NCBI GenBank assembly: GCA_027604185.1
Contig: JADGKB010000087.1
Coordinates: 1 to 62,183 of the forward strand
Length of the DNA: 62,183 nucleotides
Direction of reading: 5' to 3'
Origin: Boothiomyces macroporosus
Taxonomy: Eukaryota; Chytridiomycota; Chytridiomycetes; Rhizophydiales; Terramycetaceae
Below, piece by piece: positions 1-62,183 of this stretch (position 1 is its first letter; every line of letters starts with the position of its first letter). The notes under the pieces were generated by a model. The model was given only the letters and a program-made list of their open reading frames with translations. It searched no databases and was not told the DNA's origin. Both the position numbers and the translations under genes were made by a program.

Positions 1-51
1 TCGCGACCCCAGGATTTGCAGTCCCATGCTCTACCACTGAGCTATCACTCC
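1..51 (-). tRNA. tRNA-Cys (GCA), 3' part cut off by window edge
   Basis: On the minus strand the 7-nt acceptor half, the GCTC/GAGC D arm and an anticodon loop carrying GCA can be read. The T arm and 3' acceptor half lie outside the window. The sequence is identical, including the four bases before the mature 5' end, to the complete copy at 3219-3290, so this is a recent duplicate or a conserved second copy. Confidence 0.93.
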
Positions 52-169
52 GTGCCTCCAGATTTTGGCTGTTCTTTATATTGAAACATTGAACATGAAT
101 GTAATTGCACAACTCAATATATTTGATGCAATCGCCCTAGGAAATCAATTAGTTTAAAAAATCTTTTTA

Positions 170-601
170 TTAGCCGACTAGCCCCCCTACATTATTGGAA
201 GGCTGACCGTTGGGATATTTACTTTGGTAATCTTTCTCTCGTCTAAACATTAGGATATGCGGTTCAGGTTCTATTTTAACTCCAATTACTATGAATCATG
301 TAATGTATCCAGCCAGGGCTTTGTTTTACACCAAATTGTCTCCATTCATGTTCAGCCATCAATCTACCCTGCGGCATCCATTTGGCTGTCTTAATTTCAA
401 GTTACCGATTTGCTTTGGAACATTTACATGCCTATATTCGTATTCGTCGTCGTAATATCGAGGTGAGTAATAAATATCGTCTTCCTACCATTAGCTTCCT
501 CTTACGTATTTCATAACATCCATATCCCTCTGTTCGGTTTCGTTGCTTTTTCTAGATCTATTTCCAAAGGAAAACTTGCCATCGCTTGAAATGGAAGACA
601 T
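170..601 (-). CDS. CKS1: Cyclin-dependent kinase regulatory subunit (Cks1/Suc1)
   Basis: The spliced gene encodes 123 aa, a small CDK-binding adaptor that helps Cdk1 recognise phosphorylated substrates. The diagnostic core is plain: [17 protein letters not shown], then [17 protein letters not shown], then [10 protein letters not shown], the last holding the HxPEPH hinge signature in slightly changed form (IHKPEPH). There are three tiny introns at 271-289 (19 nt), 386-405 (20) and 485-505 (21). Without removing them the reading frame breaks inside the conserved core. The N-terminal 35 residues are polar and family-variable, as is the Gly/Asn-rich tail. It is divergent to RPA12, with about 300 bp between the start codons. 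Confidence 0.95.
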
Positions 602-902
602 TTTCGTAACAAGTACTAGATGGGAAAAAATGATTCCGGACAAAAATCGAACCACAGAGAACGAAATAGAAATATTGAAAATTCTATCCTGCTAGTTCGA
701 TTGAAGAAGTATGGATGGAATATTTGGACTAGTCGCTATCCAGTGCAACGCTGATCTAGTGAGAAATAAACCTTTTTCCAATATCCAGTTATCATAAAAC
801 CTAGTTCCCAAGCCATTTCCGTGAATATTATTACTATCTTAACCCTCTCCATTTTTCTTTGTCGAATTCCATTTTAGTTTTTTCAATTCAAAAAAAAATT
901 AA
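602..902. promoter_or_regulatory. Divergent intergenic region between CKS1 and RPA12
   Basis: This AT-rich 301-bp stretch lies between two divergent start codons and presumably holds both promoters. A poly-A-rich leader sits directly before the RPA12 ATG. I see no convincing ORF, RNA gene or TATA box. Confidence 0.5.
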
Positions 903-1326
903 ATGAAGCAACACTCACTAGTATTTTGCCCAGACTGTGGATCATTATTAGACCAACCATCAGGAGAAGATGACCATGTAGAATGCTATTGCTGTCGAAC
1001 AGTAGTGCCAGCCTCTCGTACTTTATTTATAATGTAGAATTTGAATCGGTTGAAATTGTAACGAGAAGCAGACCAGATGTATTTTTAAACAAGCCAAAAA
1101 TTACCATGGAAGGAGCTGATAGACATAAGCATCTCAAAGAAGGGGCTACCGTAAATTACATTAATTCTAGATTCAAGACAAGTGTCCCAACTGTGGTCAC
1201 CATGAAATGGTCTTCCATACTGCTCAGTTACGTTCTGCGGATGAAGGTCAAACTGTCTTTTACAATTGTGTAAAGTGCGGGTAAGTTCATCGTTAATCTA
1301 GTCACAAGTACAGTATCAACTCTTAG
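903..1326 (+). CDS. RPA12: RNA polymerase I subunit RPA12 (TFIIS-like zinc ribbons)
   Basis: The spliced product has 120 aa and is the small Pol I subunit that supports RNA cleavage and termination. The N-terminal zinc ribbon shows CPDCG with a later CYCC pair. The C-terminal TFIIS-like ribbon reads [19 protein letters not shown] followed by [19 protein letters not shown], including the acidic DE pair that works in the cleavage centre. Introns are 1018-1037 (20 nt), 1151-1170 (20) and 1281-1301 (21). The third restores the expected C-terminal CGHKYSINS end, whereas unspliced translation stops right after CVKCG. This gene is the clearest single demonstration of the ~20-nt introns in this genome. 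Confidence 0.95.
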
Positions 1327-1395
1327 TCAATTTCATAATAAATTAATATCTATCATCGAATATTCCAAAGTGACGCAATTTTGACTTTCACGAAA

Positions 1396-3154
1396 ATGTC
1401 AACGCAGTTAAAACCACCTGCTAATAAAAAAATGAATGCAGGAGCAATAGCGCCAAAGTCGATTAGTACAAGTAATGTAAAACTAGTTACACCAAGAAGT
1501 AGAATTTTGAAGCTTCCTGAAATACAAAGGTCTGGCACTGTTGGAGATCTGGATAATAACCAAAAAAAGATAGAGTATGAGAATCCATTTCATATGCCTA
1601 CAGACGTAGAGGTTTTTGCACTAAGGGAGAATGATAGGAATTTAAAACGTCAGCAAAAACAAGCAATGAATAATATGAGTATCTATGAAAAACACTCTTC
1701 AAAGAAAAAGAATTTCAAAGCATTGCTAGCAGAAGACCAAGATGATATCGAATTTTACAAAGGAATTAGAAAAAGAGATGTCGACAAAGTCCTGGCAGCC
1801 CGACAGACGCGAGGCAATTGATTTTTAATGACAGCTGATAGACACTTGGGCAAGGAAAATCTACAAGATTTTATTGACAAGAAGAGAGAAATGTTTCTGG
1901 TTCATTACGCTCTTGGCGTTAAAAGGGACGAAATGCGAAAATTGGAAACAATCGCTCAAGTAATCCAAACTGACCAAAGAGAGAAGAGCAAAAACTGTTG
2001 GATGACGAAAAGGCTTTAGAAGAGGATGCGGCAAAGTTTGATGCATTTTTAAAGGAAAACGACAAGAATTCGGTGGAAGCTATAAAGAAAGCCGAAATGG
2101 AAACCAAAGCCAAACTGGAAAAAATCCAGGAAATCAAAAAGTTGAATGTGGCGATTATGAGTATACGTAGTGATATGACAAAAAATGAGGATCAGCTCAA
2201 AGATTTGCAAAGATACAGGCAGTTCTTGGACAAATTGACTCCAGCAGAATTCTTGGCTTCAAAGAAGGTTGATAAAGCTAATATAGAAAGAAGTTCCAAA
2301 AGAAGAGCCAGGAAAAATGAAAAAAGGAGGTTCACAATCAAAACTACTTGATGACGATAAAAAGGATTTAGTATCGGATGATGATGAACTATTAGAAGCA
2401 GATCAAGCATTAGTGTACTTCAAAACTCCAGATCAACTACTTGATATTTTTGCAGAGTTGGAAGAAAATAATTTGGCAATGATTCAAAACTGTCAAGAAA
2501 CGGAAGAAACATTGGAAGAGTTGAAAGCGAAAATTGCCGAAACTACAGCAAAGATGGAAAACGAAACTGCCAATCTGAATCAACAGATTGAATTTTTGAA
2601 TATTGCCATTGCAAAGGAAGAAGAAAAAGCAAAAATGCTGGAAGAAAGAGCCAAGTAACCAAAACTAACTTAGAATGTTTTCTTCTGGTGCAATGGGAGG
2701 AGACTCTCAGGAAAAAATGCTTGATGATTTGAACCACAAAGTAAAAGAGGTTTATAGAAGATGCCTTGGTGATACTGACGGTGACTTGTCAACTTTACAG
2801 ATGTTGACTAGCATCGAAAACCGTTTAGAGCAACTCTTTGAACAAATTGAATTGATGCCACCGGATAAAGTTGAAGAAGCAGAAAAGATGAAAGATAAAG
2901 AAAGGAGGCAGAGGTTAAGAGAAGAAAAACTGGAGGCACAAAGAGCGCTGCAGGAAGAAAGAGTGCAAAGGGCTTTGGAAAGAGCTCGCGCTCCTGTAAA
3001 GAAAAAGGTATTCAAAATTAATGCAGACTGGAAAACCTGTCGTTTTTAGATCTGCACCTCCTCAAAAGAAGAAATTAGAAGAGCATGATACGAAAAAGAA
3101 GGAAGAAGGTATTTTCTGTTAACTTTAGAGGATTTGGAGTATTACTGGAGTTGA
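1396..3154 (+). CDS. CFAP100: CFAP100/CCDC37-like ciliary coiled-coil protein (DUF4200)
   Basis: The spliced protein is 546 aa and mostly charged coiled coil. A motif NPFHMPTDVEVFALRENDRN, then KREMFLVHYALGVKRDEMRK and LEEDAAKFDAFLKENDKNSV, match the CFAP100 (CCDC37, Chlamydomonas MIA-type) family, which anchors the inner-arm dynein I1/f on axonemal doublets. Six introns of 19-21 nt are at 1814-1834 (GC-AG), 1960-1979, 2268-2286, 2655-2673, 3008-3026 and 3109-3128. The last only affects the C-terminal few residues and is less certain. ATG 1396 is the first in-frame ATG. Related DUF4200 proteins (CFAP73, CCDC38) are the alternative, but the N-terminal NPF motif favours CFAP100. This gene implies a motile flagellum. 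Confidence 0.85.
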
Positions 3155-3218
3155 ACATTACGTCAATAAATTATAACAGTGAATAATTAATGTCCAGTGC
3201 TGTTTTCGTAAAAAAAAA

Positions 3219-3290
3219 AGGAGCGAACGAGGATTGAACTCGCGACCCCAGGATTTGCAGTCCCATGCTCTACCACTGAGCTATCACTCC
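3219..3290 (-). tRNA. tRNA-Cys (GCA)
   Basis: A complete 72-nt cloverleaf is on the minus strand. The acceptor GGAGTGA pairs with TCGCTCC, the D stem is GCTC/GAGC, the anticodon loop is CTGCAAA, the T loop is TTCAATC, and the discriminator is U73, which is typical for tRNA-Cys. No intron is present. A run of ten T on the minus strand (plus 3210-3219 A-run) follows the 3' end and fits a Pol III terminator. It duplicates the copy at the window start. Confidence 0.97.
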
Positions 3291-3951
3291 GTGCAAGAAA
3301 GTTTGAAAAGTAATATATTAACTATAAGCCGTGTTTCTTTATATTCACGAATGCATATTCAAAGACTCAAACTAGGGCACATCTCACTTTGATCATAGAA
3401 ATTTTCATTGTATATTGGATATTTTTCATTGACAATATGAAATTAATTTTTGCTCTGAATTGAGTGAATTACAATGAGTTAGTTTACTGCTAATGAACAT
3501 TTCATATATCTATCAAGTTCCCAGTGTTTGATCTGCCAATAGATTTTAGATATCGCATGAAACGTTCAGGCTAAAGAAGAATTATAGCTTGACAGGCTAC
3601 TCTCCAAATCTTGAAAACTCAGGCGGTACTAGCTAACAAGAACTACAATTGGTTCGAGAATTCAGTTGGACAAGGTACAACTATCTTTACCAATTACCAT
3701 GAGAGAACAACAAAAAGTATTTAGTATTCGAGGCTGAAACGGTTGGTATCGCCTCCATAGGACGCCTCTCTCACAATACCTTTGGGACCACATATCATTG
3801 GTCCGCATAATAACCGCAAATGTTTTGCAAGCCCCCAACTCATTGAAGTCGCTGTTGAGTAAGAGCCCAGGTTTTACCTACCGCCGATTTATGAAACGTT
3901 CAATTAAATAAATACAAGCCAGTTTTTACTTCTGTAACTTATATTTATAGA
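3291..3951. other. 661-bp intergenic region before the tyrosinase gene
   Basis: No ORF or known RNA gene is recognisable. A short perfect inverted repeat (GGACCA, 8-nt loop, TGGTCC) lies at 3785-3804. The 50 bases before the tyrosinase ATG are AT-rich and probably hold its promoter. The region is unusually long for this compact window. Confidence 0.4.
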
Positions 3952-5550
3952 ATGAAGTACTCTGTAGCATTTTTACTCGCTGTCATTTCTGTAACTAATG
4001 CCGCTTGTGATAAAATTACTTATCGCAAGGAAGTCAACGATTTGACAGATGATGAATGGAATGTATATACTTCAACAATCCAAACTGCCATCAAGCAAAA
4101 CCTTTGGGATACATTTGCTAAATTCCACAATGACCTTGCTGGTCAAATCCACTGGACTGCAATTTTCCTCCCATGGCACAGAATGTTCATTCGCGATGTT
4201 GAATTAAAGTTGCAAGAAATCAATCCTGATTTCTACTTTCCATATGTTGATGAAGCTGCCTTGGGCAGTCACATCAAGGACTCTCCAGTATTCTCAAAGT
4301 CTGCTTCAGCTGCACCACAGCAATGCAGTCAGCGCTCTGTTACCTATGACTATCCATTGATGGCACCACAACTTGTCTCTAGCTACTTGCAAAAGTCTAT
4401 CAATAACAATGCTGGTTTTGTTTCATGGCACAGCGACCTGGAAGTTGAACATGGACACTTCCACATTGACATTGGTGGTGTTATGTCTACCATGCTTTCT
4501 CCTTCTGATCCATTATTCTACTCTCACCACGGTTACTATGATTTGCTCTGGGCTAATGCTCAAGTGCAATGGGGAAACAAGTATCCTCAAGTTGGTGGAG
4601 CTTTGGTAAACAATGTTGGCACTTTGGACTGGACTACTCCTTTACCTGGATACAACTTTGTTTACAATGATGTATTCAATCTCCAACACATGTGTGTTCA
4701 ATACATTCCAAGAGGCCAACCAGTTCCTAAACCAGTCACTACCACTGTTCAAACTACTACTACCGCTGCTCCAACCACCACCACTGTTGCACCAACAACT
4801 GCTGCCCCAACTACCACAGCTGTTCAAACTACCACCCAAAATATTGTTGTTACCACCACTGTTGATGGTACGACCACCACCATCCCAGCTACTACTCAAT
4901 CTAGCGATCTTGCTAAAGCAACTTCTGACCAAAATACTACTCCTATCCAAACCACTCAACCAGCTACAACTACTGCTGCTACCCAAAACTTGGCTCCAAC
5001 TACTGCTGCCACTGCCACCAACGCTCCAACTACTGCTAATGTACAAACTACCACCCAAGGTACTGTTCAACCTACCATTGCTGGTACTACTATAAACATT
5101 GTTGGAACTACCACTGTTCCAGTCCAAACCACTCAAGCTGTCACTGTGCAACCTACCACCACCAAGGTTGCAGCAGTTGTTACTACCACTCAGGCTCCAA
5201 CTTCCACCACTCCAACTGCAACTGCTACTTTCAGCTTGGTCCCAATGACCACATGTGCTCCACCATTGCCAGACTTCTGGATGCAAATGAACAACATTGA
5301 TCCAAACTATGCGCACAATGTTACCGCAAACTGCCACCAAGTCTTGAAGCAAGTTCAAAACGGCCAAACATTTGCCCCTGTTCCATTCTACAACCCATCC
5401 CAACTGACTATTTTACAAAAGGCTGTCCCAGCTGATGTTCCAAAGCCAAACCCAATCAACTCACCATCAAATAACTACGGCATCGCATCATCTGCTGTCA
5501 AGACTGCTGGTTCATTGGCCGTTTTGTTAATAGTACCTTTCATTTTGTAA
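3952..5550 (+). CDS. Secreted tyrosinase-like copper oxidase with mucin-type linker and GPI-type C-terminus
   Basis: A single uninterrupted exon encodes 532 aa. Residues 1-17 form a signal peptide. The type-3 copper site is clear: CuA reads FHNDLAGQIHWTAIFLPWHR and CuB holds HGHFHIDIGG followed by SPSDPLFYSHHGYYDLLWA. This fits phenol or catechol oxidation, hence melanin or wall cross-linking. From about residue 265 to 430 the chain is Thr/Pro/Ala/Gln-rich (TTTTxAPTTT), a likely heavily O-glycosylated stalk. A second short Cys-containing segment follows (CAPPLPDFWMQM). The end is a hydrophobic tail (AGSLAVLLIVPFIL) after small residues, as in a GPI-anchor signal. Codon use in the stalk is repetitive, and the large antiparallel ORFs there are shadows. 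The substrate is unknown. Confidence 0.93.
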   Translation: MKYSVAFLLAVISVTNAACDKITYRKEVNDLTDDEWNVYTSTIQTAIKQNLWDTFAKFHNDLAGQIHWTAIFLPWHRMFIRDVELKLQEINPDFYFPYVDEAALGSHIKDSPVFSKSASAAPQQCSQRSVTYDYPLMAPQLVSSYLQKSINNNAGFVSWHSDLEVEHGHFHIDIGGVMSTMLSPSDPLFYSHHGYYDLLWANAQVQWGNKYPQVGGALVNNVGTLDWTTPLPGYNFVYNDVFNLQHMCVQYIPRGQPVPKPVTTTVQTTTTAAPTTTTVAPTTAAPTTTAVQTTTQNIVVTTTVDGTTTTIPATTQSSDLAKATSDQNTTPIQTTQPATTTAATQNLAPTTAATATNAPTTANVQTTTQGTVQPTIAGTTINIVGTTTVPVQTTQAVTVQPTTTKVAAVVTTTQAPTSTTPTATATFSLVPMTTCAPPLPDFWMQMNNIDPNYAHNVTANCHQVLKQVQNGQTFAPVPFYNPSQLTILQKAVPADVPKPNPINSPSNNYGIASSAVKTAGSLAVLLIVPFIL

Positions 5551-5577
5551 ACCAAATAAATCATAATACAACAATAT

Positions 5578-7011
5578 TTATTTTCGGAATCGAGCTTGCA
5601 TCTGAGCAACCATCACACGAAGGCTGTTTATCAGAGCGTCAAAATATGCATTGAAAACAGATATCCCATCATACAATTGGGCAGTAAGCCGCTGTGAAAG
5701 ATATCCCAAATAAGCCAACCATTTCGAAAATTCTTGGCCAAAATACTTTGCAAATGAGTCCAATTGAGTAATGATTACAGCCAAGTAGTATTTATAAGTC
5801 TCAAAAAGCCTAGCGAGATATTGATCAATATTGTAGTCAACATAAAGCTGTTGTACTTTCTTGAACCCATCTACAATGAATACTTTTAATGCAAACAGCT
5901 GGTTAATCAAGATTGGCTTTACAATCCCCCAAATTTCAAGTAATTTGAATCCAATAGGCTCAAGCAACCACTTGATTTGTTTGAACAAGAGTGAGAGTTG
6001 GTGCGTGATTTGACGGATAAAGAAACTACTAACAGTAATTGGAAAAGTAAAGATTGTCCAATAAGATTCAATTGTAAATTTGAGGCCATAGAATGTTAGT
6101 TCCACAAGTACTCTACATTTGTCTATAAAAAACAAAAGATAGGGCATCAATAGTGGGCGATAGGTCCTATCAAACTTTTCCAATACCAGAATGACAGAGT
6201 AGATGAAGGATTTCAATATTGGCCACAGTTTCAAAGCAATTTGCTTTGACTGTTCATAGAGAGGGACAATTTGCTCATCATATAGTTTGTTGTAAAGCGC
6301 CAATGAATAGTTTGCGGCTTTGATCCAGAAATTCCAAAACATTCCTGAATATTTGTAAATCAATTCTTTTGTAGTATTGTAGATATATGGTCCATGTTGA
6401 TTAACCAACCGATAAGTTTCAATCCAGAACTTTAACGTGTATTCAATAATCTTTTCCACTACCGGTGTTAGTACTTGGGAAATAGGATCTAGGATATACT
6501 TTGAAAATAGTCGTATTGATAATCTAACCCATCTAATTTGGGCTACAATAAACCGAAAGACCGCGTTTCCGACTGAGCGAAAGAATGGCCCAAGCGAAAT
6601 GATTTTTAATATCACAAAGTGTATCATTGACAAATACGAATGAACGCATATCCTAGTTGCGAGATACACCATTAGCGGTCCAAATAGAATGATTTTTTCC
6701 AGTTTCGAATCCAGAGGTCGCACTTGAGCATTCATCGTTGGTAATTTAACCGAATTGATAAACACTAGTGATTCTGTATCAAAGTATTGTCCGAATTCCG
6801 ATAAAAAGTATTCTTTTATAGTTCGAAGAGTTGCATAAACTGTTACACCAAGAAGGAGGATTACATAGAGCGATATGAGGATTGTGGATATAAAGAATAG
6901 CGATATGGGGTTTAGTAATATGAGGGCTGTAGTGATATGCAGCAGGACAGAGCTACCTGCGTTTGGTTTTGACATAAAGTTTTTTGTGGAGAAATTAACG
7001 TCTTTTTTCAA
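5578..7011 (-). CDS. Unknown hydrophobic, aromatic-rich membrane-associated protein
   Basis: A continuous 477-aa ORF that I cannot assign to a family. Residues 15-60 make a strong hydrophobic hairpin of two transmembrane segments (LLHITTALILLNPISLFF and ISLYVILLLGVTVYATL). A third hydrophobic stretch lies near residues 105-145. The remainder is a long series of amphipathic, Tyr/Trp/Phe-rich helices with Lys and few acidic residues, such as YNKLYDEQIVPLYEQSKQ and VNQHGPYIYNTTKELIYKYS. That pattern resembles membrane- or lipid-droplet-coating helices, but this is only an impression. The start could also be the Met at codon 13 (6975). It converges with the tyrosinase gene, leaving 27 bp between the stop codons. 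Confidence 0.75.
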   Translation of the reverse strand: MKKDVNFSTKNFMSKPNAGSSVLLHITTALILLNPISLFFISTILISLYVILLLGVTVYATLRTIKEYFLSEFGQYFDTESLVFINSVKLPTMNAQVRPLDSKLEKIILFGPLMVYLATRICVHSYLSMIHFVILKIISLGPFFRSVGNAVFRFIVAQIRWVRLSIRLFSKYILDPISQVLTPVVEKIIEYTLKFWIETYRLVNQHGPYIYNTTKELIYKYSGMFWNFWIKAANYSLALYNKLYDEQIVPLYEQSKQIALKLWPILKSFIYSVILVLEKFDRTYRPLLMPYLLFFIDKCRVLVELTFYGLKFTIESYWTIFTFPITVSSFFIRQITHQLSLLFKQIKWLLEPIGFKLLEIWGIVKPILINQLFALKVFIVDGFKKVQQLYVDYNIDQYLARLFETYKYYLAVIITQLDSFAKYFGQEFSKWLAYLGYLSQRLTAQLYDGISVFNAYFDALINSLRVMVAQMQARFRK

Positions 7012-7425
7012 CCGAGGTTATCACGAAGTTTTCACGCTGAAATTCGGGTTCAACGTGGACTGGATTAGATAATAATAGAATTATCGCTTTGTTGATGGCC
7101 GTGTTGGAATAGGATCAGCTGTTGGAGGGCACTAGCAGTCCGAAAGTTTTATCCTGAATTTGGGCATGGAAATCCCATAAGGTTAAGCCAAATTCAAACT
7201 GCTGAGATAGTATGGTGCTCTTTCAATGACTTGCGATCTATTGTTAGTTACTAAAGCCAATTTGGCTGTACAAACTTGAATAGTCTATTTCGGACACTGA
7301 TCTGGACATTCTTACATAGTAACCCAATTACTAGAATCGGACCTCTTAATGAGTCATCAAGTCTCAAATTTTTCATTTTTTAATTCTCAAACTTGCCCTA
7401 TTACTTTTACCATTTTTCAAATCAC
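7012..7425. promoter_or_regulatory. Divergent intergenic region
   Basis: 414 bp separate the start of the minus-strand membrane protein from the SS18-like ATG. It is AT-rich, with poly-T/poly-A stretches close to the SS18-like ATG. I see no gene or obvious motif. Confidence 0.4.
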
Positions 7426-8121
7426 ATGCAAAACAAGGAGGTTGCAACCATTCCAGAGTTTAATCATTCAACAATCAACCAAGTGCTAGAGATAAACCGC
7501 AACCTAATACAGATACTAACAGAGTATCAGAATAATGGCTGGTACGGACAAGAATATAAAATCTATTATCAAAGGTTACAGACGAATCTTCAGTTTCTAG
7601 GGATAATAGCAGACTCTCTTCCCCGAAAGAGTCATGATAGTAAACCCAAAGCAGATCAATTGATCAGAGAAAACACTGGTGCTAAATTACCTTTCCAAGC
7701 AGGATTGAACTTGAAAGGTATTACTAGAAGAGATATCATTACTTCACTTCCAGCCCCGACAATGGTATACGTAGAGGGCAAATCCATACCTCCATTTGTA
7801 GGAACCAACCCTCAACAAGAATTGTCTTATTCTGGCTTAAAGATTGTTGATGAAGACACTGCAAGGGACTTAATGACCAGCACTATAGGAAAGAATACCA
7901 AGCAAGTAGTAGCATGGTCAAGCGACAAGAGTGACAGCGAAAGTGAAGATAAAAAGGATGATACAGAAACAGATGTAGAAGAAAAGAAAGACTTTTTGTG
8001 GAATCCTCCTCCAATAGGTATAGATAATCAATGGATCAACCACAATTGGGATATACCAGTGTTTGATTCCCTCTCTAATAACAATGACTTGGACAATCTC
8101 TTTTCCGAATTCGACCTCTAA
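7426..8121 (+). CDS. SS18/GIF-like SWI/SNF subunit (SSXT domain)
   Basis: This 231-aa single-exon protein begins with an SSXT-type helix pair: INQVLEINRNLIQILTEYQN, then YQRLQTNLQFLGIIADS. This matches the N-terminus of SS18 and plant GIF co-activators, which bind BRG1/BRM-type ATPases in BAF complexes. The central part (residues 60-160) is unassigned but looks ordered. An acidic DSESEDKKDDTETDVEEKKD segment precedes a C-terminus rich in Trp, Asn and Asp (FLWNPPPIG, then NNDLDNLFSEFDL), which looks like an activation-type tail. I chose the ATG at 7426 since upstream in-frame codons contain no ATG. Confidence 0.75.
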   Translation: MQNKEVATIPEFNHSTINQVLEINRNLIQILTEYQNNGWYGQEYKIYYQRLQTNLQFLGIIADSLPRKSHDSKPKADQLIRENTGAKLPFQAGLNLKGITRRDIITSLPAPTMVYVEGKSIPPFVGTNPQQELSYSGLKIVDEDTARDLMTSTIGKNTKQVVAWSSDKSDSESEDKKDDTETDVEEKKDFLWNPPPIGIDNQWINHNWDIPVFDSLSNNNDLDNLFSEFDL

Positions 8122-8160
8122 TATATCCACTAATTTCCATCATTTTTTATTGAATCCAAT

Positions 8161-8451
8161 TTATTGGTCTTTGTAAACAAGTGATTTCAAAAGGTCAATA
8201 CGAGCTTTTTGCTCTGCCTTTACTTTAGGATCTTCATATCTACAATTAAGTAATAATTACGGGTTCCAGAAGTTGTAGTAGAGGAAACCAACCCAAGCAA
8301 CAACTGGGATAGCTAGACGGTACTTGTATTTAAAGAAAAGACGGTCAGATAATTCTCCAAGTGTAGTTGATGAATTTACTCCAGAAAGGTCTGGGAGGAT
8401 TTTGGTTGATGAGTGACGAACTAGTCTTGGAATGAATCTGATTGGAGTCAT
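8161..8451 (-). CDS. Small single-span mitochondrial-type protein, family not identified
   Basis: The spliced product is 89 aa. It starts with a basic, Arg/Ser-containing presequence-like segment (MTPIRFIPRLVRHSST), has one membrane span (LAIPVVAWVGFLYYNFW) and a short charged C-terminus (EDPKVKAEQKARIDLLKSL). One 21-nt intron at 8240-8260 joins the span to this tail. The layout suits a small inner-membrane subunit of a respiratory complex or ATP synthase. I could not decide which. It converges with the SS18-like gene, leaving 39 bp between the stop codons, and lies next to another small mitochondrial-type gene. Confidence 0.75.
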
Positions 8452-8520
8452 TTGTGATGAGAAAAATTTTCAAAAGCAGAAATTCAAAGTCGCAATACTT
8501 TTTGTCTGGTTAGTAATTCT

Positions 8521-8603
8521 ATCTGCATGAATATATGATTGCCAACTATACCTGCATGAATATGTGATTGCTAATTATATCTGCATGAATATATGAGTAG
8601 TAT
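8521..8603. repeat. Tandem repeat, about 2.9 copies of a 29-bp unit
   Basis: The units at 8521-8549, 8550-8578 and 8579-8603 share the core TCTGCATGAATATATGATTG with few substitutions (the second unit has ACCTGCATGAATATGTGATT). The repeat sits inside the 349-bp non-coding stretch 8452-8800, upstream of the small mitochondrial-type gene at 8161-8451. The rest of that stretch shows no gene. Confidence 0.9.
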
Positions 8604-8800
8604 ATATGCTTAAAAGTAATGCAAGGAATGGACCAATAAAAGACAAATCAACCTTGCCCAGCCAGTTGGAATGCGTAAACAGATACTAGAAAGATGCTCA
8701 ATTAAAATCTTGTAAATCCAACCATATTTCAAATTTTGTTTCCAAAAACTTGTATTTATTTAGACTAATGGAATTCATATCTTGGGTGATCTACAGTTAA

Positions 8801-9136
8801 TCAATTCTTACAATGTCCTCCCTTGAAGTAGGTAGCGCAGTATCCAATTGGAACCATGACTGCTAAAAAGTGCAACAATGGGACTGGTGAATTGGTTTCA
8901 ACATATTTTTCATAATAAACTTCAAAGAATCCTTTTGGTGCCTCCTTTACTCTGTTTCCCTTTGGAATTAATTTGTAAAATGACTTCATTTTTGCAAAGA
9001 TTTCTGGGTGTGCTTGTGGGTACTTGCTGGTGAGTCTCCCTTATGTTACTCCACTATTACCGATTTCGCGGAGAGAAGAAACTCTTGGCGGGATCATTGT
9101 GGATGATGAGCGAGAAATAATGCTGATGAAGCGCAT
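8801..9136 (-). CDS. Probable mitochondrial F1Fo-ATP synthase subunit f (ATP17-like)
   Basis: The spliced protein is 104 aa. The first exon gives an Arg/Ser-rich presequence (MRFISIISRSSSTMIPPRVS). After a 21-nt intron (9040-9060) the mature part contains KGFFEVYYEKYVETNSPVPL and a single membrane span LLHFLAVMVPIGYCATYF, ending in a short His-containing tail. The Tyr-rich KYxxKY pattern followed by Pro-Leu-x-His and a GY-containing span resembles subunit f of the Fo stalk. The match is by pattern only, so another small membrane subunit is possible. The second exon also has an internal ATG at 8989, but the spliced frame supplies a good presequence. Confidence 0.65.
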
Positions 9137-9184
9137 TTGGAGAAAAAAGAATTTACGTGGCTTGTGCTTTTCACTAAATCTCTA

Positions 9185-12023
9185 ATGTCTAAAAAGAATG
9201 ATGATGACAAGGGTAATTGCTTTTAACCCAGATTCCAACCCATATACGAACCTAGAAAAGAGCGCAGTGTTCCAAGAGGCCCGCGTCTTCAACGAGTATC
9301 CAGTTAATCCAAAGAAGTGTCGAATCGTACTAACGAAAATCGTCTATCTCTCACAGACGCAACCGTTTCAAACAAAGGAAGCGACAGACATCTTTTTCTC
9401 CATTACTAGATTATTCCAGAACCAAGATGCAAGTATTTATTAATAATAGGTTCCCTTGAGGCAAATGGTGTACTTGGCAATCAAGGAGCTATCCTCAGTC
9501 GCTGAAGATGTGATGATGGTCACTTCATCAATTACAAAGGACATGAACGCAAAAACGGATTTGATTTACAGACCAAACGCAGTCAGAGCACTAACGAAAA
9601 TCACCGATGTAGAAACTAATTAACAGTAGGCTTCAATGATGCAAGGAATAGAGCGTTTTATCAAACAATCAATTGTGGATCGCAATCCGTAAAATGTTTC
9701 TAACACAAAGAGCTGTTGCGAGTGCAGCGTTGGTATCTGCTATTCACCTGTTCCCATTAAACAAGGATGTAGTAAGAAGATGGGCAAATGAAACACAAGA
9801 GGCAATCAATAGCAAGGGTGTCTCTGCCCAATATCATGCCTTGGGATTGCTCTATCAAATGCGCTCTCATGACAAAATGGCTGTAATCAAATTGGCTCAT
9901 AATTACGCAAAGGTATACTAATTTAACATTAGGGGTCTCTCAGATCACCTCATGCTGTTTGTATGTTGATTAGATATGTATGGAAGATCATGGATGAAGA
10001 ATCCCCTCAGTAAGCCAAAACTAATCAAGAACGCATTCTTTATATGAATACTTGGAAAATTGGTTAAGACACAAAAATGACATGGTTGTTTTAGAGGCTG
10101 CTAGAGCTATTTGCAATTTGAGAGATGTTACACAAAAGGAATTATTCCCAGCTGTTTCCGCTTTGCAATTGTTGCTAGTTAATCATAAAGCCTCGCTTAG
10201 ATTTGCTGCAATCAGAACTTTGAACGTGTTGGCGATGACTCATCCTGCTGCTGTTTTCCCATGCAACTTGGACTTGGAAAACCTTATTACTGATTCCAAC
10301 AGATCAATTTCTACATTTGCCATTACCACATTACTTAAAACAGGAAACGAACAAAGTGTTGATCGTTTGATGAAACAAATTGGAGGATTCATGTCTGAAA
10401 TATCTGATGACTTTAAAATTATCGTTGTAGATGCAACCAGAACATTGTGTTTAAAGTTCCCTGCAAAGCATGTGTCCATGTTGGCATTTTTGAAGGATAT
10501 TTTGCGCGATGAAGGTGGTTATGAATACAAAAAAGCAATCGTAGAAGCAATATTTGACATTATTCGAAATATTCCTGAATCTAAAGAGTCTGGTAAAACC
10601 AAATTAATGCAGCTTTGGAACATTTGTGTGAATTTATTGAAGATTGTGACTATGCTAAACTCGCTGTTCGTATTTTGCATGTGTTGGGAGCTGAAGGACC
10701 AAAAACTAAACAGCCTACAAAGTATATTAGATATATCTACAATCGCGTCATTTTGGAAAATTCCGTTGTTAGAGCAGCTGCTGTTTCTGCTTTGGCTCAA
10801 TTTGCTGAACATTTGGATGATGCTCGTGAACGCATCAAAATTCTATTGGAAAGATGTACAGACGATAATGATGATGAAGTCCGTGATAGGGCTGTAATGT
10901 ACTTGAGAATTATAAACAATAACGAGCTCTCTAGAAAGTATATTGCGAATGGTAATCACTCTTTTATTTAGATTCGTCATATTCTTGGCAAGCGTTGGAA
11001 GCTTCGCTCAATCGCTATGTTCAAAATCCAGCCGAGCATTCCGTTCCATTTGATATGAGCAATATTCCAGTTGTAAGCAAAGCCCAAGAAGAAATGGAAA
11101 ACCAACGTAACCGAGATTTAAAGATAGGCAAAAAAGCTGAAAAGAGTGAGTTGAATATCTCTGGAGCAGTCCCAGTAAAGGAATCTGTGCAAGAGGAAGT
11201 TGTACACGATTATGCCACTGCTATGACCGAAATTCCACAACTTGCACAATTGGGCCGTTTGTTCAAATCATCCACTCCAGTGCAACTTACCGAAGCCGAA
11301 GAAGAATATGTCATTTCTTGCGTGAAACATGTTTTCCCAGAGCACTTTGTGTTTGAGGTACCTTTCATTTCACGTTAGTTTGTTTGCAAGAATACCTTGA
11401 ACGACTGCATTTTGGAAAATGTTCGAGTGGCAATGAGTGTTGAAGCCAGTGAAGATGAATCCATCCAATATTTTGTTCCACAGTTCTGCATACCAGCCGA
11501 CAAATTGTTGTATAACACCCCAAACTCGGTGTATGCTGTATACAAAAGAGACAATCATGTCACACCAACAGGCAAATTTAGCGTCACTCTGGAGTTTGAT
11601 TTGCACGACTGCGATCCAGACTCTGGAATCGTTGACGAAACCTCTTACCCAGACAAGTACCAACCAGAATCAATTGATGTATACACTGGAGATTACGTTC
11701 TTCCTACATATATTTCCTCTTTCGAAGAAAAGTGGGAAGAACTCCCAGCCCTCGCAACTGAAACCTTTGCACTTACCGATGTTAAATCCATCAAACAGGC
11801 TGTTGCTCAACTTGAAGAACAAATTGGTATGCGTCCAATCGATGCTGTAATTAGAGAAGCTCCTCGCACTCAGATTTGCATGGGTGGTACCTTTATTGGT
11901 GGCGAAGTCTGTCTGGCGAAAGTTAATATGGTGCTGTCTCCAAGTGAAGGCGTTACAATGCAACTCAACATAAAATCAAGTCACGAAGAGTTGAGCGATA
12001 GACTTGCCAATTCAGTTGAATAA
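9185..12023 (+). CDS. SEC21: Coatomer subunit gamma (COPI)
   Basis: The spliced protein is 884 aa, the expected length. It is the gamma subunit of COPI coats in Golgi-to-ER transport. The HEAT-repeat trunk is highly conserved ([85 protein letters not shown]). The C-terminal appendage follows ([13 protein letters not shown], then the platform ending [17 protein letters not shown]). Nine introns occur at 9213-9231, 9429-9449 (GC-AG), 9609-9629, 9689-9710, 9913-9932, 10010-10029, 10593-10612, 10952-10971 and 11358-11378, all 19-22 nt. Joining them gives a continuous family alignment with no gaps. The start ATG gives [16 protein letters not shown]. Confidence 0.97.
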
Positions 12024-12071
12024 ACACATTTTTAATATGAAAACTGTAATTTAAAGCGATTTAATAAATGA

Positions 12072-13361
12072 TTAAAGTTCATTTTCAACAACAGCGGCGA
12101 CTCCCATACCGATACCGACACACATGGAGATCAAACCATACTTTTGCTTTTGTCTTCGGAGTTCAGGAAGCAAGGTTGCGATTTGACGAGCACCAGTAGC
12201 TCCCATAGGGTGACCGAATGCGATGGCACCACCTTTTGGATTTACTTTGTTGACATCAATGCCCAATTCTCTAACACAATATACAGCTTGGGATGCGAAT
12301 GCTTCGTTGATTTCGTATACACCAATATCACTTTGCTTCAAACCAACTTGTTCCAAAACAGCTGGAATGGCAACAGCTGGACCGATACCCATGATTCTTG
12401 GTGGAACACCGACAGCAGCGTATCCTAACCATCTGGCTTGGACCTTCAATCCGAGTTTGTTGGCCAAGCTGCGGCGCATCAACAAGACAGCAGCAGCACC
12501 ATCGGTGACTTGTGATGCGTTACCTGCGGTGGTGGTACCATCCTTCTTGAATGCAGGTCTGAGTTTGGCAAGTCCTTCAGCGGTAGCTCCACGGATTCCA
12601 TCATCTGAATCTACGACAGTTCCGTTGGAAAGGGTGACTGGAACAATTTCTTCCTTGAACAATCCTTCCTTTTGAGCCTTGGCAGCTAAAGTGTGGGATC
12701 TCAATGCGAAAGCATCTTGTTCAGCTCTGGTAACGCCAAATTCTGCAGCAACATTTTCAGAAGTGGTTCCCATAGGGATAAGGCTATGATTAAACTTGAA
12801 ACTTACACGTCCGCGGCTGGCCCGTAGTTCAAAACATCTTCGCTGAGGTCAGATGGCATAGCTCCAGGGCCGTAATACATGGTCATAGATTCAACACCAG
12901 CTCCGATACCACAGTCGATGTATCCAGCTTGAATGGCAGCAGCGATTGCACCACAGGTAGCCAAACCGCTGGAGCATTGTCTGTTAACAGCACAAGCAGC
13001 AGTAGTTTCAGGGAATCCAGCATAAAGAGCAGCCATACGAGCAGTAGTAACACCAGCTCCAGGCATCAAGACGTTTCCGACTTGAATATCTTCAACGATC
13101 TTTGGTTCAATACCGCTTTGTTCGATAATTCCCTTTAACACCTTAGCCATGATAAATTCAGGGTGAGTTTCACGGAATCCACCTTTTCCAGCTTTGGTAA
13201 GAGCAGATCGAAGTGCAGAGACGATAACTACATCATCTGGAGATTTAGGTGCTTTGGCTAGCGAATTAACCGCAAAATTTACCTTTAGGAACTCCGGCTC
13301 CAGATTTTGGGCCGCCCAAGTGGGAGGTAATACTTTCAACACGACGGTTAGCTGATGACAT
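12072..13361 (-). CDS. POT1: Peroxisomal 3-ketoacyl-CoA thiolase with PTS2 signal
   Basis: The spliced enzyme is 413 aa and performs the last step of beta-oxidation, thiolytic cleavage of 3-ketoacyl-CoA. The first exon encodes MSSANRRVESITSHLGG, which holds a PTS2 (R-V-x5-H-L), so import is by PEX7. Catalytic residues are visible: the acyl-accepting Cys in NRQCSSGL, the His in NEAFASQ plus GGAIAFGHPMGATGARQ, and the second Cys in MCVGIGMG. Introns are 13258-13282 (25 nt) and 12784-12806 (23 nt). Reading without the first intron loses the PTS2 and gives a false start. It converges on SEC21, leaving 48 bp between the stop codons. Confidence 0.96.
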
Positions 13362-13572
13362 TTTCAAATAATTTTTTAAAAGTGCATTGTTTTATACTCT
13401 TCTGTCACATGCTTCCACCCCCATATGACGAGGCGAAAAAGAATTTCCCCAAGCATCAGCTGGATATAAACGGCCGATATTTGGTTTTATATCTCGTTTT
13501 ATATAATGCTTGAGCTTGGTTGTGCCCTTACACTGCTATCCTACAATCCCTAACTTGGTTTTATTTTTACAA

Positions 13573-16500
13573 CTACAACCAGGGTTTCGCCGAGCAAATA
13601 TAATACTTGGTGCCCTTTGCCAAGCCATAGCTATCATCGGAATCACCAGCAGTTTGGCTATCTACTTTAATCAAGAATGCCAGGATCCATTCACGTTTTT
13701 TGTATCGAGATTGGAATCCATTGTGTGAACTGATGTCTAAAAAGTAATTTGGGCTATCTACATGGAATGCAGCCCACACTTTTGGATTCTTTGTTGGAAC
13801 AAAGAGACACAGATCGTTCGGCTGGAATCTACAATTAACTCGCACTTGCCTTTGGAATGAAATTCTACGATAGATTTCCGTTTTGAAAAAATTATATGAT
13901 TCTTTGAATTCTGTGATCGTGTTTGCTGGAGATACCGACGATATTTGCATTGCTTTATCATAGATGGATTTCATAAGAGAATTGGTGGCAGTCAAGTATT
14001 GGTCCAAGTCCTCTGGAAAAGTTTCAATATCGATATCCAATACATCTGAAAATTTCAATTTGTATGCATTGGAAGGAGATTTCAAGAGCGAATCTAGAGC
14101 ATTCCATTGGGTGTATTGAATTTCAAATTGTTCGATGCATAGCCTTGCTACAATAGCCCAATCTTCGACTGCATTCTTGTAGGCAATTAGCTTTGAATCT
14201 TTTTCATGAACAAGAGTTTGAAGAGCATTGACTTCAGGATTATTCACGACCTTGAAATGCTGTTCTTGTAGTTTCTTTTCCAAGTCAGCATTATTATTCT
14301 TTGACTCATGGAGCGAGTCCTCTAATTCGGTTACTTTAGCTTCAAATTTCTCTATAGACTCTTTTTGAGCGGTAATTTCGGAAATGAGAGCTGTCAGCTC
14401 CTCTTTTTGTTTAACTTCAATTTCACTCTTCTTTTCCAACAGGATATTCACAGAATTGCATTCAGCTTCTAGTACGGCCTCGTGCGCTTGTACCCTGGTT
14501 AATTCGACTTCATTCTCACGTAATTGATTTTCCAAATCATTTATCTTTTGCAATAATGTTACTATTTCATTGGCAACGGTCTTGCTTTAGTAAACAATTT
14601 ACCTGTGCCTCATTACTTGCACCTACACTATCACTCAAAGAAGCTTTGTAACTTGCTAGCAAGGCCATTTGACTAATAACATCATCCTCCACTTTTCGCA
14701 TAAGTTGTCGAAGGTTATCTGCGTGTATTGAGTCTGGGATTAATATAGAGTCAAAGTGCACCACAGAATCATCAGTTGATTTTAAAGTATTTAAACAGGA
14801 ACTGAGATGTGTAGTAACTTCAAAGAGAAGCTTCTTTTGCTGCTCTTTTTCATTACGGATATCATTCAATGTATTATTCAGGTTTTCATTGTTTCTTAAC
14901 GACTACAGTCAATACAATCTTACTGCTATGTACAGACTTTCTAATTCTTTCTTTTCAGATAATGCAGTAGCGGATTTACTTTGTTCTTGTTCCAACTGAG
15001 TATTTAATTTCTTGTTCTCTTGCATAAGCTGGTTAATTTGCTGTTGAAGAGTGTTTGATTTGGTCTTTTCTTTCTCTAGTGCATTTTCCAATTGGGTTTG
15101 TTTCGCCAAATCTAGAGGGTCATCTTGAGATTTATGGTAATTCTCTTGTAAAAGTAATTCCAAACTCTTGATTCTATCCTCGTAAATTTTTATAGTATCT
15201 TCCTGTTTGCGATAATGATTCAGTTGTTCAGAACCCTTGTTTGGAACTTTTTGATCAATTGGGGACACAATATCTAACATTAGCATACATTACCTCCCAT
15301 TCTGGATGCTGATAGCTGCTGCTTTAATTTCTTGTTTTCCTCCTCTAATTTACGAGCCCTATCAGTGAGATTCGATTTGGTGACTATTTTTTCAAAATCC
15401 ACTGCAATATTATCCACCTGTGGTACCATTTTCAGCATAGTTGCCTGCAACTTTGAAATAGAGTCTGAGCCAACACTACCTTCGTGAGTAATTTGAGAAT
15501 TCCTGATTGCAGATACTAAATTTTCAAAAACTAAATTAGAAATTCCATCACCAGTGATATCTTCCAAAACTAGATTTGGAAGAGTGTCTTTTGTGTTAGA
15601 TACAGATATTTCACAATATGGAGGAGGGTCATCCAATCCAGAGATAAGCCCGTTCGGAATGTACCTTGCAATTTCATTTTTAAAAGTTTCTCTCCGCCGT
15701 TCTTCATTTGATCGAAATTGAGACAAGATGTCTGCCATTTCCTTTGCCTTTTTCAAGAATACACGAACATACTCTTTCCTTCTTACAATTTCAACCAAGG
15801 CTGCACCCCAAGCAGGCGCCATTCTATGCACATGTAAAAGTTGTAACAGAGCTTCAGATTGGATATTTAAAGCATTGGATAATGCTGTTATGGTTGGTAT
15901 TACTGAGGCTATCAGGGACTGATAATGAGAAATCGTCTGCAGTCTTCCTTTCAGGACTTGCGTCAAATGAACCTGCTTTAAATAATGAATACCTTTGAAT
16001 CTGAAAAATATACAACAGTTTCCCTTACATAGCGGTCGTATTGTGTAATTTCTGGGATATATTCATCAAGATGAATCCTGTATAGGTGCTCTATTGCTTG
16101 AAATTTCTGCGAGTTGGCGTCACTGTATGTTTGAAGTTCCCTGCAAACATTTTCAACTTTAATTGCATCCCTTTCGAAGTTGATTTGTCTAGCTTCCACT
16201 TTTTGGATTACTTCCTTTACAGAATTTAGCAAATTTTGCAATTTGGGAATACTATTGATTAACAACAATCTACTCTATTCCCGTCATTTTCAGTGCATCT
16301 GAATCACTCCCCAACTTGATATCTTGCATAGTTTCAACCAACTGTGAAGTTTTCACCATCAAGTGTTCGTGGGCCATTTGACAACGATTTACCCATGCAA
16401 ACAGTTTATCTTTCGGAACAAAATCATCCAGCTTCTTACTTTCAGCTACTATTGAACTATGTATTGGTATTTGATTCAAAGTGTTGAGATCGGCAGGAAA

Positions 16501-17195
16501 GCTTAATTAGACTGGGAATACCTTTGCAACAGAGCAGTGTGCTTGGAAAATTCTTTTTGAGCATGCTCATTGAAAGCATGAAAAGTTTCAATTGCGGAGC
16601 TATTTTAGAATCATATTACCTGCTATGGGTCTGTAAATTTTGAGCAGCGAGAGATAAAGCCTTGTCCTGTACCAACTGTTCGTCTAGTAACTTTTGACAG
16701 GTAGAATAATGTTTACGTACAATCTTTAACAGTTCCTTCCAATCAAAATATGTATACCTTTCCATATTGTACATGAGATCTGAATGCGGCCAAGTAGGAA
16801 ACCGTCAAATCTCCCCACTGGTCAGATATTTCCTCTGGAGGTACCGTAATTGCTTCCAATACAGCTGATATTAACCCAACTTACTGGTTGAAGGCACCGG
16901 TGGTTCGATATCAATCGACATGTGTGGAGAAATATGTCCGGCATTAGGATCCAATATTAATCTATTAAACAAATACAAGTCTTCCTAACAATCAAAAATA
17001 GTCCTACATTCGTATCTGGTGATTTGAGCTGTATTCCATTCCCTCCAAGTATAATTTGCGCTTCTATTGGGATTTTGGTCAGCTTTTCTATATCCGTTTG
17101 CAAATCCGATAAACTAAGATTAGTCAAGGTCCTGACTTGGTATAAGATTCCTTCAGTGGAATCAGCACTCCTGTTTCGGCTTGATATATTTTCAT
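13573..17195 (-). CDS. ATG11: Autophagy scaffold ATG11 (FIP200/RB1CC1-like)
   Basis: The spliced protein is 1129 aa. ATG11 organises selective-autophagy initiation by binding cargo receptors and the Atg1 kinase. The N-terminus is ubiquitin-like (MKIYQAETGVLIPLKES, then LTKIPIEAQIILGGNGIQL, EDLYLFNR). A long helical and coiled-coil body follows, and the conserved C-terminal claw is present (FQPNDLCLFVP, WAAFHVDSPNYFLD, KREWILAFLIKV, YGLAKGTKYYICSA). Eleven introns of 20-23 nt are at 17114-17136, 16985-17007, 16865-16884, 16736-16757, 16600-16619, 16502-16521, 16252-16273, 15973-15992, 15274-15293, 14903-14923 and 14581-14602. The start at 17195 is preferred over an upstream in-frame-looking ATG at 17247, because only splicing 17114-17136 gives a contiguous ubiquitin-like fold. 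Confidence 0.9.
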
Positions 17196-17470
17196 GAATT
17201 TGAGATTTGGAAAAGTTTGTTGGGCCCGAAAGTGTCATCCAGCTCATTGATCAGACTAAAATGGAAATCGTCTATGAGGTTCTTTTTGCGGTATTGGGAA
17301 TAAAGCGAATAAATATTATCCTGAAACCGGATTGAAATCTGCTTCTGGATGATTTACCTTCCAGCCTTCGAGTGCAATATCATAAGTGATCTAAATATAA
17401 TATTAATATTTTTATTTTGCATGCAACTATTGTTCTTCAGGGAACACGTCAGCAAACCTTTCTCTCACAA

Positions 17471-18804
17471 ATGGACGCTGCATTCTCTGAATTTGAAAAA
17501 GAATCGTTTGCTGTAGTCACCCTAATTCTGGAATTTTGGCAGAGAAATTATCTGAATGAATCTATTGGATTGCAAGCACCAGCTCTTAGTGATGGAGTAA
17601 AGACAAACTCAATTATTGGCGAAAAAAATGCTATGGCTGAGAATGTACATGATATTGGCTCAGATAGCGATAAATTAACGAGTAATATCAACCCGGATAT
17701 GAGCCCAAGCGAATCAAATCTGGAGCCAGTTCCACAAGAAGCACCTGTCAACCCAATACCAACTGAACCAGTCACGGAAAACGCAGAGCCAATAGGAGAA
17801 ATACCACCTATTCCACCACCAACAGAATCTGATAATGCTAACCCTGAACCAGCACCTGCTTTAGAGGATCACGGTGCTCCAGTTGCTCCTTCAGTTGCAT
17901 CGGATTCTAGCGCAAATCCAAAAGAGACGACTGATACTCAACAAAGTCCAGCAATTGAACAACCACAATCAATATTACCTCCTGATAATGCAAACAGCAC
18001 TGCAACAGCAGAGCAGCAAGTAGAGCCAACAGAGCAGCAAGTAGAGCCAGCAGTAATATCCATCCCTATAACTGCAAATCAAGAAATCACAATAGAAGAT
18101 AAAGTAGTATCATTATCTTTTGCTCCTAAAGCTGAAGAAGTTAAATACAATCCAGCGCCAGTGGAAGAAGTCAAAGAAATTGAATCTGATGAAGAGTTTG
18201 AACCAGCAAAGATCATTGAAGCTAGGCCAGATACTCCTGAGCACCCTGTGGAAGAAGTAATTCCTGCTTATGAACTGAATCCAATGAGTAAGATTAGAAA
18301 CCCACAGCTTAAATATGGTATAATGGCTAACGCCAAGACTAAAAGCAATGGCGCATGGAATTTTCATACTCTCCATCGAGCAACTACCGCCAACCCTGAT
18401 GTCGTAAAATTTCAAACATTCTTTTATCGACCAACATCAGTAAAGCCAATCGCTAGAGCTACTGCTTGTGTTTGGTTTACATTAAAGAAAAAGGTATTTA
18501 TTGATTGATTCAGGAAACCGGCGTTTGGGATGTCGAATATAGATTCGAACATCAATATCAAGCCCATAAGGTGCAATTCCATGCAGGTGCAGCGTATAAC
18601 GGATTGAATTATGATGATGAGTTTAAATTGAAAATGAATGGGCAGCAACTAGCATCGCCATTGAAGCGCTTGTCGTATATAATAGAGTCCAAGATCAATG
18701 CTGGAGAGTTTGCCAAGGCAAAGGAATTATTTAATCTTTCAAAAGAGCTTAGTCCTTATCAGGCACCAAAAGTTGACAGTACAGGCTCGAGTTTGGTTGT
18801 TTAA
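17471..18804 (+). CDS. Unknown acidic Pro/Glu-rich protein with conserved-looking C-terminal domain
   Basis: The spliced protein is about 437 aa. I do not recognise it. The start (MDAAFSEFEKESFAVVTLIL) is a short helix. Residues 60-250 are Pro/Glu/Ala-rich and probably disordered, including a perfect short repeat EQQVEPTEQQVEPA. The last ~170 residues look folded (IRNPQLKYGIMANAKTKSNG, WFTLKKKETGVWDVEYRFEH, LKRLSYIIESKINAGEFAKA). One 20-nt intron at 18494-18513 joins LKKK to ETGVWD. The start is uncertain: the frame is open back to 17417 without an ATG, so either ATG 17471 is correct or a small 5' exon is missed. It is divergent to ATG11. Confidence 0.75.
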
Positions 18805-18844
18805 TTTATGCGAATTTATTAAAATAAAACGTTTATCTACAAGG

Positions 18845-20292
18845 CTAGTTTCGCTTGGGCTGCAACCTGAGAATATAAGACTGACATCTGGATTCAACAT
18901 GGTCTCGGAGTCTAACATTCTCGATATAATTTCCGCAATATTGACACTGCACTACCTCAGTCCCACCATCAGAATTGCGTCCTACGGTGGAGTAGTAATC
19001 TGGATAATCCGAGGCTGGTTGGTAACCTGAATTGACCGAGTCTTGTCTTAAACTTTGATATTGGCCTGGAACACTGATTGTAAAATTGTCTGAATTTGCA
19101 TAAGGAGCCGATTGGAAACTTTGCTGTGAAGTAGAGTGCTTTACTGAAGGTCTTTGTAATAGATTTGCAGTATTAGCATTACTTTGACCAGGTGGTACAT
19201 AGCTAGGAGGCTGACTGTAATTTGATTGAGGTGCTTGGGAATAGTTTGTTTGAGGTGCTTGATTGTAGCCAGAGCTTTGATAGCCACTTACAGGTGCTTG
19301 TTGATAGCTATTAGCATAGGGACCTTGCTGCAAAACGTGATCCGGTGCTGAATAATAACTTAGCGGTTGGTTCAAAGATTGATAGTTTGCCGATTGCCCA
19401 AGTTTTAAAGTTGGCGGGGATTCGGTGTTTGCGTTCGGGACAGCCTTGACAACTGGAGAGTTTTGAACAGATTGGCGCCCATTATATCCAAGGGAAACGG
19501 ACGCTTGAGATAACGAAGACTCGCTTCTCTTTGGCAAATTACAATTTGCACCAGAGCAGTTTGAAGGTGTCTCTTTCATCGTCTTTAGAAAATCTTCTCT
19601 GATTTGCTTTGTAATTTGGGAGCCTAATGTAAGAAAGCATTTACCAGTGTAAGGTGGTAGTTCATCGCCAGGACCAACTGCTCCTTGTGGGATTTGGTTT
19701 GCCATTTCTTTACCGAATTGAGCAATAATCGAGGCTTTGACGGCAAAGTCCGCCCAGCCATTATACTGGATCATAACAGCCTCCTTGTAAAGCAATCTCT
19801 TTGATGCCTCAAACAAGCACTCGAAATCTAATAGTTGCTTATGCAAGGCATTAGAGTCGGATTCCAATTTATCATAAGGCTCGCCTTTCTTTTGCGCTTT
19901 CTTGAATTTCTCGTTTGCAGCTTTGTATTTCTTGTCCAATTCATGCAATTCTTCCGCCTTTTTCTTGATATCTTTTAATTTCTCACGGTAAAGAGCGTAT
20001 GCGCCTAATATTAGTAAAAATAACCTGCGATATCATTCAGAATTTTTTCAATTTCCAGAGCAAACATGGCAAAGTGACCAGTCATATCTTTCAAGTCAAA
20101 GTGTTCTGAATCGCCCCACTTTGTAATATATTTCGAAGCTAAGTAAGATCATGTAGTACTTTCTCCAACTTCACGCCCGCACTTTCGGAACTGCTCGATA
20201 CAGTCTTTTTCCTCTTCAATAAGGGTAGCCAAAGATGGGTCGTGCGACTGAACAGAAATTAATCCTCTACGAAGTCCTTGAAAAGCCGACAT
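18845..20292 (-). CDS. Eisosome Pil1/LSP1-like BAR protein with C-terminal zinc finger
   Basis: The spliced protein is 468 aa. The first ~230 residues form a helical BAR-type module with the Pil1/Lsp1 look: a basic N-terminal start (MSAFQGLRRGLIS), then EIEKILNDIAGAYALYREKL, long Lys/Glu coiled coil, AVMIQYNGWADFAVKASIIA, and a closing PGDELPPYTG. Such proteins curve the plasma membrane into eisosomes. A Gln/Asn/Tyr/Pro/Ser-rich low-complexity region follows (about 260-430, with repeats such as NYSQAPQSNYSQPP). The end is a C2HC-like finger, CQYCGNYIENVRLRDHVESR plus Cys. This zinc-finger fusion is not standard for yeast Pil1. Introns are at 20139-20159 and 20005-20024. Another BAR family is possible. 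Confidence 0.72.
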
Positions 20293-20512
20293 TTTTGATT
20301 CTCGAGTTTTGTAAACAAATTTGCCTCGTTTTACCCTGGAGTGGCTGTACTTGACAAGTACTTGCGAAGCAACCTCACAGCCAGTGAGGGGAGGAAACCC
20401 CCAATCTAAATGGATTAGTCACCTTCACGTTCTCCTGGTGAAATTCGGGATAATTTATGCACACGATTTCATGATCGAACTGCAAACCTCTTTTATTCCT
20501 GTTTGACACTAT

Positions 20513-21351
20513 TTAACAATGCTTCAAGTGCTCAAACAAATCTTGCTCAGACCCAAGCTCCCTTTTACACCCAATGCATATCCATTGATTATTTATCGTA
20601 ATTGACGCTAATCGGTCATTCAAGTGGCGGGGAAGCGAAGGGTAGACTCGTTGATAATCTTGATAGATTTCTTCTATTGATCGATCAACGTGAATTTCGG
20701 TTTTTGCAGAATCAAATCGGTTCATCGCGGGTGAATCTGATTTTAATCCTTCATCAATTTTGGTATTTTTATTCTGATCCAATTGCTGCAGTATTTGATT
20801 TGCAACATACTGAATCTACTGGTTAATCTCGAGTACTTTTAGGCCTACCTCACTCCATTTCTCCAGCAGAATTCTAAAGTTATTAGCGATGGTATCGTTC
20901 TTTTGAATTTCATATTTTGCTGGCAAATTCATCGACAGCACTTTGAGCTCTTGCTCGTTGCGGACATACTGCTCGTAGTTTTCATCATTCTTTGACCCTG
21001 CCAACATCTTGAACGAATTCTCATAGTCTTGAACTATATTTTGAACTTTGGCACTGGAGATGGACAAGTTTTTCAAATTCGCTGCTCGCTCGTCGTAAAT
21101 GTCTGATAGTTCGCAAAGTGAATCTTTTACCTCGGATGTCAGCGAAAAAATGTGGTCTGACAGGTCCTAATTCAGTATTTTTTTACACTGTGTTGACCTT
21201 GGTTTTCTATCCACTTGGAAAAGGACGTTGATTCTTTGATAAAAGCAAAACTACCTTCTACAATCAAACATGAGAGCTCTTCAAATACTTTAGCGATGCG
21301 AGTTTGTTTTGCCACAAGATCATCTACTTTTGATTCTGGTCGTTTAAACAT
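20513..21351 (-). CDS. BAR-like coiled-coil protein with C-terminal C2H2/C2HC finger
   Basis: The spliced protein is 265 aa. It is helical over residues 1-180 (FKRPESKVDDLVAKQTRIAK, SLTSEVKDSLCELSDIYDER, FRILLEKWSEVGLKIQYVAN) with spacing typical of a BAR or other helical bundle. It ends in a zinc-binding motif, CIGCKRELGSEQDLFEHLKH plus Cys. Introns of 20-21 nt lie at 21167-21186 and 20816-20836. It is directly upstream of, and in the same direction as, the Pil1-like gene, which has the same domain order (helical module, linker, terminal finger), so the two may be diverged duplicates. No exact family was recognised. The 20293-20512 gap between them is non-coding and holds a CCTCAC/GTGAGG inverted repeat. 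Confidence 0.7.
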
Positions 21352-21402
21352 AAGACGCGAAAGCTCGTTATGGAATATAAATGGGCAAGATGTAATTACG
21401 CT

Positions 21403-22519
21403 TTATTTGTCATTTCCAATTACTGCATGAGCCTTCCATTCAGTTCCAACAGCTAGGTATTAAATATAACCATACCTTTCCAAAGTCGTAAAGTACCATC
21501 ATCCCCAGTCGAGGATAGTATTGTTCCAGTGACATTCCAATCTACCCTCCACACTTCAGATTGGTGGTCATTGAAATCTCCAACCAACTCAACATTAAAC
21601 ATATTCTTTTGCTAATGTTAATAATAGTTACATTTTGCTTTTTGCTTGGTGAAAGTTGGAATATTCGGACATGACCATCGCTGCAACCCGTAGCAATTAA
21701 TTGATAGCTTCTGATGTTAATAAAACAAACCTTCCCATATGTGGAGCCCAGGCTACATCTCTAATTACACCATTATGTCCGGGTAAAGTTTCATAGGATT
21801 GCCAGTGGTTATTAGCATCCAGCCTAAATATCTTGGCAATATTATCCCTGCCGCAACCAATGACCAACATGGTAGGTAAATATTTAGATGGACACCATGC
21901 CAGACAAAACTGTTCTTCACCATCTTTAGTACTCGAACTGGTAATCTCGAAATCATCCTTGATTAGTATATTGTACTGTCAAGACCCAGTTTTGTACATT
22001 CATTGGATCTTGTGCTTCATAAATCCGCAATACAGAGTCTGCTGAGCATGCAGCCTTTGATTAACTCTTTAATACAATTTTCAATCCCAAATGGTTTGGA
22101 GCAAATTGAACACCCTGAACTGTCCCTTTACTATGTCCAAGTTTGGCTCTCTCTGCCCATCGCCTTCCGCTATTACGTTGTTCTAATTAATCCAATAATA
22201 CCACTCTCCAACTCTTCCCATATCTTTATTGTTCGATCAAACGAGCAACTACAAATCAATTGTCCATATTCCGGATGTGCCCAATCCAGCTTCATTATAA
22301 CGGAATCGTGGGCTTTCCAGGTATCTATCAACTGCCACTTCCCATCCACTAAATCCCACACTTTAATTTTTTGATCAGACAATGGTTAGTGTAAGATTAC
22401 TGAGCAAGACTATATCAATATCAATTTACTGCCATTCTAGTTCCGTAAAAGTTGTATGCTAAATCGTGGATCAAGTCATCATGTCCCGCTTCAAATTCAG
22501 ATATCACTTCCAACACCAT
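21403..22519 (-). CDS. SEH1: Nucleoporin/SEACAT WD40 protein SEH1
   Basis: The spliced protein is 317 aa, a WD40 propeller shared by the nuclear-pore Y complex and the SEA/GATOR complex. Hallmarks are GHDDLIHDLAYNFYGTRMAS, then CSSDQKIKVWD, WAHPEYGQLICSCSFDRTIK, APNHLGLKIAACSADSVLRI, VAWAPHMGRSYQLIATGCSD and DHQSEVWRVDWNVTGT. Eight introns were inferred: 22410-22429, 22380-22400, 22183-22201, 22054-22074, 21958-21976, 21711-21730, 21612-21631 and 21453-21475. The second ends in TG rather than AG, and with the first it brackets a 9-nt exon at 22401-22409 coding Ser-Cys-Ser, needed for the family CSSDQ motif. All others are GT-AG. The gene ends 51 bp upstream of the BAR-like gene's start codon. 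Confidence 0.94.
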
Positions 22520-22539
22520 GTAGATTTAGAAAAACTTTT

Positions 22540-23112
22540 TTATTGATACAAATGATCAAAGCTAATTCCTCTCTGCTGCCAAAACCCTTTCCCGTAAGTA
22601 ACCAAGAGTTCCGTTCCTTTTGGGATTTTTGCTATAGACCAAATCCCCATATTGACCTGGCCCTTTTTGTTTTTGTAAAGCTCAAATTTGACATTTGGCT
22701 TCTCACCAATACCCCTGAAATCATTCACAAATCTTCCTTCGTTTCCAGCAAATTCTGCATCTACAGAGAATTCCTTGTCAAAGTGCAGTATATAGTCACT
22801 CGTTTGTGATGCTTCTTGCTCTGATTCAACTACACCAATGTAATTCAATATCAGGGTCTTTGCAGGTATCACAGCAGTGGAATACAAACCGTATGCTGGG
22901 AAAGCGGGGTGGGATTCATCAGTAATTCGAGTGATTCTTACAAGTTTACATGGTCCTGTAATGTTTGCATCGTACGATAATATATCCTTATCGGTAGCTG
23001 ATGGACTGGTATATAATGCTGGCGGCTGTTTCCATTCATTCGAATTCAGGTACCTAATTTCCTTTGGCCAATTTTTTGGAAGTGCCATTAAACTTGAAAA
23101 AATAATACCCAC
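22540..23112 (-). CDS. SET-domain protein (ATXR5/6-like SET)
   Basis: A single exon encodes 190 aa, almost entirely a SET domain. YGLYSTAVIPAKTLILNYIG gives the first strand block. EGRFVNDFRGIGEKPNVKF has the cofactor-binding RFVND block, a close variant of the usual N-H. ELLVTYGKGFW carries the catalytic Tyr motif. The RFVND/RG and YGKGFW wording is closest to plant ATXR5/6-type SET domains, but there is no PHD finger here. A methyltransferase role on a histone or another protein is inferred, not shown. The ATG at 23088 (MALPKNW) is an alternative start. Its stop lies only 20 bp before the SEH1 ATG in the same direction. Confidence 0.85.
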   Translation of the reverse strand: MGIIFSSLMALPKNWPKEIRYLNSNEWKQPPALYTSPSATDKDILSYDANITGPCKLVRITRITDESHPAFPAYGLYSTAVIPAKTLILNYIGVVESEQEASQTSDYILHFDKEFSVDAEFAGNEGRFVNDFRGIGEKPNVKFELYKNKKGQVNMGIWSIAKIPKGTELLVTYGKGFWQQRGISFDHLYQ

Positions 23113-23340
23113 TATTGCAGTGAAATATTATTCTGGTCTATATCTGCAGTTGATTTAGTGAAAGATCAATGACAATTTTATCACTGTACCAAACTCCCAG
23201 TTATGTTACAAGTTACCCCGCACGGCGATTGTATGCGTTCCAGCTTATAGTCGGTCAAACATTGAAAATTTGATTGGTTGTCACACCTGTTTCATTCCGT
23301 TGCTATTCCGATAAACTTTCCGCACAAATTTTTTCAACCT

Positions 23341-24496
23341 ATGAGTGAGCAATATCAGGATATCCCTTGGATAAATACTCTGGAATCACTCTTGGAAAGC
23401 TCTGGAATGGAAATTAATTCACCGCCACCAAGTAAAGCAAAGAGAAGGAAAGTTTCTAAGGCCTGTGTTTCTTGTAGAAAAGCTCATGTTTCCTGTGATG
23501 ATAATCGGCCTTGCACTCGATGTGTAAATAAAGGGCTAGCCGATCAATGCCGGGATGAACCAAGGACCAAACCGCCCGATTCTAGACACTCGAGAAATAT
23601 ACCAATTGCACCAAAGATGGAAAACAAAGATATCAATTTCTTTGAAATGTTTTCACAGATGCAATCGCTTCCTATGGATAACCCCAGCGAAATATTCAAT
23701 AGTTTATCTATTAATCCTGCAAACAGAGATCCGAATGCAATTATTGCCCTGCCAAATTGCTTTTCCAATCCTACTTCATCCATATCTTCACCAATGCTCT
23801 CGATGGAGGAATTGGAACATTTATTTCCAAAGAGTAATTTTGAATTTGATTTTAGAAGATCATCTGTGCTCATCAAAAGGCTTGGCAGGTTGTGATGACT
23901 GCAGTTTCAATATTGCCAATGCACTTCCGCAACCAAAGATGTTGCCAAATTATTCCAATAACCCCTTTCAAATTGGGTATTCCACTTCTCCTACCGTGAA
24001 AACATCTCAAATTAAACCATCTCCAACAAACATTGGATCGCTTGACTATAGGAGCACTAGCCACTTGGAGCCAATACTCAAGAATCTGTCAATCGAAGTT
24101 CCAATTATTTCACACATTTCATTTCTTGTTCAAAAACTGTACAAGCAAGAAACACGGTTAGAAAGTTTGGAGCATTATGCACAATTGTTTACCACATCGT
24201 TTCTCGCAACTCCATCATGCATATTCTCATCCTCGGGGTTGATATTTGATTGTAATGATTCTTTTCTAAAACTGATACAGCAACAAAAGCCGGAAATGGT
24301 TGGCGAATGTATATTTTCGTACATGGATATGTCTAGCATTCTGTCAATTTTGGATATCGCCACCAAGCCTGGGCATTCAGGATTTGGCAAGTGCAACTTT
24401 TCCAAAAAGTATGTTCACAAAACATGCACCAGCAGTATATCCATTTTCAAAGATAGGGATATAGTCTGGGTGCTAGCGCAATTTATACCTATATAA
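23341..24496 (+). CDS. Zn(2)Cys(6) transcription regulator with PAS-like C-terminus (ERT1/AcuK type)
   Basis: The model is 379 aa. A fungal binuclear zinc cluster occurs near residues 40-72 (CVSCRKAHVSCDD, PCTRC, then ADQC), preceded by a basic KAKRRKVSK stretch. The C-terminal third is PAS-like (TTSFLATPSCIFSSSGLIFD, CNDSFLKLI, IVWVLAQFIPI). This order is that of the ERT1/RDS2/AcuK family, regulators of gluconeogenesis and nonfermentable carbon use. That role is inferred from the family. A frame change near 23889 needs an intron: the simplest is 16 nt, GT-AG, at 23889-23904, while a 25-nt GC-AG intron ending at the same place also fits. ATG 23341 was chosen because upstream in-frame sequence lacks ATG. 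Confidence 0.85.
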
Positions 24497-24591
24497 TTAT
24501 TGTATAATAATCCATAATGTATAAATAAAAGGGTTAAGAGTTGAACATTTAAAATTCATAAATATATATGAAACAAAATAACTGAAAAACA

Positions 24592-27500
24592 CTACAACTC
24601 TCCCTTTAGAATTCCATCGATACAAGAATGAATATACTCCTTGCGTGGAGTAACATCAACCCCAAATAGCTGCGATAATCTGTCTCTTACAGATTTCTTT
24701 GTAACTTTCATCAAGTCTGTAGTCGATAGAATATGTTTAATTTCCATCAATAATTCTTCGTCAGATGGGAAATTAGCAACATTGACAGTGTCTACTCTAC
24801 TGGCACCATATTGAGAATTATCGTCAGAGTAGACAGATGGTGCACTTGTTCCGTAGCTGTTAGAGTATCCATATCCAGTCGATTCTTTTGATTTAGTGCC
24901 AGAACTCTGCGACTCTTCAATCCTCTTTGATTCATAATCAGACCATTTCACGAGAGGAACAGAGTCAGGGTCAAAGTATTCTTCTTCTACTTGGTGAGAC
25001 GCAGCCTTTTCATCTTCAATGACTTTACGAGTATTACCCCAGGTGAAGTCATCAAAGTGCCAGAAAGAATATAGCGGAATGTAGAAACCAAAGAGAGGAA
25101 TACCCAAAAGATACTAAAATTAACAAAATACTTACGAAAATCATCCAACCAATGTGTTGCCATTGCATTTTCAAAATAAAGATAATGACCTGGAACCCAT
25201 AAACACAACCCAACATAATCAATGAAATTAGCGGAACATTGGTAAGCGAATTAGAAGCAACCATATAGACCAAGTAAACAATATAAATCAACGAAGCAGG
25301 CTGGATAAATGTGGCAAGCAAATCAATGAATACAACAAATCGAAGAGAAATACAGCAGAAACCACATAATTCACCTAGTCGAAGCAATTCAAACAGGTTG
25401 TGCACAGTGGAGTTAATCCATCTACGTCTTTGAGACAACAATACGTTCCAAGTATCAGGAGCAACAGTCTTACAGTGAGCATCAGGACAGAAAGTAGTTC
25501 GCATACCAGGGAAGTGTTTCATCATCAAGGTTGTAAGATAACGATCTTCACCCAAGTGTAACAGGTTTCTCAAGTGGAGGGTATCTACTTGATTTTCAGA
25601 ATAATCAGCAATTAAACCAGGATTGACCAATACTGGCACACCTCTAGGGGTACGAATTCTGTACATACAGAAACAACCAGGCAAACAGGTAACAGATCCA
25701 AAGATAGATTCGAAAGCCTTTGCCAAATGGTGAGAAATAAAGTATTCGTAAACTTGAATCATAGAGGTGAACGATTTCTTGTCGTTGGAGATTTCAGTTT
25801 CACCACAAGTTCCTGCAATTCTACCATCTCTGGTAAAGTGGGAGACAAGGTGATTCAACGAATCTTCCTGTACTTCAGTATCAGCATCCACCATGAATAC
25901 GTATTCGTAGAAAGATGGGTCAACACCAATTACGTTCTTCATGTGATGATACATTTCCAATTCCAGCGGAGACATGGCTTGGTTAAAGTGAACTCTCATC
26001 AAGAATCTCATCAACACCAATTGGGAATCACGTTTACCTCTAAAATATTAAACCATAGACTTACCTATTACCAGGACGATTACGTTCGGATGGTTTACCA
26101 ACTTTAACAACAACAATGAAAGGAACTACATGGCCTTGTAATTCATACAATCCAGAATATACCTTGGCGTAGTTCAACTGCTGATTGTTATCACCCAGTG
26201 ACTGGAATGCAACTGGCTCAGGATCAACTGAAGAATCAACACCTAGAATGTCCAAAACAATGCGAGGAGTAGGTCTGTCGTTTCCTGAACCGATAATCAT
26301 ACCATCACACACAATGAAAATAAGTTTGTGCTTATCATCGTATCTCAAATTAGCCAAAGAGTCAATAGTACGATGAAGTGAACCATCACCCTGAATGTTA
26401 GTGTTTTCTTACTTCTGTATAACAAGGAACTTGGCAAATAACAAACTTGTCGTGATCTTCAGGGGTTTTCTTACCAGGGAATTGCAAAGCAGCCAAGAAT
26501 TTGAACCCGATAACCGATACCAAGATAATGGAAGCTGCCAACAAAATGTAGTTTGGAATAATACAAATTAGATCGTTACGGTGATCGACCCATCCATAAA
26601 TGAAGAGATTGTCCATACAGGTCATAATTTGATTATACTGCGTAGGGTTGCTGGCTTTCAACAGGTTGAATTGCGCGGTTGCATCACCGACAAACGATTG
26701 TTTGACATAGTAGTTGGTAGCGTTTGTGAAAAAGTCGCCCAAGAAATAGCCTTTAGTTTGAGAAGGATTTCTTGCGAGATCAGTGAATGGAGAGACATCA
26801 TACACTTTATCGTTAATGATCATGTAGTTGTTTTGAGCACCGCTTTTAATAGCATCATTCAAAATCGGAACGCTGATTACAACTCTTCCACCATAATATT
26901 TCTTTAACTGTGGGAAAAAGTCTGTTCCGACATTTTGGGTATTGGCTCCGTGTTGAACCCAGTAAGTTTTCTGCATATCTGGCTTAATTTTGAATCCGGT
27001 TGGCATTGGAATTTGACAGTAAGAAGTGGCAAAGTCTTCCTTTGGGAACATATAAGTAACATCCTGGCCTAAAACCGACGACTCCCAATATTGAACTGCA
27101 GCTACAGCTTGAGGGAGATAATTAGTGTCGTGGTTAGCAATAATACTGTTGATCAAGTAATAGCCACCAAACAAGAATACTGCGGCACGGCTATCTGCAT
27201 TATTTCTTGCAGAAATTTCACCAGGAGATTGATCCTTGTTTGGGGGACAGATAATATAACCAATACCGATAATAATAAACAACACAAAGGCATTCATAAA
27301 TGCAACAATGATACACAAGGCAACCTTTTCACGCCAAGCAATTTGACGCTCTTTTTGTTTTAATCCACAACAACTGAGGAGGAATGGGAAACAGCAGAAA
27401 GTGGTAGACCACGTAAAGCACAGCCACTTCTTTCTGAGTGAAGTTGGTTCACGTAACACTGGGGGAGGAATAATCTTTTTAGGCTTTTCGGCTGCATCCT

Positions 27501-30001
27501 TGGATTTAGTTTTTGCCATTTCAACATCTCCAACCTTTCCGCTGAATTCAAATTCAGAATCAAAGTGACTGGCGTTATCGTCATCAGACATTTCAGTCCC
27601 ATCCATTGATTCTGCATAGTTTGGCTTGCGTGGAGCAAAAGCATCGTTGAGCATATTTTCTGCGTCAGCACGAGCACTTTGGAATGAGGATCTAGCTCCA
27701 GAATCGGCTGAAGGTCGTGGCGGGTTCTTGGCAGCTTCCTCTGCATCTTCCTTTTCCTTTAATTTAAGTTCCAAATCTTTCCAATGTCTTTCAGCCAAGA
27801 AGATAGCAGTTGTTCCGACTACGCAGTCGGTTGGCTTCCAGTTCTTGTATCTAATCATGGCTTCACATGCTAGTTTAGGATCTCTGTCATAAAGGGAAAG
27901 GATCGGCTTGTATCGATTGACAAATGATGCGAATGAATAGGTGGAAGTGTATAATGTAGATGGGTTTCCATAAAGAGCACCCAAGTCATATGCAGTTACT
28001 TGCCTTTTGATGGTTTCAGTGTTTACTTTTCCATTCAAGCCTTCAAATGGCTTAATACAATAAATAAACCAAGGTTGGGTGCTGCTTAATGTATCCAACA
28101 AGCTGGAGTAGGCAACACGGAACATATGGCCAACCGTTGCAGATGGATCCAATCCAACTTCTTCATCTCTAGCTTTAGGGTTTTTACGTCTAAGAGAAGG
28201 CGTTCTAGTTTTTGTAATTGCAGTAACAACAGTAGAAGAGTTAACTGCAGTTCTAGTGGCAATAAGTTGGTCAGAGAATAGATTTCTCAAGAATGGATTT
28301 GAAGTGCCAGGATTTTCAGGGTTACCTCGAACAAGTGTAACAAAATCACTTTGAAGAATATCCGAATCTAATTGCCCAAATCCGTGGGAATCGTAGTCTA
28401 CAATACCAGCATAGTGGTGAATTCCGAAAGAGTGTGCCATGTTCTTTGAACTGGCAGAAATAATGATACCAGAGTCCAAGTGCTCTTCATAAATTTTGGC
28501 AGTAATATTCAAATCTGATCCAAAGTGTGCAGATTCAGTATCAATTAACGGTAAAACACCGTTTCTTGGAGCAGCAAGAACAGCAAGAATTTCATTGTTT
28601 GAGTTGTAAGTTGATGACTCTGGGAATGCAATTTCTTGCGCAATGAATGCTTCTTTTGGAGATTCAAACAGCTCCACCATAGTGTGTTGATAAAGTCTTT
28701 CGTTTGCATAGTTGACCAACAGCCTATGGAAATCATTTCCATTGACACCCAATCCAGCAAATCCAGGTGTTTCCAAGATGGAAACAAAGTTGGACCATTC
28801 TGCATCTGGCGCACATAATTTTTGATTGATTTGTTCAACTATCCATCCAAAGCAGACAGCGTAGAGAGAGCGAGCAAAGTAGTCCCTTTGAATGGAGGCA
28901 TCATGAGCATTCAAGAACGTGGATACATTATCTCTACCAACAGTCTTTGTTCTAGAGGTCAAGATTCCGGCCAAAGCACTTGGGTGTACCCCCAGCATTT
29001 CAGCGACCATCTGCATTTGCGGATAATTTCTGATGGAGCACGCTTCACGGTCACTCCTTGGATCTTGGAATTGGATGTTTCCTAAATGTAAAATGGCAGC
29101 TAGCAATTGCCAAATTTGAGCTTGTTGACGGTGTCCAATTCCTAACGATTTCAAGTTGTCTCTAATAACAGCCATGGCATTGACACCTTTACCTTGAGCA
29201 AAACTACATAAAAAACTAATTACCCAGCCATTTTAGAACCATTCAAGAAAGCAAAGTGAGCGGGATCGGACAAGTGCCATTGGACTCTTTCTTCATGAGT
29301 GGCGCCTTCAAGTAAATAATAGAAAATGTGGAAGGTCTTTCCTCTGTCCAAAGGACCGGTAACTCTTGATTTTTCAAGAAGATATTCAATAAGCTTTACA
29401 CCAACCATTTTGCCCTTGGAGTCAAATTGCATTTCAGTGTATTTGGTGTAGCAAGATGCATCCAAATTGTGCGGGGTGGTAGCATTACCAAAAGCGGACA
29501 TGACAGTGTCAATCTTCAACAAATTGGAGTGAATCTTTGACTTTTTCTTTGAGGATTTGGAGAGATCACACAGATTTCTGGTCAACATTTTGTAAATTTC
29601 GGATTTCCCTGAAGCTGATTCTCCCCTAATATTAAAATTAGTTACAATAAAATAATGCTTTGATCCATTTTAGCCCGAAGTGCATGAAGGTAGGCAGAGG
29701 CGGAGATCTCAAAGGCGTGTGGTGCAAGTTGCTGTACAGGTTGATTGTAGTTTGTTTGCTTTGACGGAGTTTTTGCGTCTTCAGCATATTCCTTTGAGGT
29801 TGTGTCAGAAAAGATCGGAAGACCTCGTGCTGGGCGAACAGCTACTAAACATCTGCTACCAATTCTAGTGAACACCTTGTCCTGAGACAATCTGCTTTGT
29901 AAAAATGAAGTGATCGTATTAACATCGTTATTAGGGATTTCATCTCCCTCGAATTCACCAGTTGCTGAGGAATACATGTTCTGTCTTCCTGGGCTGGCCA
30001 T
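24592..30001 (-). CDS. Chitin synthase with N-terminal myosin-like motor and C-terminal DEK_C domain
   Basis: The spliced protein is 1766 aa, the layout of fungal class V/VII enzymes. The head has a P-loop (GESASGKSE) but degenerate switch motifs ([18 protein letters not shown]), so motor activity is doubtful. Transmembrane segments follow ([20 protein letters not shown]), then a cytochrome-b5-like luminal region. The catalytic part has [17 protein letters not shown] and QRRRW, followed by membrane spans. The tail ([20 protein letters not shown]) is a DEK_C domain. Introns are 29626-29645, 29204-29223, 26391-26412, 26040-26064 and 25114-25135 (20-25 nt). One exon of about 2.8 kb holds most of the motor. 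The enzyme makes beta-1,4-GlcNAc chains from UDP-GlcNAc at the plasma membrane. Confidence 0.97.
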
Positions 30002-30245
30002 ATTTTAAGTTAAATAAAAAACAAGAAATTCTCGCACTAAAAAGAACGCCACATGCGGTTAGGCCACATTATTTGAGATTTTTGTTTTATTTACATTGTA
30101 CATTGTAAATCAATAAATCAAGCCTGAATTCACAATTGCCGATCGGCGTTTAATAAAGCCGTGATATTTTATGAATAGCAATTGGTAGATATTTCAGTCA
30201 TCCGCTGAAAGTGAGGCTGCGTTTCTTTTTCTTTTTTGGATTGGA

Positions 30246-30860
30246 ATGGGTACGCAGGTATTTATTATCCGCCATGCAGAAAAATTAGAGTGGAAAAATG
30301 GACGAGAACCCTCATTAGCTGCCAAGGAGTTGTATGTTGATAATCACTTGCTGTCCCCTAAAGGTATGATGGCGTTTTTAATTTCAGGCTACGAACGAGC
30401 CCATGCACTTGTTGGGTATTTTCAAAACAGAGGTGAAATCGTTGAAGTGTTGAAAAATAATCCATTGTCACTGTTGATTGCACAGGACGTAGATGTTGGC
30501 GACGATGCTTGGGGGAGAAGCGAAAGACCAAGAGAGACAATTTGGCCACTACTTCACTCTGACGCTCAAAAAGACTATATCCAAACACCAATGGAATTTA
30601 TGCTTTTTACCAAGAAACAAGTGCAAAGTGTTGCCAAGTTAATCAAGTCTGGAAAGTATGACGGAAAGAGTGTTTTGATATCTTGGAGCCACCAGCAAAT
30701 TCCAGAGCTTGTATCTTTATTGGGAGTGGATTGCCACCCCAAGAAATGGGACAAGAAGCGGTTTGACGTAACCTGGTTGGTATCTTTGGATAAGGAGCGC
30801 GTACAATTCAAACAATTCCCACAATTACTGATGTTTGGAGATTTGCATACCATTATTTAA
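30246..30860 (+). CDS. Histidine-phosphatase (phosphoglycerate-mutase-like) family protein
   Basis: The spliced protein is 196 aa. The phosphate-binding RHAEK motif stands at residue 9 and a second-half SWSHQQIPEL supplies the second histidine, the layout of the histidine phosphatase superfamily. I infer a 24-nt, stop-free intron at 30364-30387: removing it turns a break after LLSPK into LLSPKGYERAHALVGYF, the usual LSxxGxxRAxAL motif of this superfamily. Unspliced translation would insert 8 residues and still be open, so automatic annotation would miss it. The substrate cannot be told. It is divergent to the chitin synthase gene. Confidence 0.85.
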   Translation: MGTQVFIIRHAEKLEWKNGREPSLAAKELYVDNHLLSPKGMMAFLISGYERAHALVGYFQNRGEIVEVLKNNPLSLLIAQDVDVGDDAWGRSERPRETIWPLLHSDAQKDYIQTPMEFMLFTKKQVQSVAKLIKSGKYDGKSVLISWSHQQIPELVSLLGVDCHPKKWDKKRFDVTWLVSLDKERVQFKQFPQLLMFGDLHTII

Positions 30861-31054
30861 TATAATCAATAGCTATGACATAATTATTGTGAACCAGAGA
30901 TAAATATCGCGATAGGATAAATTCTGAATAATCAGTCAGATTAGAGCAGTTGGCAATCAGTCATTGATCGACATAGATTGCGGTCATTCTGGAGGGTATT
31001 GAATATCTTTGATGGCTGTCTTTTGAGTTTGCTGTCAGCCACTTTTTACTTTTC

Positions 31055-33971
31055 ATGGAGGCAAGGGGAATACTAACCATAGAATCACAGCCCGTATTCT
31101 GATCCAGCAGATTACGACCCTTGGAAAACAGTAATACTCGATTTGATATAGCCAAAAGAAAGTTCACCAATAAAGTTTGATTTGACAATTGACGATGGTT
31201 GGAGGAAAGATGATACCAGAACAGTCGCTGAAAAGATAGAGTTGAATACAGGTTTTTGGAATCACGCTTCAGATAAACTTGGGCCTACAATACCGCAGAC
31301 GGAAGAGGGTGTGGGAAATGCAACTGTGGAGGACAAGCAACCAGAGGTTAAATTTGTGGAAGCAGAAATTACACCGCCTAAACAAGCAGAACCTGGAAAC
31401 TTGGAGATAAAGGAAGATGAAGTGAAAACACCCTCGCCAGTAAAGCAGAAAACTAAAAATGTTACAATCCAAGAAAAGCTGGATCAAACTGCATCACCTA
31501 TTTCTGAATCTGTTCCCAAAACTCCCACTAGCAGAAAAAAGTTGAATACACCAGTAATTTATTCTTGATGTAGTCAAAATCTCAGTCTCTTTCAGACATT
31601 CAGCAAGTATTCACGGATCCTCAAAAGATTGCATACGTTGGATTATGTTACTTGTCTATATTCAATTATAAAAAGCAGCGCTTGGAAGGGTTCAAGCAAG
31701 CAAAGAATTCTTATGATAAATGGGCGGAAAAGTTTATGGAAAAGCTTTATGTTTACTTGGAACTTGTTCCAGAAGGTAGCCTTACCTTAATGTAGAACGG
31801 TTAATGATTGAAAGTCTGGCGGCGCATGGATTACTTGTGGAGGACTTGTCAAAAGGATTGTTGGATGATACTAAAAAAGCAGCTACTTTAATGGAAAAGC
31901 AGGCAATCGAAAAGCCAGGAAAGAGAGATGCGATCCCATCAGATATTCGATATACCATTTTAACCCACTTGTTTTTATTAGCGATATCTGATGGATTTTA
32001 TGATGCTAGAACTCGAACATTATTGAGGGAAATCGCTAAAGATTTGGAAATCCCATATCAAGATGTAGTTCATATTGAGCAGTTTATTGGGGATGAGTTA
32101 CGTTTGTATGATGAATCTGCGCAGGTTAAACATGACGATTCTGTCGTTGGAGAAAGAAACAAGGTTGAGGCGAGCGGGCGATGGCTGTATGCTGGAGTAG
32201 CAACGGTTTGCGGTGGTGCAATCATTGGGCTGACTGCTGGATTAGCCGCTCCATTTATAGGTGCTGGTATCGGTGCTGCACTAACCACGTTTGGTGCAAA
32301 TGCTGCCATTGGAACAGGTGTAGGTGCATTCATGGCTAGTACTGGAGGTGTCGCTTTAATTACTTCTGGTGGTGTGTTAACCGGAGGAGGTGATTCATTC
32401 CTAAATTAGGCATGTCTGGTATGAAAATGATGAAAAGAACCAAAGGAATTGAAGAATTTGAATTTCTTGGATTGAGCGATGCTCTTCAGCAAATTGAAGA
32501 ACATCGCGCTACCCGTTTGGCAGAAAGAAGAAAGGCCCAAAAGCTTGATGATCAGCAGAAAAGAGAAGCAAGAAAACAATCACCACAAAAGGAAGATCCT
32601 CACCAAGAGAAAGATGTTGAGACCTTGTGGGAATTAGATTCTTTGTCGTCAGAAGGAAATAGTTTGGATATACAGAGAAAGGAAAAGCCTGAAGCTGCTG
32701 CACTTGAAGAGAATGAAAGCCCAATGCTATCTCCTGCCACTACTACTGATGAAGAGAGGAATAAAGGAAGACAAACAAATGTATTGATAACAGTCGCAGG
32801 CTGGGTACCATACGACCGAGATGATCACACCATACCATATTCAACCATTATACCTGGAGAGAATGGCGATCAATATGCTGTAATCTGGGAAACAAAGGTT
32901 TTGCAAGAATTAGGATCTTTGCTAACTATATTAATTAGCGAAATCGCTTCGTTCATCTTCCAGCAAGGGTTGCAAGCTACCATTCTTCCGATTTTAATGT
33001 CTGCCCTTACTGGACCAATGTGGTTGATCAAACTGACATATTTAGTGGATAATCCATGGGGGAACGCGTTAACCAAGGCAGAAAAAGCTGGGCGACTACT
33101 GGCGGATACCCTGATTGGACAGGTTCAAAACAATCGTCCGGTAACTTTGGTTGGGTTTTCGCTAGGCGCTCGTCTAATTTACTTTTGTTTATTAGAGCTA
33201 GCAAAGAAAGAAGCATTTGGCATTATTGAAAACGTATGCATGTTTGGAACGCCTTGTGTAGCAAACAACAAAGAATGGCTTCAAATATCTTCCGTAGTAT
33301 CCGGTAGAATTGTGAATGGTTATACGTCGAATGATATGTTGCTTGGAGTACTGTACAGAGCTTCTACAGCACTGTATAAAGATGTCCCTGGGCTATCAAA
33401 AGTGCTTAATGTTCCAGGTGTTGAAAATGTAGACTTGACGGAAATAGTAAATGGCCACATGGAATACAGATCCAACCTTCCAAAGATTCTCAAACATGTT
33501 GGCTTTAGTATCTCTTCCGAAGAATTTTTTGATCAAGATAAAGAAATAGCAGACTTTAAAGAAGAAGTTGAGTCAATCAAGAAACAAAGAATCGAACGTC
33601 GAAAAGCAGAATATGAACAAAAACAAAAAGAAAAGCAACAGCAAGTCGAAAAAAAGAAATTGGAACAGCAAGAAAAGAAAATATTTAAACCACAGACCAC
33701 TGCTGCGGTTGTTACAGAAGATGAGCTTGTTAGTGACGAATTAGCGCAAATGAAAGCAGTAGAGGCAATGATGTCCGAGTACTGGCAACCAAGAGAAATC
33801 ACATCCACCCTACCTCCACTTGTAATTGACTTGAAACAAAAACAAGCTAGTACTATTCCTCCAACAGAAGCCGGTGATCCTCCACAAACCGATCCTGTTC
33901 CAGAAGTAAAAAAAGTACAAGAAATTGACGTTGGGTTTGAATCAGATATATCTGAGCTTTCGGATTTTTAA
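31055..33971 (+). CDS. MIL1/TMCO4-like DUF726 alpha/beta-hydrolase membrane protein
   Basis: The spliced protein is 937 aa. A polar N-terminus (MENHSPYSDPADYDPWKTPK) leads to a helical part and a Gly/Ala-rich membrane segment (GAIIGLTAGLAAPFIGAGIG, MASTGGVALITSGGVL). A DUF726 hydrolase core follows (TNVLITVAGWVPYDRDDH, PVTLVGFSLGARLIYFCLLE with a GFSLGAR nucleophile elbow, CMFGTPCV). The C-terminus is Lys/Gln/Glu-rich. Yeast Mil1 (YFL034W) and human TMCO4 share this plan. Mil1 interacts with AP-1 adaptors, so a trafficking role is possible here. Introns are 31061-31082 (GC-AG), 31131-31151, 31554-31573, 31776-31795 and 32390-32409. The first exon is only MetGlu and is the least certain part. 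Confidence 0.85.
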
Positions 33972-33994
33972 TATACTATAATTTTATTTGAACA

Positions 33995-34980
33995 TTATTG
34001 TCCTGGTTGCATTGCAGAATCAGAAATCAGTTTATGTATAATTCCATAGAATCCTTTAAAGTGAGCAATGTAATAATCAACAGCAGGTTTGTTTCCTAAT
34101 GGAAACCTAATTGTATCACCATCAATTGCCGTTCCTTCCTGCGTCCCCCACCTTAAAACTCCTTCATACTGGCCACCATCCAATTCATAAACATTCAGAA
34201 TAGAGTAAATACGATCTAAATTAATATTGACTACTCTTTTCAGAATGAGATTCAAATCGGAGCGTACGTACAATCTTTCTGTTTAGATTGTATTGTAAAA
34301 CTTTACGAGCTAGGTTAATTTAAAGTACTTGATATTCCCTGAACGTTAATCTTGATCTTGTTCTTGTCTCCTAATCCAATCAACTGCTCTTCACTTGCCA
34401 TCTTTTGCTTTTGCCTCCAGTCCTCCACAAAGGCCAACTGAGAGAACCTTGGATAGAAAGCCACATCTTTAGATTTATCCATAAGCAGCATTAGCTTGGC
34501 ACTTTCTTTACGCTTAGTTTCTTCCACTTGTTTATCATCAAAGTTGGAAACACGCTTTCTTTTCAGATTATACTTTCTTGTGTTGTATTCTCTTTGGGTA
34601 TTGATAATAGCTGCAGCTGGCGAAGGGTTTAAATTCAATTGAAAGGTATTTACAAGTATTTGAGCTTCAATGTGATTTTTGAAATCCTCTGTCCATTCCA
34701 CAGTTTTCAGTTGTTCGACATCAGCTAAAATACTTTCCGAAGTTGGCTCAAGATAAAGTTTTTTCGTTATTGAAGGTTCATATCTGTAATCTGTGACTTG
34801 GACTTTTAGCCTTCCAGATTCAAAATGATCGCCCAAGTACTGCGATAACTCAGGTGGTATTTCCAGTCTGTTTATTCCATCGATTAAGCATTTCAGTGGT
34901 CCATGGTATTGATGAGTGGTTTCATTATCTTGAATAGTAAAGTGTGATTTGTACAAGTTCACCTTGAATGGCTCCTGCAT
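33995..34980 (-). CDS. SPT20: SAGA complex subunit SPT20 (start unresolved)
   Basis: The spliced frame gives 315 aa from Met 34980. The Spt20 signature is present: PFKVNLYKSHFTIQ, HGPLKCLIDGINRLEIPPEL, RLKVQVTDYRYEPSITKKLY, then RTLRFESHSEKNRIYSILNV and YEGVLRWGTQEGTAIDGDTI. Spt20 holds the SAGA coactivator together. Introns of 19 nt occur at 34310-34328 and 34216-34234. Removing both is required to join the N- and C-terminal conserved blocks. The frame stays open upstream to about 35058 (YYARENLQPCRNSPIEIF) without an ATG, and only ~85 bp remain before the neighbouring gene, so a short 5' exon or a non-obvious start is likely. Confidence 0.88.
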
Positions 34981-35137
34981 TTTAGATTTGAAAGGGAAAA
35001 TTTCAATAGGCGAATTCCTACATGGTTGTAGATTCTCTCTTGCATAATACAAAGACCACTCGCATTAATTACTCTATTCGGTTAGAAAAAAGTTTATACA
35101 GTATATACCAAACCAGTTAATGATTTATTTTCACATG

Positions 35138-35932
35138 CTAATTAATAGAGTCATAAGTGGCCAACAGTTCTTGCTCAACTCCTCTTTCCAGTATGGTACA
35201 CGTTACCAATGCCATCCCATGTATTATCCTTGATTCGGGCGAATATGGCAAGTTGGGGATATATTTCCTCCATTCTGATCTCCAAGTATCTTCAATTACA
35301 AATTCATTATATACAACATTATTATGTTCATTTCCATTGTTGATTAGCTGTCCAACGTTCCAAGAACTTACAGGACCAATCTCTCGTAAAACTAACCAAC
35401 TTTTGTCATATTGGATTTGATTCCACCTCCACTCTCTATTCCAAATACTCTTGTACATGTAAGCGGATAGCCCAGTATGCTTCCCATCGATAAATAATCC
35501 ATTTTTACGCCTAATTATGTATCTGTTGTTGATGGATGGGAAAAGTATCGGGTCTGTTTGGCCATATATTAATCCAGGATATAATGCAACCACTGTTCCG
35601 GGAGGTAAATCAAAAAATGGTTTGATGAACAGTCCAAGGTCCGCGTTTGGAAGTAGACTTTGTTTGACAAATAGTTCGAATGGCGGTGGGCAGTTGATAT
35701 ATCCCTCAATCTGCTCTACCACGTTCTCGGATGGAATTCCCTTGTATATCGGCTGGTTGGATTTGGATGGAAAGAATGCCATCTGCACCCTTTTCATTGG
35801 GTAAAATCGATTCCAAAATGAAGACATAAACTTTTTTATGCGATTCAAACACAGATAATGCAGCCACTTGCACTGTAAACTTGCATATTGAGAGTCAAGG
35901 TTTGCGCTGGGCAAAGAGATGACAGCGCTCAT
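35138..35932 (-). CDS. SETD9-like SET-domain protein
   Basis: A single exon encodes 264 aa. The C-terminal two thirds are SET-like in the SETD9 manner: LGLFIKPFFDLPPGTVVALY, PGLIYGQTDPILFPSINNRY, NGLFIDGKHTGLS, SWNVGQLINNGNEHNNVVYN and GVEQELLATYDSI. The order and wording match animal SETD9, a little-studied putative methyltransferase. The usual N-H-S block appears as INNGNEHN. The basic N-terminus (WLHYLCLNRIKKFMSSFWNR) might target mitochondria, but this is a guess. Divergent to RPL35, with about 257 bp between starts. Confidence 0.85.
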   Translation of the reverse strand: MSAVISLPSANLDSQYASLQCKWLHYLCLNRIKKFMSSFWNRFYPMKRVQMAFFPSKSNQPIYKGIPSENVVEQIEGYINCPPPFELFVKQSLLPNADLGLFIKPFFDLPPGTVVALYPGLIYGQTDPILFPSINNRYIIRRKNGLFIDGKHTGLSAYMYKSIWNREWRWNQIQYDKSWLVLREIGPVSSWNVGQLINNGNEHNNVVYNEFVIEDTWRSEWRKYIPNLPYSPESRIIHGMALVTCTILERGVEQELLATYDSIN

Positions 35933-36113
35933 TAACAGTGTACCAGAGTGTCAGTACTCTCACCATTGATAAACAACAGAAAGATAATCACCACAAAAGT
36001 TCAATCTTAAATTCCTCAAGACACCAATATTTGCAATATCAATGTGATAGCCAGCAGCACAAGTTAGGTTTCAACCACCAGCAATTTCAAGGCCAGAAAT
36101 TTTCAAATATCAC

Positions 36114-36128
36114 TAGGGTTAGGGTTAG
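36114..36128 (+). promoter_or_regulatory. Double TTAGGG motif upstream of RPL35
   Basis: The sequence TAGGGTTAGGGTTAG lies 62 bp before the RPL35 ATG, in the divergent promoter shared with the SETD9-like gene. In several fungi, TTAGGG elements bound by Tbf1-type Myb proteins drive ribosomal-protein genes. Two copies are too few to call a telomere remnant. A regulatory role is inferred from position. Confidence 0.6.
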
Positions 36129-36189
36129 AATTCTCCGAAAGTGGCTTCTTGAAAAAAAAAACTTGAACGTCAAAACTTTACATTTTCAA

Positions 36190-36654
36190 ATGGTAAATAC
36201 ACAGCGCAAAAGAATGAATTCAGTTCAACAGGATTCATTTTCATAGGGAGCAACTAACCACTAGACCCACGTCAAAGCTTACGAACTCAGAGAAAAGACC
36301 AAAGCTGAACTCACTTCTCAATTGGAAGACTTAAAGAAAGAATTAGTATCTCTCAGAGTTAAAAGATCTGTTGGAGGAGCTGCACCAAAGTTCGCAAAGA
36401 TGTAAATAGAAATTAATCATAGTGGAATTGTCCGCAAATCCATTGCCCGTGTATTGACCGTAATGTCCCACAACCAAAGAGAACAATTACGTTTGTTTTA
36501 TAAGGGTAAGAAGTATGTCCCACTCGACTTGCGTGCAAAGAAGACCCGTGCTATCCGTCGCCGTTTGACTGCTGATGAAGCCGGAAAGAAGACCTTGAAA
36601 CAAATCAAAAAGGAAACTCACTTCCCACAACGCAAATACGCTATTAAAGCTTAA
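36190..36654 (+). CDS. RPL35: 60S ribosomal protein uL29 (L35)
   Basis: The spliced protein is 123 aa and aligns over its whole length with eukaryotic L35: [72 protein letters not shown], ending [10 protein letters not shown]. The protein sits near the exit tunnel of the large subunit. The first exon is just the ATG, followed by a 72-nt intron (36193-36264) with CTAAC shortly before CTAG. The second intron, at 36402-36422, is 21 nt. A long first intron right after the start codon is usual for fungal ribosomal-protein genes and is exceptional in this window. Confidence 0.95.
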
Positions 36655-36753
36655 TTGTTTTTATATAAAAGATTTGGGAATTTCAAAATAGTGTATGGAT
36701 TGGATACAATTATTCTTATGAGAGTTGTGCATGCATTTTATGAGATGTTTTAT

Positions 36754-38101
36754 TTAAAGCTTGGCACGACGTTCATAATGGCTTCGCAAAGTATTTGCTC
36801 TTTTCATTTCATCACGAGCAATCTGTCTGCGGTGCACCTCATCTGGACCATCAGCAATACGCAGAGTTCTCATCATTGCATACATGTTTGCTAATGGGAA
36901 AACTTGAGAAACACCAGCCCCGCCATGAACCTGAATTGCTCTGTCAAGCACATTCAAAGTCATTTGGGGTACAATGACTTTTGCCATTGCAATTTCTTTC
37001 ATTGCTTTCTTTGGACCTTCCTTATCCATTCTAGCAGCAGCAGTGAGTACAAGCAAACGGGCTAAATAAGTCCCATCTTACCTTGATCAATTTCCAACCT
37101 GGATTGACAAACTGTATCCATTGCAGTACCATGTTCACCCAATAGTTTACCAAAGGCACGCTTCTTTGGATCAGTTAGTCTCAAAATGTGATATTCCAAT
37201 GCACGTTCAGCCATACCAATAGATCGCATACAATGATGAATTCTACCGGGGCCAAGTCTACCTTGCATAATTTCAAACCCGCGTCCTTCGCCAAGTACAA
37301 TATTCTTTGCAGGAACACGAACGTTATCAAAGTCAATTTCCATATGTCCATGAGGTCTACCGTTAATGTTTACTTACGCATCATCGTAGCCGAATACCAT
37401 CATAGGTCTAACAATTGTAATTCCTTTTGTGTTTGCAGGCACGAGAATAATACTTTGCTGCTTGTGTATGAGCTTATTTTTAGGATCAGTTTTTCCCATT
37501 ACTACATAGACTGCGCATCTTGGGTCACCAGCACCACTAAATTAGTAGAGGCTACCTAATCCACCATTTACGTCCATTGAGAACATATTCATCGCCATCT
37601 CTGACAATGCTTAATTCGATATTGGTCGCATCTGATGAAGCAACACCAGGTTCAGTCATTGCAAATGCAGATCGAATCTTGCCCTCCATCAGCGGCTTCA
37701 ACCACTGTTCCTTTTGTTCTTCATTCCCATACTTTGCCAACACTTCCATATTCCCAGTATCTATATAATCAGAAACTATTAATACCTGGCGCAGCTGTAT
37801 TCGTAGCTTCAGGAGCTAGATGAGATCGACCAATAATTTCACATAAAACAGCGTATTCCAGATTAGTAAATCCTGGCCCTTCCTTGTAATACTTTGGAAG
37901 AAAGAAATTCCATAACCCCAACTTTCTCGCTTTGATTTTAAGTTCTTCAATAACTGGTGGAACATAGTTCCATCGATCTTTGCCGATCTTTGTTTGCGCA
38001 TGGTAAACTTGCTCGGCAGGGATACATTCAAATTCAACGAAATCGGTAAGGACTTTTTTGATTTCTTGGACTTTTGGACTGAGCTCGAATAGTGAATTCA
38101 T
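36754..38101 (-). CDS. Peroxisomal acyl-CoA dehydrogenase (ACAD10/11-like) ending in AKL
   Basis: The spliced enzyme is 420 aa. It reads as a full acyl-CoA dehydrogenase: [120 protein letters not shown]. The wording is that of the ACAD10/11 and fungal peroxisomal type. The C-terminal tripeptide AKL is a PTS1 variant, so a peroxisomal location is likely. Introns are 37761-37785 (25), 37537-37555 (19), 37357-37377 (21) and 37062-37081 (20). With the PTS2 thiolase at 12072-13361 it gives this window two steps of peroxisomal beta-oxidation. Confidence 0.94.
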
Positions 38102-38310
38102 TGGAAAGAATTATGCGGCCGTGTATTTGTCTTGGGATCAATCCCACTCGCCCGAACTAGAGCCAAAGCATAATTACTCATAAGCGATTAGAACGCAAAT
38201 CATATGAAAATCGACAGTATTTGAAGGTATCAATCCGTATTCAAATGAACCAAATGGATTCCGTATCAGAATTCGCAGTAGACACAGGAAAGTAGATAAT
38301 TGTTTATTCC

Positions 38311-39199
38311 TTAAATCTTGTTCAACTTTTCAGCAATCGCCAATTGGGTTTTGGTTAGCTCTGCCAAGTATGAAACCATCATCAAATCACCGTTATGCAC
38401 ATTAAACACCTTTTCAAAGACTTGCGGATCTAATTTTGGGACTAGTGATATAGTGTCCAGCAGGTATCTGCCAACCTTTGAATCAGCTTCAATTTCACCC
38501 GCCTATCATTAATATCAAGTACCAAGACTTGGGATACGTAGCCATCGAGTGTGCTCAGAGTAGCACTGATTTCCTTTAATATTATCTCAAGTCTTTCCAC
38601 TTGAGTATGATTAGTGGCTTCGGAAGCAGCAATAGATTTCACCAGGTTTACTACGTTAGAAAAATATTACATCCTTCAATTTCTTGCTTATTGGCTTCAG
38701 TAAAGCACGGGATCTCCAAAAACATTGTTCCTTGACTAGATAATCCAATAGGAGAGCTGACGAATGCTTTAATTGGGAATTCAAGTGAATTTGCCAATGA
38801 TTCAACATCCACATTCAAGTACACCGCTTGCTTGTCCCCAGTCTCATCACTGATGTCCTTGTGGATATCTTGTGCGCCGTTGATTATCCCGCTTCCAACA
38901 GTATACCATCCAACAATAACTTGTTGCGGATTGACTTGCAAATGCAACAGATATAAGCGCCCCAATTCTTCATGATCGATTGGAACGGTTTCAGAGTATT
39001 TCAATGGAAAACTGTTTTCTATTCTAATGTGATTTTGATTAGAGTGTCTGTATCCCAACAAAACACCGATAATTTGCTCCCCTGCTGGGTGTCTGGTGCA
39101 GCTGTCAATGATTGAAAGTAAGACTACAGGTGAAACATGAACTGCTTGAGTTGATGCTGTGGACAATTGGTTATGTGGAAATTCCAGGTTTAACACCAT
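38311..39199 (-). CDS. Translation initiation factor eIF3 subunit f (MPN domain)
   Basis: The spliced protein is 282 aa. The MPN domain shows VHVSPVVLLSIIDSCTRHPA, QIIGVLLGYRHSNQNHIRIE, PQQVIVGWYTVGSG, but lacks the JAMM His-x-His and Asp metal set, as expected for the non-catalytic eIF3f. The C-terminal part (DPQVFEKVFNVHNGDLMMVS, YLAELTKTQLAIAEKLNKI) also matches. Introns of 20 nt lie at 38651-38670 and 38503-38522. The Met at 39199 follows an A-rich leader. An upstream in-frame ATG (39361) would add 54 non-conserved residues. Confidence 0.93.
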
Positions 39200-39430
39200 T
39201 TTTTCTTTTTTTGAGTGAAAAAAATCAACCCAAAAATCACAGAGTTGAAAGAAGGGGATGAGGGCTTTTGAAGTGTAATGCTGCTTCCAAAGGCATTTGG
39301 ACTCGCGATGCGAGCAGTTATTGTCAAGCGACTTGTTTAATCTCTCTGATGAATCATTCATCGGAATGTTAAAATTATGTCTGCTATAAATTAGACATCC
39401 AAATGAAGCCCTGTAAAAGATCGAATATTT

Positions 39431-40119
<689 letters not shown>

Positions 40120-40229
40120 TTTTGATTGCGAAAAAATTGAGTTGAAAAAATGGAAAATTCCAACTCCAGGATTATTGAAAACAGTCACCGCTCTAAACAA
40201 ACTCGCATAATATAGACATTATATCTTTA

Positions 40230-41708
40230 TTAGATCGCAAAGAGACAATCTACGCAGCAAGAGGTACATTCAGGGTCAAATAGACATTGTGGGATTGGGC
40301 ATTCACCTTCATTTGGTGGCTCTTCTGGTTCTTCAGGCTGTGGAAGCGGTTCTTTTGGTTCTTTATCTGGGAATCCGCCACCAAGTACGTTGTTGTACAA
40401 AAAGTTGTTTGGAGCACCCTTCAAAGGACCAGAGATCTTGTCTTTTGATGATACTTCCTTGATGTAGTCATGGACTTCCTTGACAGTATCAAAGTCGCCT
40501 TCTGCTAGAGCCAAAGCAACAACACCAACTACATGAGGGGTAGCCATTGAGGTACCAGAGATAGTGTTGGTCTTTCCGTTGTTCCATGTGGAAAGAATAT
40601 CTACACCAGGAGCGATGATATCTACACATTTCCCTTTTTCAGAGAAAGAAGCAAGTTGATCATTAACATCTGAAGCAGCGACGGTGATGGCTTCTGGAAC
40701 ACGAGCAGGAGACAATTTGCATGCATCTCTGCCAGAGTTTCCTGCAGCAACTCCAAAGACCAAACCAACTTCGGTGGCAGCCTTTACAGCACGATCTAAA
40801 GCAGCAGAAGCACCCCCACCGAGGGACATGTTTGCGACAGACTTGCGCTTTCCACTGCCATCTCTTGCAGCAGAGTCTTTTGCAGCCCAATCGATACCAG
40901 CAATGACATTGGAAGTAGAGCCAGATCCTTGGTTGTCCAAAACCTTTACAGCAACAAGAGAAACATTTTTAGCGACACCATAAGTTTTTGAACCGATAGT
41001 TCCGGCAACGCTTTTGTTAAGCTGAACTTACTGAGTACCATGGCCATTACCGTCTTTAGTCCCATCGCTAGTAAAGGACTTTCCGACTCTTGCACGACCC
41101 TCAAATTCAGGGTGGCCAACGAAAACACCAGTGTCGATAATGTAGGCGGTTACACCAGCTAAAGGTTAATTTTCACTTACTTCCAGCGGAATCAGGATAA
41201 GTATAAGTGTGGTCAGCTTTTGCAGGGTGATCTCTGGCACTAATACGCTACAGATCAGTTAATAGTTACTGTCAATCCCCAAGAAGGAGACTTTGTCTGA
41301 GTTTCGGAGATGGTCATAATTTTGTCTTGTTCAATAAAAGCAATGTCTTGATGCTTTTGCAAGAGCTTTACGATAAACGATGGGATTCTAATACTGTAAC
41401 CTTTAAAGTCAGGCAGGTGATATTTGTGGATGATTCCAAAAGTATCCCAGAAGCCGTTCATTTCAAAGTAGCCTTCAGTACGGGAGTCTTCTTGAACAGA
41501 AAACAAGCCAGATTTTGGCATAATAGGCTCCATTACAGTTTCAAGCCATTTAAAGTGATTTTTGACTAGGGTTAATTATTTTAGTACGTGTAGCAGGTTG
41601 AATGTCCGGTTTGAATACCACAATATATTGATCAGGCAGCAACTTGCCAGCCAAGTTTTGGAGAGGAGTAGTGAACGCAGTTCCGACCAAGAGTAAATTA
41701 ACAAGCAT
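40230..41708 (-). CDS. Secreted subtilisin-like serine protease (S8, proteinase K type)
   Basis: The spliced precursor is 463 aa. It has a short signal peptide (MLVNLLLVGTAFTTP), an I9-type propeptide (LPDQYIVVFKP up to about SETQTKSPSWGL), and a catalytic domain with Asp in TAYIIDTGVFVGHPEFEG, His in GHGTHVAGTIG and Ser in SGTSMATPHVVGVVALALA. The oxyanion Asn is in GVAAGNSG. A Pro/Glu-rich linker (EPKEPLPQPEEPEEPPNEG) ends in a Cys-rich tail with six cysteines (CPIPQCLFDPECTSCCVDC). Introns are 41566-41587, 41248-41269, 41159-41180 and 41011-41031 (21-22 nt). The Cys tail after the linker suggests attachment to wall or partner, which is inference. Confidence 0.95.
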
Positions 41709-41997
41709 GGTTGAAGAGCGATAAACTTTTACGGCATTTTATAGTGAATCATTGTGGCTTGTACATTGATCAGTCTGTCAAAAGCCCCCTACACACATGA
41801 TAAATCAGCCCTATAGCAAGCAATATGTTAATATACAGGGACCGCAAGCAATGAGTTCCTGATCGTTACCTATATTCTCGTTAATAGATTTTTCCAATAC
41901 TGCTCCTTGTACTGGGAAATTAGTCAATGTTCGCGATCAATAATGGAAAAATGTCGGGTCCACCATCACAGATAAATATCAGAGTAGCAAAAGGTTT

Positions 41998-42444
41998 TTA
42001 TTGGAATAGTTGCTCATAGCGTTCATTATATCGCTTCTTTTCCGCCTCCATTTCGTTCATTTTAGCCTTGAGCCTTTCTGAATGGTCGAGCATTTCTTGT
42101 TTCAACTTTTCAATTCCATCTTCATAAGTATGAAATATCCCGTTAATGGCGGCAGATGATTCCGTAATTTTCCTGATGATTTCAGTCAAAGTTGACAAAT
42201 ATGTGCTTGGAATATTTTGTGGCTCGAGTGTTTCAATGGACGATTCGTCATTTTCGAATGCTAAATCGTCTTGAAACTCGTCCTTGCCATAATCAGGGGA
42301 GCCTGGACTTTGCTTCTCGTAAGGATGAGCAATGGGATTGTATTCCTCCTCCCCATCGTCAAGATCTTTTTCTTCGACAGTAATACCGTGAACACTCATT
42401 TCGTCCACTGAGCACGCAGATTCAGTTTCCCAATTTTGAGCCAT
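41998..42444 (-). CDS. Unknown small acidic protein with C-terminal coiled coil
   Basis: A single-exon 148-aa ORF. The first half is acidic and disordered (EEKDLDDGEEEYNPIAHPYE). The second half is a predicted helix and coiled coil (LSTLTEIIRKITESSAAING, LKQEMLDHSERLKAKMNEME). I recognise no family. It is flanked by about 290 bp of non-coding DNA on the subtilisin side and 130 bp on the other. Confidence 0.65.
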   Translation of the reverse strand: MAQNWETESACSVDEMSVHGITVEEKDLDDGEEEYNPIAHPYEKQSPGSPDYGKDEFQDDLAFENDESSIETLEPQNIPSTYLSTLTEIIRKITESSAAINGIFHTYEDGIEKLKQEMLDHSERLKAKMNEMEAEKKRYNERYEQLFQ

Positions 42445-42574
42445 GGCATTGAAGAGATTCGTGGGTATTTATAGTAGCTTTCGCATAAAGATAAACTCTA
42501 ATCCACATGAACATAACCTTATTTCCACCTGATTGGATGATTTGAAATTAAAAAGTCAAAGTGATTTATTTACA

Positions 42575-42778
42575 TTACTGATATATAGGTGGTTGAATCC
42601 TTCCTATGAAGCCCGGCTTGATTTCTCCTATTCTTTGGAAGGCATACAGCATTTCTAACATTGACATTCCAACCCTTAGAAACATAAAGACTTGCAATAT
42701 TAAAAGCTCTGTACAACAATCCTCATCTTCAAAGTATTCTGTGATGTAATTGTATATTTTGTTTAGCATTTTGAGCAT
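42575..42778 (-). CDS. Possible small protein of 67 aa, unknown
   Basis: The ORF begins MLKMLNKIYNYITEYFEDED and has a hydrophobic middle (LLILQVFMFLRVGMSMLEML) and a Pro/Gly end (IGEIKPGFIGRIQPPIYQ). No homolog is recalled. It follows a 239-bp non-coding region with CCAAT-like and palindromic motifs that would be its promoter. Composition is plausible, but the short length makes it uncertain. Confidence 0.4.
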   Translation of the reverse strand: MLKMLNKIYNYITEYFEDEDCCTELLILQVFMFLRVGMSMLEMLYAFQRIGEIKPGFIGRIQPPIYQ

Positions 42779-42819
42779 GCAGATGAGATTGGCTTTTATC
42801 CTATTTAATTTGTTTTAGA

Positions 42820-42950
42820 GTAAATATTTACCACTGTGACCAATCGCATCATTCCTAGATCACACGATGATTGGCCAAAAAAGTAGTGCAGCCATTTGAT
42901 TGGACAAGCAATCTGTTTGTCCAGTAAATATTTACCAGTCAAATATTTAC
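42820..42950. promoter_or_regulatory. Repeated palindrome GTAAATATTTAC
   Basis: The perfect palindrome GTAAATATTTAC occurs at 42820-42831 and 42924-42935, and a partial copy (CAAATATTTAC) at 42940-42950. GACCAAT and GATTGG (CCAAT in reverse) lie between them. The GTAAATA half resembles a forkhead site. The region is upstream of the 67-aa ORF and downstream of the RasGEF gene. Confidence 0.5.
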
Positions 42951-43017
42951 AGAAATAAAATGTTGATTAAGATTACACTTACAAATAAACAAATATTTGC
43001 TATCGCATTATATTGCA

Positions 43018-46000
43018 TTAATTTTCTTCTTCCTCATCATCGCTGGAAGCTTCCTTTGGCTCCACCTCCAAACTCTTATCATACAACTCGTCTTCGTTCA
43101 TGATAGGCGTCTGTTCTTCCCAGCCGACAGGCGACCCGCGCGTATCTCCCAGCTTTCTCATAAAATCTTGAATTTGCGGCACTTGAGCAAATCCGAATGG
43201 AGTCTGCTGGAATTTCTGAATTTCCTTGATTAAAAAGTATACTTTTCGCCGTTTATCAAAATTAATAAAGTGTGAATCTGGCAAGAAATCTGGGTTTCCT
43301 AGCTCACAGAACGTCAAGTCTGTCAGGAAAACACCAAGGAAAGGTATAGCAGGAGGGACCATTTCTTTTAAGCACTTTCTGTAATTGGCGTATTGATATT
43401 TGGGAGATACCAACTCTTGTAACGCCTTGTATTCTTCACTAAGTTTTGGGAATTTATCTTCCAACGCACCCCAGGTTTTGTGCAGCCTTCCAACTGGACC
43501 CATCGTTAATCCAGCAACAATTGTTGTCACAGCAGTAAGATTATTCAATTCTAGACATTGCTGAGGTTAGTAGCGATTACTTGTGCCAGGGAAATAAAGT
43601 ATTTCAGGCAGTTTAATCTTGCTTTCAAAGTGTCATTGTTCACTATGCACGTAGCAATCCAAAAGGTGAACTACTATTAGAAAACGGATTACATCATTGG
43701 TATGCCGAATCATCTTGGAGATATTTGAATTTGGGGATCCTGGTACATGACGTTTGCATTGAGACGGCTTATTTTGTTTGTTCAAAGCCATTTCTTTCTT
43801 ATAGCGACTCTCCCAAATTTGATCTAAACATTCATATGCCTGCACTTTACTGAATAGCTCATATTCTACAAGAGTCAGCTGTCTGGCCATTTCAATTGGA
43901 TCTATCTCCAAAAATGCACGTGGATCTGTCTGCAATGCTGCCAATGGGTCGTAACCGAATCTGGCACTGACAAGGATGGGTTTTGGAAAGGTCTTTTCCC
44001 TTTCTAGATTCACCGTTACAGGCTGAGGGATCATTGTTGATTTTTCCAGCTCTTTTTCCAGAGTCTCCAGTACCTGTACTGCCATATGTTCAAAATCTGG
44101 AGCAACTTTTTTGTTTACAAAGTCTCTGAATCTCAGGATCAAGTATTCATTATCAACGAAATCCTCTTCAAAGTGGTTTTGAATCCAGTATAACAATACA
44201 TGACAGACTTTGAGTCTGACTTGCACCACCTTTTTATCCAGATAGATTTCAAACATCCTTTGGTTTAATCCATATGGCGGAGTGATTTCGTATCTTTTGA
44301 ACAAGTGATCTAAAAGCTCGGTACTAGTTGAAAAAGAGTGGTGGGTCATGATAAATGCTGGACCAAACTGCTCGTCTACTTCAATCGTCGATTACCTGGC
44401 GTTGGATTGTGGCTACACAAAACCTCTACTAGTTTTGTCAATCTGCCACCCTTTACTTTTTTAAAAGTTCCAGTTTCGTCATACACTATCCCATCAACAG
44501 GATCTTGCAATAATTCCAACTCTTCAACATTCAACTGACTGATTTGTTTCTTGAAAATTGGTGCAGTTTCGCTAATAACTTGAGATTCCCACATTTGGAA
44601 CATTTGTTTAACCCTTTCATTTGCCAAGCATTCTTTTCTCCAAGCATCTCTCTTTCTTCTTTCTTCACTGCCAATATGTCGTAGTCTTACAGTCGATTCT
44701 TTAGCTAATACTACTAGTCTCTTTACCGCAATTACACATGGAATTGTACTTTGGAGCATTTCAGTGGCAGCGTTTGGAGGAGGCCAAGGAGCAGACGCAA
44801 TTTTACCTCTTGCCATCACAACCTTTGCAGAGTTCCTGACATCTTCAATTGCTTGCTTGAAAAATGGCTTTATTGGCACTGGGAATTCCGAGACATCCAG
44901 TTTCACTCCAGAAGATTCCAATCTCTGAGCATCCCCTTCTTCAATCATTGCATCATCTGAAAATTCCTTCAATACTTCAAAATTTAGTATTTCTTCCATA
45001 ATTGTGTCAGCCTTTGCGTTAACCGTTGACGTCGCTTTAATGAATTCTTCAGTAAAATGCTGGTCGTGTACTTGTTTCAATTCGCTTACTGACCCAGCAA
45101 ATTGCTTCAACAGCGTGTCTAGCGAGGCAAAGAATTCTGCGTCGGTATTTTTCTCGTCCGAATTCAGTACGTCGGTACTCGATTGTCTGGATCCCATATC
45201 ATACCGCTTTGACATTTCTTCGATTAATTTCAAATCGTTTTGTCTCTTGTATTCGCTATAACTCAAACCGCCCTTTAAACTAGAGTCTTTTTCCTTTTCA
45301 ACTGGCTCCTCTTCCGTCTTGCTACCTTCGAATGGTGTGAACTAACATTAAAATATAGTACATTGACTTCAAACTTTTTGTCTGATTTAACAAAGAAGCC
45401 GAGGGTGTTTGCAAGCAAAACCAGTTCTCTGCAATGTGTTGCTAAACTTGCTGCTTCACGAATCATCTCTGATACAGCATCTGGAGGCGGCCAAACTCCA
45501 ATAGCCATTCTGGTGGAAAGCATCAATTGCTTTGGAAATTCTGAAGAAATAATTCGACTGAGCTCTTTAATTTTAGCTTTAACTGCGGTGTCACAAAAGC
45601 TCTCTGGTTTAGTTCCAAAACCAATCGCTTTTTTATCAATGTTTTCAATTGCTCTGACAATCTCTGCTGAGCAATGTATGGTTTTGGCTGCAATTGCAAT
45701 GTAATGATGCTTGATATTCTTGTTTGCTGCCATTACCAGCTGAACTATACATTGGAAAACTTCAATCCATAATCCATCCAACTCTGTTCCATGGTCTGGC
45801 ATGTGCTCCGCAAGTGCAAGCACTTCATCAGCGTTGTTTCCCATTATTTTCTATGTCAATATAAAATACCTCCAAGTTCATTCCTTGACGGTAACCGTTG
45901 TTCCTCTTTTTACTCATAGAGGATTCTCTCAATTTTGACGGAGCTGGCCCTTCTTGGGTGGTAGGGCTTAATTTGGAAACGTCTACCCCTGCTCTGGAAG

Positions 46001-47448
46001 AAAGCATTTGGCTAATTTCATTAACTATATCACTGTCCTCAGAGGTGAAGAAAGCGAGCTTGTCTTGCAAACTCTGTCTTCTAATCTGAGAAGCAGTAAG
46101 GGATGCGTTGGTACCAATAGGTAACTCTTTTTTCTGAGGCAGAGTATCTACACCAGTGCCAATCCAGGCATTTCTTTCCAAACAAACTTTCTTTAAATAC
46201 AATATTCCCCTGGTTAACCAATAATCCACGTCAGGATCCACATAGGCCTTATTTTGAAGCAACAGTTGAACTGCTTGCTTTCTTCTAGACCACGCGGCAA
46301 CCATAATTGCGGATCTTCCTTTTCCTGGCCCACATCTTAAATTCACATCACATTTTTCATTGATTAAATACTCAATAATCGTGCTGTATCCTGAATGAAC
46401 AGCAGCAATTAATGGGGTCATTTGCCCTTTTGGGATTGGCAGTTTTTCGTTCTTGTACTTTGGAACTAAACCATCCACATTCGCTCCAGCAGCTCTTAGT
46501 ATCTTTACCACTCGAAATTTTCCGCCAAGAGCTGCCCATACAAGCGCGGTATTTCCATAATTATCAGCTGTATCCACTTGGCTCCCCCGCTTCAAAATTT
46601 CCTCGACCAACGTCAAATGTCCCTTGTAAGCGGCTTTCATCAAAATAGTGACTCCCTCTTCATCCGAACTTTCAATTGTTTCCGGTTTTAACACTGCGCA
46701 AAGCTGCTGCTCATATCCCATATATGCAGCATCTGTTAGCGCCATAATCTTGAGCTCCAGGGACTGAACCAGCATTTCTCTCCCAACAACATCCACAGGT
46801 TCCGTTGCTGCATTTTTGGATGATTTCACTATAAACTGTCCAGATAAAGCTTGGAAATTCAGGGCAGGATCCTGGGACTTTATCTTGTCCTCTGTCACAG
46901 ACTCATCCTTTTTCTTGATGAGAGGCTGTAGCTTTTTGCCATCTTCTTGAACAGCTCCGCATTGTATTAATGTATTTGCCACTTGGGTGAATCCCATTAG
47001 CTGTGATATTGATAACGGTGTCACTCCACTTTTGTTTGCGATATTTGGGTCCGCGCCTTTTAATAGTAATAGACAAGTCATGACCTTTAATTACAATATA
47101 GTTACATGGTCGTTCTGCGAAGCTGTCAAATGTAAAGGTACATTTCCATTGACATCTATGGGGCTATTGACAGAATTGAAAATGTTTTGAGCTTTTTTTT
47201 GGCAGTACAGTCTTACCGTGTCGATATTTCCTTCCTTTTCGTTAATAGAATTTACTTTACAGAGCTCCATCATTTTCTTGCATCTTTTATCTTCGTCTTC
47301 TGGGGATTGCGGACATTTTAATTTCTCCAAATCTACACCAATAGAAGGGGCTGATGTGTTTGATTTTGGCGGGCTTGGGTTAACTGTAGGAATACCCTGT
47401 ATCTCTCTTTGAGGTCTTGACAAAGTTCCACTTTGCGCTCTTGTCCAT
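43018..47448 (-). CDS. Ankyrin-repeat Ras guanine nucleotide exchange factor
   Basis: The spliced protein is 1428 aa. The N-terminal ~400 residues are ankyrin repeats (LLLLKGADPNIANKSGVTPL, DNYGNTALVWAALGGKFRVV, MTPLIAAVHSGYSTIIEYLI). A long helical centre has two similar WPPPDAVSEMIREAASLA and WPPPNAATEMLQSTIPC segments, which look like an internal duplication. Then come a RasGEF_N region (YDETGTFKKVKGGRLTKLVE) and a CDC25-type catalytic domain (DFTFWIATCIVNNDTLKARL, LNNLTAVTTIVAGLTMGPVG, FLGVFLTDLTFCELGNPDFL). Seven introns are at 47374-47395, 47085-47105, 45851-45869, 45342-45361, 44376-44395, 43671-43692 and 43561-43580. It should activate a Ras-type GTPase. The ankyrin fusion is unusual for yeasts. 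Confidence 0.92.
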
Positions 47449-47930
47449 TTTGCAAAGATGATATCACCACTCCCAATCCCAAAATGGATGTATTATCAAT
47501 GCTCATATTCAACTCTCTTGGAAAGTATGCTTGGTTTTTCCAAACCGACATCTATGAGCGGTTCTGTCCAATGTTGGTTAGAGCATAGAAAAGTCCGCTT
47601 GCCCAGGTAAGATTACTACCTCCATGAAGGGCCATCGGCGGATTAACGGGACATTGAATACTAAAAATTCATTGGTCTTTTGTGTAACTACTGGTTTGTC
47701 CTAGTAAGGAAACTCGGGGGAATATATTTAGCAAGTCCCACCTCCTAAATGAAAGCGATTCCACAGTGGTCAATGTGGGGCGCTCGCCAGGACACAAACT
47801 TCGAAAGTTGAGGGCCTTGATTGGTCAGTTATTCAGCCATTCAGACTCTTGATTGGATGATTCGTTCCCTGTATGCCTTAAAAAATATCGAAAGCTGGTA
47901 TAAAACTAACGGCCAAACAAAGCAGCACCA
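47449..47930. promoter_or_regulatory. Divergent intergenic region with a TATA box
   Basis: 482 bp lie between the RasGEF start and the next plus-strand ATG. TATAAAA is at 47899-47905, 26 bp before the ATG at 47931, so the 5' leader of that gene must be very short. Nothing else is recognisable. Confidence 0.45.
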
Positions 47931-48596
47931 ATGGAAAGACATCTCGAATGGAGCCAAGAACAATTCAACGTCTACACGGGAAAGCTTTCGCCGCTCATCT
48001 TGAAGAATCAGATTGATTTAGATGAGCTATCAAGAGGTGTTTATGTCTATTCGTCATTCAATGTTCACAAAGGGGATAAAACAGAACTGATATTTACCAG
48101 CAAAACATCTTCCACCACAAAGAGATTAGTGTCCCGGCATATTATCACCGGAAACGAAACATTCTATGTGAAGGATAACATTGTAATTACGCTTCAAGGC
48201 TCTATAATTTCTGTATTTGACAAGGAGATGTACGGCGAAATAAATTTCAATGGCAGCCAATTGGTCTATGGATGGTCGCCACTATATATAGTCAAAGCGA
48301 GATTATTTGGTGATACTGTAACCTGCTTTGTCTGTGAGCAACTGGTTACATTCAGATTATCGCAGGTGCTGTCCCCGCAAACACCCGCAGCAAAACTGTC
48401 CTTTTGCGACCGCCTTACTTCCTACCAGCACACGATGCACTACAGAGAGATAACAGTGGAATACCATCCAAGCGGGGTCGTTGACTTGGATTTTAACTAC
48501 ACAGAAATGAAAAAATGCTTCGCCAAGCGAGGAATCCTAATCAATAATGTACAGCTCCATATCAAAGGTGGGATTATTCCTTATATCTTTAAATAA
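47931..48596 (+). CDS. Unknown 221-aa protein
   Basis: A single-exon ORF with no family that I recognise. It has alternating beta-like stretches (VYVYSSFNVHKGDKTELIFT, NIVITLQGSIISVFDKEMYG, YREITVEYHPSGVVDLDFNY, NVQLHIKGGIIPYIF). That suggests an all-beta fold. No signal peptide or membrane span is seen. It is preceded by a TATA box at 47899-47905 and followed after 76 bp by the eIF2 gamma gene. Confidence 0.7.
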   Translation: MERHLEWSQEQFNVYTGKLSPLILKNQIDLDELSRGVYVYSSFNVHKGDKTELIFTSKTSSTTKRLVSRHIITGNETFYVKDNIVITLQGSIISVFDKEMYGEINFNGSQLVYGWSPLYIVKARLFGDTVTCFVCEQLVTFRLSQVLSPQTPAAKLSFCDRLTSYQHTMHYREITVEYHPSGVVDLDFNYTEMKKCFAKRGILINNVQLHIKGGIIPYIFK

Positions 48597-48617
48597 ACAT
48601 CACAGTGAAGAGTCATT

Positions 48618-48625
48618 TCACGTGA
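48618..48625. promoter_or_regulatory. E-box TCACGTGA upstream of eIF2 gamma
   Basis: The 8-bp palindrome TCACGTGA lies 48 bp before the eIF2 gamma ATG, in a 76-bp intergenic gap. A CACGTG core is a bHLH (Cbf1-type) site. A second TCACGTG stands upstream of the cyclin gene at 51124-51130, with CTAGGGTTA at 51152-51160. Confidence 0.5.
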
Positions 48626-48672
48626 CTAGCGAATTTATGAAAAAAAGAAAAACTTGAAAACTGTTACTTTTA

Positions 48673-50124
48673 ATGGCAGACGAGCTCGATCTTTCAGCAT
48701 TAACACCACTCTCACCAGAAGTTATTTCCAGACAGGCTACCATCAATATCGGTACGCATAGTTTTACATAGGTACAATTGGACATGTAGCGCATGGGAAA
48801 TCAACAGTAGTAAAAGCGATTTCTGGAGTACAAACTGTTCGTTTTAAAAACGAATTGGAAAGAAATATTACAATCAGATTAGGTTATGCAAATGCAAAAG
48901 TAATTTTCAATTAACGAGATTTTCAAATGTGATTTTGATGGTTGCCCTAGACCTGGATGCTACCGCTCTTTCAAATCCGACAAGGAAGAAGGATTTCCCT
49001 GTGAAAGAGTCGGATGTATGGGACGAATGAAGCTGGTTCGGTATGAAATTGCTAACAACAGTCATGTTTCCTTTGTGGATTGCCCTGGGCACGATATTTT
49101 GATGGCAACCATGTTAAACGGAGCAGCTGTGATGGACGCTGCATTTTTACTGATTGCTGGTAATGAAATCTGTCCGCAACCACAAACCTCTGAGCATTTG
49201 GCTGCAATTGATCTCATGAGACTGAAGCATATCATCATCTTACAAAACAAGATTGATTTAGTTAAGGAGGAGGCAGCAAAGGCACATTACGAATCCATTT
49301 TGAATTTCGTCAAAGGAACTATTGCTGATCACGCTCCAATTATTCCGATTTCAGCCCAACTAAAATACAACATTGATGCAGTCAATGAATACATTGTCAA
49401 AAAGATTCCTATTCCCGTTAGAGATTTCACTTCTCAGCCAAGGCTAATTGTTATCCGTTCATTTGACGTCAACAAGCCTGGTGCCGAAATCCATGAATTG
49501 AAAGGTGGTGTAGCTGGTGGTTCTATCTTGTCAGGTGTATTGAAATTGGGAGATGAAATTGAAGTTCGTCCTGGTGTAGTCAGCAAGGACTCTGAAGGCA
49601 GAACAGTTTGCCGTGTGATTTTCTCTAAGGTTATTTCATTGTATACTGAACAAAACGATTTGAAATTTGCTGTGCCAGGTGGCCTTATCGGTAAACTTCA
49701 TTAACATTAGGTGTGGGTACTAAAATTGATCCTACTATTTGTAGATCTGATAGATTAGTCGGTCAAGTGTTGGGAGCAGTTGGAACTCTTCCTAAAATTT
49801 ATACAGAATTGGAAATCAATTATTTCCTTTTACGTCAATTACTTGGTGTAAAGACGGAGGACAAGAAACAGACCAAAGTCCAGAAACTTGCAAAGAATGA
49901 AGTACTTATGGTAAACATTGGATCTACCACGACCGGTGGTCGCGTATTGTCGGTGAAGGCAGATATGGCCAAGATTATCCTCACCTCACCTGCCTGTACA
50001 GAAGTTGGTGAACGTATCGCTCTATCTAGACGTATTGACAAGCACTGGAGGTAAGTTTATGTTTAACAAAAGATTAATCGGATGGGGTAAAATCAAGAGA
50101 GGTGCTTCTATTGAGCCAGTCTAA
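48673..50124 (+). CDS. GCD11: Translation initiation factor eIF2 subunit gamma
   Basis: The spliced protein is 456 aa. It is the GTPase that carries Met-tRNAi to the 40S subunit. G-domain motifs are [19 protein letters not shown], the Zn knuckle ([17 protein letters not shown], and further CERVGCMG), [20 protein letters not shown] and LQNKIDL. Domain II and III follow ([71 protein letters not shown]). Introns are 48752-48771, 48900-48918, 49691-49710 and 50051-50072 (19-22 nt). Confidence 0.97.
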
Positions 50125-50163
50125 TAAATTGCATTCATATAACTTTCCAATAATAGATATTAG

Positions 50164-50394
50164 ATGAACTTGAAGCTCAATACAGAACGCAACATCCAGT
50201 GGACGATTCCTAGGAACTTTCGTAATGATATCCCGCGGGGATACTACGAATATTCTGCTGCGGAGAGCACAGTTGCACTGATGTCAAAATTCCGCTTTGA
50301 TGAATCAAAATTTTTCGAGAACTCTAAAACGGCAAGTCACGAACTTGAAAAAAAAATTCTCCACCAAATATTTTCTAAAAATCATACACAGTAA
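50164..50394 (+). CDS. Possible 76-aa protein overlapping the BAG-domain gene start
   Basis: The ORF begins MNLKLNTERNIQWTIPRNFR, has GYYEYSAAESTVALMSKFRF and a Lys/Glu-rich end. No family is recalled. It starts 39 bp after the eIF2 gamma stop and its TAA overlaps the next ATG as TAATG. It may be a real small gene, an upstream ORF of the BAG gene, or a chance frame. Confidence 0.4.
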   Translation: MNLKLNTERNIQWTIPRNFRNDIPRGYYEYSAAESTVALMSKFRFDESKFFENSKTASHELEKKILHQIFSKNHTQ

Positions 50395-50921
50395 TGGGAA
50401 TTTGGAATGGGATATTTACCTTGGCAATTGCTGCCGCATGCACAGTTGCTACCTCGGCTGTTGTCCTATATACTTCCCGTTACTTGATAGCGGACCATCA
50501 CAAAACAGTACTTCGAAATCAATTTAAACAGCAAGCAAGAAGGATAAAGCAGTCCTTGAAAGCTATTGATCAAGAATATCAAGCTATAATCGCACTCCTG
50601 GAAAAGGAGAAAATACCTTCCTCAATCCCAACTTTACTAGTTGAATCAGATCAAGAATCCGAGAATTCTGACAGTACTTTGGATGCCAAAAAATCTTTAG
50701 AAATAGAAGAAAATTTGATGCGATTATTATTGAGGCTAGATGCTCTACACCCCCGCCAAGTTCTTAAAGAAGTGTCGACTCTCCATTATTTTGATGCGTT
50801 GGATCTCTCAACCAAAGATTTGATGAAACAACAAGTGGATCACCTTCATAACCAAAAGAAAGCTTTGATTATGAAAATACAGAAATCGCAGGCACATCTC
50901 GATACAATTTTAGTTAGTTAA
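50394..50921 (+). CDS. Membrane-anchored BAG-domain protein (SNL1-like)
   Basis: A single exon encodes 175 aa. An N-terminal membrane anchor (FTLAIAAACTVATSAVVLYT) is followed by a basic coiled segment and an acidic linker. The C-terminal ~70 residues resemble a BAG domain (EENLMRLLLRLDALHPRQVL, then NQKKALIMKIQKSQAHLDTI), the Hsp70 nucleotide-exchange module. Yeast Snl1 has the same order of anchor and BAG domain. The assignment rests on pattern and layout and is tentative. Confidence 0.6.
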   Translation: MGIWNGIFTLAIAAACTVATSAVVLYTSRYLIADHHKTVLRNQFKQQARRIKQSLKAIDQEYQAIIALLEKEKIPSSIPTLLVESDQESENSDSTLDAKKSLEIEENLMRLLLRLDALHPRQVLKEVSTLHYFDALDLSTKDLMKQQVDHLHNQKKALIMKIQKSQAHLDTILVS

Positions 50922-51198
50922 TATATTATTGCATTCATACTTGTTCAATTGATGATTATTCATGATGATCAATATTTTTCCATTCTCCGAATTTCTTCAA
51001 TGGAACTCACCAAAGGACATGGGAAAATGATGCGCATTGCGCTACCGATGAGAATGTTACAGATCTACCCAACCGGCGAAACAATCTCTCTTGAAACAAC
51101 CTCTACTTTCTTCGACTCACCAGTCACGTGTTAAGGGGCTCAATCCACACTCTAGGGTTAACAGCCCTCTTGAAAACTTTTTCAAATCGATTTTGGAA

Positions 51199-52322
51199 AT
51201 GCCAACAGTCAAGAAGCAATGGGAATTTGGGGACGACGAAATGGCAGATACACCATCGATCCAACAAGGCTTTTGTATGAAAAAGGAAGCCGACCTCAGA
51301 TTGCGTGCTTGTAGAATAATTGAGAGAGTAGGAAAGAAATTGGGAATGTAATACTCACTTTAATTCAGGCCACAAGATCAAATCAACATGGGAAAAATTT
51401 TGTTGCATCGATTTTACATGCGTTATTCATTACAGCAAGGGGAGTATCATGAAGTCGCTGCAACGATACTTTTCATCGCCAGCAAGTTGGGTTCTGGCGC
51501 CATTTCAATCAAAATCGAAAAAATCATCTTGTACTGTGCAAAAGATGCAAAGAAAGATGGCCCAGTCGATATGAATGAAAACAACAAGGTTAGTGAGACA
51601 TTTTATTGCAGGAATTTCGCTACTGGTGGAACGCAATTTTTGGATTGGAAGAAATAATACTGCATCGTCTGTGTTACGATGACACACCTGCTCTTCCGCA
51701 TCCAAAAGCAATCGCACTTGTAAAGGATTTTAATGGTAAGAATGGATAATTTTTTTAATTTCGAAACGAAATTAAGAAAATCATTCAATCAGCATTTATT
51801 CTTTAGGCTCCAAACATCTTGTACAAAGTGCCTTTTTGTACTGTAATGATGCGTGAGTTTTTTCTCTAATCTCAGTCTCTGTACCACATTAGCTGTTCGA
51901 TATTCACCAGAAATGATTGCATACGCTGCAATATACGCTGCATGTGAATCTAGTGGGGAAGAGTTAAAGACTCCCCATGGAACTCTATGGTGGCAAGCAA
52001 AGAGACTTGACGAATCTTGTTTAAAAGGTGCGATTAAGGACTAATAACAGTTTTGGCAATGGAAATTGTCATGGCTGCTGAAAGTAGATTCACTTGTCTT
52101 GTCATTGATAAAGTTATTCAAAAATTAGGTATTAGAAACGCAACTAATACTGTAAATTGTATACTAACCCAGTCTCCGCAAGTTCCTGGAACTCCATTCA
52201 CGTCCTCTTCTGTTTTATCGACTTCTCCTGATGCTAGCATTGGAGGATACAAGTATAAAACTGAAAAACCAAAAGAGCGACATCATCCGTATCAAAAACC
52301 TGTTCATACCCGTAATTTTTAA
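51199..52322 (+). CDS. Cyclin K/T-like cyclin of a transcriptional CDK
   Basis: The spliced protein is 320 aa with two cyclin folds: LRLRACRIIERVGKKLGMPQ, GKILLHRFYMRYSLQQGEYH, EVAATILFIASKLG, then LVQSAFLYCNDALCTTLAVR, YSPEMIAYAAIYAACESSG. HRFYMxxS and NDxLCTTL are typical of cyclin K/T/Pch1, partners of Cdk9/Cdk12-type CTD kinases. Introns are 51348-51368 (21), 51589-51611 (23), 51736-51806 (71), 51853-51875 (23) and 52028-52050 (23). The 71-nt one carries a perfect 9-bp inverted repeat with a 3-nt loop. ATG 51199 is the first Met in frame. Confidence 0.87.
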
Positions 52323-52352
52323 AAAACATTTTAATAAAATTATAAATATAGC

Positions 52353-53376
52353 TTAAACCTGTAGTATTTTCATGAATGGTTTGAAGAACATCTCCAATAT
52401 TGGGTAAATGACCTTGTAAGCCTTGTAGCTGAAGCTCTTCTCGTGCATTCGTCTAACAGCTTCGCGGTACTTTACGAGAGAATCATAAAGATGCAACTTT
52501 GCTCTCTTTTGCTCCGCAATCAAGCTCTGTAACTTGCCGAAATCTCGCTCATGCTCTAGAAGCCCTTTACATCTTCTTACCAATTCGTCAGCACTGAAAT
52601 TTAAAGGAGAATGAACCCACCCTATAAAGCAAGGATTCATCAAGCATCTAGTGATTGCCTAGATTAACAAAGAATACCTTGATCTCATTTTGATTGAAAC
52701 ATGGCGAGCCAAAGGTTGCTATTCGCAATATCAGTTCGAAAGGCAGTGGCAGACCAATCCTGTACAAGTTTCTACAAAACATCAGGTATTCTCTAGCATC
52801 TCTTAGTCGCTTCTTTTTGTTTCCATCGCATATACTGTTTAGTGTGTTTAGCAAATCTTCACTAATATGGTTATCTTGTAATTGAACTGTAAAGAATTCA
52901 TTTTGACGAGTCAATTCACAGCAATCAGCACATCCCTTATCGGTTATACGGTTATTGGATAAATTCAATGTAATCAACCGAATATTGATGCCAAACAAGC
53001 TTTTAAGCACAGCGATAGCATGGTCATTGATATTATTGAATGATAAGTCTAAATGAATCAAATTTGAGTTTGATTTTATATGTTTAAATATTTGAATTGC
53101 TCCATGGTCTGTAATGAAATTACGCGACAGGTCTAAATGAATGAGATGCTGGAACAGCAGAGGAGGCATCTGAAAAATGCTGAGATCTGATAATTGGTTT
53201 GACCATACAAACAGGTACTGAATGCTCTTTTTTAAATCCGAAAACATGTTTGACTCTCCCAATTTGTTTTGATAGAGTATCAAATGAGATGTCGTTTCCG
53301 GAATTTCGTTAATCATCTCTTGGGATATCGCCTTATTGGTGATTTTAAATATTCCTGTCGGTTCTGTTTCTCGCAT
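52353..53376 (-). CDS. Leucine-rich-repeat protein with F-box-like C-terminal segment
   Basis: The spliced protein is 334 aa. Ribonuclease-inhibitor-type LRRs fill residues 70-190 (LIHLDLSRNFITDHGAIQIF, LIHLDLSFNNINDHAIAVLK, LITLNLSNNRITDKGCADCC). A segment LPLPFELILRIATFGSPCFN resembles an F-box helix pair. A 19-nt intron at 52659-52677 adds a helical tail (FGKLQSLIAEQKRAKLHLYD, KAYKVIYPILEMFFKPFMKI). The target or partner is unknown. An F-box role would mean a place in SCF ubiquitin ligases, but this rests on weak similarity. It converges with the cyclin gene, leaving 30 bp between the stop codons. Confidence 0.8.
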
Positions 53377-53414
53377 GTCACTTGTAAAAAGCTGGCAAAA
53401 ATTATTGAAACGAT

Positions 53415-56164
53415 TTATTGGAAACTATGAACATTCTTTCCGGGAAATTGATCTGGCGCAAATTCTTGGAAGTGAGATCTATCATCTACTGTTAGCCAGG
53501 ACATACCTTTCGGACTCCATCGTTGAAAGTTTTGGTTATAAAATCCAGGAGGACCTCTAGATGATTCCCACTTTGCTTCATTATCTCCAATATCTTGCAA
53601 TATCTTAGATACAACATTGTTTGAGGCATTATATTCACTAAATTCGTCGGCAAATTCTGTCATCAAAATTTTACGATCAGCTGCATTTGGTGTAAAGGCA
53701 TTCGTCATCCCTAGACCACTAAATGAAGGTTTAACAAATGAATTCCACGCCTGTTGTGTATATTGTGGTTCTCTTTGCTGATCATACCTTCCATCCCAAG
53801 ATCTCATAGGAGCGCTTTGATTTGGAGGGTGTCCCAAAGTTGGCGAGATTCCACTTTTCAATTCCATTCCAGGTGACAACATTGAAGGGTTTGAGTGCAT
53901 CATGTTTCCTTGGGGTCCTGATTGATTCATTAGCTGTGCGGTTGGTCTAGCAGTTGGACCGGATTGAGCATTTGAATAAATATGTTGAGGAGCGTTATGT
54001 GGGGGATGTGACGGTACTCTATGCAGACTATGCTGGAGTCCGTTCATGCTGGCACCTCGATTATTCTGGAATTCATTTAACTGATGTCCACGAGCACTAT
54101 TTCCCAATCCGGAAATTCCCATAGTGTTCAATCCATTTCCAAGACCAGTGTTTTGAACTGGCAAAGAATGGTTCATTTGCATCAATCTCTCTGCCGACGG
54201 AACTCGCATATTATTGAGATCCAAATGGTTTCTAGGCATAGTGTTTATCGCATTCATCGGTATAGGACTGATGTGTTGCATATTTATAGGTAATATGTTA
54301 CTTTCTGGTATCAATTCTACTCCCAGCTTTGATGTTTTAGGCTGAGATTGAAAATTCATCTCAGTATCATTTCCAGGATGGTATTTTTGGCTCTCTGGAA
54401 TGTTGGTTTTTGCATTCATAAAGAATTGCTTCACGCTTGGTGCCAATTCATCGTCATCGAGACCAGGGGGACTTGACTGAATACCAGTGGAATATCTTGG
54501 GGAGCTGGCTCCTGAGGAGTTTCCGGATTTGATAATTTCTACTGATTTCTGAGTGTTGAGCTGAGGCTTCTTTTGTTTTTTTGATTTCTTTTCCTTTTTA
54601 TCTACAAGTTTTTCTCTTGAATTGACTGTTGCGAATTTTGGGGTAAACTGCGCTGCTTCATTTGCGGCTTTCTCCTTCTCCCTTTCCAGTCGCTGTTCGT
54701 TGGCTCTTTTGACAACTTCATCCTTTTCCTTTCGCAATCTTTCTTCCTTTTCCTTTCTCAACCTTTCTTCCTCAGCCTTGCGATTGGCTTCATTTATAGC
54801 CCGCTGTACTTTTTGAGCGGCCAAAAGCTTTGCCTTTTCTTCAGCTTCCTTTTTGGCTTTGGCGAATTCTTCTTTTCTGCGTTGTTCTTCTTTTTCTTTT
54901 CGTAGCTTTTCTTCCGCAAGCTGCCGTTGACGTTCTTTCTGGAGCTCTTTTTCCTTTTGAATTGCATCTTGGCGTGCTAATTCCGCAATGCGAGCGTCCT
55001 CTTGTGCTTTAATTTGTCTTATGCTGAAATTAGAACACTGAAACCTTTCTTCTCTTAGAATTCTAGCCTTTTCCTCAGCTTCTTGCTTCTTTTTGAGTTC
55101 AAGCGCTTTCTTTTCTTCCTGCTGTCTCTGTTTCAAATTGCGTTGCTTTTCCCTCTCCCGTTCCAATTTCTTTTGTTTCGCTTCCTCTTTCAACCGTTTT
55201 TGGGTTTCTTCTTCTTCCAACTCTTGCACTAACTTTGCCGCCCTCTCCATAGCAGCCTATGATTAGCAAACACAAACTTTTTCACGGTAGGCAGTTAACA
55301 CCCGCTGTTCAAACATTTTCGCAGCGAATAGTTGAAACATTCGTCTCCCTTCCTCTATCTTTTGCTGGTCACTTAAATGCTCTTCGCTTTCGTAACCATC
55401 CGAATTTGATTCCTCATACTCTTCATCTTCATCGCTAGGCACACTGTCCCTATCTTCAATTGGCGGTCTATTTTTCTTTTGCGCCAGTTGCTCCATGAGA
55501 TCAAGGAATTTCTGACCATCATTTTTAAGAAAATCATCCGCAACTGTTAAAATTCCACCTTTGTGAGCTATTAGTTACCTTTAACTGTCAGACTGGTACC
55601 GAATTCCATGATTCCAGAGTCTTCCGATTCCGACCCCTCTTCTTCGTAATCATCCATGTGATCCTCTTCCTCCTCTTCTAGATGCGGAATATGGCTATGG
55701 TGATGTGTGTGATAATCGAGTGCATGCGGATGCTGTTGATAGGACTCTGGGGCAGAAATTTGCATATTGGAGAATATTTCCAACTCTTCATAGTATGTGT
55801 TGTATAATAGCTCGAGTTGACTTTCAATGTCGCTCCTTGAGTTAATTGATTAGAAACCTCCTTCTCCCACATACATTGCACGAGCAGGTCTGCTTTTGCT
55901 GCTCCTTCATTTTCTTTAGGACTGCTTCTTTTTCCAGTTTCACAAGCTGCTTCCTTTCCTCCTCGCCGAGTTGAATCCAGAAATCTCTTATCCTCTGGCG
56001 CTCTGCCTCGTCGCCTATTTCCCAGATATCATCCTTCTTCTGAGGTTCCATTTCAGCCTTTTTCTTTTTAGACTTTTTCGAAATGCTTTGTTCTGGCTTT
56101 ATACAATTGCTCTACGAATTAAACCTTCTTGTACTTTCATTTGCCGGGCTTCTGAAGTTAGCAT
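53415..56164 (-). CDS. NST1: Stress response protein NST1
   Basis: The spliced protein is 880 aa. The conserved NST1 core is [66 protein letters not shown], followed by acidic [13 protein letters not shown] and a long Lys/Glu/Arg/Gln coiled coil, then a Ser/Pro/Asn/Met-rich tail. Family members tune salt-stress responses and localise to P-bodies. Introns are 56112-56134, 55836-55857, 55559-55578, 55257-55277 and a stop-free 21-nt one at 55024-55044. The last, if retained, would insert seven residues (RFQCSNF, plus a junction change) into an otherwise pure K/E/R/Q coil, so I take it as an intron. Confidence 0.93.
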
Positions 56165-56268
56165 AAAGTTTTAAAATTTGATTTGAAAAAACTAGTTTCA
56201 TTTGCAGTGGCTTGACACTCAGAATCACAGGAATGAAACGGTAATACTATATTATAACAAGAATTAAA

Positions 56269-59200
56269 TTAGTGGAAAAAGTATCTACTGTCCCGCACTA
56301 CTCCGACATTGAGTTCCCCTCTCTTGGGAAGCGGTGGAAGGTCAAATGGGATCCAATATTTTATGACCTTTTGCTTCCTCTTTTTCGGATAAAGTTGACT
56401 GTATTTTTCTCTCTGCTCATCATTGAGTGTAATTTTGACTGCGATGCGATGAGATTTATAGCGAGTGAGCAATTCTTCCCTTAGTCTTTCCATAATATTC
56501 TTTGAGTGCAAGCGGACAAATGTCTCTCGTAAAAGAGTGCTCATCGAATCAACATCGCATGCATGAGTCCAATATGAGTCATGAACTGCTGCGAATGTAA
56601 TGTTACTTTGGTTACATGCTAGCGAGGTGAGCATCATATGGGATGCATCCAAAGAGTGCACAAAGTTTGGTGGGAATGCAGATGCTTGTTTCGAAGGATT
56701 TACAGGAGTAGCTCGTGAGGAATCAATCAATTTAAACGTTTGCATGAATGTTTTTACCTAAATTTAGCTAAAGAGCCACCTCCATGGTATTGAATTTTCT
56801 GTAAGGTTGTACAATTGGCAAGCCTAAAGGGGTGGTCCATGTCATTGAAGTCATTTTTGCTGGTTCTTTCTTGTTTCTTTTGATTACGTTCAATATTTCT
56901 TTTTCGTTCAAAGGATCTTCCTCTTCCAGCAGATCAAACTCATTCTGGTCTGAAAAGTCGGAATCTTCTTTTACTGCCTCTAAAATAGAATTGATTTGAG
57001 AATTTTCTGTGTTAGACTGAATATTCTCTGCAGTTTCATCTGTTTTGTCTGGACTTTCAATAATCCCAAGTTTCACCAAATTAGTGTATATTTCTAATTG
57101 GTCCTTGGCAATTTGGCTCTCTGGGATACTTTTTGTAACAATTTTTGCAGCATCCGTCAACCAAATTTGAATTTCCCTAGCACCTTCAAACATATCTTTC
57201 ATAGCATCAAATACTTTTCCTGTGATATATCCAGCACATTTTTTCATTTGTTCATCTGTTAATGCAGTTTTTGGGTCTTCGTTCACTCTAGCCTCTTTAA
57301 GTCTTGAATGAATCTGATCTCTGGCTCCAATTCTCGTCACACCATACGTATTGGTCATTACTGTTTGCTTGACCAATTTTCTATTAATTCGATTTTTCAT
57401 TAATAAGGCCTCTGGATGGTTTGACAAACAGTCTTGATCTACTTTTTCCTGCACTAACTTTGCTACTCCGGTGTAAACATCCCCAGGGCGGTCAGAAGGT
57501 ACCAAGTTCACTGCCTTTGCACCAGGAACGTCACCACCTAATGCTGCATAGTGCTGTAAACCGTTACAAGAACCGTCTTGATGAATAGGCAACCCGCATT
57601 CATATGTGGTAGGATCTGCCAAATCCATCGCGCTTTCTAATTCAAAACAACCAGCTAGGAGTTGCCATGGCTTATCACCTTTCAACCACCATTTTTTACC
57701 CTTTTGGTCAATTAGCAGTTACATTAATAGGATCTCTTGCAGAATCCAAGATGTTTTCCAAATTGTCCTCTGTGAATTTGCATCTTTCGTCCATAGAAGC
57801 TCTAAAGTTAATTCAGATTACTTGTCAAAACCATACAGGTTGGAAATATGGATTTTCAGCCATCTTAGCCCGGATTCTCCCAGCGGTTTTCTTTCATAAA
57901 ACATCAAAAGACCCCTATTGATATCATTACCCATATGGTTCAAGTGTGGTGGTAACGGGTAAGCACGACCTCTGAAATCGAGGTTATGTGGAAAGTAGAT
58001 TTTTTCGCCCAAGAAAGACTTTGCAATATCCAGCTTGTAGTTTGTGTTGCATCTTTCCGAAAAGGCGTTCTGGACCTTGTGCTGCCTTTTTACTTTTTCT
58101 GCTTGGTATCTCTTTTTACTTTGTGGATTGGTATCAACATCCTCTGGAATTGGAATCTCTGGTAAATTTACCAAGAGTGGAATGCCAGGAGCCTCAACTC
58201 CTTCGTTCCAAAACCATGATGCGACTTTAAAGATCTTTTCATTTACTTTCCAAGCTGTAGAGCCTAAAACATCAAGCGAGCGCATAACTGATGATAAATG
58301 ATCCTTGTCTGCGGCTGCCTTTAGGTAATCATTGTGTTCTTCATTGTTTACTACACGAACTAAAGGGAAACGATGTTGCAAGTATCCGCCAGAGTGTAAG
58401 GTTATCCATGGGAGAGGTGCTACAAGCATAGGTAAACTCCATGGATAAACTGATGTAAATGAATTGGCCAGTAGGTCATGTAATGCATTGTGAATTTTCA
58501 GCATATTGTAAGATTTCTCCTTTTTCCATTCCGTAACAATTTTGAGAGCAAGAATATGATCTGTACGAAAACCAGATGGCGAATCTGGACATGTGATCTT
58601 GATAGGCAGTTTGATGGTATTAACTGCAATATTCAACAAAAACGACCCAACATTGACGATATTCCTATTACCCCAATCTGGGTTCCAACCTAAAGATTTA
58701 CCCTCTTCATCATTGGACAGTTTGGCTATGGCTTTTCGTAATGTCATATTGAACAGTTTTCCTGCAGAGTGTATCTTATGAATGTGACGTTGAAGGTTCA
58801 ACTTGTATTAACTTTAGTTTACCTGTCGAAGGTTGCTCTTTCTATTCATTTGCTGCAAGTTGTATTCCCTATGAATAGAGTTACCAATTGATAAAACCAT
58901 ATCAATGGTTCGAATCTGACCAAATGATTCCTTGTTTTTCGATGATGTTGTTCCTGGAAATTTCATTAATTCAGTGATTGTAATCCTTGCCAGTATATCT
59001 GGGGTAAGAAGCCTAAGAAAGTTTACATATTCCTGATCTTCTTTTGAAGGGTCTAAAGTTTGCATTTCTGTTTCGATTTTTTCTTTGAGACTTTCGTGCC
59101 ATTGTGTAATCAAGTCCAATGGTAATTGATTGACTGCTTTTTGACTTTCTGGGATAGTTTTTTGCATCTCCTCGAATTGTTCCTGGGCGGCCTGGTATGC

Positions 59201-60085
59201 TCTCTGTTCCAACCAGAGTTGCTGGCTGTACTTGTCTAATTCAGTAATATCTTTTTTTCCCATAAGAGTTTTTCTGAGAATGGAAACACCGATTGTGTCT
59301 GTTGGTTTAAGCTCTATTGAATCTTCCAGGTTTTCGTTTTCGTCATTATCTGCAGACTCTTTGATAGCAGACAATATCAATGAGTCAACAGTTGTTGGTG
59401 GAGCAATTGATTTACCCATTTGCTTCAAGACTGCATCCAAAGCCATAAATTCGCTCTCTTCCTCAAACAGTGGGTCCTCTATCAACTGCTTGACGGTAAA
59501 TTTTTCCTTCTCCATTTCAACAATCTTTTCTTGCGCTGCTTTAATGTTGCCAGATTCTAAAAAGTAGGATATAAATAATGCAAAAGTATGGCAGCCTGGT
59601 TTAACTTGAAATTCTATTTGCATGGACTTGAACCATTCCAGGGCACGGATTTCGAAAGACCTAGAATCCGGATTTTCTTGGTCCTGTAATTGCAGGGCCA
59701 ATAGATTTTCTATAAACTTTTCAAATACTTTGCAGTCCAGTATCTTTTTCATTTCAATTCTATTTGTTCTCCATACTTTATGAAAGATAAATTCAGCTTG
59801 ATCAATATCTCCGACATCCATTGCTGCATTCATGGCAGAAATCTTTTCCATTAAACGAGAGTAATTTAGCGACTTGTGCATCGATAGCACTTCGATTGGT
59901 AGGACTGGCTGCTCGAGCTGAACCAAGTGGTTTGACTTTGGGAATAATTCATCAATGAAATTTTTGTCAATCGCCGATTCCACCTTCTGAATTGGTATAG
60001 GACTATTCACTACCTGTGGATTTGCTATTGGTGTGAGTGACGAGTATTTCAGTATTGAAATTGACCTCCTCTGTAACCGCAACAT
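56269..60085 (-). CDS. RPO41: Mitochondrial DNA-directed RNA polymerase (T7-like, RPO41)
   Basis: The spliced protein is 1243 aa. A presequence (MLRLQRRSISILKYSSLTPI) and a PPR-like N-terminal region precede the T7-type core: FPHNLDFRGRAYPLPPHLNH, HQDGSCNGLQHYAALGGDV with the metal-binding Asp, the O-helix RKLVKQTVMTNTYGVTRIGA, and SAFPPNFVHSLDASHMMLTS with AAVHDSYWTHACDVD near the second Asp. Introns are 58802-58822 (21), 57802-57821 (20), 57701-57722 (22) and 56758-56779 (22, GTGG donor). The last links LPIVQPYRKFNTMEV to KTFMQTFKLIDSS. Without it an apparent frameshift appears. It transcribes the mitochondrial genome. Confidence 0.96.
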
Positions 60086-60147
60086 TTTTTGAATTTTAAA
60101 CTTTTTTTTCCACCAAACAAAAAAAATACAATTTCGAAACGACGAAT

Positions 60148-62183
60148 TTATTTTTTATATTCCAGTCTAAACTCTGGGCCGCCAAGTTCAACTCGTTTGT
60201 TCCAGATAACTGTTTGCCAGTAAGTATGGTAAAGCTTTTCAAAGTTCCAATCTCGCGATCTGAATTTGTGGTATGTTTCTTCCAGTAGCTGCCCAGTAAC
60301 ATGAGTAAAGTCATCGACGATCAGGACCGGCAAATCGACAAAGATAGGATCAAGCTGCGAAGTCTTTACTATTGGATAGCTGCCAAGGAGCAGTGCTTCG
60401 TAAGTTCTGTAACAGTCAATTGCCGCGCCAGGAGGAGAAACGACGAATCTTGCTTTTCTAATAATATCAAAGATATCTCGAAAAGTAAAGTCAGTGCTCA
60501 CTCTTTTGTAGAAACAGTGAGCGCTTCCTCCATTTTTCACAAATTCTTCACCACAAAAGTAACTCCAGGCCTTTTCCCTTTCAACGCTATTGGTCTTATT
60601 TCTAAAGTTTACTAGGACAGAGTTTTCAAATGGTTTCCATTCAGGGATTCCTCCTTCCACTCTATTCATAACGTGACCGTAGGTTTGAGCATATTCGTGC
60701 ACGTTCTGTCTTGCCTTAATCCATTGGTTAACACCTAATGGGATACAGGTAATCCAATCCCACTCTGCCGCATCAGGGCGACAATGCTGAGCAAACCAAT
60801 GTGCAATCATGGGTGGACGTTTTGGTTTACCCGGAAGGGATTTCAAAAATGTTCTAATTCCAAAATAAGGATTCGAACTATCACCATCGCCGGAAATTAC
60901 TATAACTGGTACTTTTAGATTTGGAAGAATCTTTTCTGCAAAATCCAAAGTTCTCCAAGCATCCACGTAAATGGTAGTATATGGATGTAAGCAATCTAGG
61001 AAATCATCCAAAGCATTATCAAATTCTTCTGGGGATGGCATATTTCTATATGTCAATTCACCCAATCGCTTCATTCCAATCTGACTAATGCGATCAGTAT
61101 ATGCCAGGTCTTTAGGCTTTGGGATAGTAGTTGGATAGTAATGTTTAGTTTTACTTGCACATGTCCCTGGAATAAATGAGTTGGGCTTTGGAATCGGGAC
61201 ATGGGGTAATTCAAGTTTAGAGTGGTATTTAATAAAATGACTTGGTCCTCCCAATTCAACTCTCTTCTTCCAAATGAGATTTTGCCAATAGCTGTGATAA
61301 AGCTTTTCGAACTTCCATGTTCGACGTCTAAAGTCATTGTATGTGTCTTCAAGCAATTTAGCTGTTACTTTGGTGAGATCCTTGACAATCAGAACTGGCA
61401 AGTCTTCAAAGATTGGGTCGAGGACTGATGTCTTGACAATTGGATAAGAGCCCAGGAGCAGCGCTTCGTACGTCCTGTAGCAGTCAATTGCCTCTCCTGG
61501 CGGCGAAACAACAAACCTTGCGTTTCTGATTGCATCAAACACATCAAAGAACGTATAGTCTTTATCTACTGCTTTGAAGAAGCACGACGCACTGCCGCCG
61601 GTGCTTTTGAAGCCGTCTCCGCAATAGTAGTCCCACACTGGCTTGCGGAAAGCCTTCTTCTTGGTGATTCCAAAGCTGACGAGAACAGAGTTTTCCTGCG
61701 GCTTCCATGCGGGAGCACCCCCTTCCATGGGGTTCATCAAGTGGCCATACGTTTGCGCATAGAGCTGGAACTTTTCCCTAGTCTGCAGCCATTGGTTGAT
61801 CCCCAGCGGGATGCAGGTGATCCACTTGTGCTTTGCCGCGTCTGGACGACAGTGCTGCGCAAACCAGTGCGCAATGACTGGGTTCTTGGTTCCTGGCTCT
61901 GGGAGATACTGCCTGTACTTTTGGATGTCAATTTCTGGGTTCGATGTGTCTCCGTCTCCGGTAATCAAGATCACGGGAACCGTCAGCTTTGGCAGTATAT
62001 GCTTGAGAAAGTGCTTCACCGTCCACGATTCAAGATAAATGATGGTGTACGGTTCGTAGCAAGTCATAAACTCGCTCCACGGATTCGTAAAGTTTTCGGG
62101 AGTTGGCATATTCGTGTGAGTCAATTCAGCCATGTGCTTAATTCCAATTTGGCTGAATCTGTCTTCCATTCTGATATTTCCTG
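60148..62183 (-). CDS. Exostosin-like glycosyltransferase, two tandem modules, 5' end outside window
   Basis: At least 673 aa are visible. Two modules of about 310 residues are arranged in tandem, both with GDGDxSNP, AHWFAQHCRPDAA, WITCIPLGxNQW, YAQTYGH, GGSAxCF, ARFVVSPPGxAIDCYRTYEA and LLLGSYPIVKTSxLDPIFxD. The PPG...DCYRTYEALLLG block resembles GT47/exostosin-type domains with an acceptor-side nucleotide-sugar fold. A Pro-rich linker (VPIPKPNSFIPGTCASKTKH) joins the modules. The first codons at 62169 sit just after a possible splice acceptor (AATATCAG, minus strand), and module 2 has upstream residues that module 1 lacks, so the gene continues beyond 62183. Substrate and linkage are unknown. 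Confidence 0.8.
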   Translation of the reverse strand, partial: GNIRMEDRFSQIGIKHMAELTHTNMPTPENFTNPWSEFMTCYEPYTIIYLESWTVKHFLKHILPKLTVPVILITGDGDTSNPEIDIQKYRQYLPEPGTKNPVIAHWFAQHCRPDAAKHKWITCIPLGINQWLQTREKFQLYAQTYGHLMNPMEGGAPAWKPQENSVLVSFGITKKKAFRKPVWDYYCGDGFKSTGGSASCFFKAVDKDYTFFDVFDAIRNARFVVSPPGEAIDCYRTYEALLLGSYPIVKTSVLDPIFEDLPVLIVKDLTKVTAKLLEDTYNDFRRRTWKFEKLYHSYWQNLIWKKRVELGGPSHFIKYHSKLELPHVPIPKPNSFIPGTCASKTKHYYPTTIPKPKDLAYTDRISQIGMKRLGELTYRNMPSPEEFDNALDDFLDCLHPYTTIYVDAWRTLDFAEKILPNLKVPVIVISGDGDSSNPYFGIRTFLKSLPGKPKRPPMIAHWFAQHCRPDAAEWDWITCIPLGVNQWIKARQNVHEYAQTYGHVMNRVEGGIPEWKPFENSVLVNFRNKTNSVEREKAWSYFCGEEFVKNGGSAHCFYKRVSTDFTFRDIFDIIRKARFVVSPPGAAIDCYRTYEALLLGSYPIVKTSQLDPIFVDLPVLIVDDFTHVTGQLLEETYHKFRSRDWNFEKLYHTYWQTVIWNKRVELGGPEFRLEYKK

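Follow-up and report, generated by a model that had tools for sequence, protein, structure and literature searches.

Predicted introns in the genome of the chytrid Boothiomyces macroporosus are as a rule 19-25 nt long, a narrow range that was confirmed from the sequence across the genome. The segments are very probably shrunken U2-type spliceosomal introns of one nearly fixed build that can form arrays and are removed by a mostly canonical spliceosome. The window analysed is contig 87 (62,183 nt) of the 15.2-Mb assembly (Chytridiomycota); with a comparison sample of 20 stretches of 10 kb from other contigs, it makes up 21 contigs and 262 kb. A preliminary description of the window had proposed a fungal genome with introns of 19-25 nt as the rule, ~100 of them in the window. 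Protein identity supports the fungal assignment, and the introns are borne out by the sequence: 100 were modelled in the window, and they also occur on the 20 other contigs.

Intron length in conserved genes and across contigs

Two genes of the window were checked by homology:

9185..12023, plus strand: gamma-COP gene, 877 aa; introns 9213-9231, 9429-9449 (GC-AG), 9609-9629, 9689-9710, 9913-9932, 10010-10029, 10593-10612, 10952-10971, 11107-11127, 11358-11378 (protein identity, spliced alignment)
48673..50124, plus strand: eIF2-gamma gene; introns 48752-48771, 48900-48918, 49041-49061, 49691-49710, 50051-50072 (alignment to yeast and human)

As a check independent of the gene models, spliced alignments to the DNA were made with five of 120 gamma-COP homologues, every intron length within 8-400 nt carrying the same cost. 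Three of the five returned the same nine introns of 19-22 nt, nine of the ten in our model. P0005 differed solely at the first intron (13 nt), and with P0023 this intron was missing. In the public protein P0001, the segment 11107-11127 appears as the residues NRDLKIG, opposite which the seven other aligned homologues have a gap; the gap is clearest in P0002, the nearest of them. Once its short introns were taken out, eIF2-gamma aligned with its yeast and human counterparts over about 450 residues; a lone 7-residue insert in this alignment proved to be an overlooked 21-nt intron (49041-49061).

The public gamma-COP model implies that the true introns are longer, spanning several of these segments together with short exon pieces. 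The residues corresponding to 10010-10068 (59 nt by our own reading) are missing from the deposited protein P0001, whose N terminus is shortened and which follows other splice choices; the Terramyces protein P0002 lacks similar pieces. However, six of the seven further aligned homologues, P0002 being the exception, contain the missing LYEYLE...WLRHK residues, and spliced alignment with 20-nt introns restored them. Moreover, the deposited LUC7 protein P0121, from the same assembly, is consistent with introns of 20, 20 and 19 nt. Longer introns are thus highly improbable, and the errors in the public gamma-COP model, with exons skipped and an intron read as coding, would be explained by tiny introns. 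Spliced alignment of LUC7 also gave 'introns' of 87-183 nt in the low-complexity tail, as well as variants of 23, 26 and 106 nt with more distant homologues; we took both for alignment noise.

Without a gene model, GTA...[CT]TAA[CT]...AG segments of 12-80 nt were counted on both strands of the window. The counts at 19, 20, 21 and 22 nt were 14, 19, 17 and 12, and at most 10 at all remaining lengths, vs 3.1, 2.8, 2.8 and 2.6 per shuffle in dinucleotide shuffles (n = 10). A backward-read control gave 13, 7, 13 and 19; its counts were high over most of the length range, reaching 21, without a peak at 20. The totals at 19-22 nt were 62 forward vs 52 backward. A length-blind gene finder (flat length prior of 8-300 nt, GT..AG as sole motif) was run on the window and the 20 stretches. 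It chose 190 introns, of which 76 measured 19-22 nt, with no more than four at each remaining length; the 108 introns outside 18-25 nt were thinly scattered.

A trained finder was offered single units of 16-27 nt, arrays of units, and GTA..AG introns of 28-300 nt at fixed cost. It returned 355 units: the window contributed 100, and the remaining 255 were distributed over 20/20 other stretches. All 355, on the 21 contigs, were 18-25 nt long (single units being limited to 16-27 nt), and the option of 28-300 nt was never taken in the 262 kb. The window units (span 271-58822) comprised 13 of 19 nt, 36 of 20 nt, 24 of 21 nt, 18 of 22 nt, 6 of 23 nt and 3 of 25 nt. Note that the trained-finder counts are not model-independent, because the motifs were learned from the same sequence, single units were restricted in length and longer introns carried a fixed cost. 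Inside the first predicted coding regions, 22 intron-like segments were found at 21 nt, vs 0-4 at each other length of 15-30 nt, the pattern predicted by read-through of 21-nt introns that lack a stop. Two long introns and a 16-nt case listed in the preliminary description became unnecessary in the final models. The further models of the trained finder in the window are:

170..601, minus strand: predicted gene; introns 271-289, 386-405, 485-505
903..1326, plus strand: predicted gene; introns 1018-1037, 1151-1170, 1281-1301
1828..3154, plus strand: coiled-coil gene, presumably resembling flagellar CFAP100/CCDC37; introns 1960-1979, 2268-2286, 2655-2673, 3008-3026, 3109-3128
12072..13361, minus strand: predicted gene, presumably thiolase-like; introns 12784-12806, 13258-13282
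13573..17238, minus strand: coiled-coil gene, which we take to be ATG11-like; introns 13829-13849 (GC-AG), 14581-14602, 14903-14923, 15274-15293, 15973-15992, 16252-16273, 16502-16521, 16600-16619, 16736-16757, 16865-16884, 16985-17007
17471..18804, plus strand: predicted gene; intron 18494-18513
18845..20292, minus strand: predicted gene; introns 19624-19644, 20005-20024, 20139-20159
20513..21351, minus strand: predicted gene; introns 20816-20836, 21167-21186, 21234-21254
21403..22295, minus strand: predicted gene; introns 21453-21475, 21612-21631, 21711-21730, 21958-21976, 22055-22075, 22183-22201
23341..24496, plus strand: predicted gene, presumably a Zn2Cys6-type regulator; intron 23834-23855
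24592..30001, minus strand: predicted gene, which we take to be a myosin-headed chitin synthase; introns 25114-25135, 26040-26064, 26391-26412, 29204-29223, 29626-29645
31055..33971, plus strand: predicted gene; introns 31061-31082 (GC-AG), 31131-31151, 31554-31573, 31776-31795, 32390-32409
33995..34980, minus strand: predicted gene; introns 34216-34234, 34310-34328
36754..38101, minus strand: predicted gene, presumably acyl-CoA dehydrogenase-like; introns 37062-37081, 37357-37377, 37537-37555, 37761-37785
38311..39199, minus strand: predicted gene, presumably eIF3f-like; introns 38503-38522, 38651-38670
39431..40065, minus strand: predicted gene, presumably like the complex I 20-kDa subunit; introns 39511-39532, 39685-39704, 39934-39953
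40230..41708, minus strand: predicted gene, which we take to be a subtilisin-like protease; introns 41011-41031, 41159-41180, 41248-41269, 41566-41587
43018..47448, minus strand: large predicted gene; introns 43561-43580, 43671-43692, 44376-44395, 45342-45361, 45851-45869, 47085-47105, 47374-47395
51199..51749, plus strand: predicted gene; introns 51348-51368, 51589-51611
51913..52322, plus strand: predicted gene; introns 52028-52050, 52152-52172
52353..53376, minus strand: predicted gene, presumably a leucine-rich-repeat gene; intron 52659-52677
53415..56164, minus strand: predicted gene; introns 53486-53506, 55024-55044, 55257-55277, 55559-55578, 55836-55857, 56112-56134
56269..60085, minus strand: predicted gene, presumably mitochondrial RNA polymerase-like; introns 56758-56779, 57701-57722, 57802-57821, 58802-58822

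Splice signals and spliceosome components

The 355 units comprised 349 GT and 6 GC donors, the finder having imposed the borders and allowed GC only as GCAAG; three GC-AG introns lie in the window (9429-9449, 13829-13849 and 31061-31082). GT-AG with a minor GC-AG class is the border pattern of U2-type introns, and homology in gamma-COP supports it. Among the 349 GT donors, +3 was strongly A (314), with moderate preferences for A at +4 (0.39 bit) and T at +6 (0.38 bit). In contrast, +5 was weak (T 149, A 75, G 68, C 57; 0.11 bit), and G occupied this position in 9 of 82 introns chosen without any donor motif. Thus, the +5 G has all but disappeared from the donors despite canonical U1, U2 and U6 snRNAs. 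On the exon side of the donor, G was found at -1 in 171 and A at -2 in 199 of the 349.

The YTAAY branch motif was present in 225 of the 355 units, the rest carrying mostly near-variants (top 20 motifs). The branch A followed after 13-15 nt in 343/355 units under a rule mildly favouring 5-6 nt to the end, and in 271/292 with a learned motif and no end-distance preference; the preliminary figure of 12-14 nt from donor to branch point is close to this. With 5-6 nt from the branch A to the intron end, there is no room for a polypyrimidine tract before the terminal AG. Depletion of 3n introns or enrichment of stops, as in Paramecium, was not seen: 60 of 84 single 21-nt introns contained an in-frame stop, against an expected fraction of 0.67. 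An early stop signature (55/59) vanished once missed 21-nt introns were added; it was a detection artefact, because the coding models had absorbed about 20 introns of 21 nt that contain no stop.

The genome contains a U1 snRNA candidate starting with AUACUUACCUG (68.8 bits, family cut-off 69.5), two copies of U2, both with GUGUAGUA, and one U6 with ACAGAGA. U1, U2 and U6 are thus present, U1 falling just under the cut-off, and the branch motif is complementary to GUGUAGUA of U2. Genes for U2AF2, SF3B1 and SMU1 were found. SF1 and PF05971 (the family of METTL16) gave profile matches only, the latter profile also matching bacterial controls, and gene models were not recovered for either when one strand of each locus was scanned. 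A RED_N profile search for RED, the SMU1 partner, was without match, although absence is not provable by such a search. The LUC7 profile matched three times, all within one gene with the source name Luc7-like protein 3; this name and comparison with human sequences suggest a single LUC7 gene of the LUC7L3 type.

In principle, the segments could be stretches skipped by the ribosome or pieces cut from DNA. What speaks for introns instead are the GT/GC-AG borders, a branch motif at a near-fixed distance that fits U2, and the U1, U2 and U6 RNAs in the same genome; we consider skipping or DNA excision extremely improbable. In our model, the spliceosomal unit would start with GTA, or rarely GC, as its donor; a YTAAY-like branch A would follow after 13-15 nt, with 5-6 nt from it to the terminal AG. 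It would be removed by a spliceosome in which the U1, U2 and U6 RNAs, like the core proteins examined, seem canonical. Given the weak +5, recognition may depend mainly on geometry and on donor nucleotides in the exon, not on a +5 G. The single LUC7L3-type protein may take part, by analogy with work in human cells and Paramecium, and SMU1 probably relieves the short donor-branch distance, as human work suggests. The preliminary description had also proposed that spliceosome assembly may be modified and that U1, U2, U2AF and SF3b be inspected for lineage-specific changes. The parts examined were largely canonical; the departures observed were the weak +5 and the lone LUC7 gene.

Introns abutting head to tail

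Unexpectedly, some introns abut head to tail with zero exon between them, and these arrays are the most novel part of the finding. Scanning for arrays by unit score alone was unspecific (1187 units and 5 pairs, vs 1222 units and 2.2 pairs per shuffle), and a stricter genome-wide pattern with a backward control was used in its place. This gave 10 matches at 8 places, vs 0 in the control. Examples of arrays are G000:C8:114397-114453 and a METTL2-like 3x19 array in L017. The L019 array and the third unit in L047 were picked without that pattern. Further whole introns could directly adjoin a unit because each unit carries all of its own signals.

One array contains two identical 19-nt introns. Adjacent array units were more alike than random introns (P 0.00085, seven pairs), a likeness due to one array alone (P 0.17 for the five pairs without it). 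In at least one array, an intron thus arose by tandem copying of an entire unit; duplication as a general origin of arrays was unsupported beyond this case. Stwintrons are nested, and recursive splice sites lie in long introns. The arrays resemble stwintrons and zero-length-exon recursive splicing in placing more than one intron at an exon junction, but here complete units of 19-22 nt abut, and nesting of an inner within an outer intron was not seen in the arrays read.

Alternatively, tandem arrays may be removed in one step, from first donor to last AG, as introns of 38-60 nt. The donor-branch distance would then be ~32-54 nt and fit a standard spliceosome better, as human splicing is reported to require a distance of ~50 nt (PMC6692369). 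An earlier run also contained candidates of 38 nt (L018) and 47 nt (L025) without inner AG|GT; in later models, the 47-nt candidate of L025 became an open frame and a gene end fell at the 38-nt candidate of L018. However, free splicing of such lengths predicts that single introns of 28-60 nt lacking inner signals exist, and none was chosen in 262 kb. Note that arrays found by the pattern say little on this point because their inner signals are kept by construction. We regard one-step removal as rather doubtful, though a real possibility.

Array units would instead most likely be removed unit by unit. It is quite possible, and we propose tentatively, that the spliceosome handles 19-22 nt as a single measured block and that whole introns multiply head to tail, with exons of 0 or 3 nt between them, while still being removed one by one.

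Relation to other short-intron genomes

Ultra-short introns are a known kind, described in ciliates, a nucleomorph and mikrocytids, and the predicted lengths, within 15-30 nt, would place Boothiomyces among such genomes. Among the papers listed in a literature search, no prior report of such introns for a chytrid was found. The preliminary description had named Bigelowiella and Stentor as known minima; missing from its list were the mikrocytids, intracellular parasites whose introns are described as extremely uniform (16-17 bp) and whose spliceosome is strongly reduced (PMC10245619). In contrast, Boothiomyces retains most core factors searched for. Microsporidia, relatives of fungi, share short introns with it, but are described as having few introns and a reduced spliceosome (PMC10245619). 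Introns of the chlorarachniophyte (Bigelowiella) nucleomorph are given a narrow range of 18-21 bp in the same source (PMC10245619); this is a relic endosymbiont nucleus with >800 introns, whereas Boothiomyces has a 15.2-Mb fungal genome, for which our sample gives 1.7 introns per coding kb.

In Stentor coeruleus, introns of 15-16 nt are reported, with the branch A at position 10 or 11, mostly five nt after it, GUAAUU as the commonest start, and conserved U6 ACAGAGA and U2 branch regions (PMC9505925). Boothiomyces has similarly tiny, uniform introns and a similar donor start, but its branch A lies mostly at position 14-16. For Paramecium bursaria, the available account gives a median intron of 24 nt, no consensus from +3 to +6, SMU1 as present, LUC7L as not identified and LUC7L3 as kept (PMC12862383), and a 3n-intron/stop-codon signature is reported for Paramecium (PMC5014332). 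Boothiomyces also has SMU1, with one LUC7 gene and a weak +5, but differs in its strong +3 A, its moderate +4 A and +6 T, and the lack of a 3n/stop signature.

Boothiomyces thus combines a donor-branch distance of 13-15 nt, vs ~50 nt in human, with the core spliceosome parts looked for in a fungus. As a case outside ciliates, reduced endosymbionts and parasites, it may help to define what in the splicing machinery sets the lower limit of intron size. If unit-wise removal is correct, duplicating a unit would be a cheap and visible route to new introns, and the inner units of arrays could not be recognised by exon definition. If loss of the +5 G together with a LUC7L3-only complement holds true in both a fungus and a ciliate, the choice of LUC7 would be a repeated step towards minimal introns.

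Intron lengths and counts

Motif counts at 19-22 nt in the window were clearly above those of dinucleotide shuffles; a backward-read control at these lengths gave 52 against 62 forward and was high at most lengths, without a peak. A gene finder with a flat length prior from 8 to 300 nt, requiring solely GT..AG, placed 190 introns, with 76 at 19-22 nt and at most four at any other length. The finder was then run with learned motifs. GC donors and head-to-tail arrays of introns were admitted, single units were set at 16-27 nt, and introns of 28-300 nt were offered at a fixed cost. This trained finder predicted 146 genes, 109 of them with introns, and 347 single introns plus 3 arrays, together 355 units of 18 nt (1), 19 nt (73), 20 nt (139), 21 nt (87), 22 nt (39), 23 nt (12) and 25 nt (4). 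Of these, 100 lie in the window, in agreement with the preliminary description, which had put the introns there at about 100; the other 255 occur in all 20 stretches of 10 kb taken from contigs 1-20. Introns of 28-300 nt were never chosen in the window or these stretches.

An earlier trained run, without arrays or GC donors, had placed 9 of 301 introns above 25 nt. Two of these became arrays (stretches L017 and L019), two became GC-AG introns (window and L030), one was split into two ordinary introns (L013) and one became open frame (L025). Genes now end at the remaining three (L018, L023, L028), which stay as candidate long introns. Six GC-AG introns were found in the whole sample, a count that may miss others since GC donors were admitted solely as GCAAG. 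Those in the window are:

9429-9449, GC-AG intron (trained finder)
13829-13849, GC-AG intron (trained finder)
31061-31082, GC-AG intron (trained finder)

Further checks were independent of the trained model. Spliced alignment of the gamma-COP gene used 5 of 120 fetched homologues, and any intron length from 8 to 400 nt cost the same. Three homologues (P0007, P0008, P0012) agree on nine introns of 19, 21, 21, 22, 20, 20, 20, 20 and 21 nt, including one with GC-AG borders. P0005 departs at the first intron alone (13 nt), and P0023 lacks the first intron. A tenth predicted intron (11107-11127), left unused by the spliced alignment, shows up as seven extra residues of the deposited protein, absent from the seven other aligned homologues. 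With introns removed, eIF2-gamma matches yeast and human over ~450 residues. First-round coding regions still contained 22 intron-like leftovers of 21 nt, against 0-4 for any other single length from 15 to 30 nt, as expected if stop-free 3n introns go unnoticed.

The window is all 62,183 bases of contig 87, in an assembly of 15,203,306 bases and 216 contigs (Chytridiomycota, Rhizophydiales, Terramycetaceae). Its gamma-COP protein best matches Coatomer subunit gamma-2 of Boothiomyces macroporosus, and a LUC7 gene on contig 74 (73,405 bases) matches a Boothiomyces protein. The deposited gamma-COP protein omits a conserved exon (window 10010-10068) and translates the 21-nt intron at 11107-11127. 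Identical matches recur on a single contig at a distance of tens of kb (G000:C20:66642 and C20:111709), with kinase matches on contigs 65 and 10; the doubled matches on these three contigs are perhaps segmental duplications or assembly doubling. Two further features of the window are:

3219-3290, minus strand, tRNA-Cys gene
60148-62181, minus strand, single open frame of two similar halves, without predicted introns, which we take to be exostosin-like

Introns of 15-21 nt are the rule in heterotrich ciliates, mikrocytids and a nucleomorph, according to passages in PMC10245619 and PMC9505925. Among the matches listed for short introns, chytrids and Boothiomyces there was no chytrid report. A passage of a fungal intron survey cites Cryptococcus, mean 63 bp, as its short-intron example (PMC8476143), and the parts of PMC5701793 and PMC8371127 (early-branching relatives) reached by term look-up held no passage on intron length.

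Tandem arrays of introns

Two introns that the earlier trained run had placed above 25 nt consist of complete abutting introns (19+19+19 and 21+22 nt). A genome-wide pair pattern gave 10 matches at 8 places, with none in the backward-read control; scaled by the sensitivity of the pattern (0.0356 for a pair, derived from single units), this would mean, as a rough estimate, some 200 arrays in the genome. With spacers of 0 to 6 nt allowed, the trained finder placed two arrays without spacers and one with spacers of 3 nt, and used no other spacer length. Eight arrays were inspected in context: two came from the sample, of which the pattern had also found one, and six from among the seven remaining places. 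In our reading, each of the eight comes back into frame once the entire array is taken out; on contig 14 this needs a third 20-nt unit. In best alignments, PDB relatives run on with a gap of one residue where a GID4-like gene has its 38-nt array, and with no gap where an OGG1-like gene has an array of 39 nt. The latter would stay open if retained, so its support is homology. For a METTL2-like array, relatives align downstream only. Three individual cases are:

G000:C8:114397-114453 (L046:447-503, contig 8), run of three 19-nt introns without spacers, units one and two sharing the same sequence
L026, about 9063-9155, plus strand, three-unit array with 3-nt spacers in the trained finder
L047 355-414, plus strand, three 20-nt introns in a row, presumably in a Sel1-like repeat gene

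The two identical units of the contig 8 array are clearly tandem copies of one complete intron, duplicated recently. Read further, the L026 array comprises four intron-like units of 20-22 nt with ATG after each, as if 3-nt exons separated them.

Splice signals and splicing machinery

Under a rule with a mild preference for 5-6 nt to the intron end, 343 of 355 units have 13, 14 or 15 nt ahead of the branch A, and 305 have 5 or 6 nt behind it; a learned branch motif without that preference gave 271/292 and 238/292, respectively. The top branch motifs were TTAAT (84 of 355 units), TTAAC (58), CTAAT (54) and CTAAC (29). The 349 GT donors have A at +3 (314) and +4 (205) and T at +6 (193), with G at -1 (171) and A at -2 (199) on the exon side. 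At +5 the base is T in 149 donors, A in 75, G in 68 and C in 57, which amounts to 0.11 bit. The same lack of +5 G was seen among flat-stage introns of 18-25 nt chosen without a donor motif (9/82). Pressure on 3n introns is reported for Paramecium in a passage of PMC5014332. No sign of such pressure was visible among the frequent 21-nt introns, as 60 of 84 contain an in-frame stop, a fraction that composition predicts (0.67).

U1 starts AUACUUACCUG and scores 68.8 bits, slightly below the family cut-off of 69.5; both of two U2 genes carry GUGUAGUA, and U6 has ACAGAGA. Thus, the +5 change is without a matching change in U1 or U6 as found. SF3B1 and SMU1 were found in the genome, as was U2AF2 with its RRMs, at a six-frame search score below the NCBIfam cut-off. 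Profile matches were obtained for SF1 and for PF05971 (METTL16 family), a profile that also matches in bacteria. A RED_N profile search of the genome gave no match, which does not prove absence.

The LUC7 profile gave three matches in one gene, with the source name Luc7-like protein 3. In human cells, according to parts of PMC11732430, donors with strong U6 pairing are favoured by LUC7L and LUC7L2, and donors with strong exon U5 pairing by LUC7L3. Passages of PMC12862383 describe Paramecium bursaria as having introns of median 24 nt and no +3 to +6 consensus, with LUC7L3 kept and LUC7L not identified. The parallel with Paramecium bursaria in LUC7L3 and donor consensus is suggestive, not proven.
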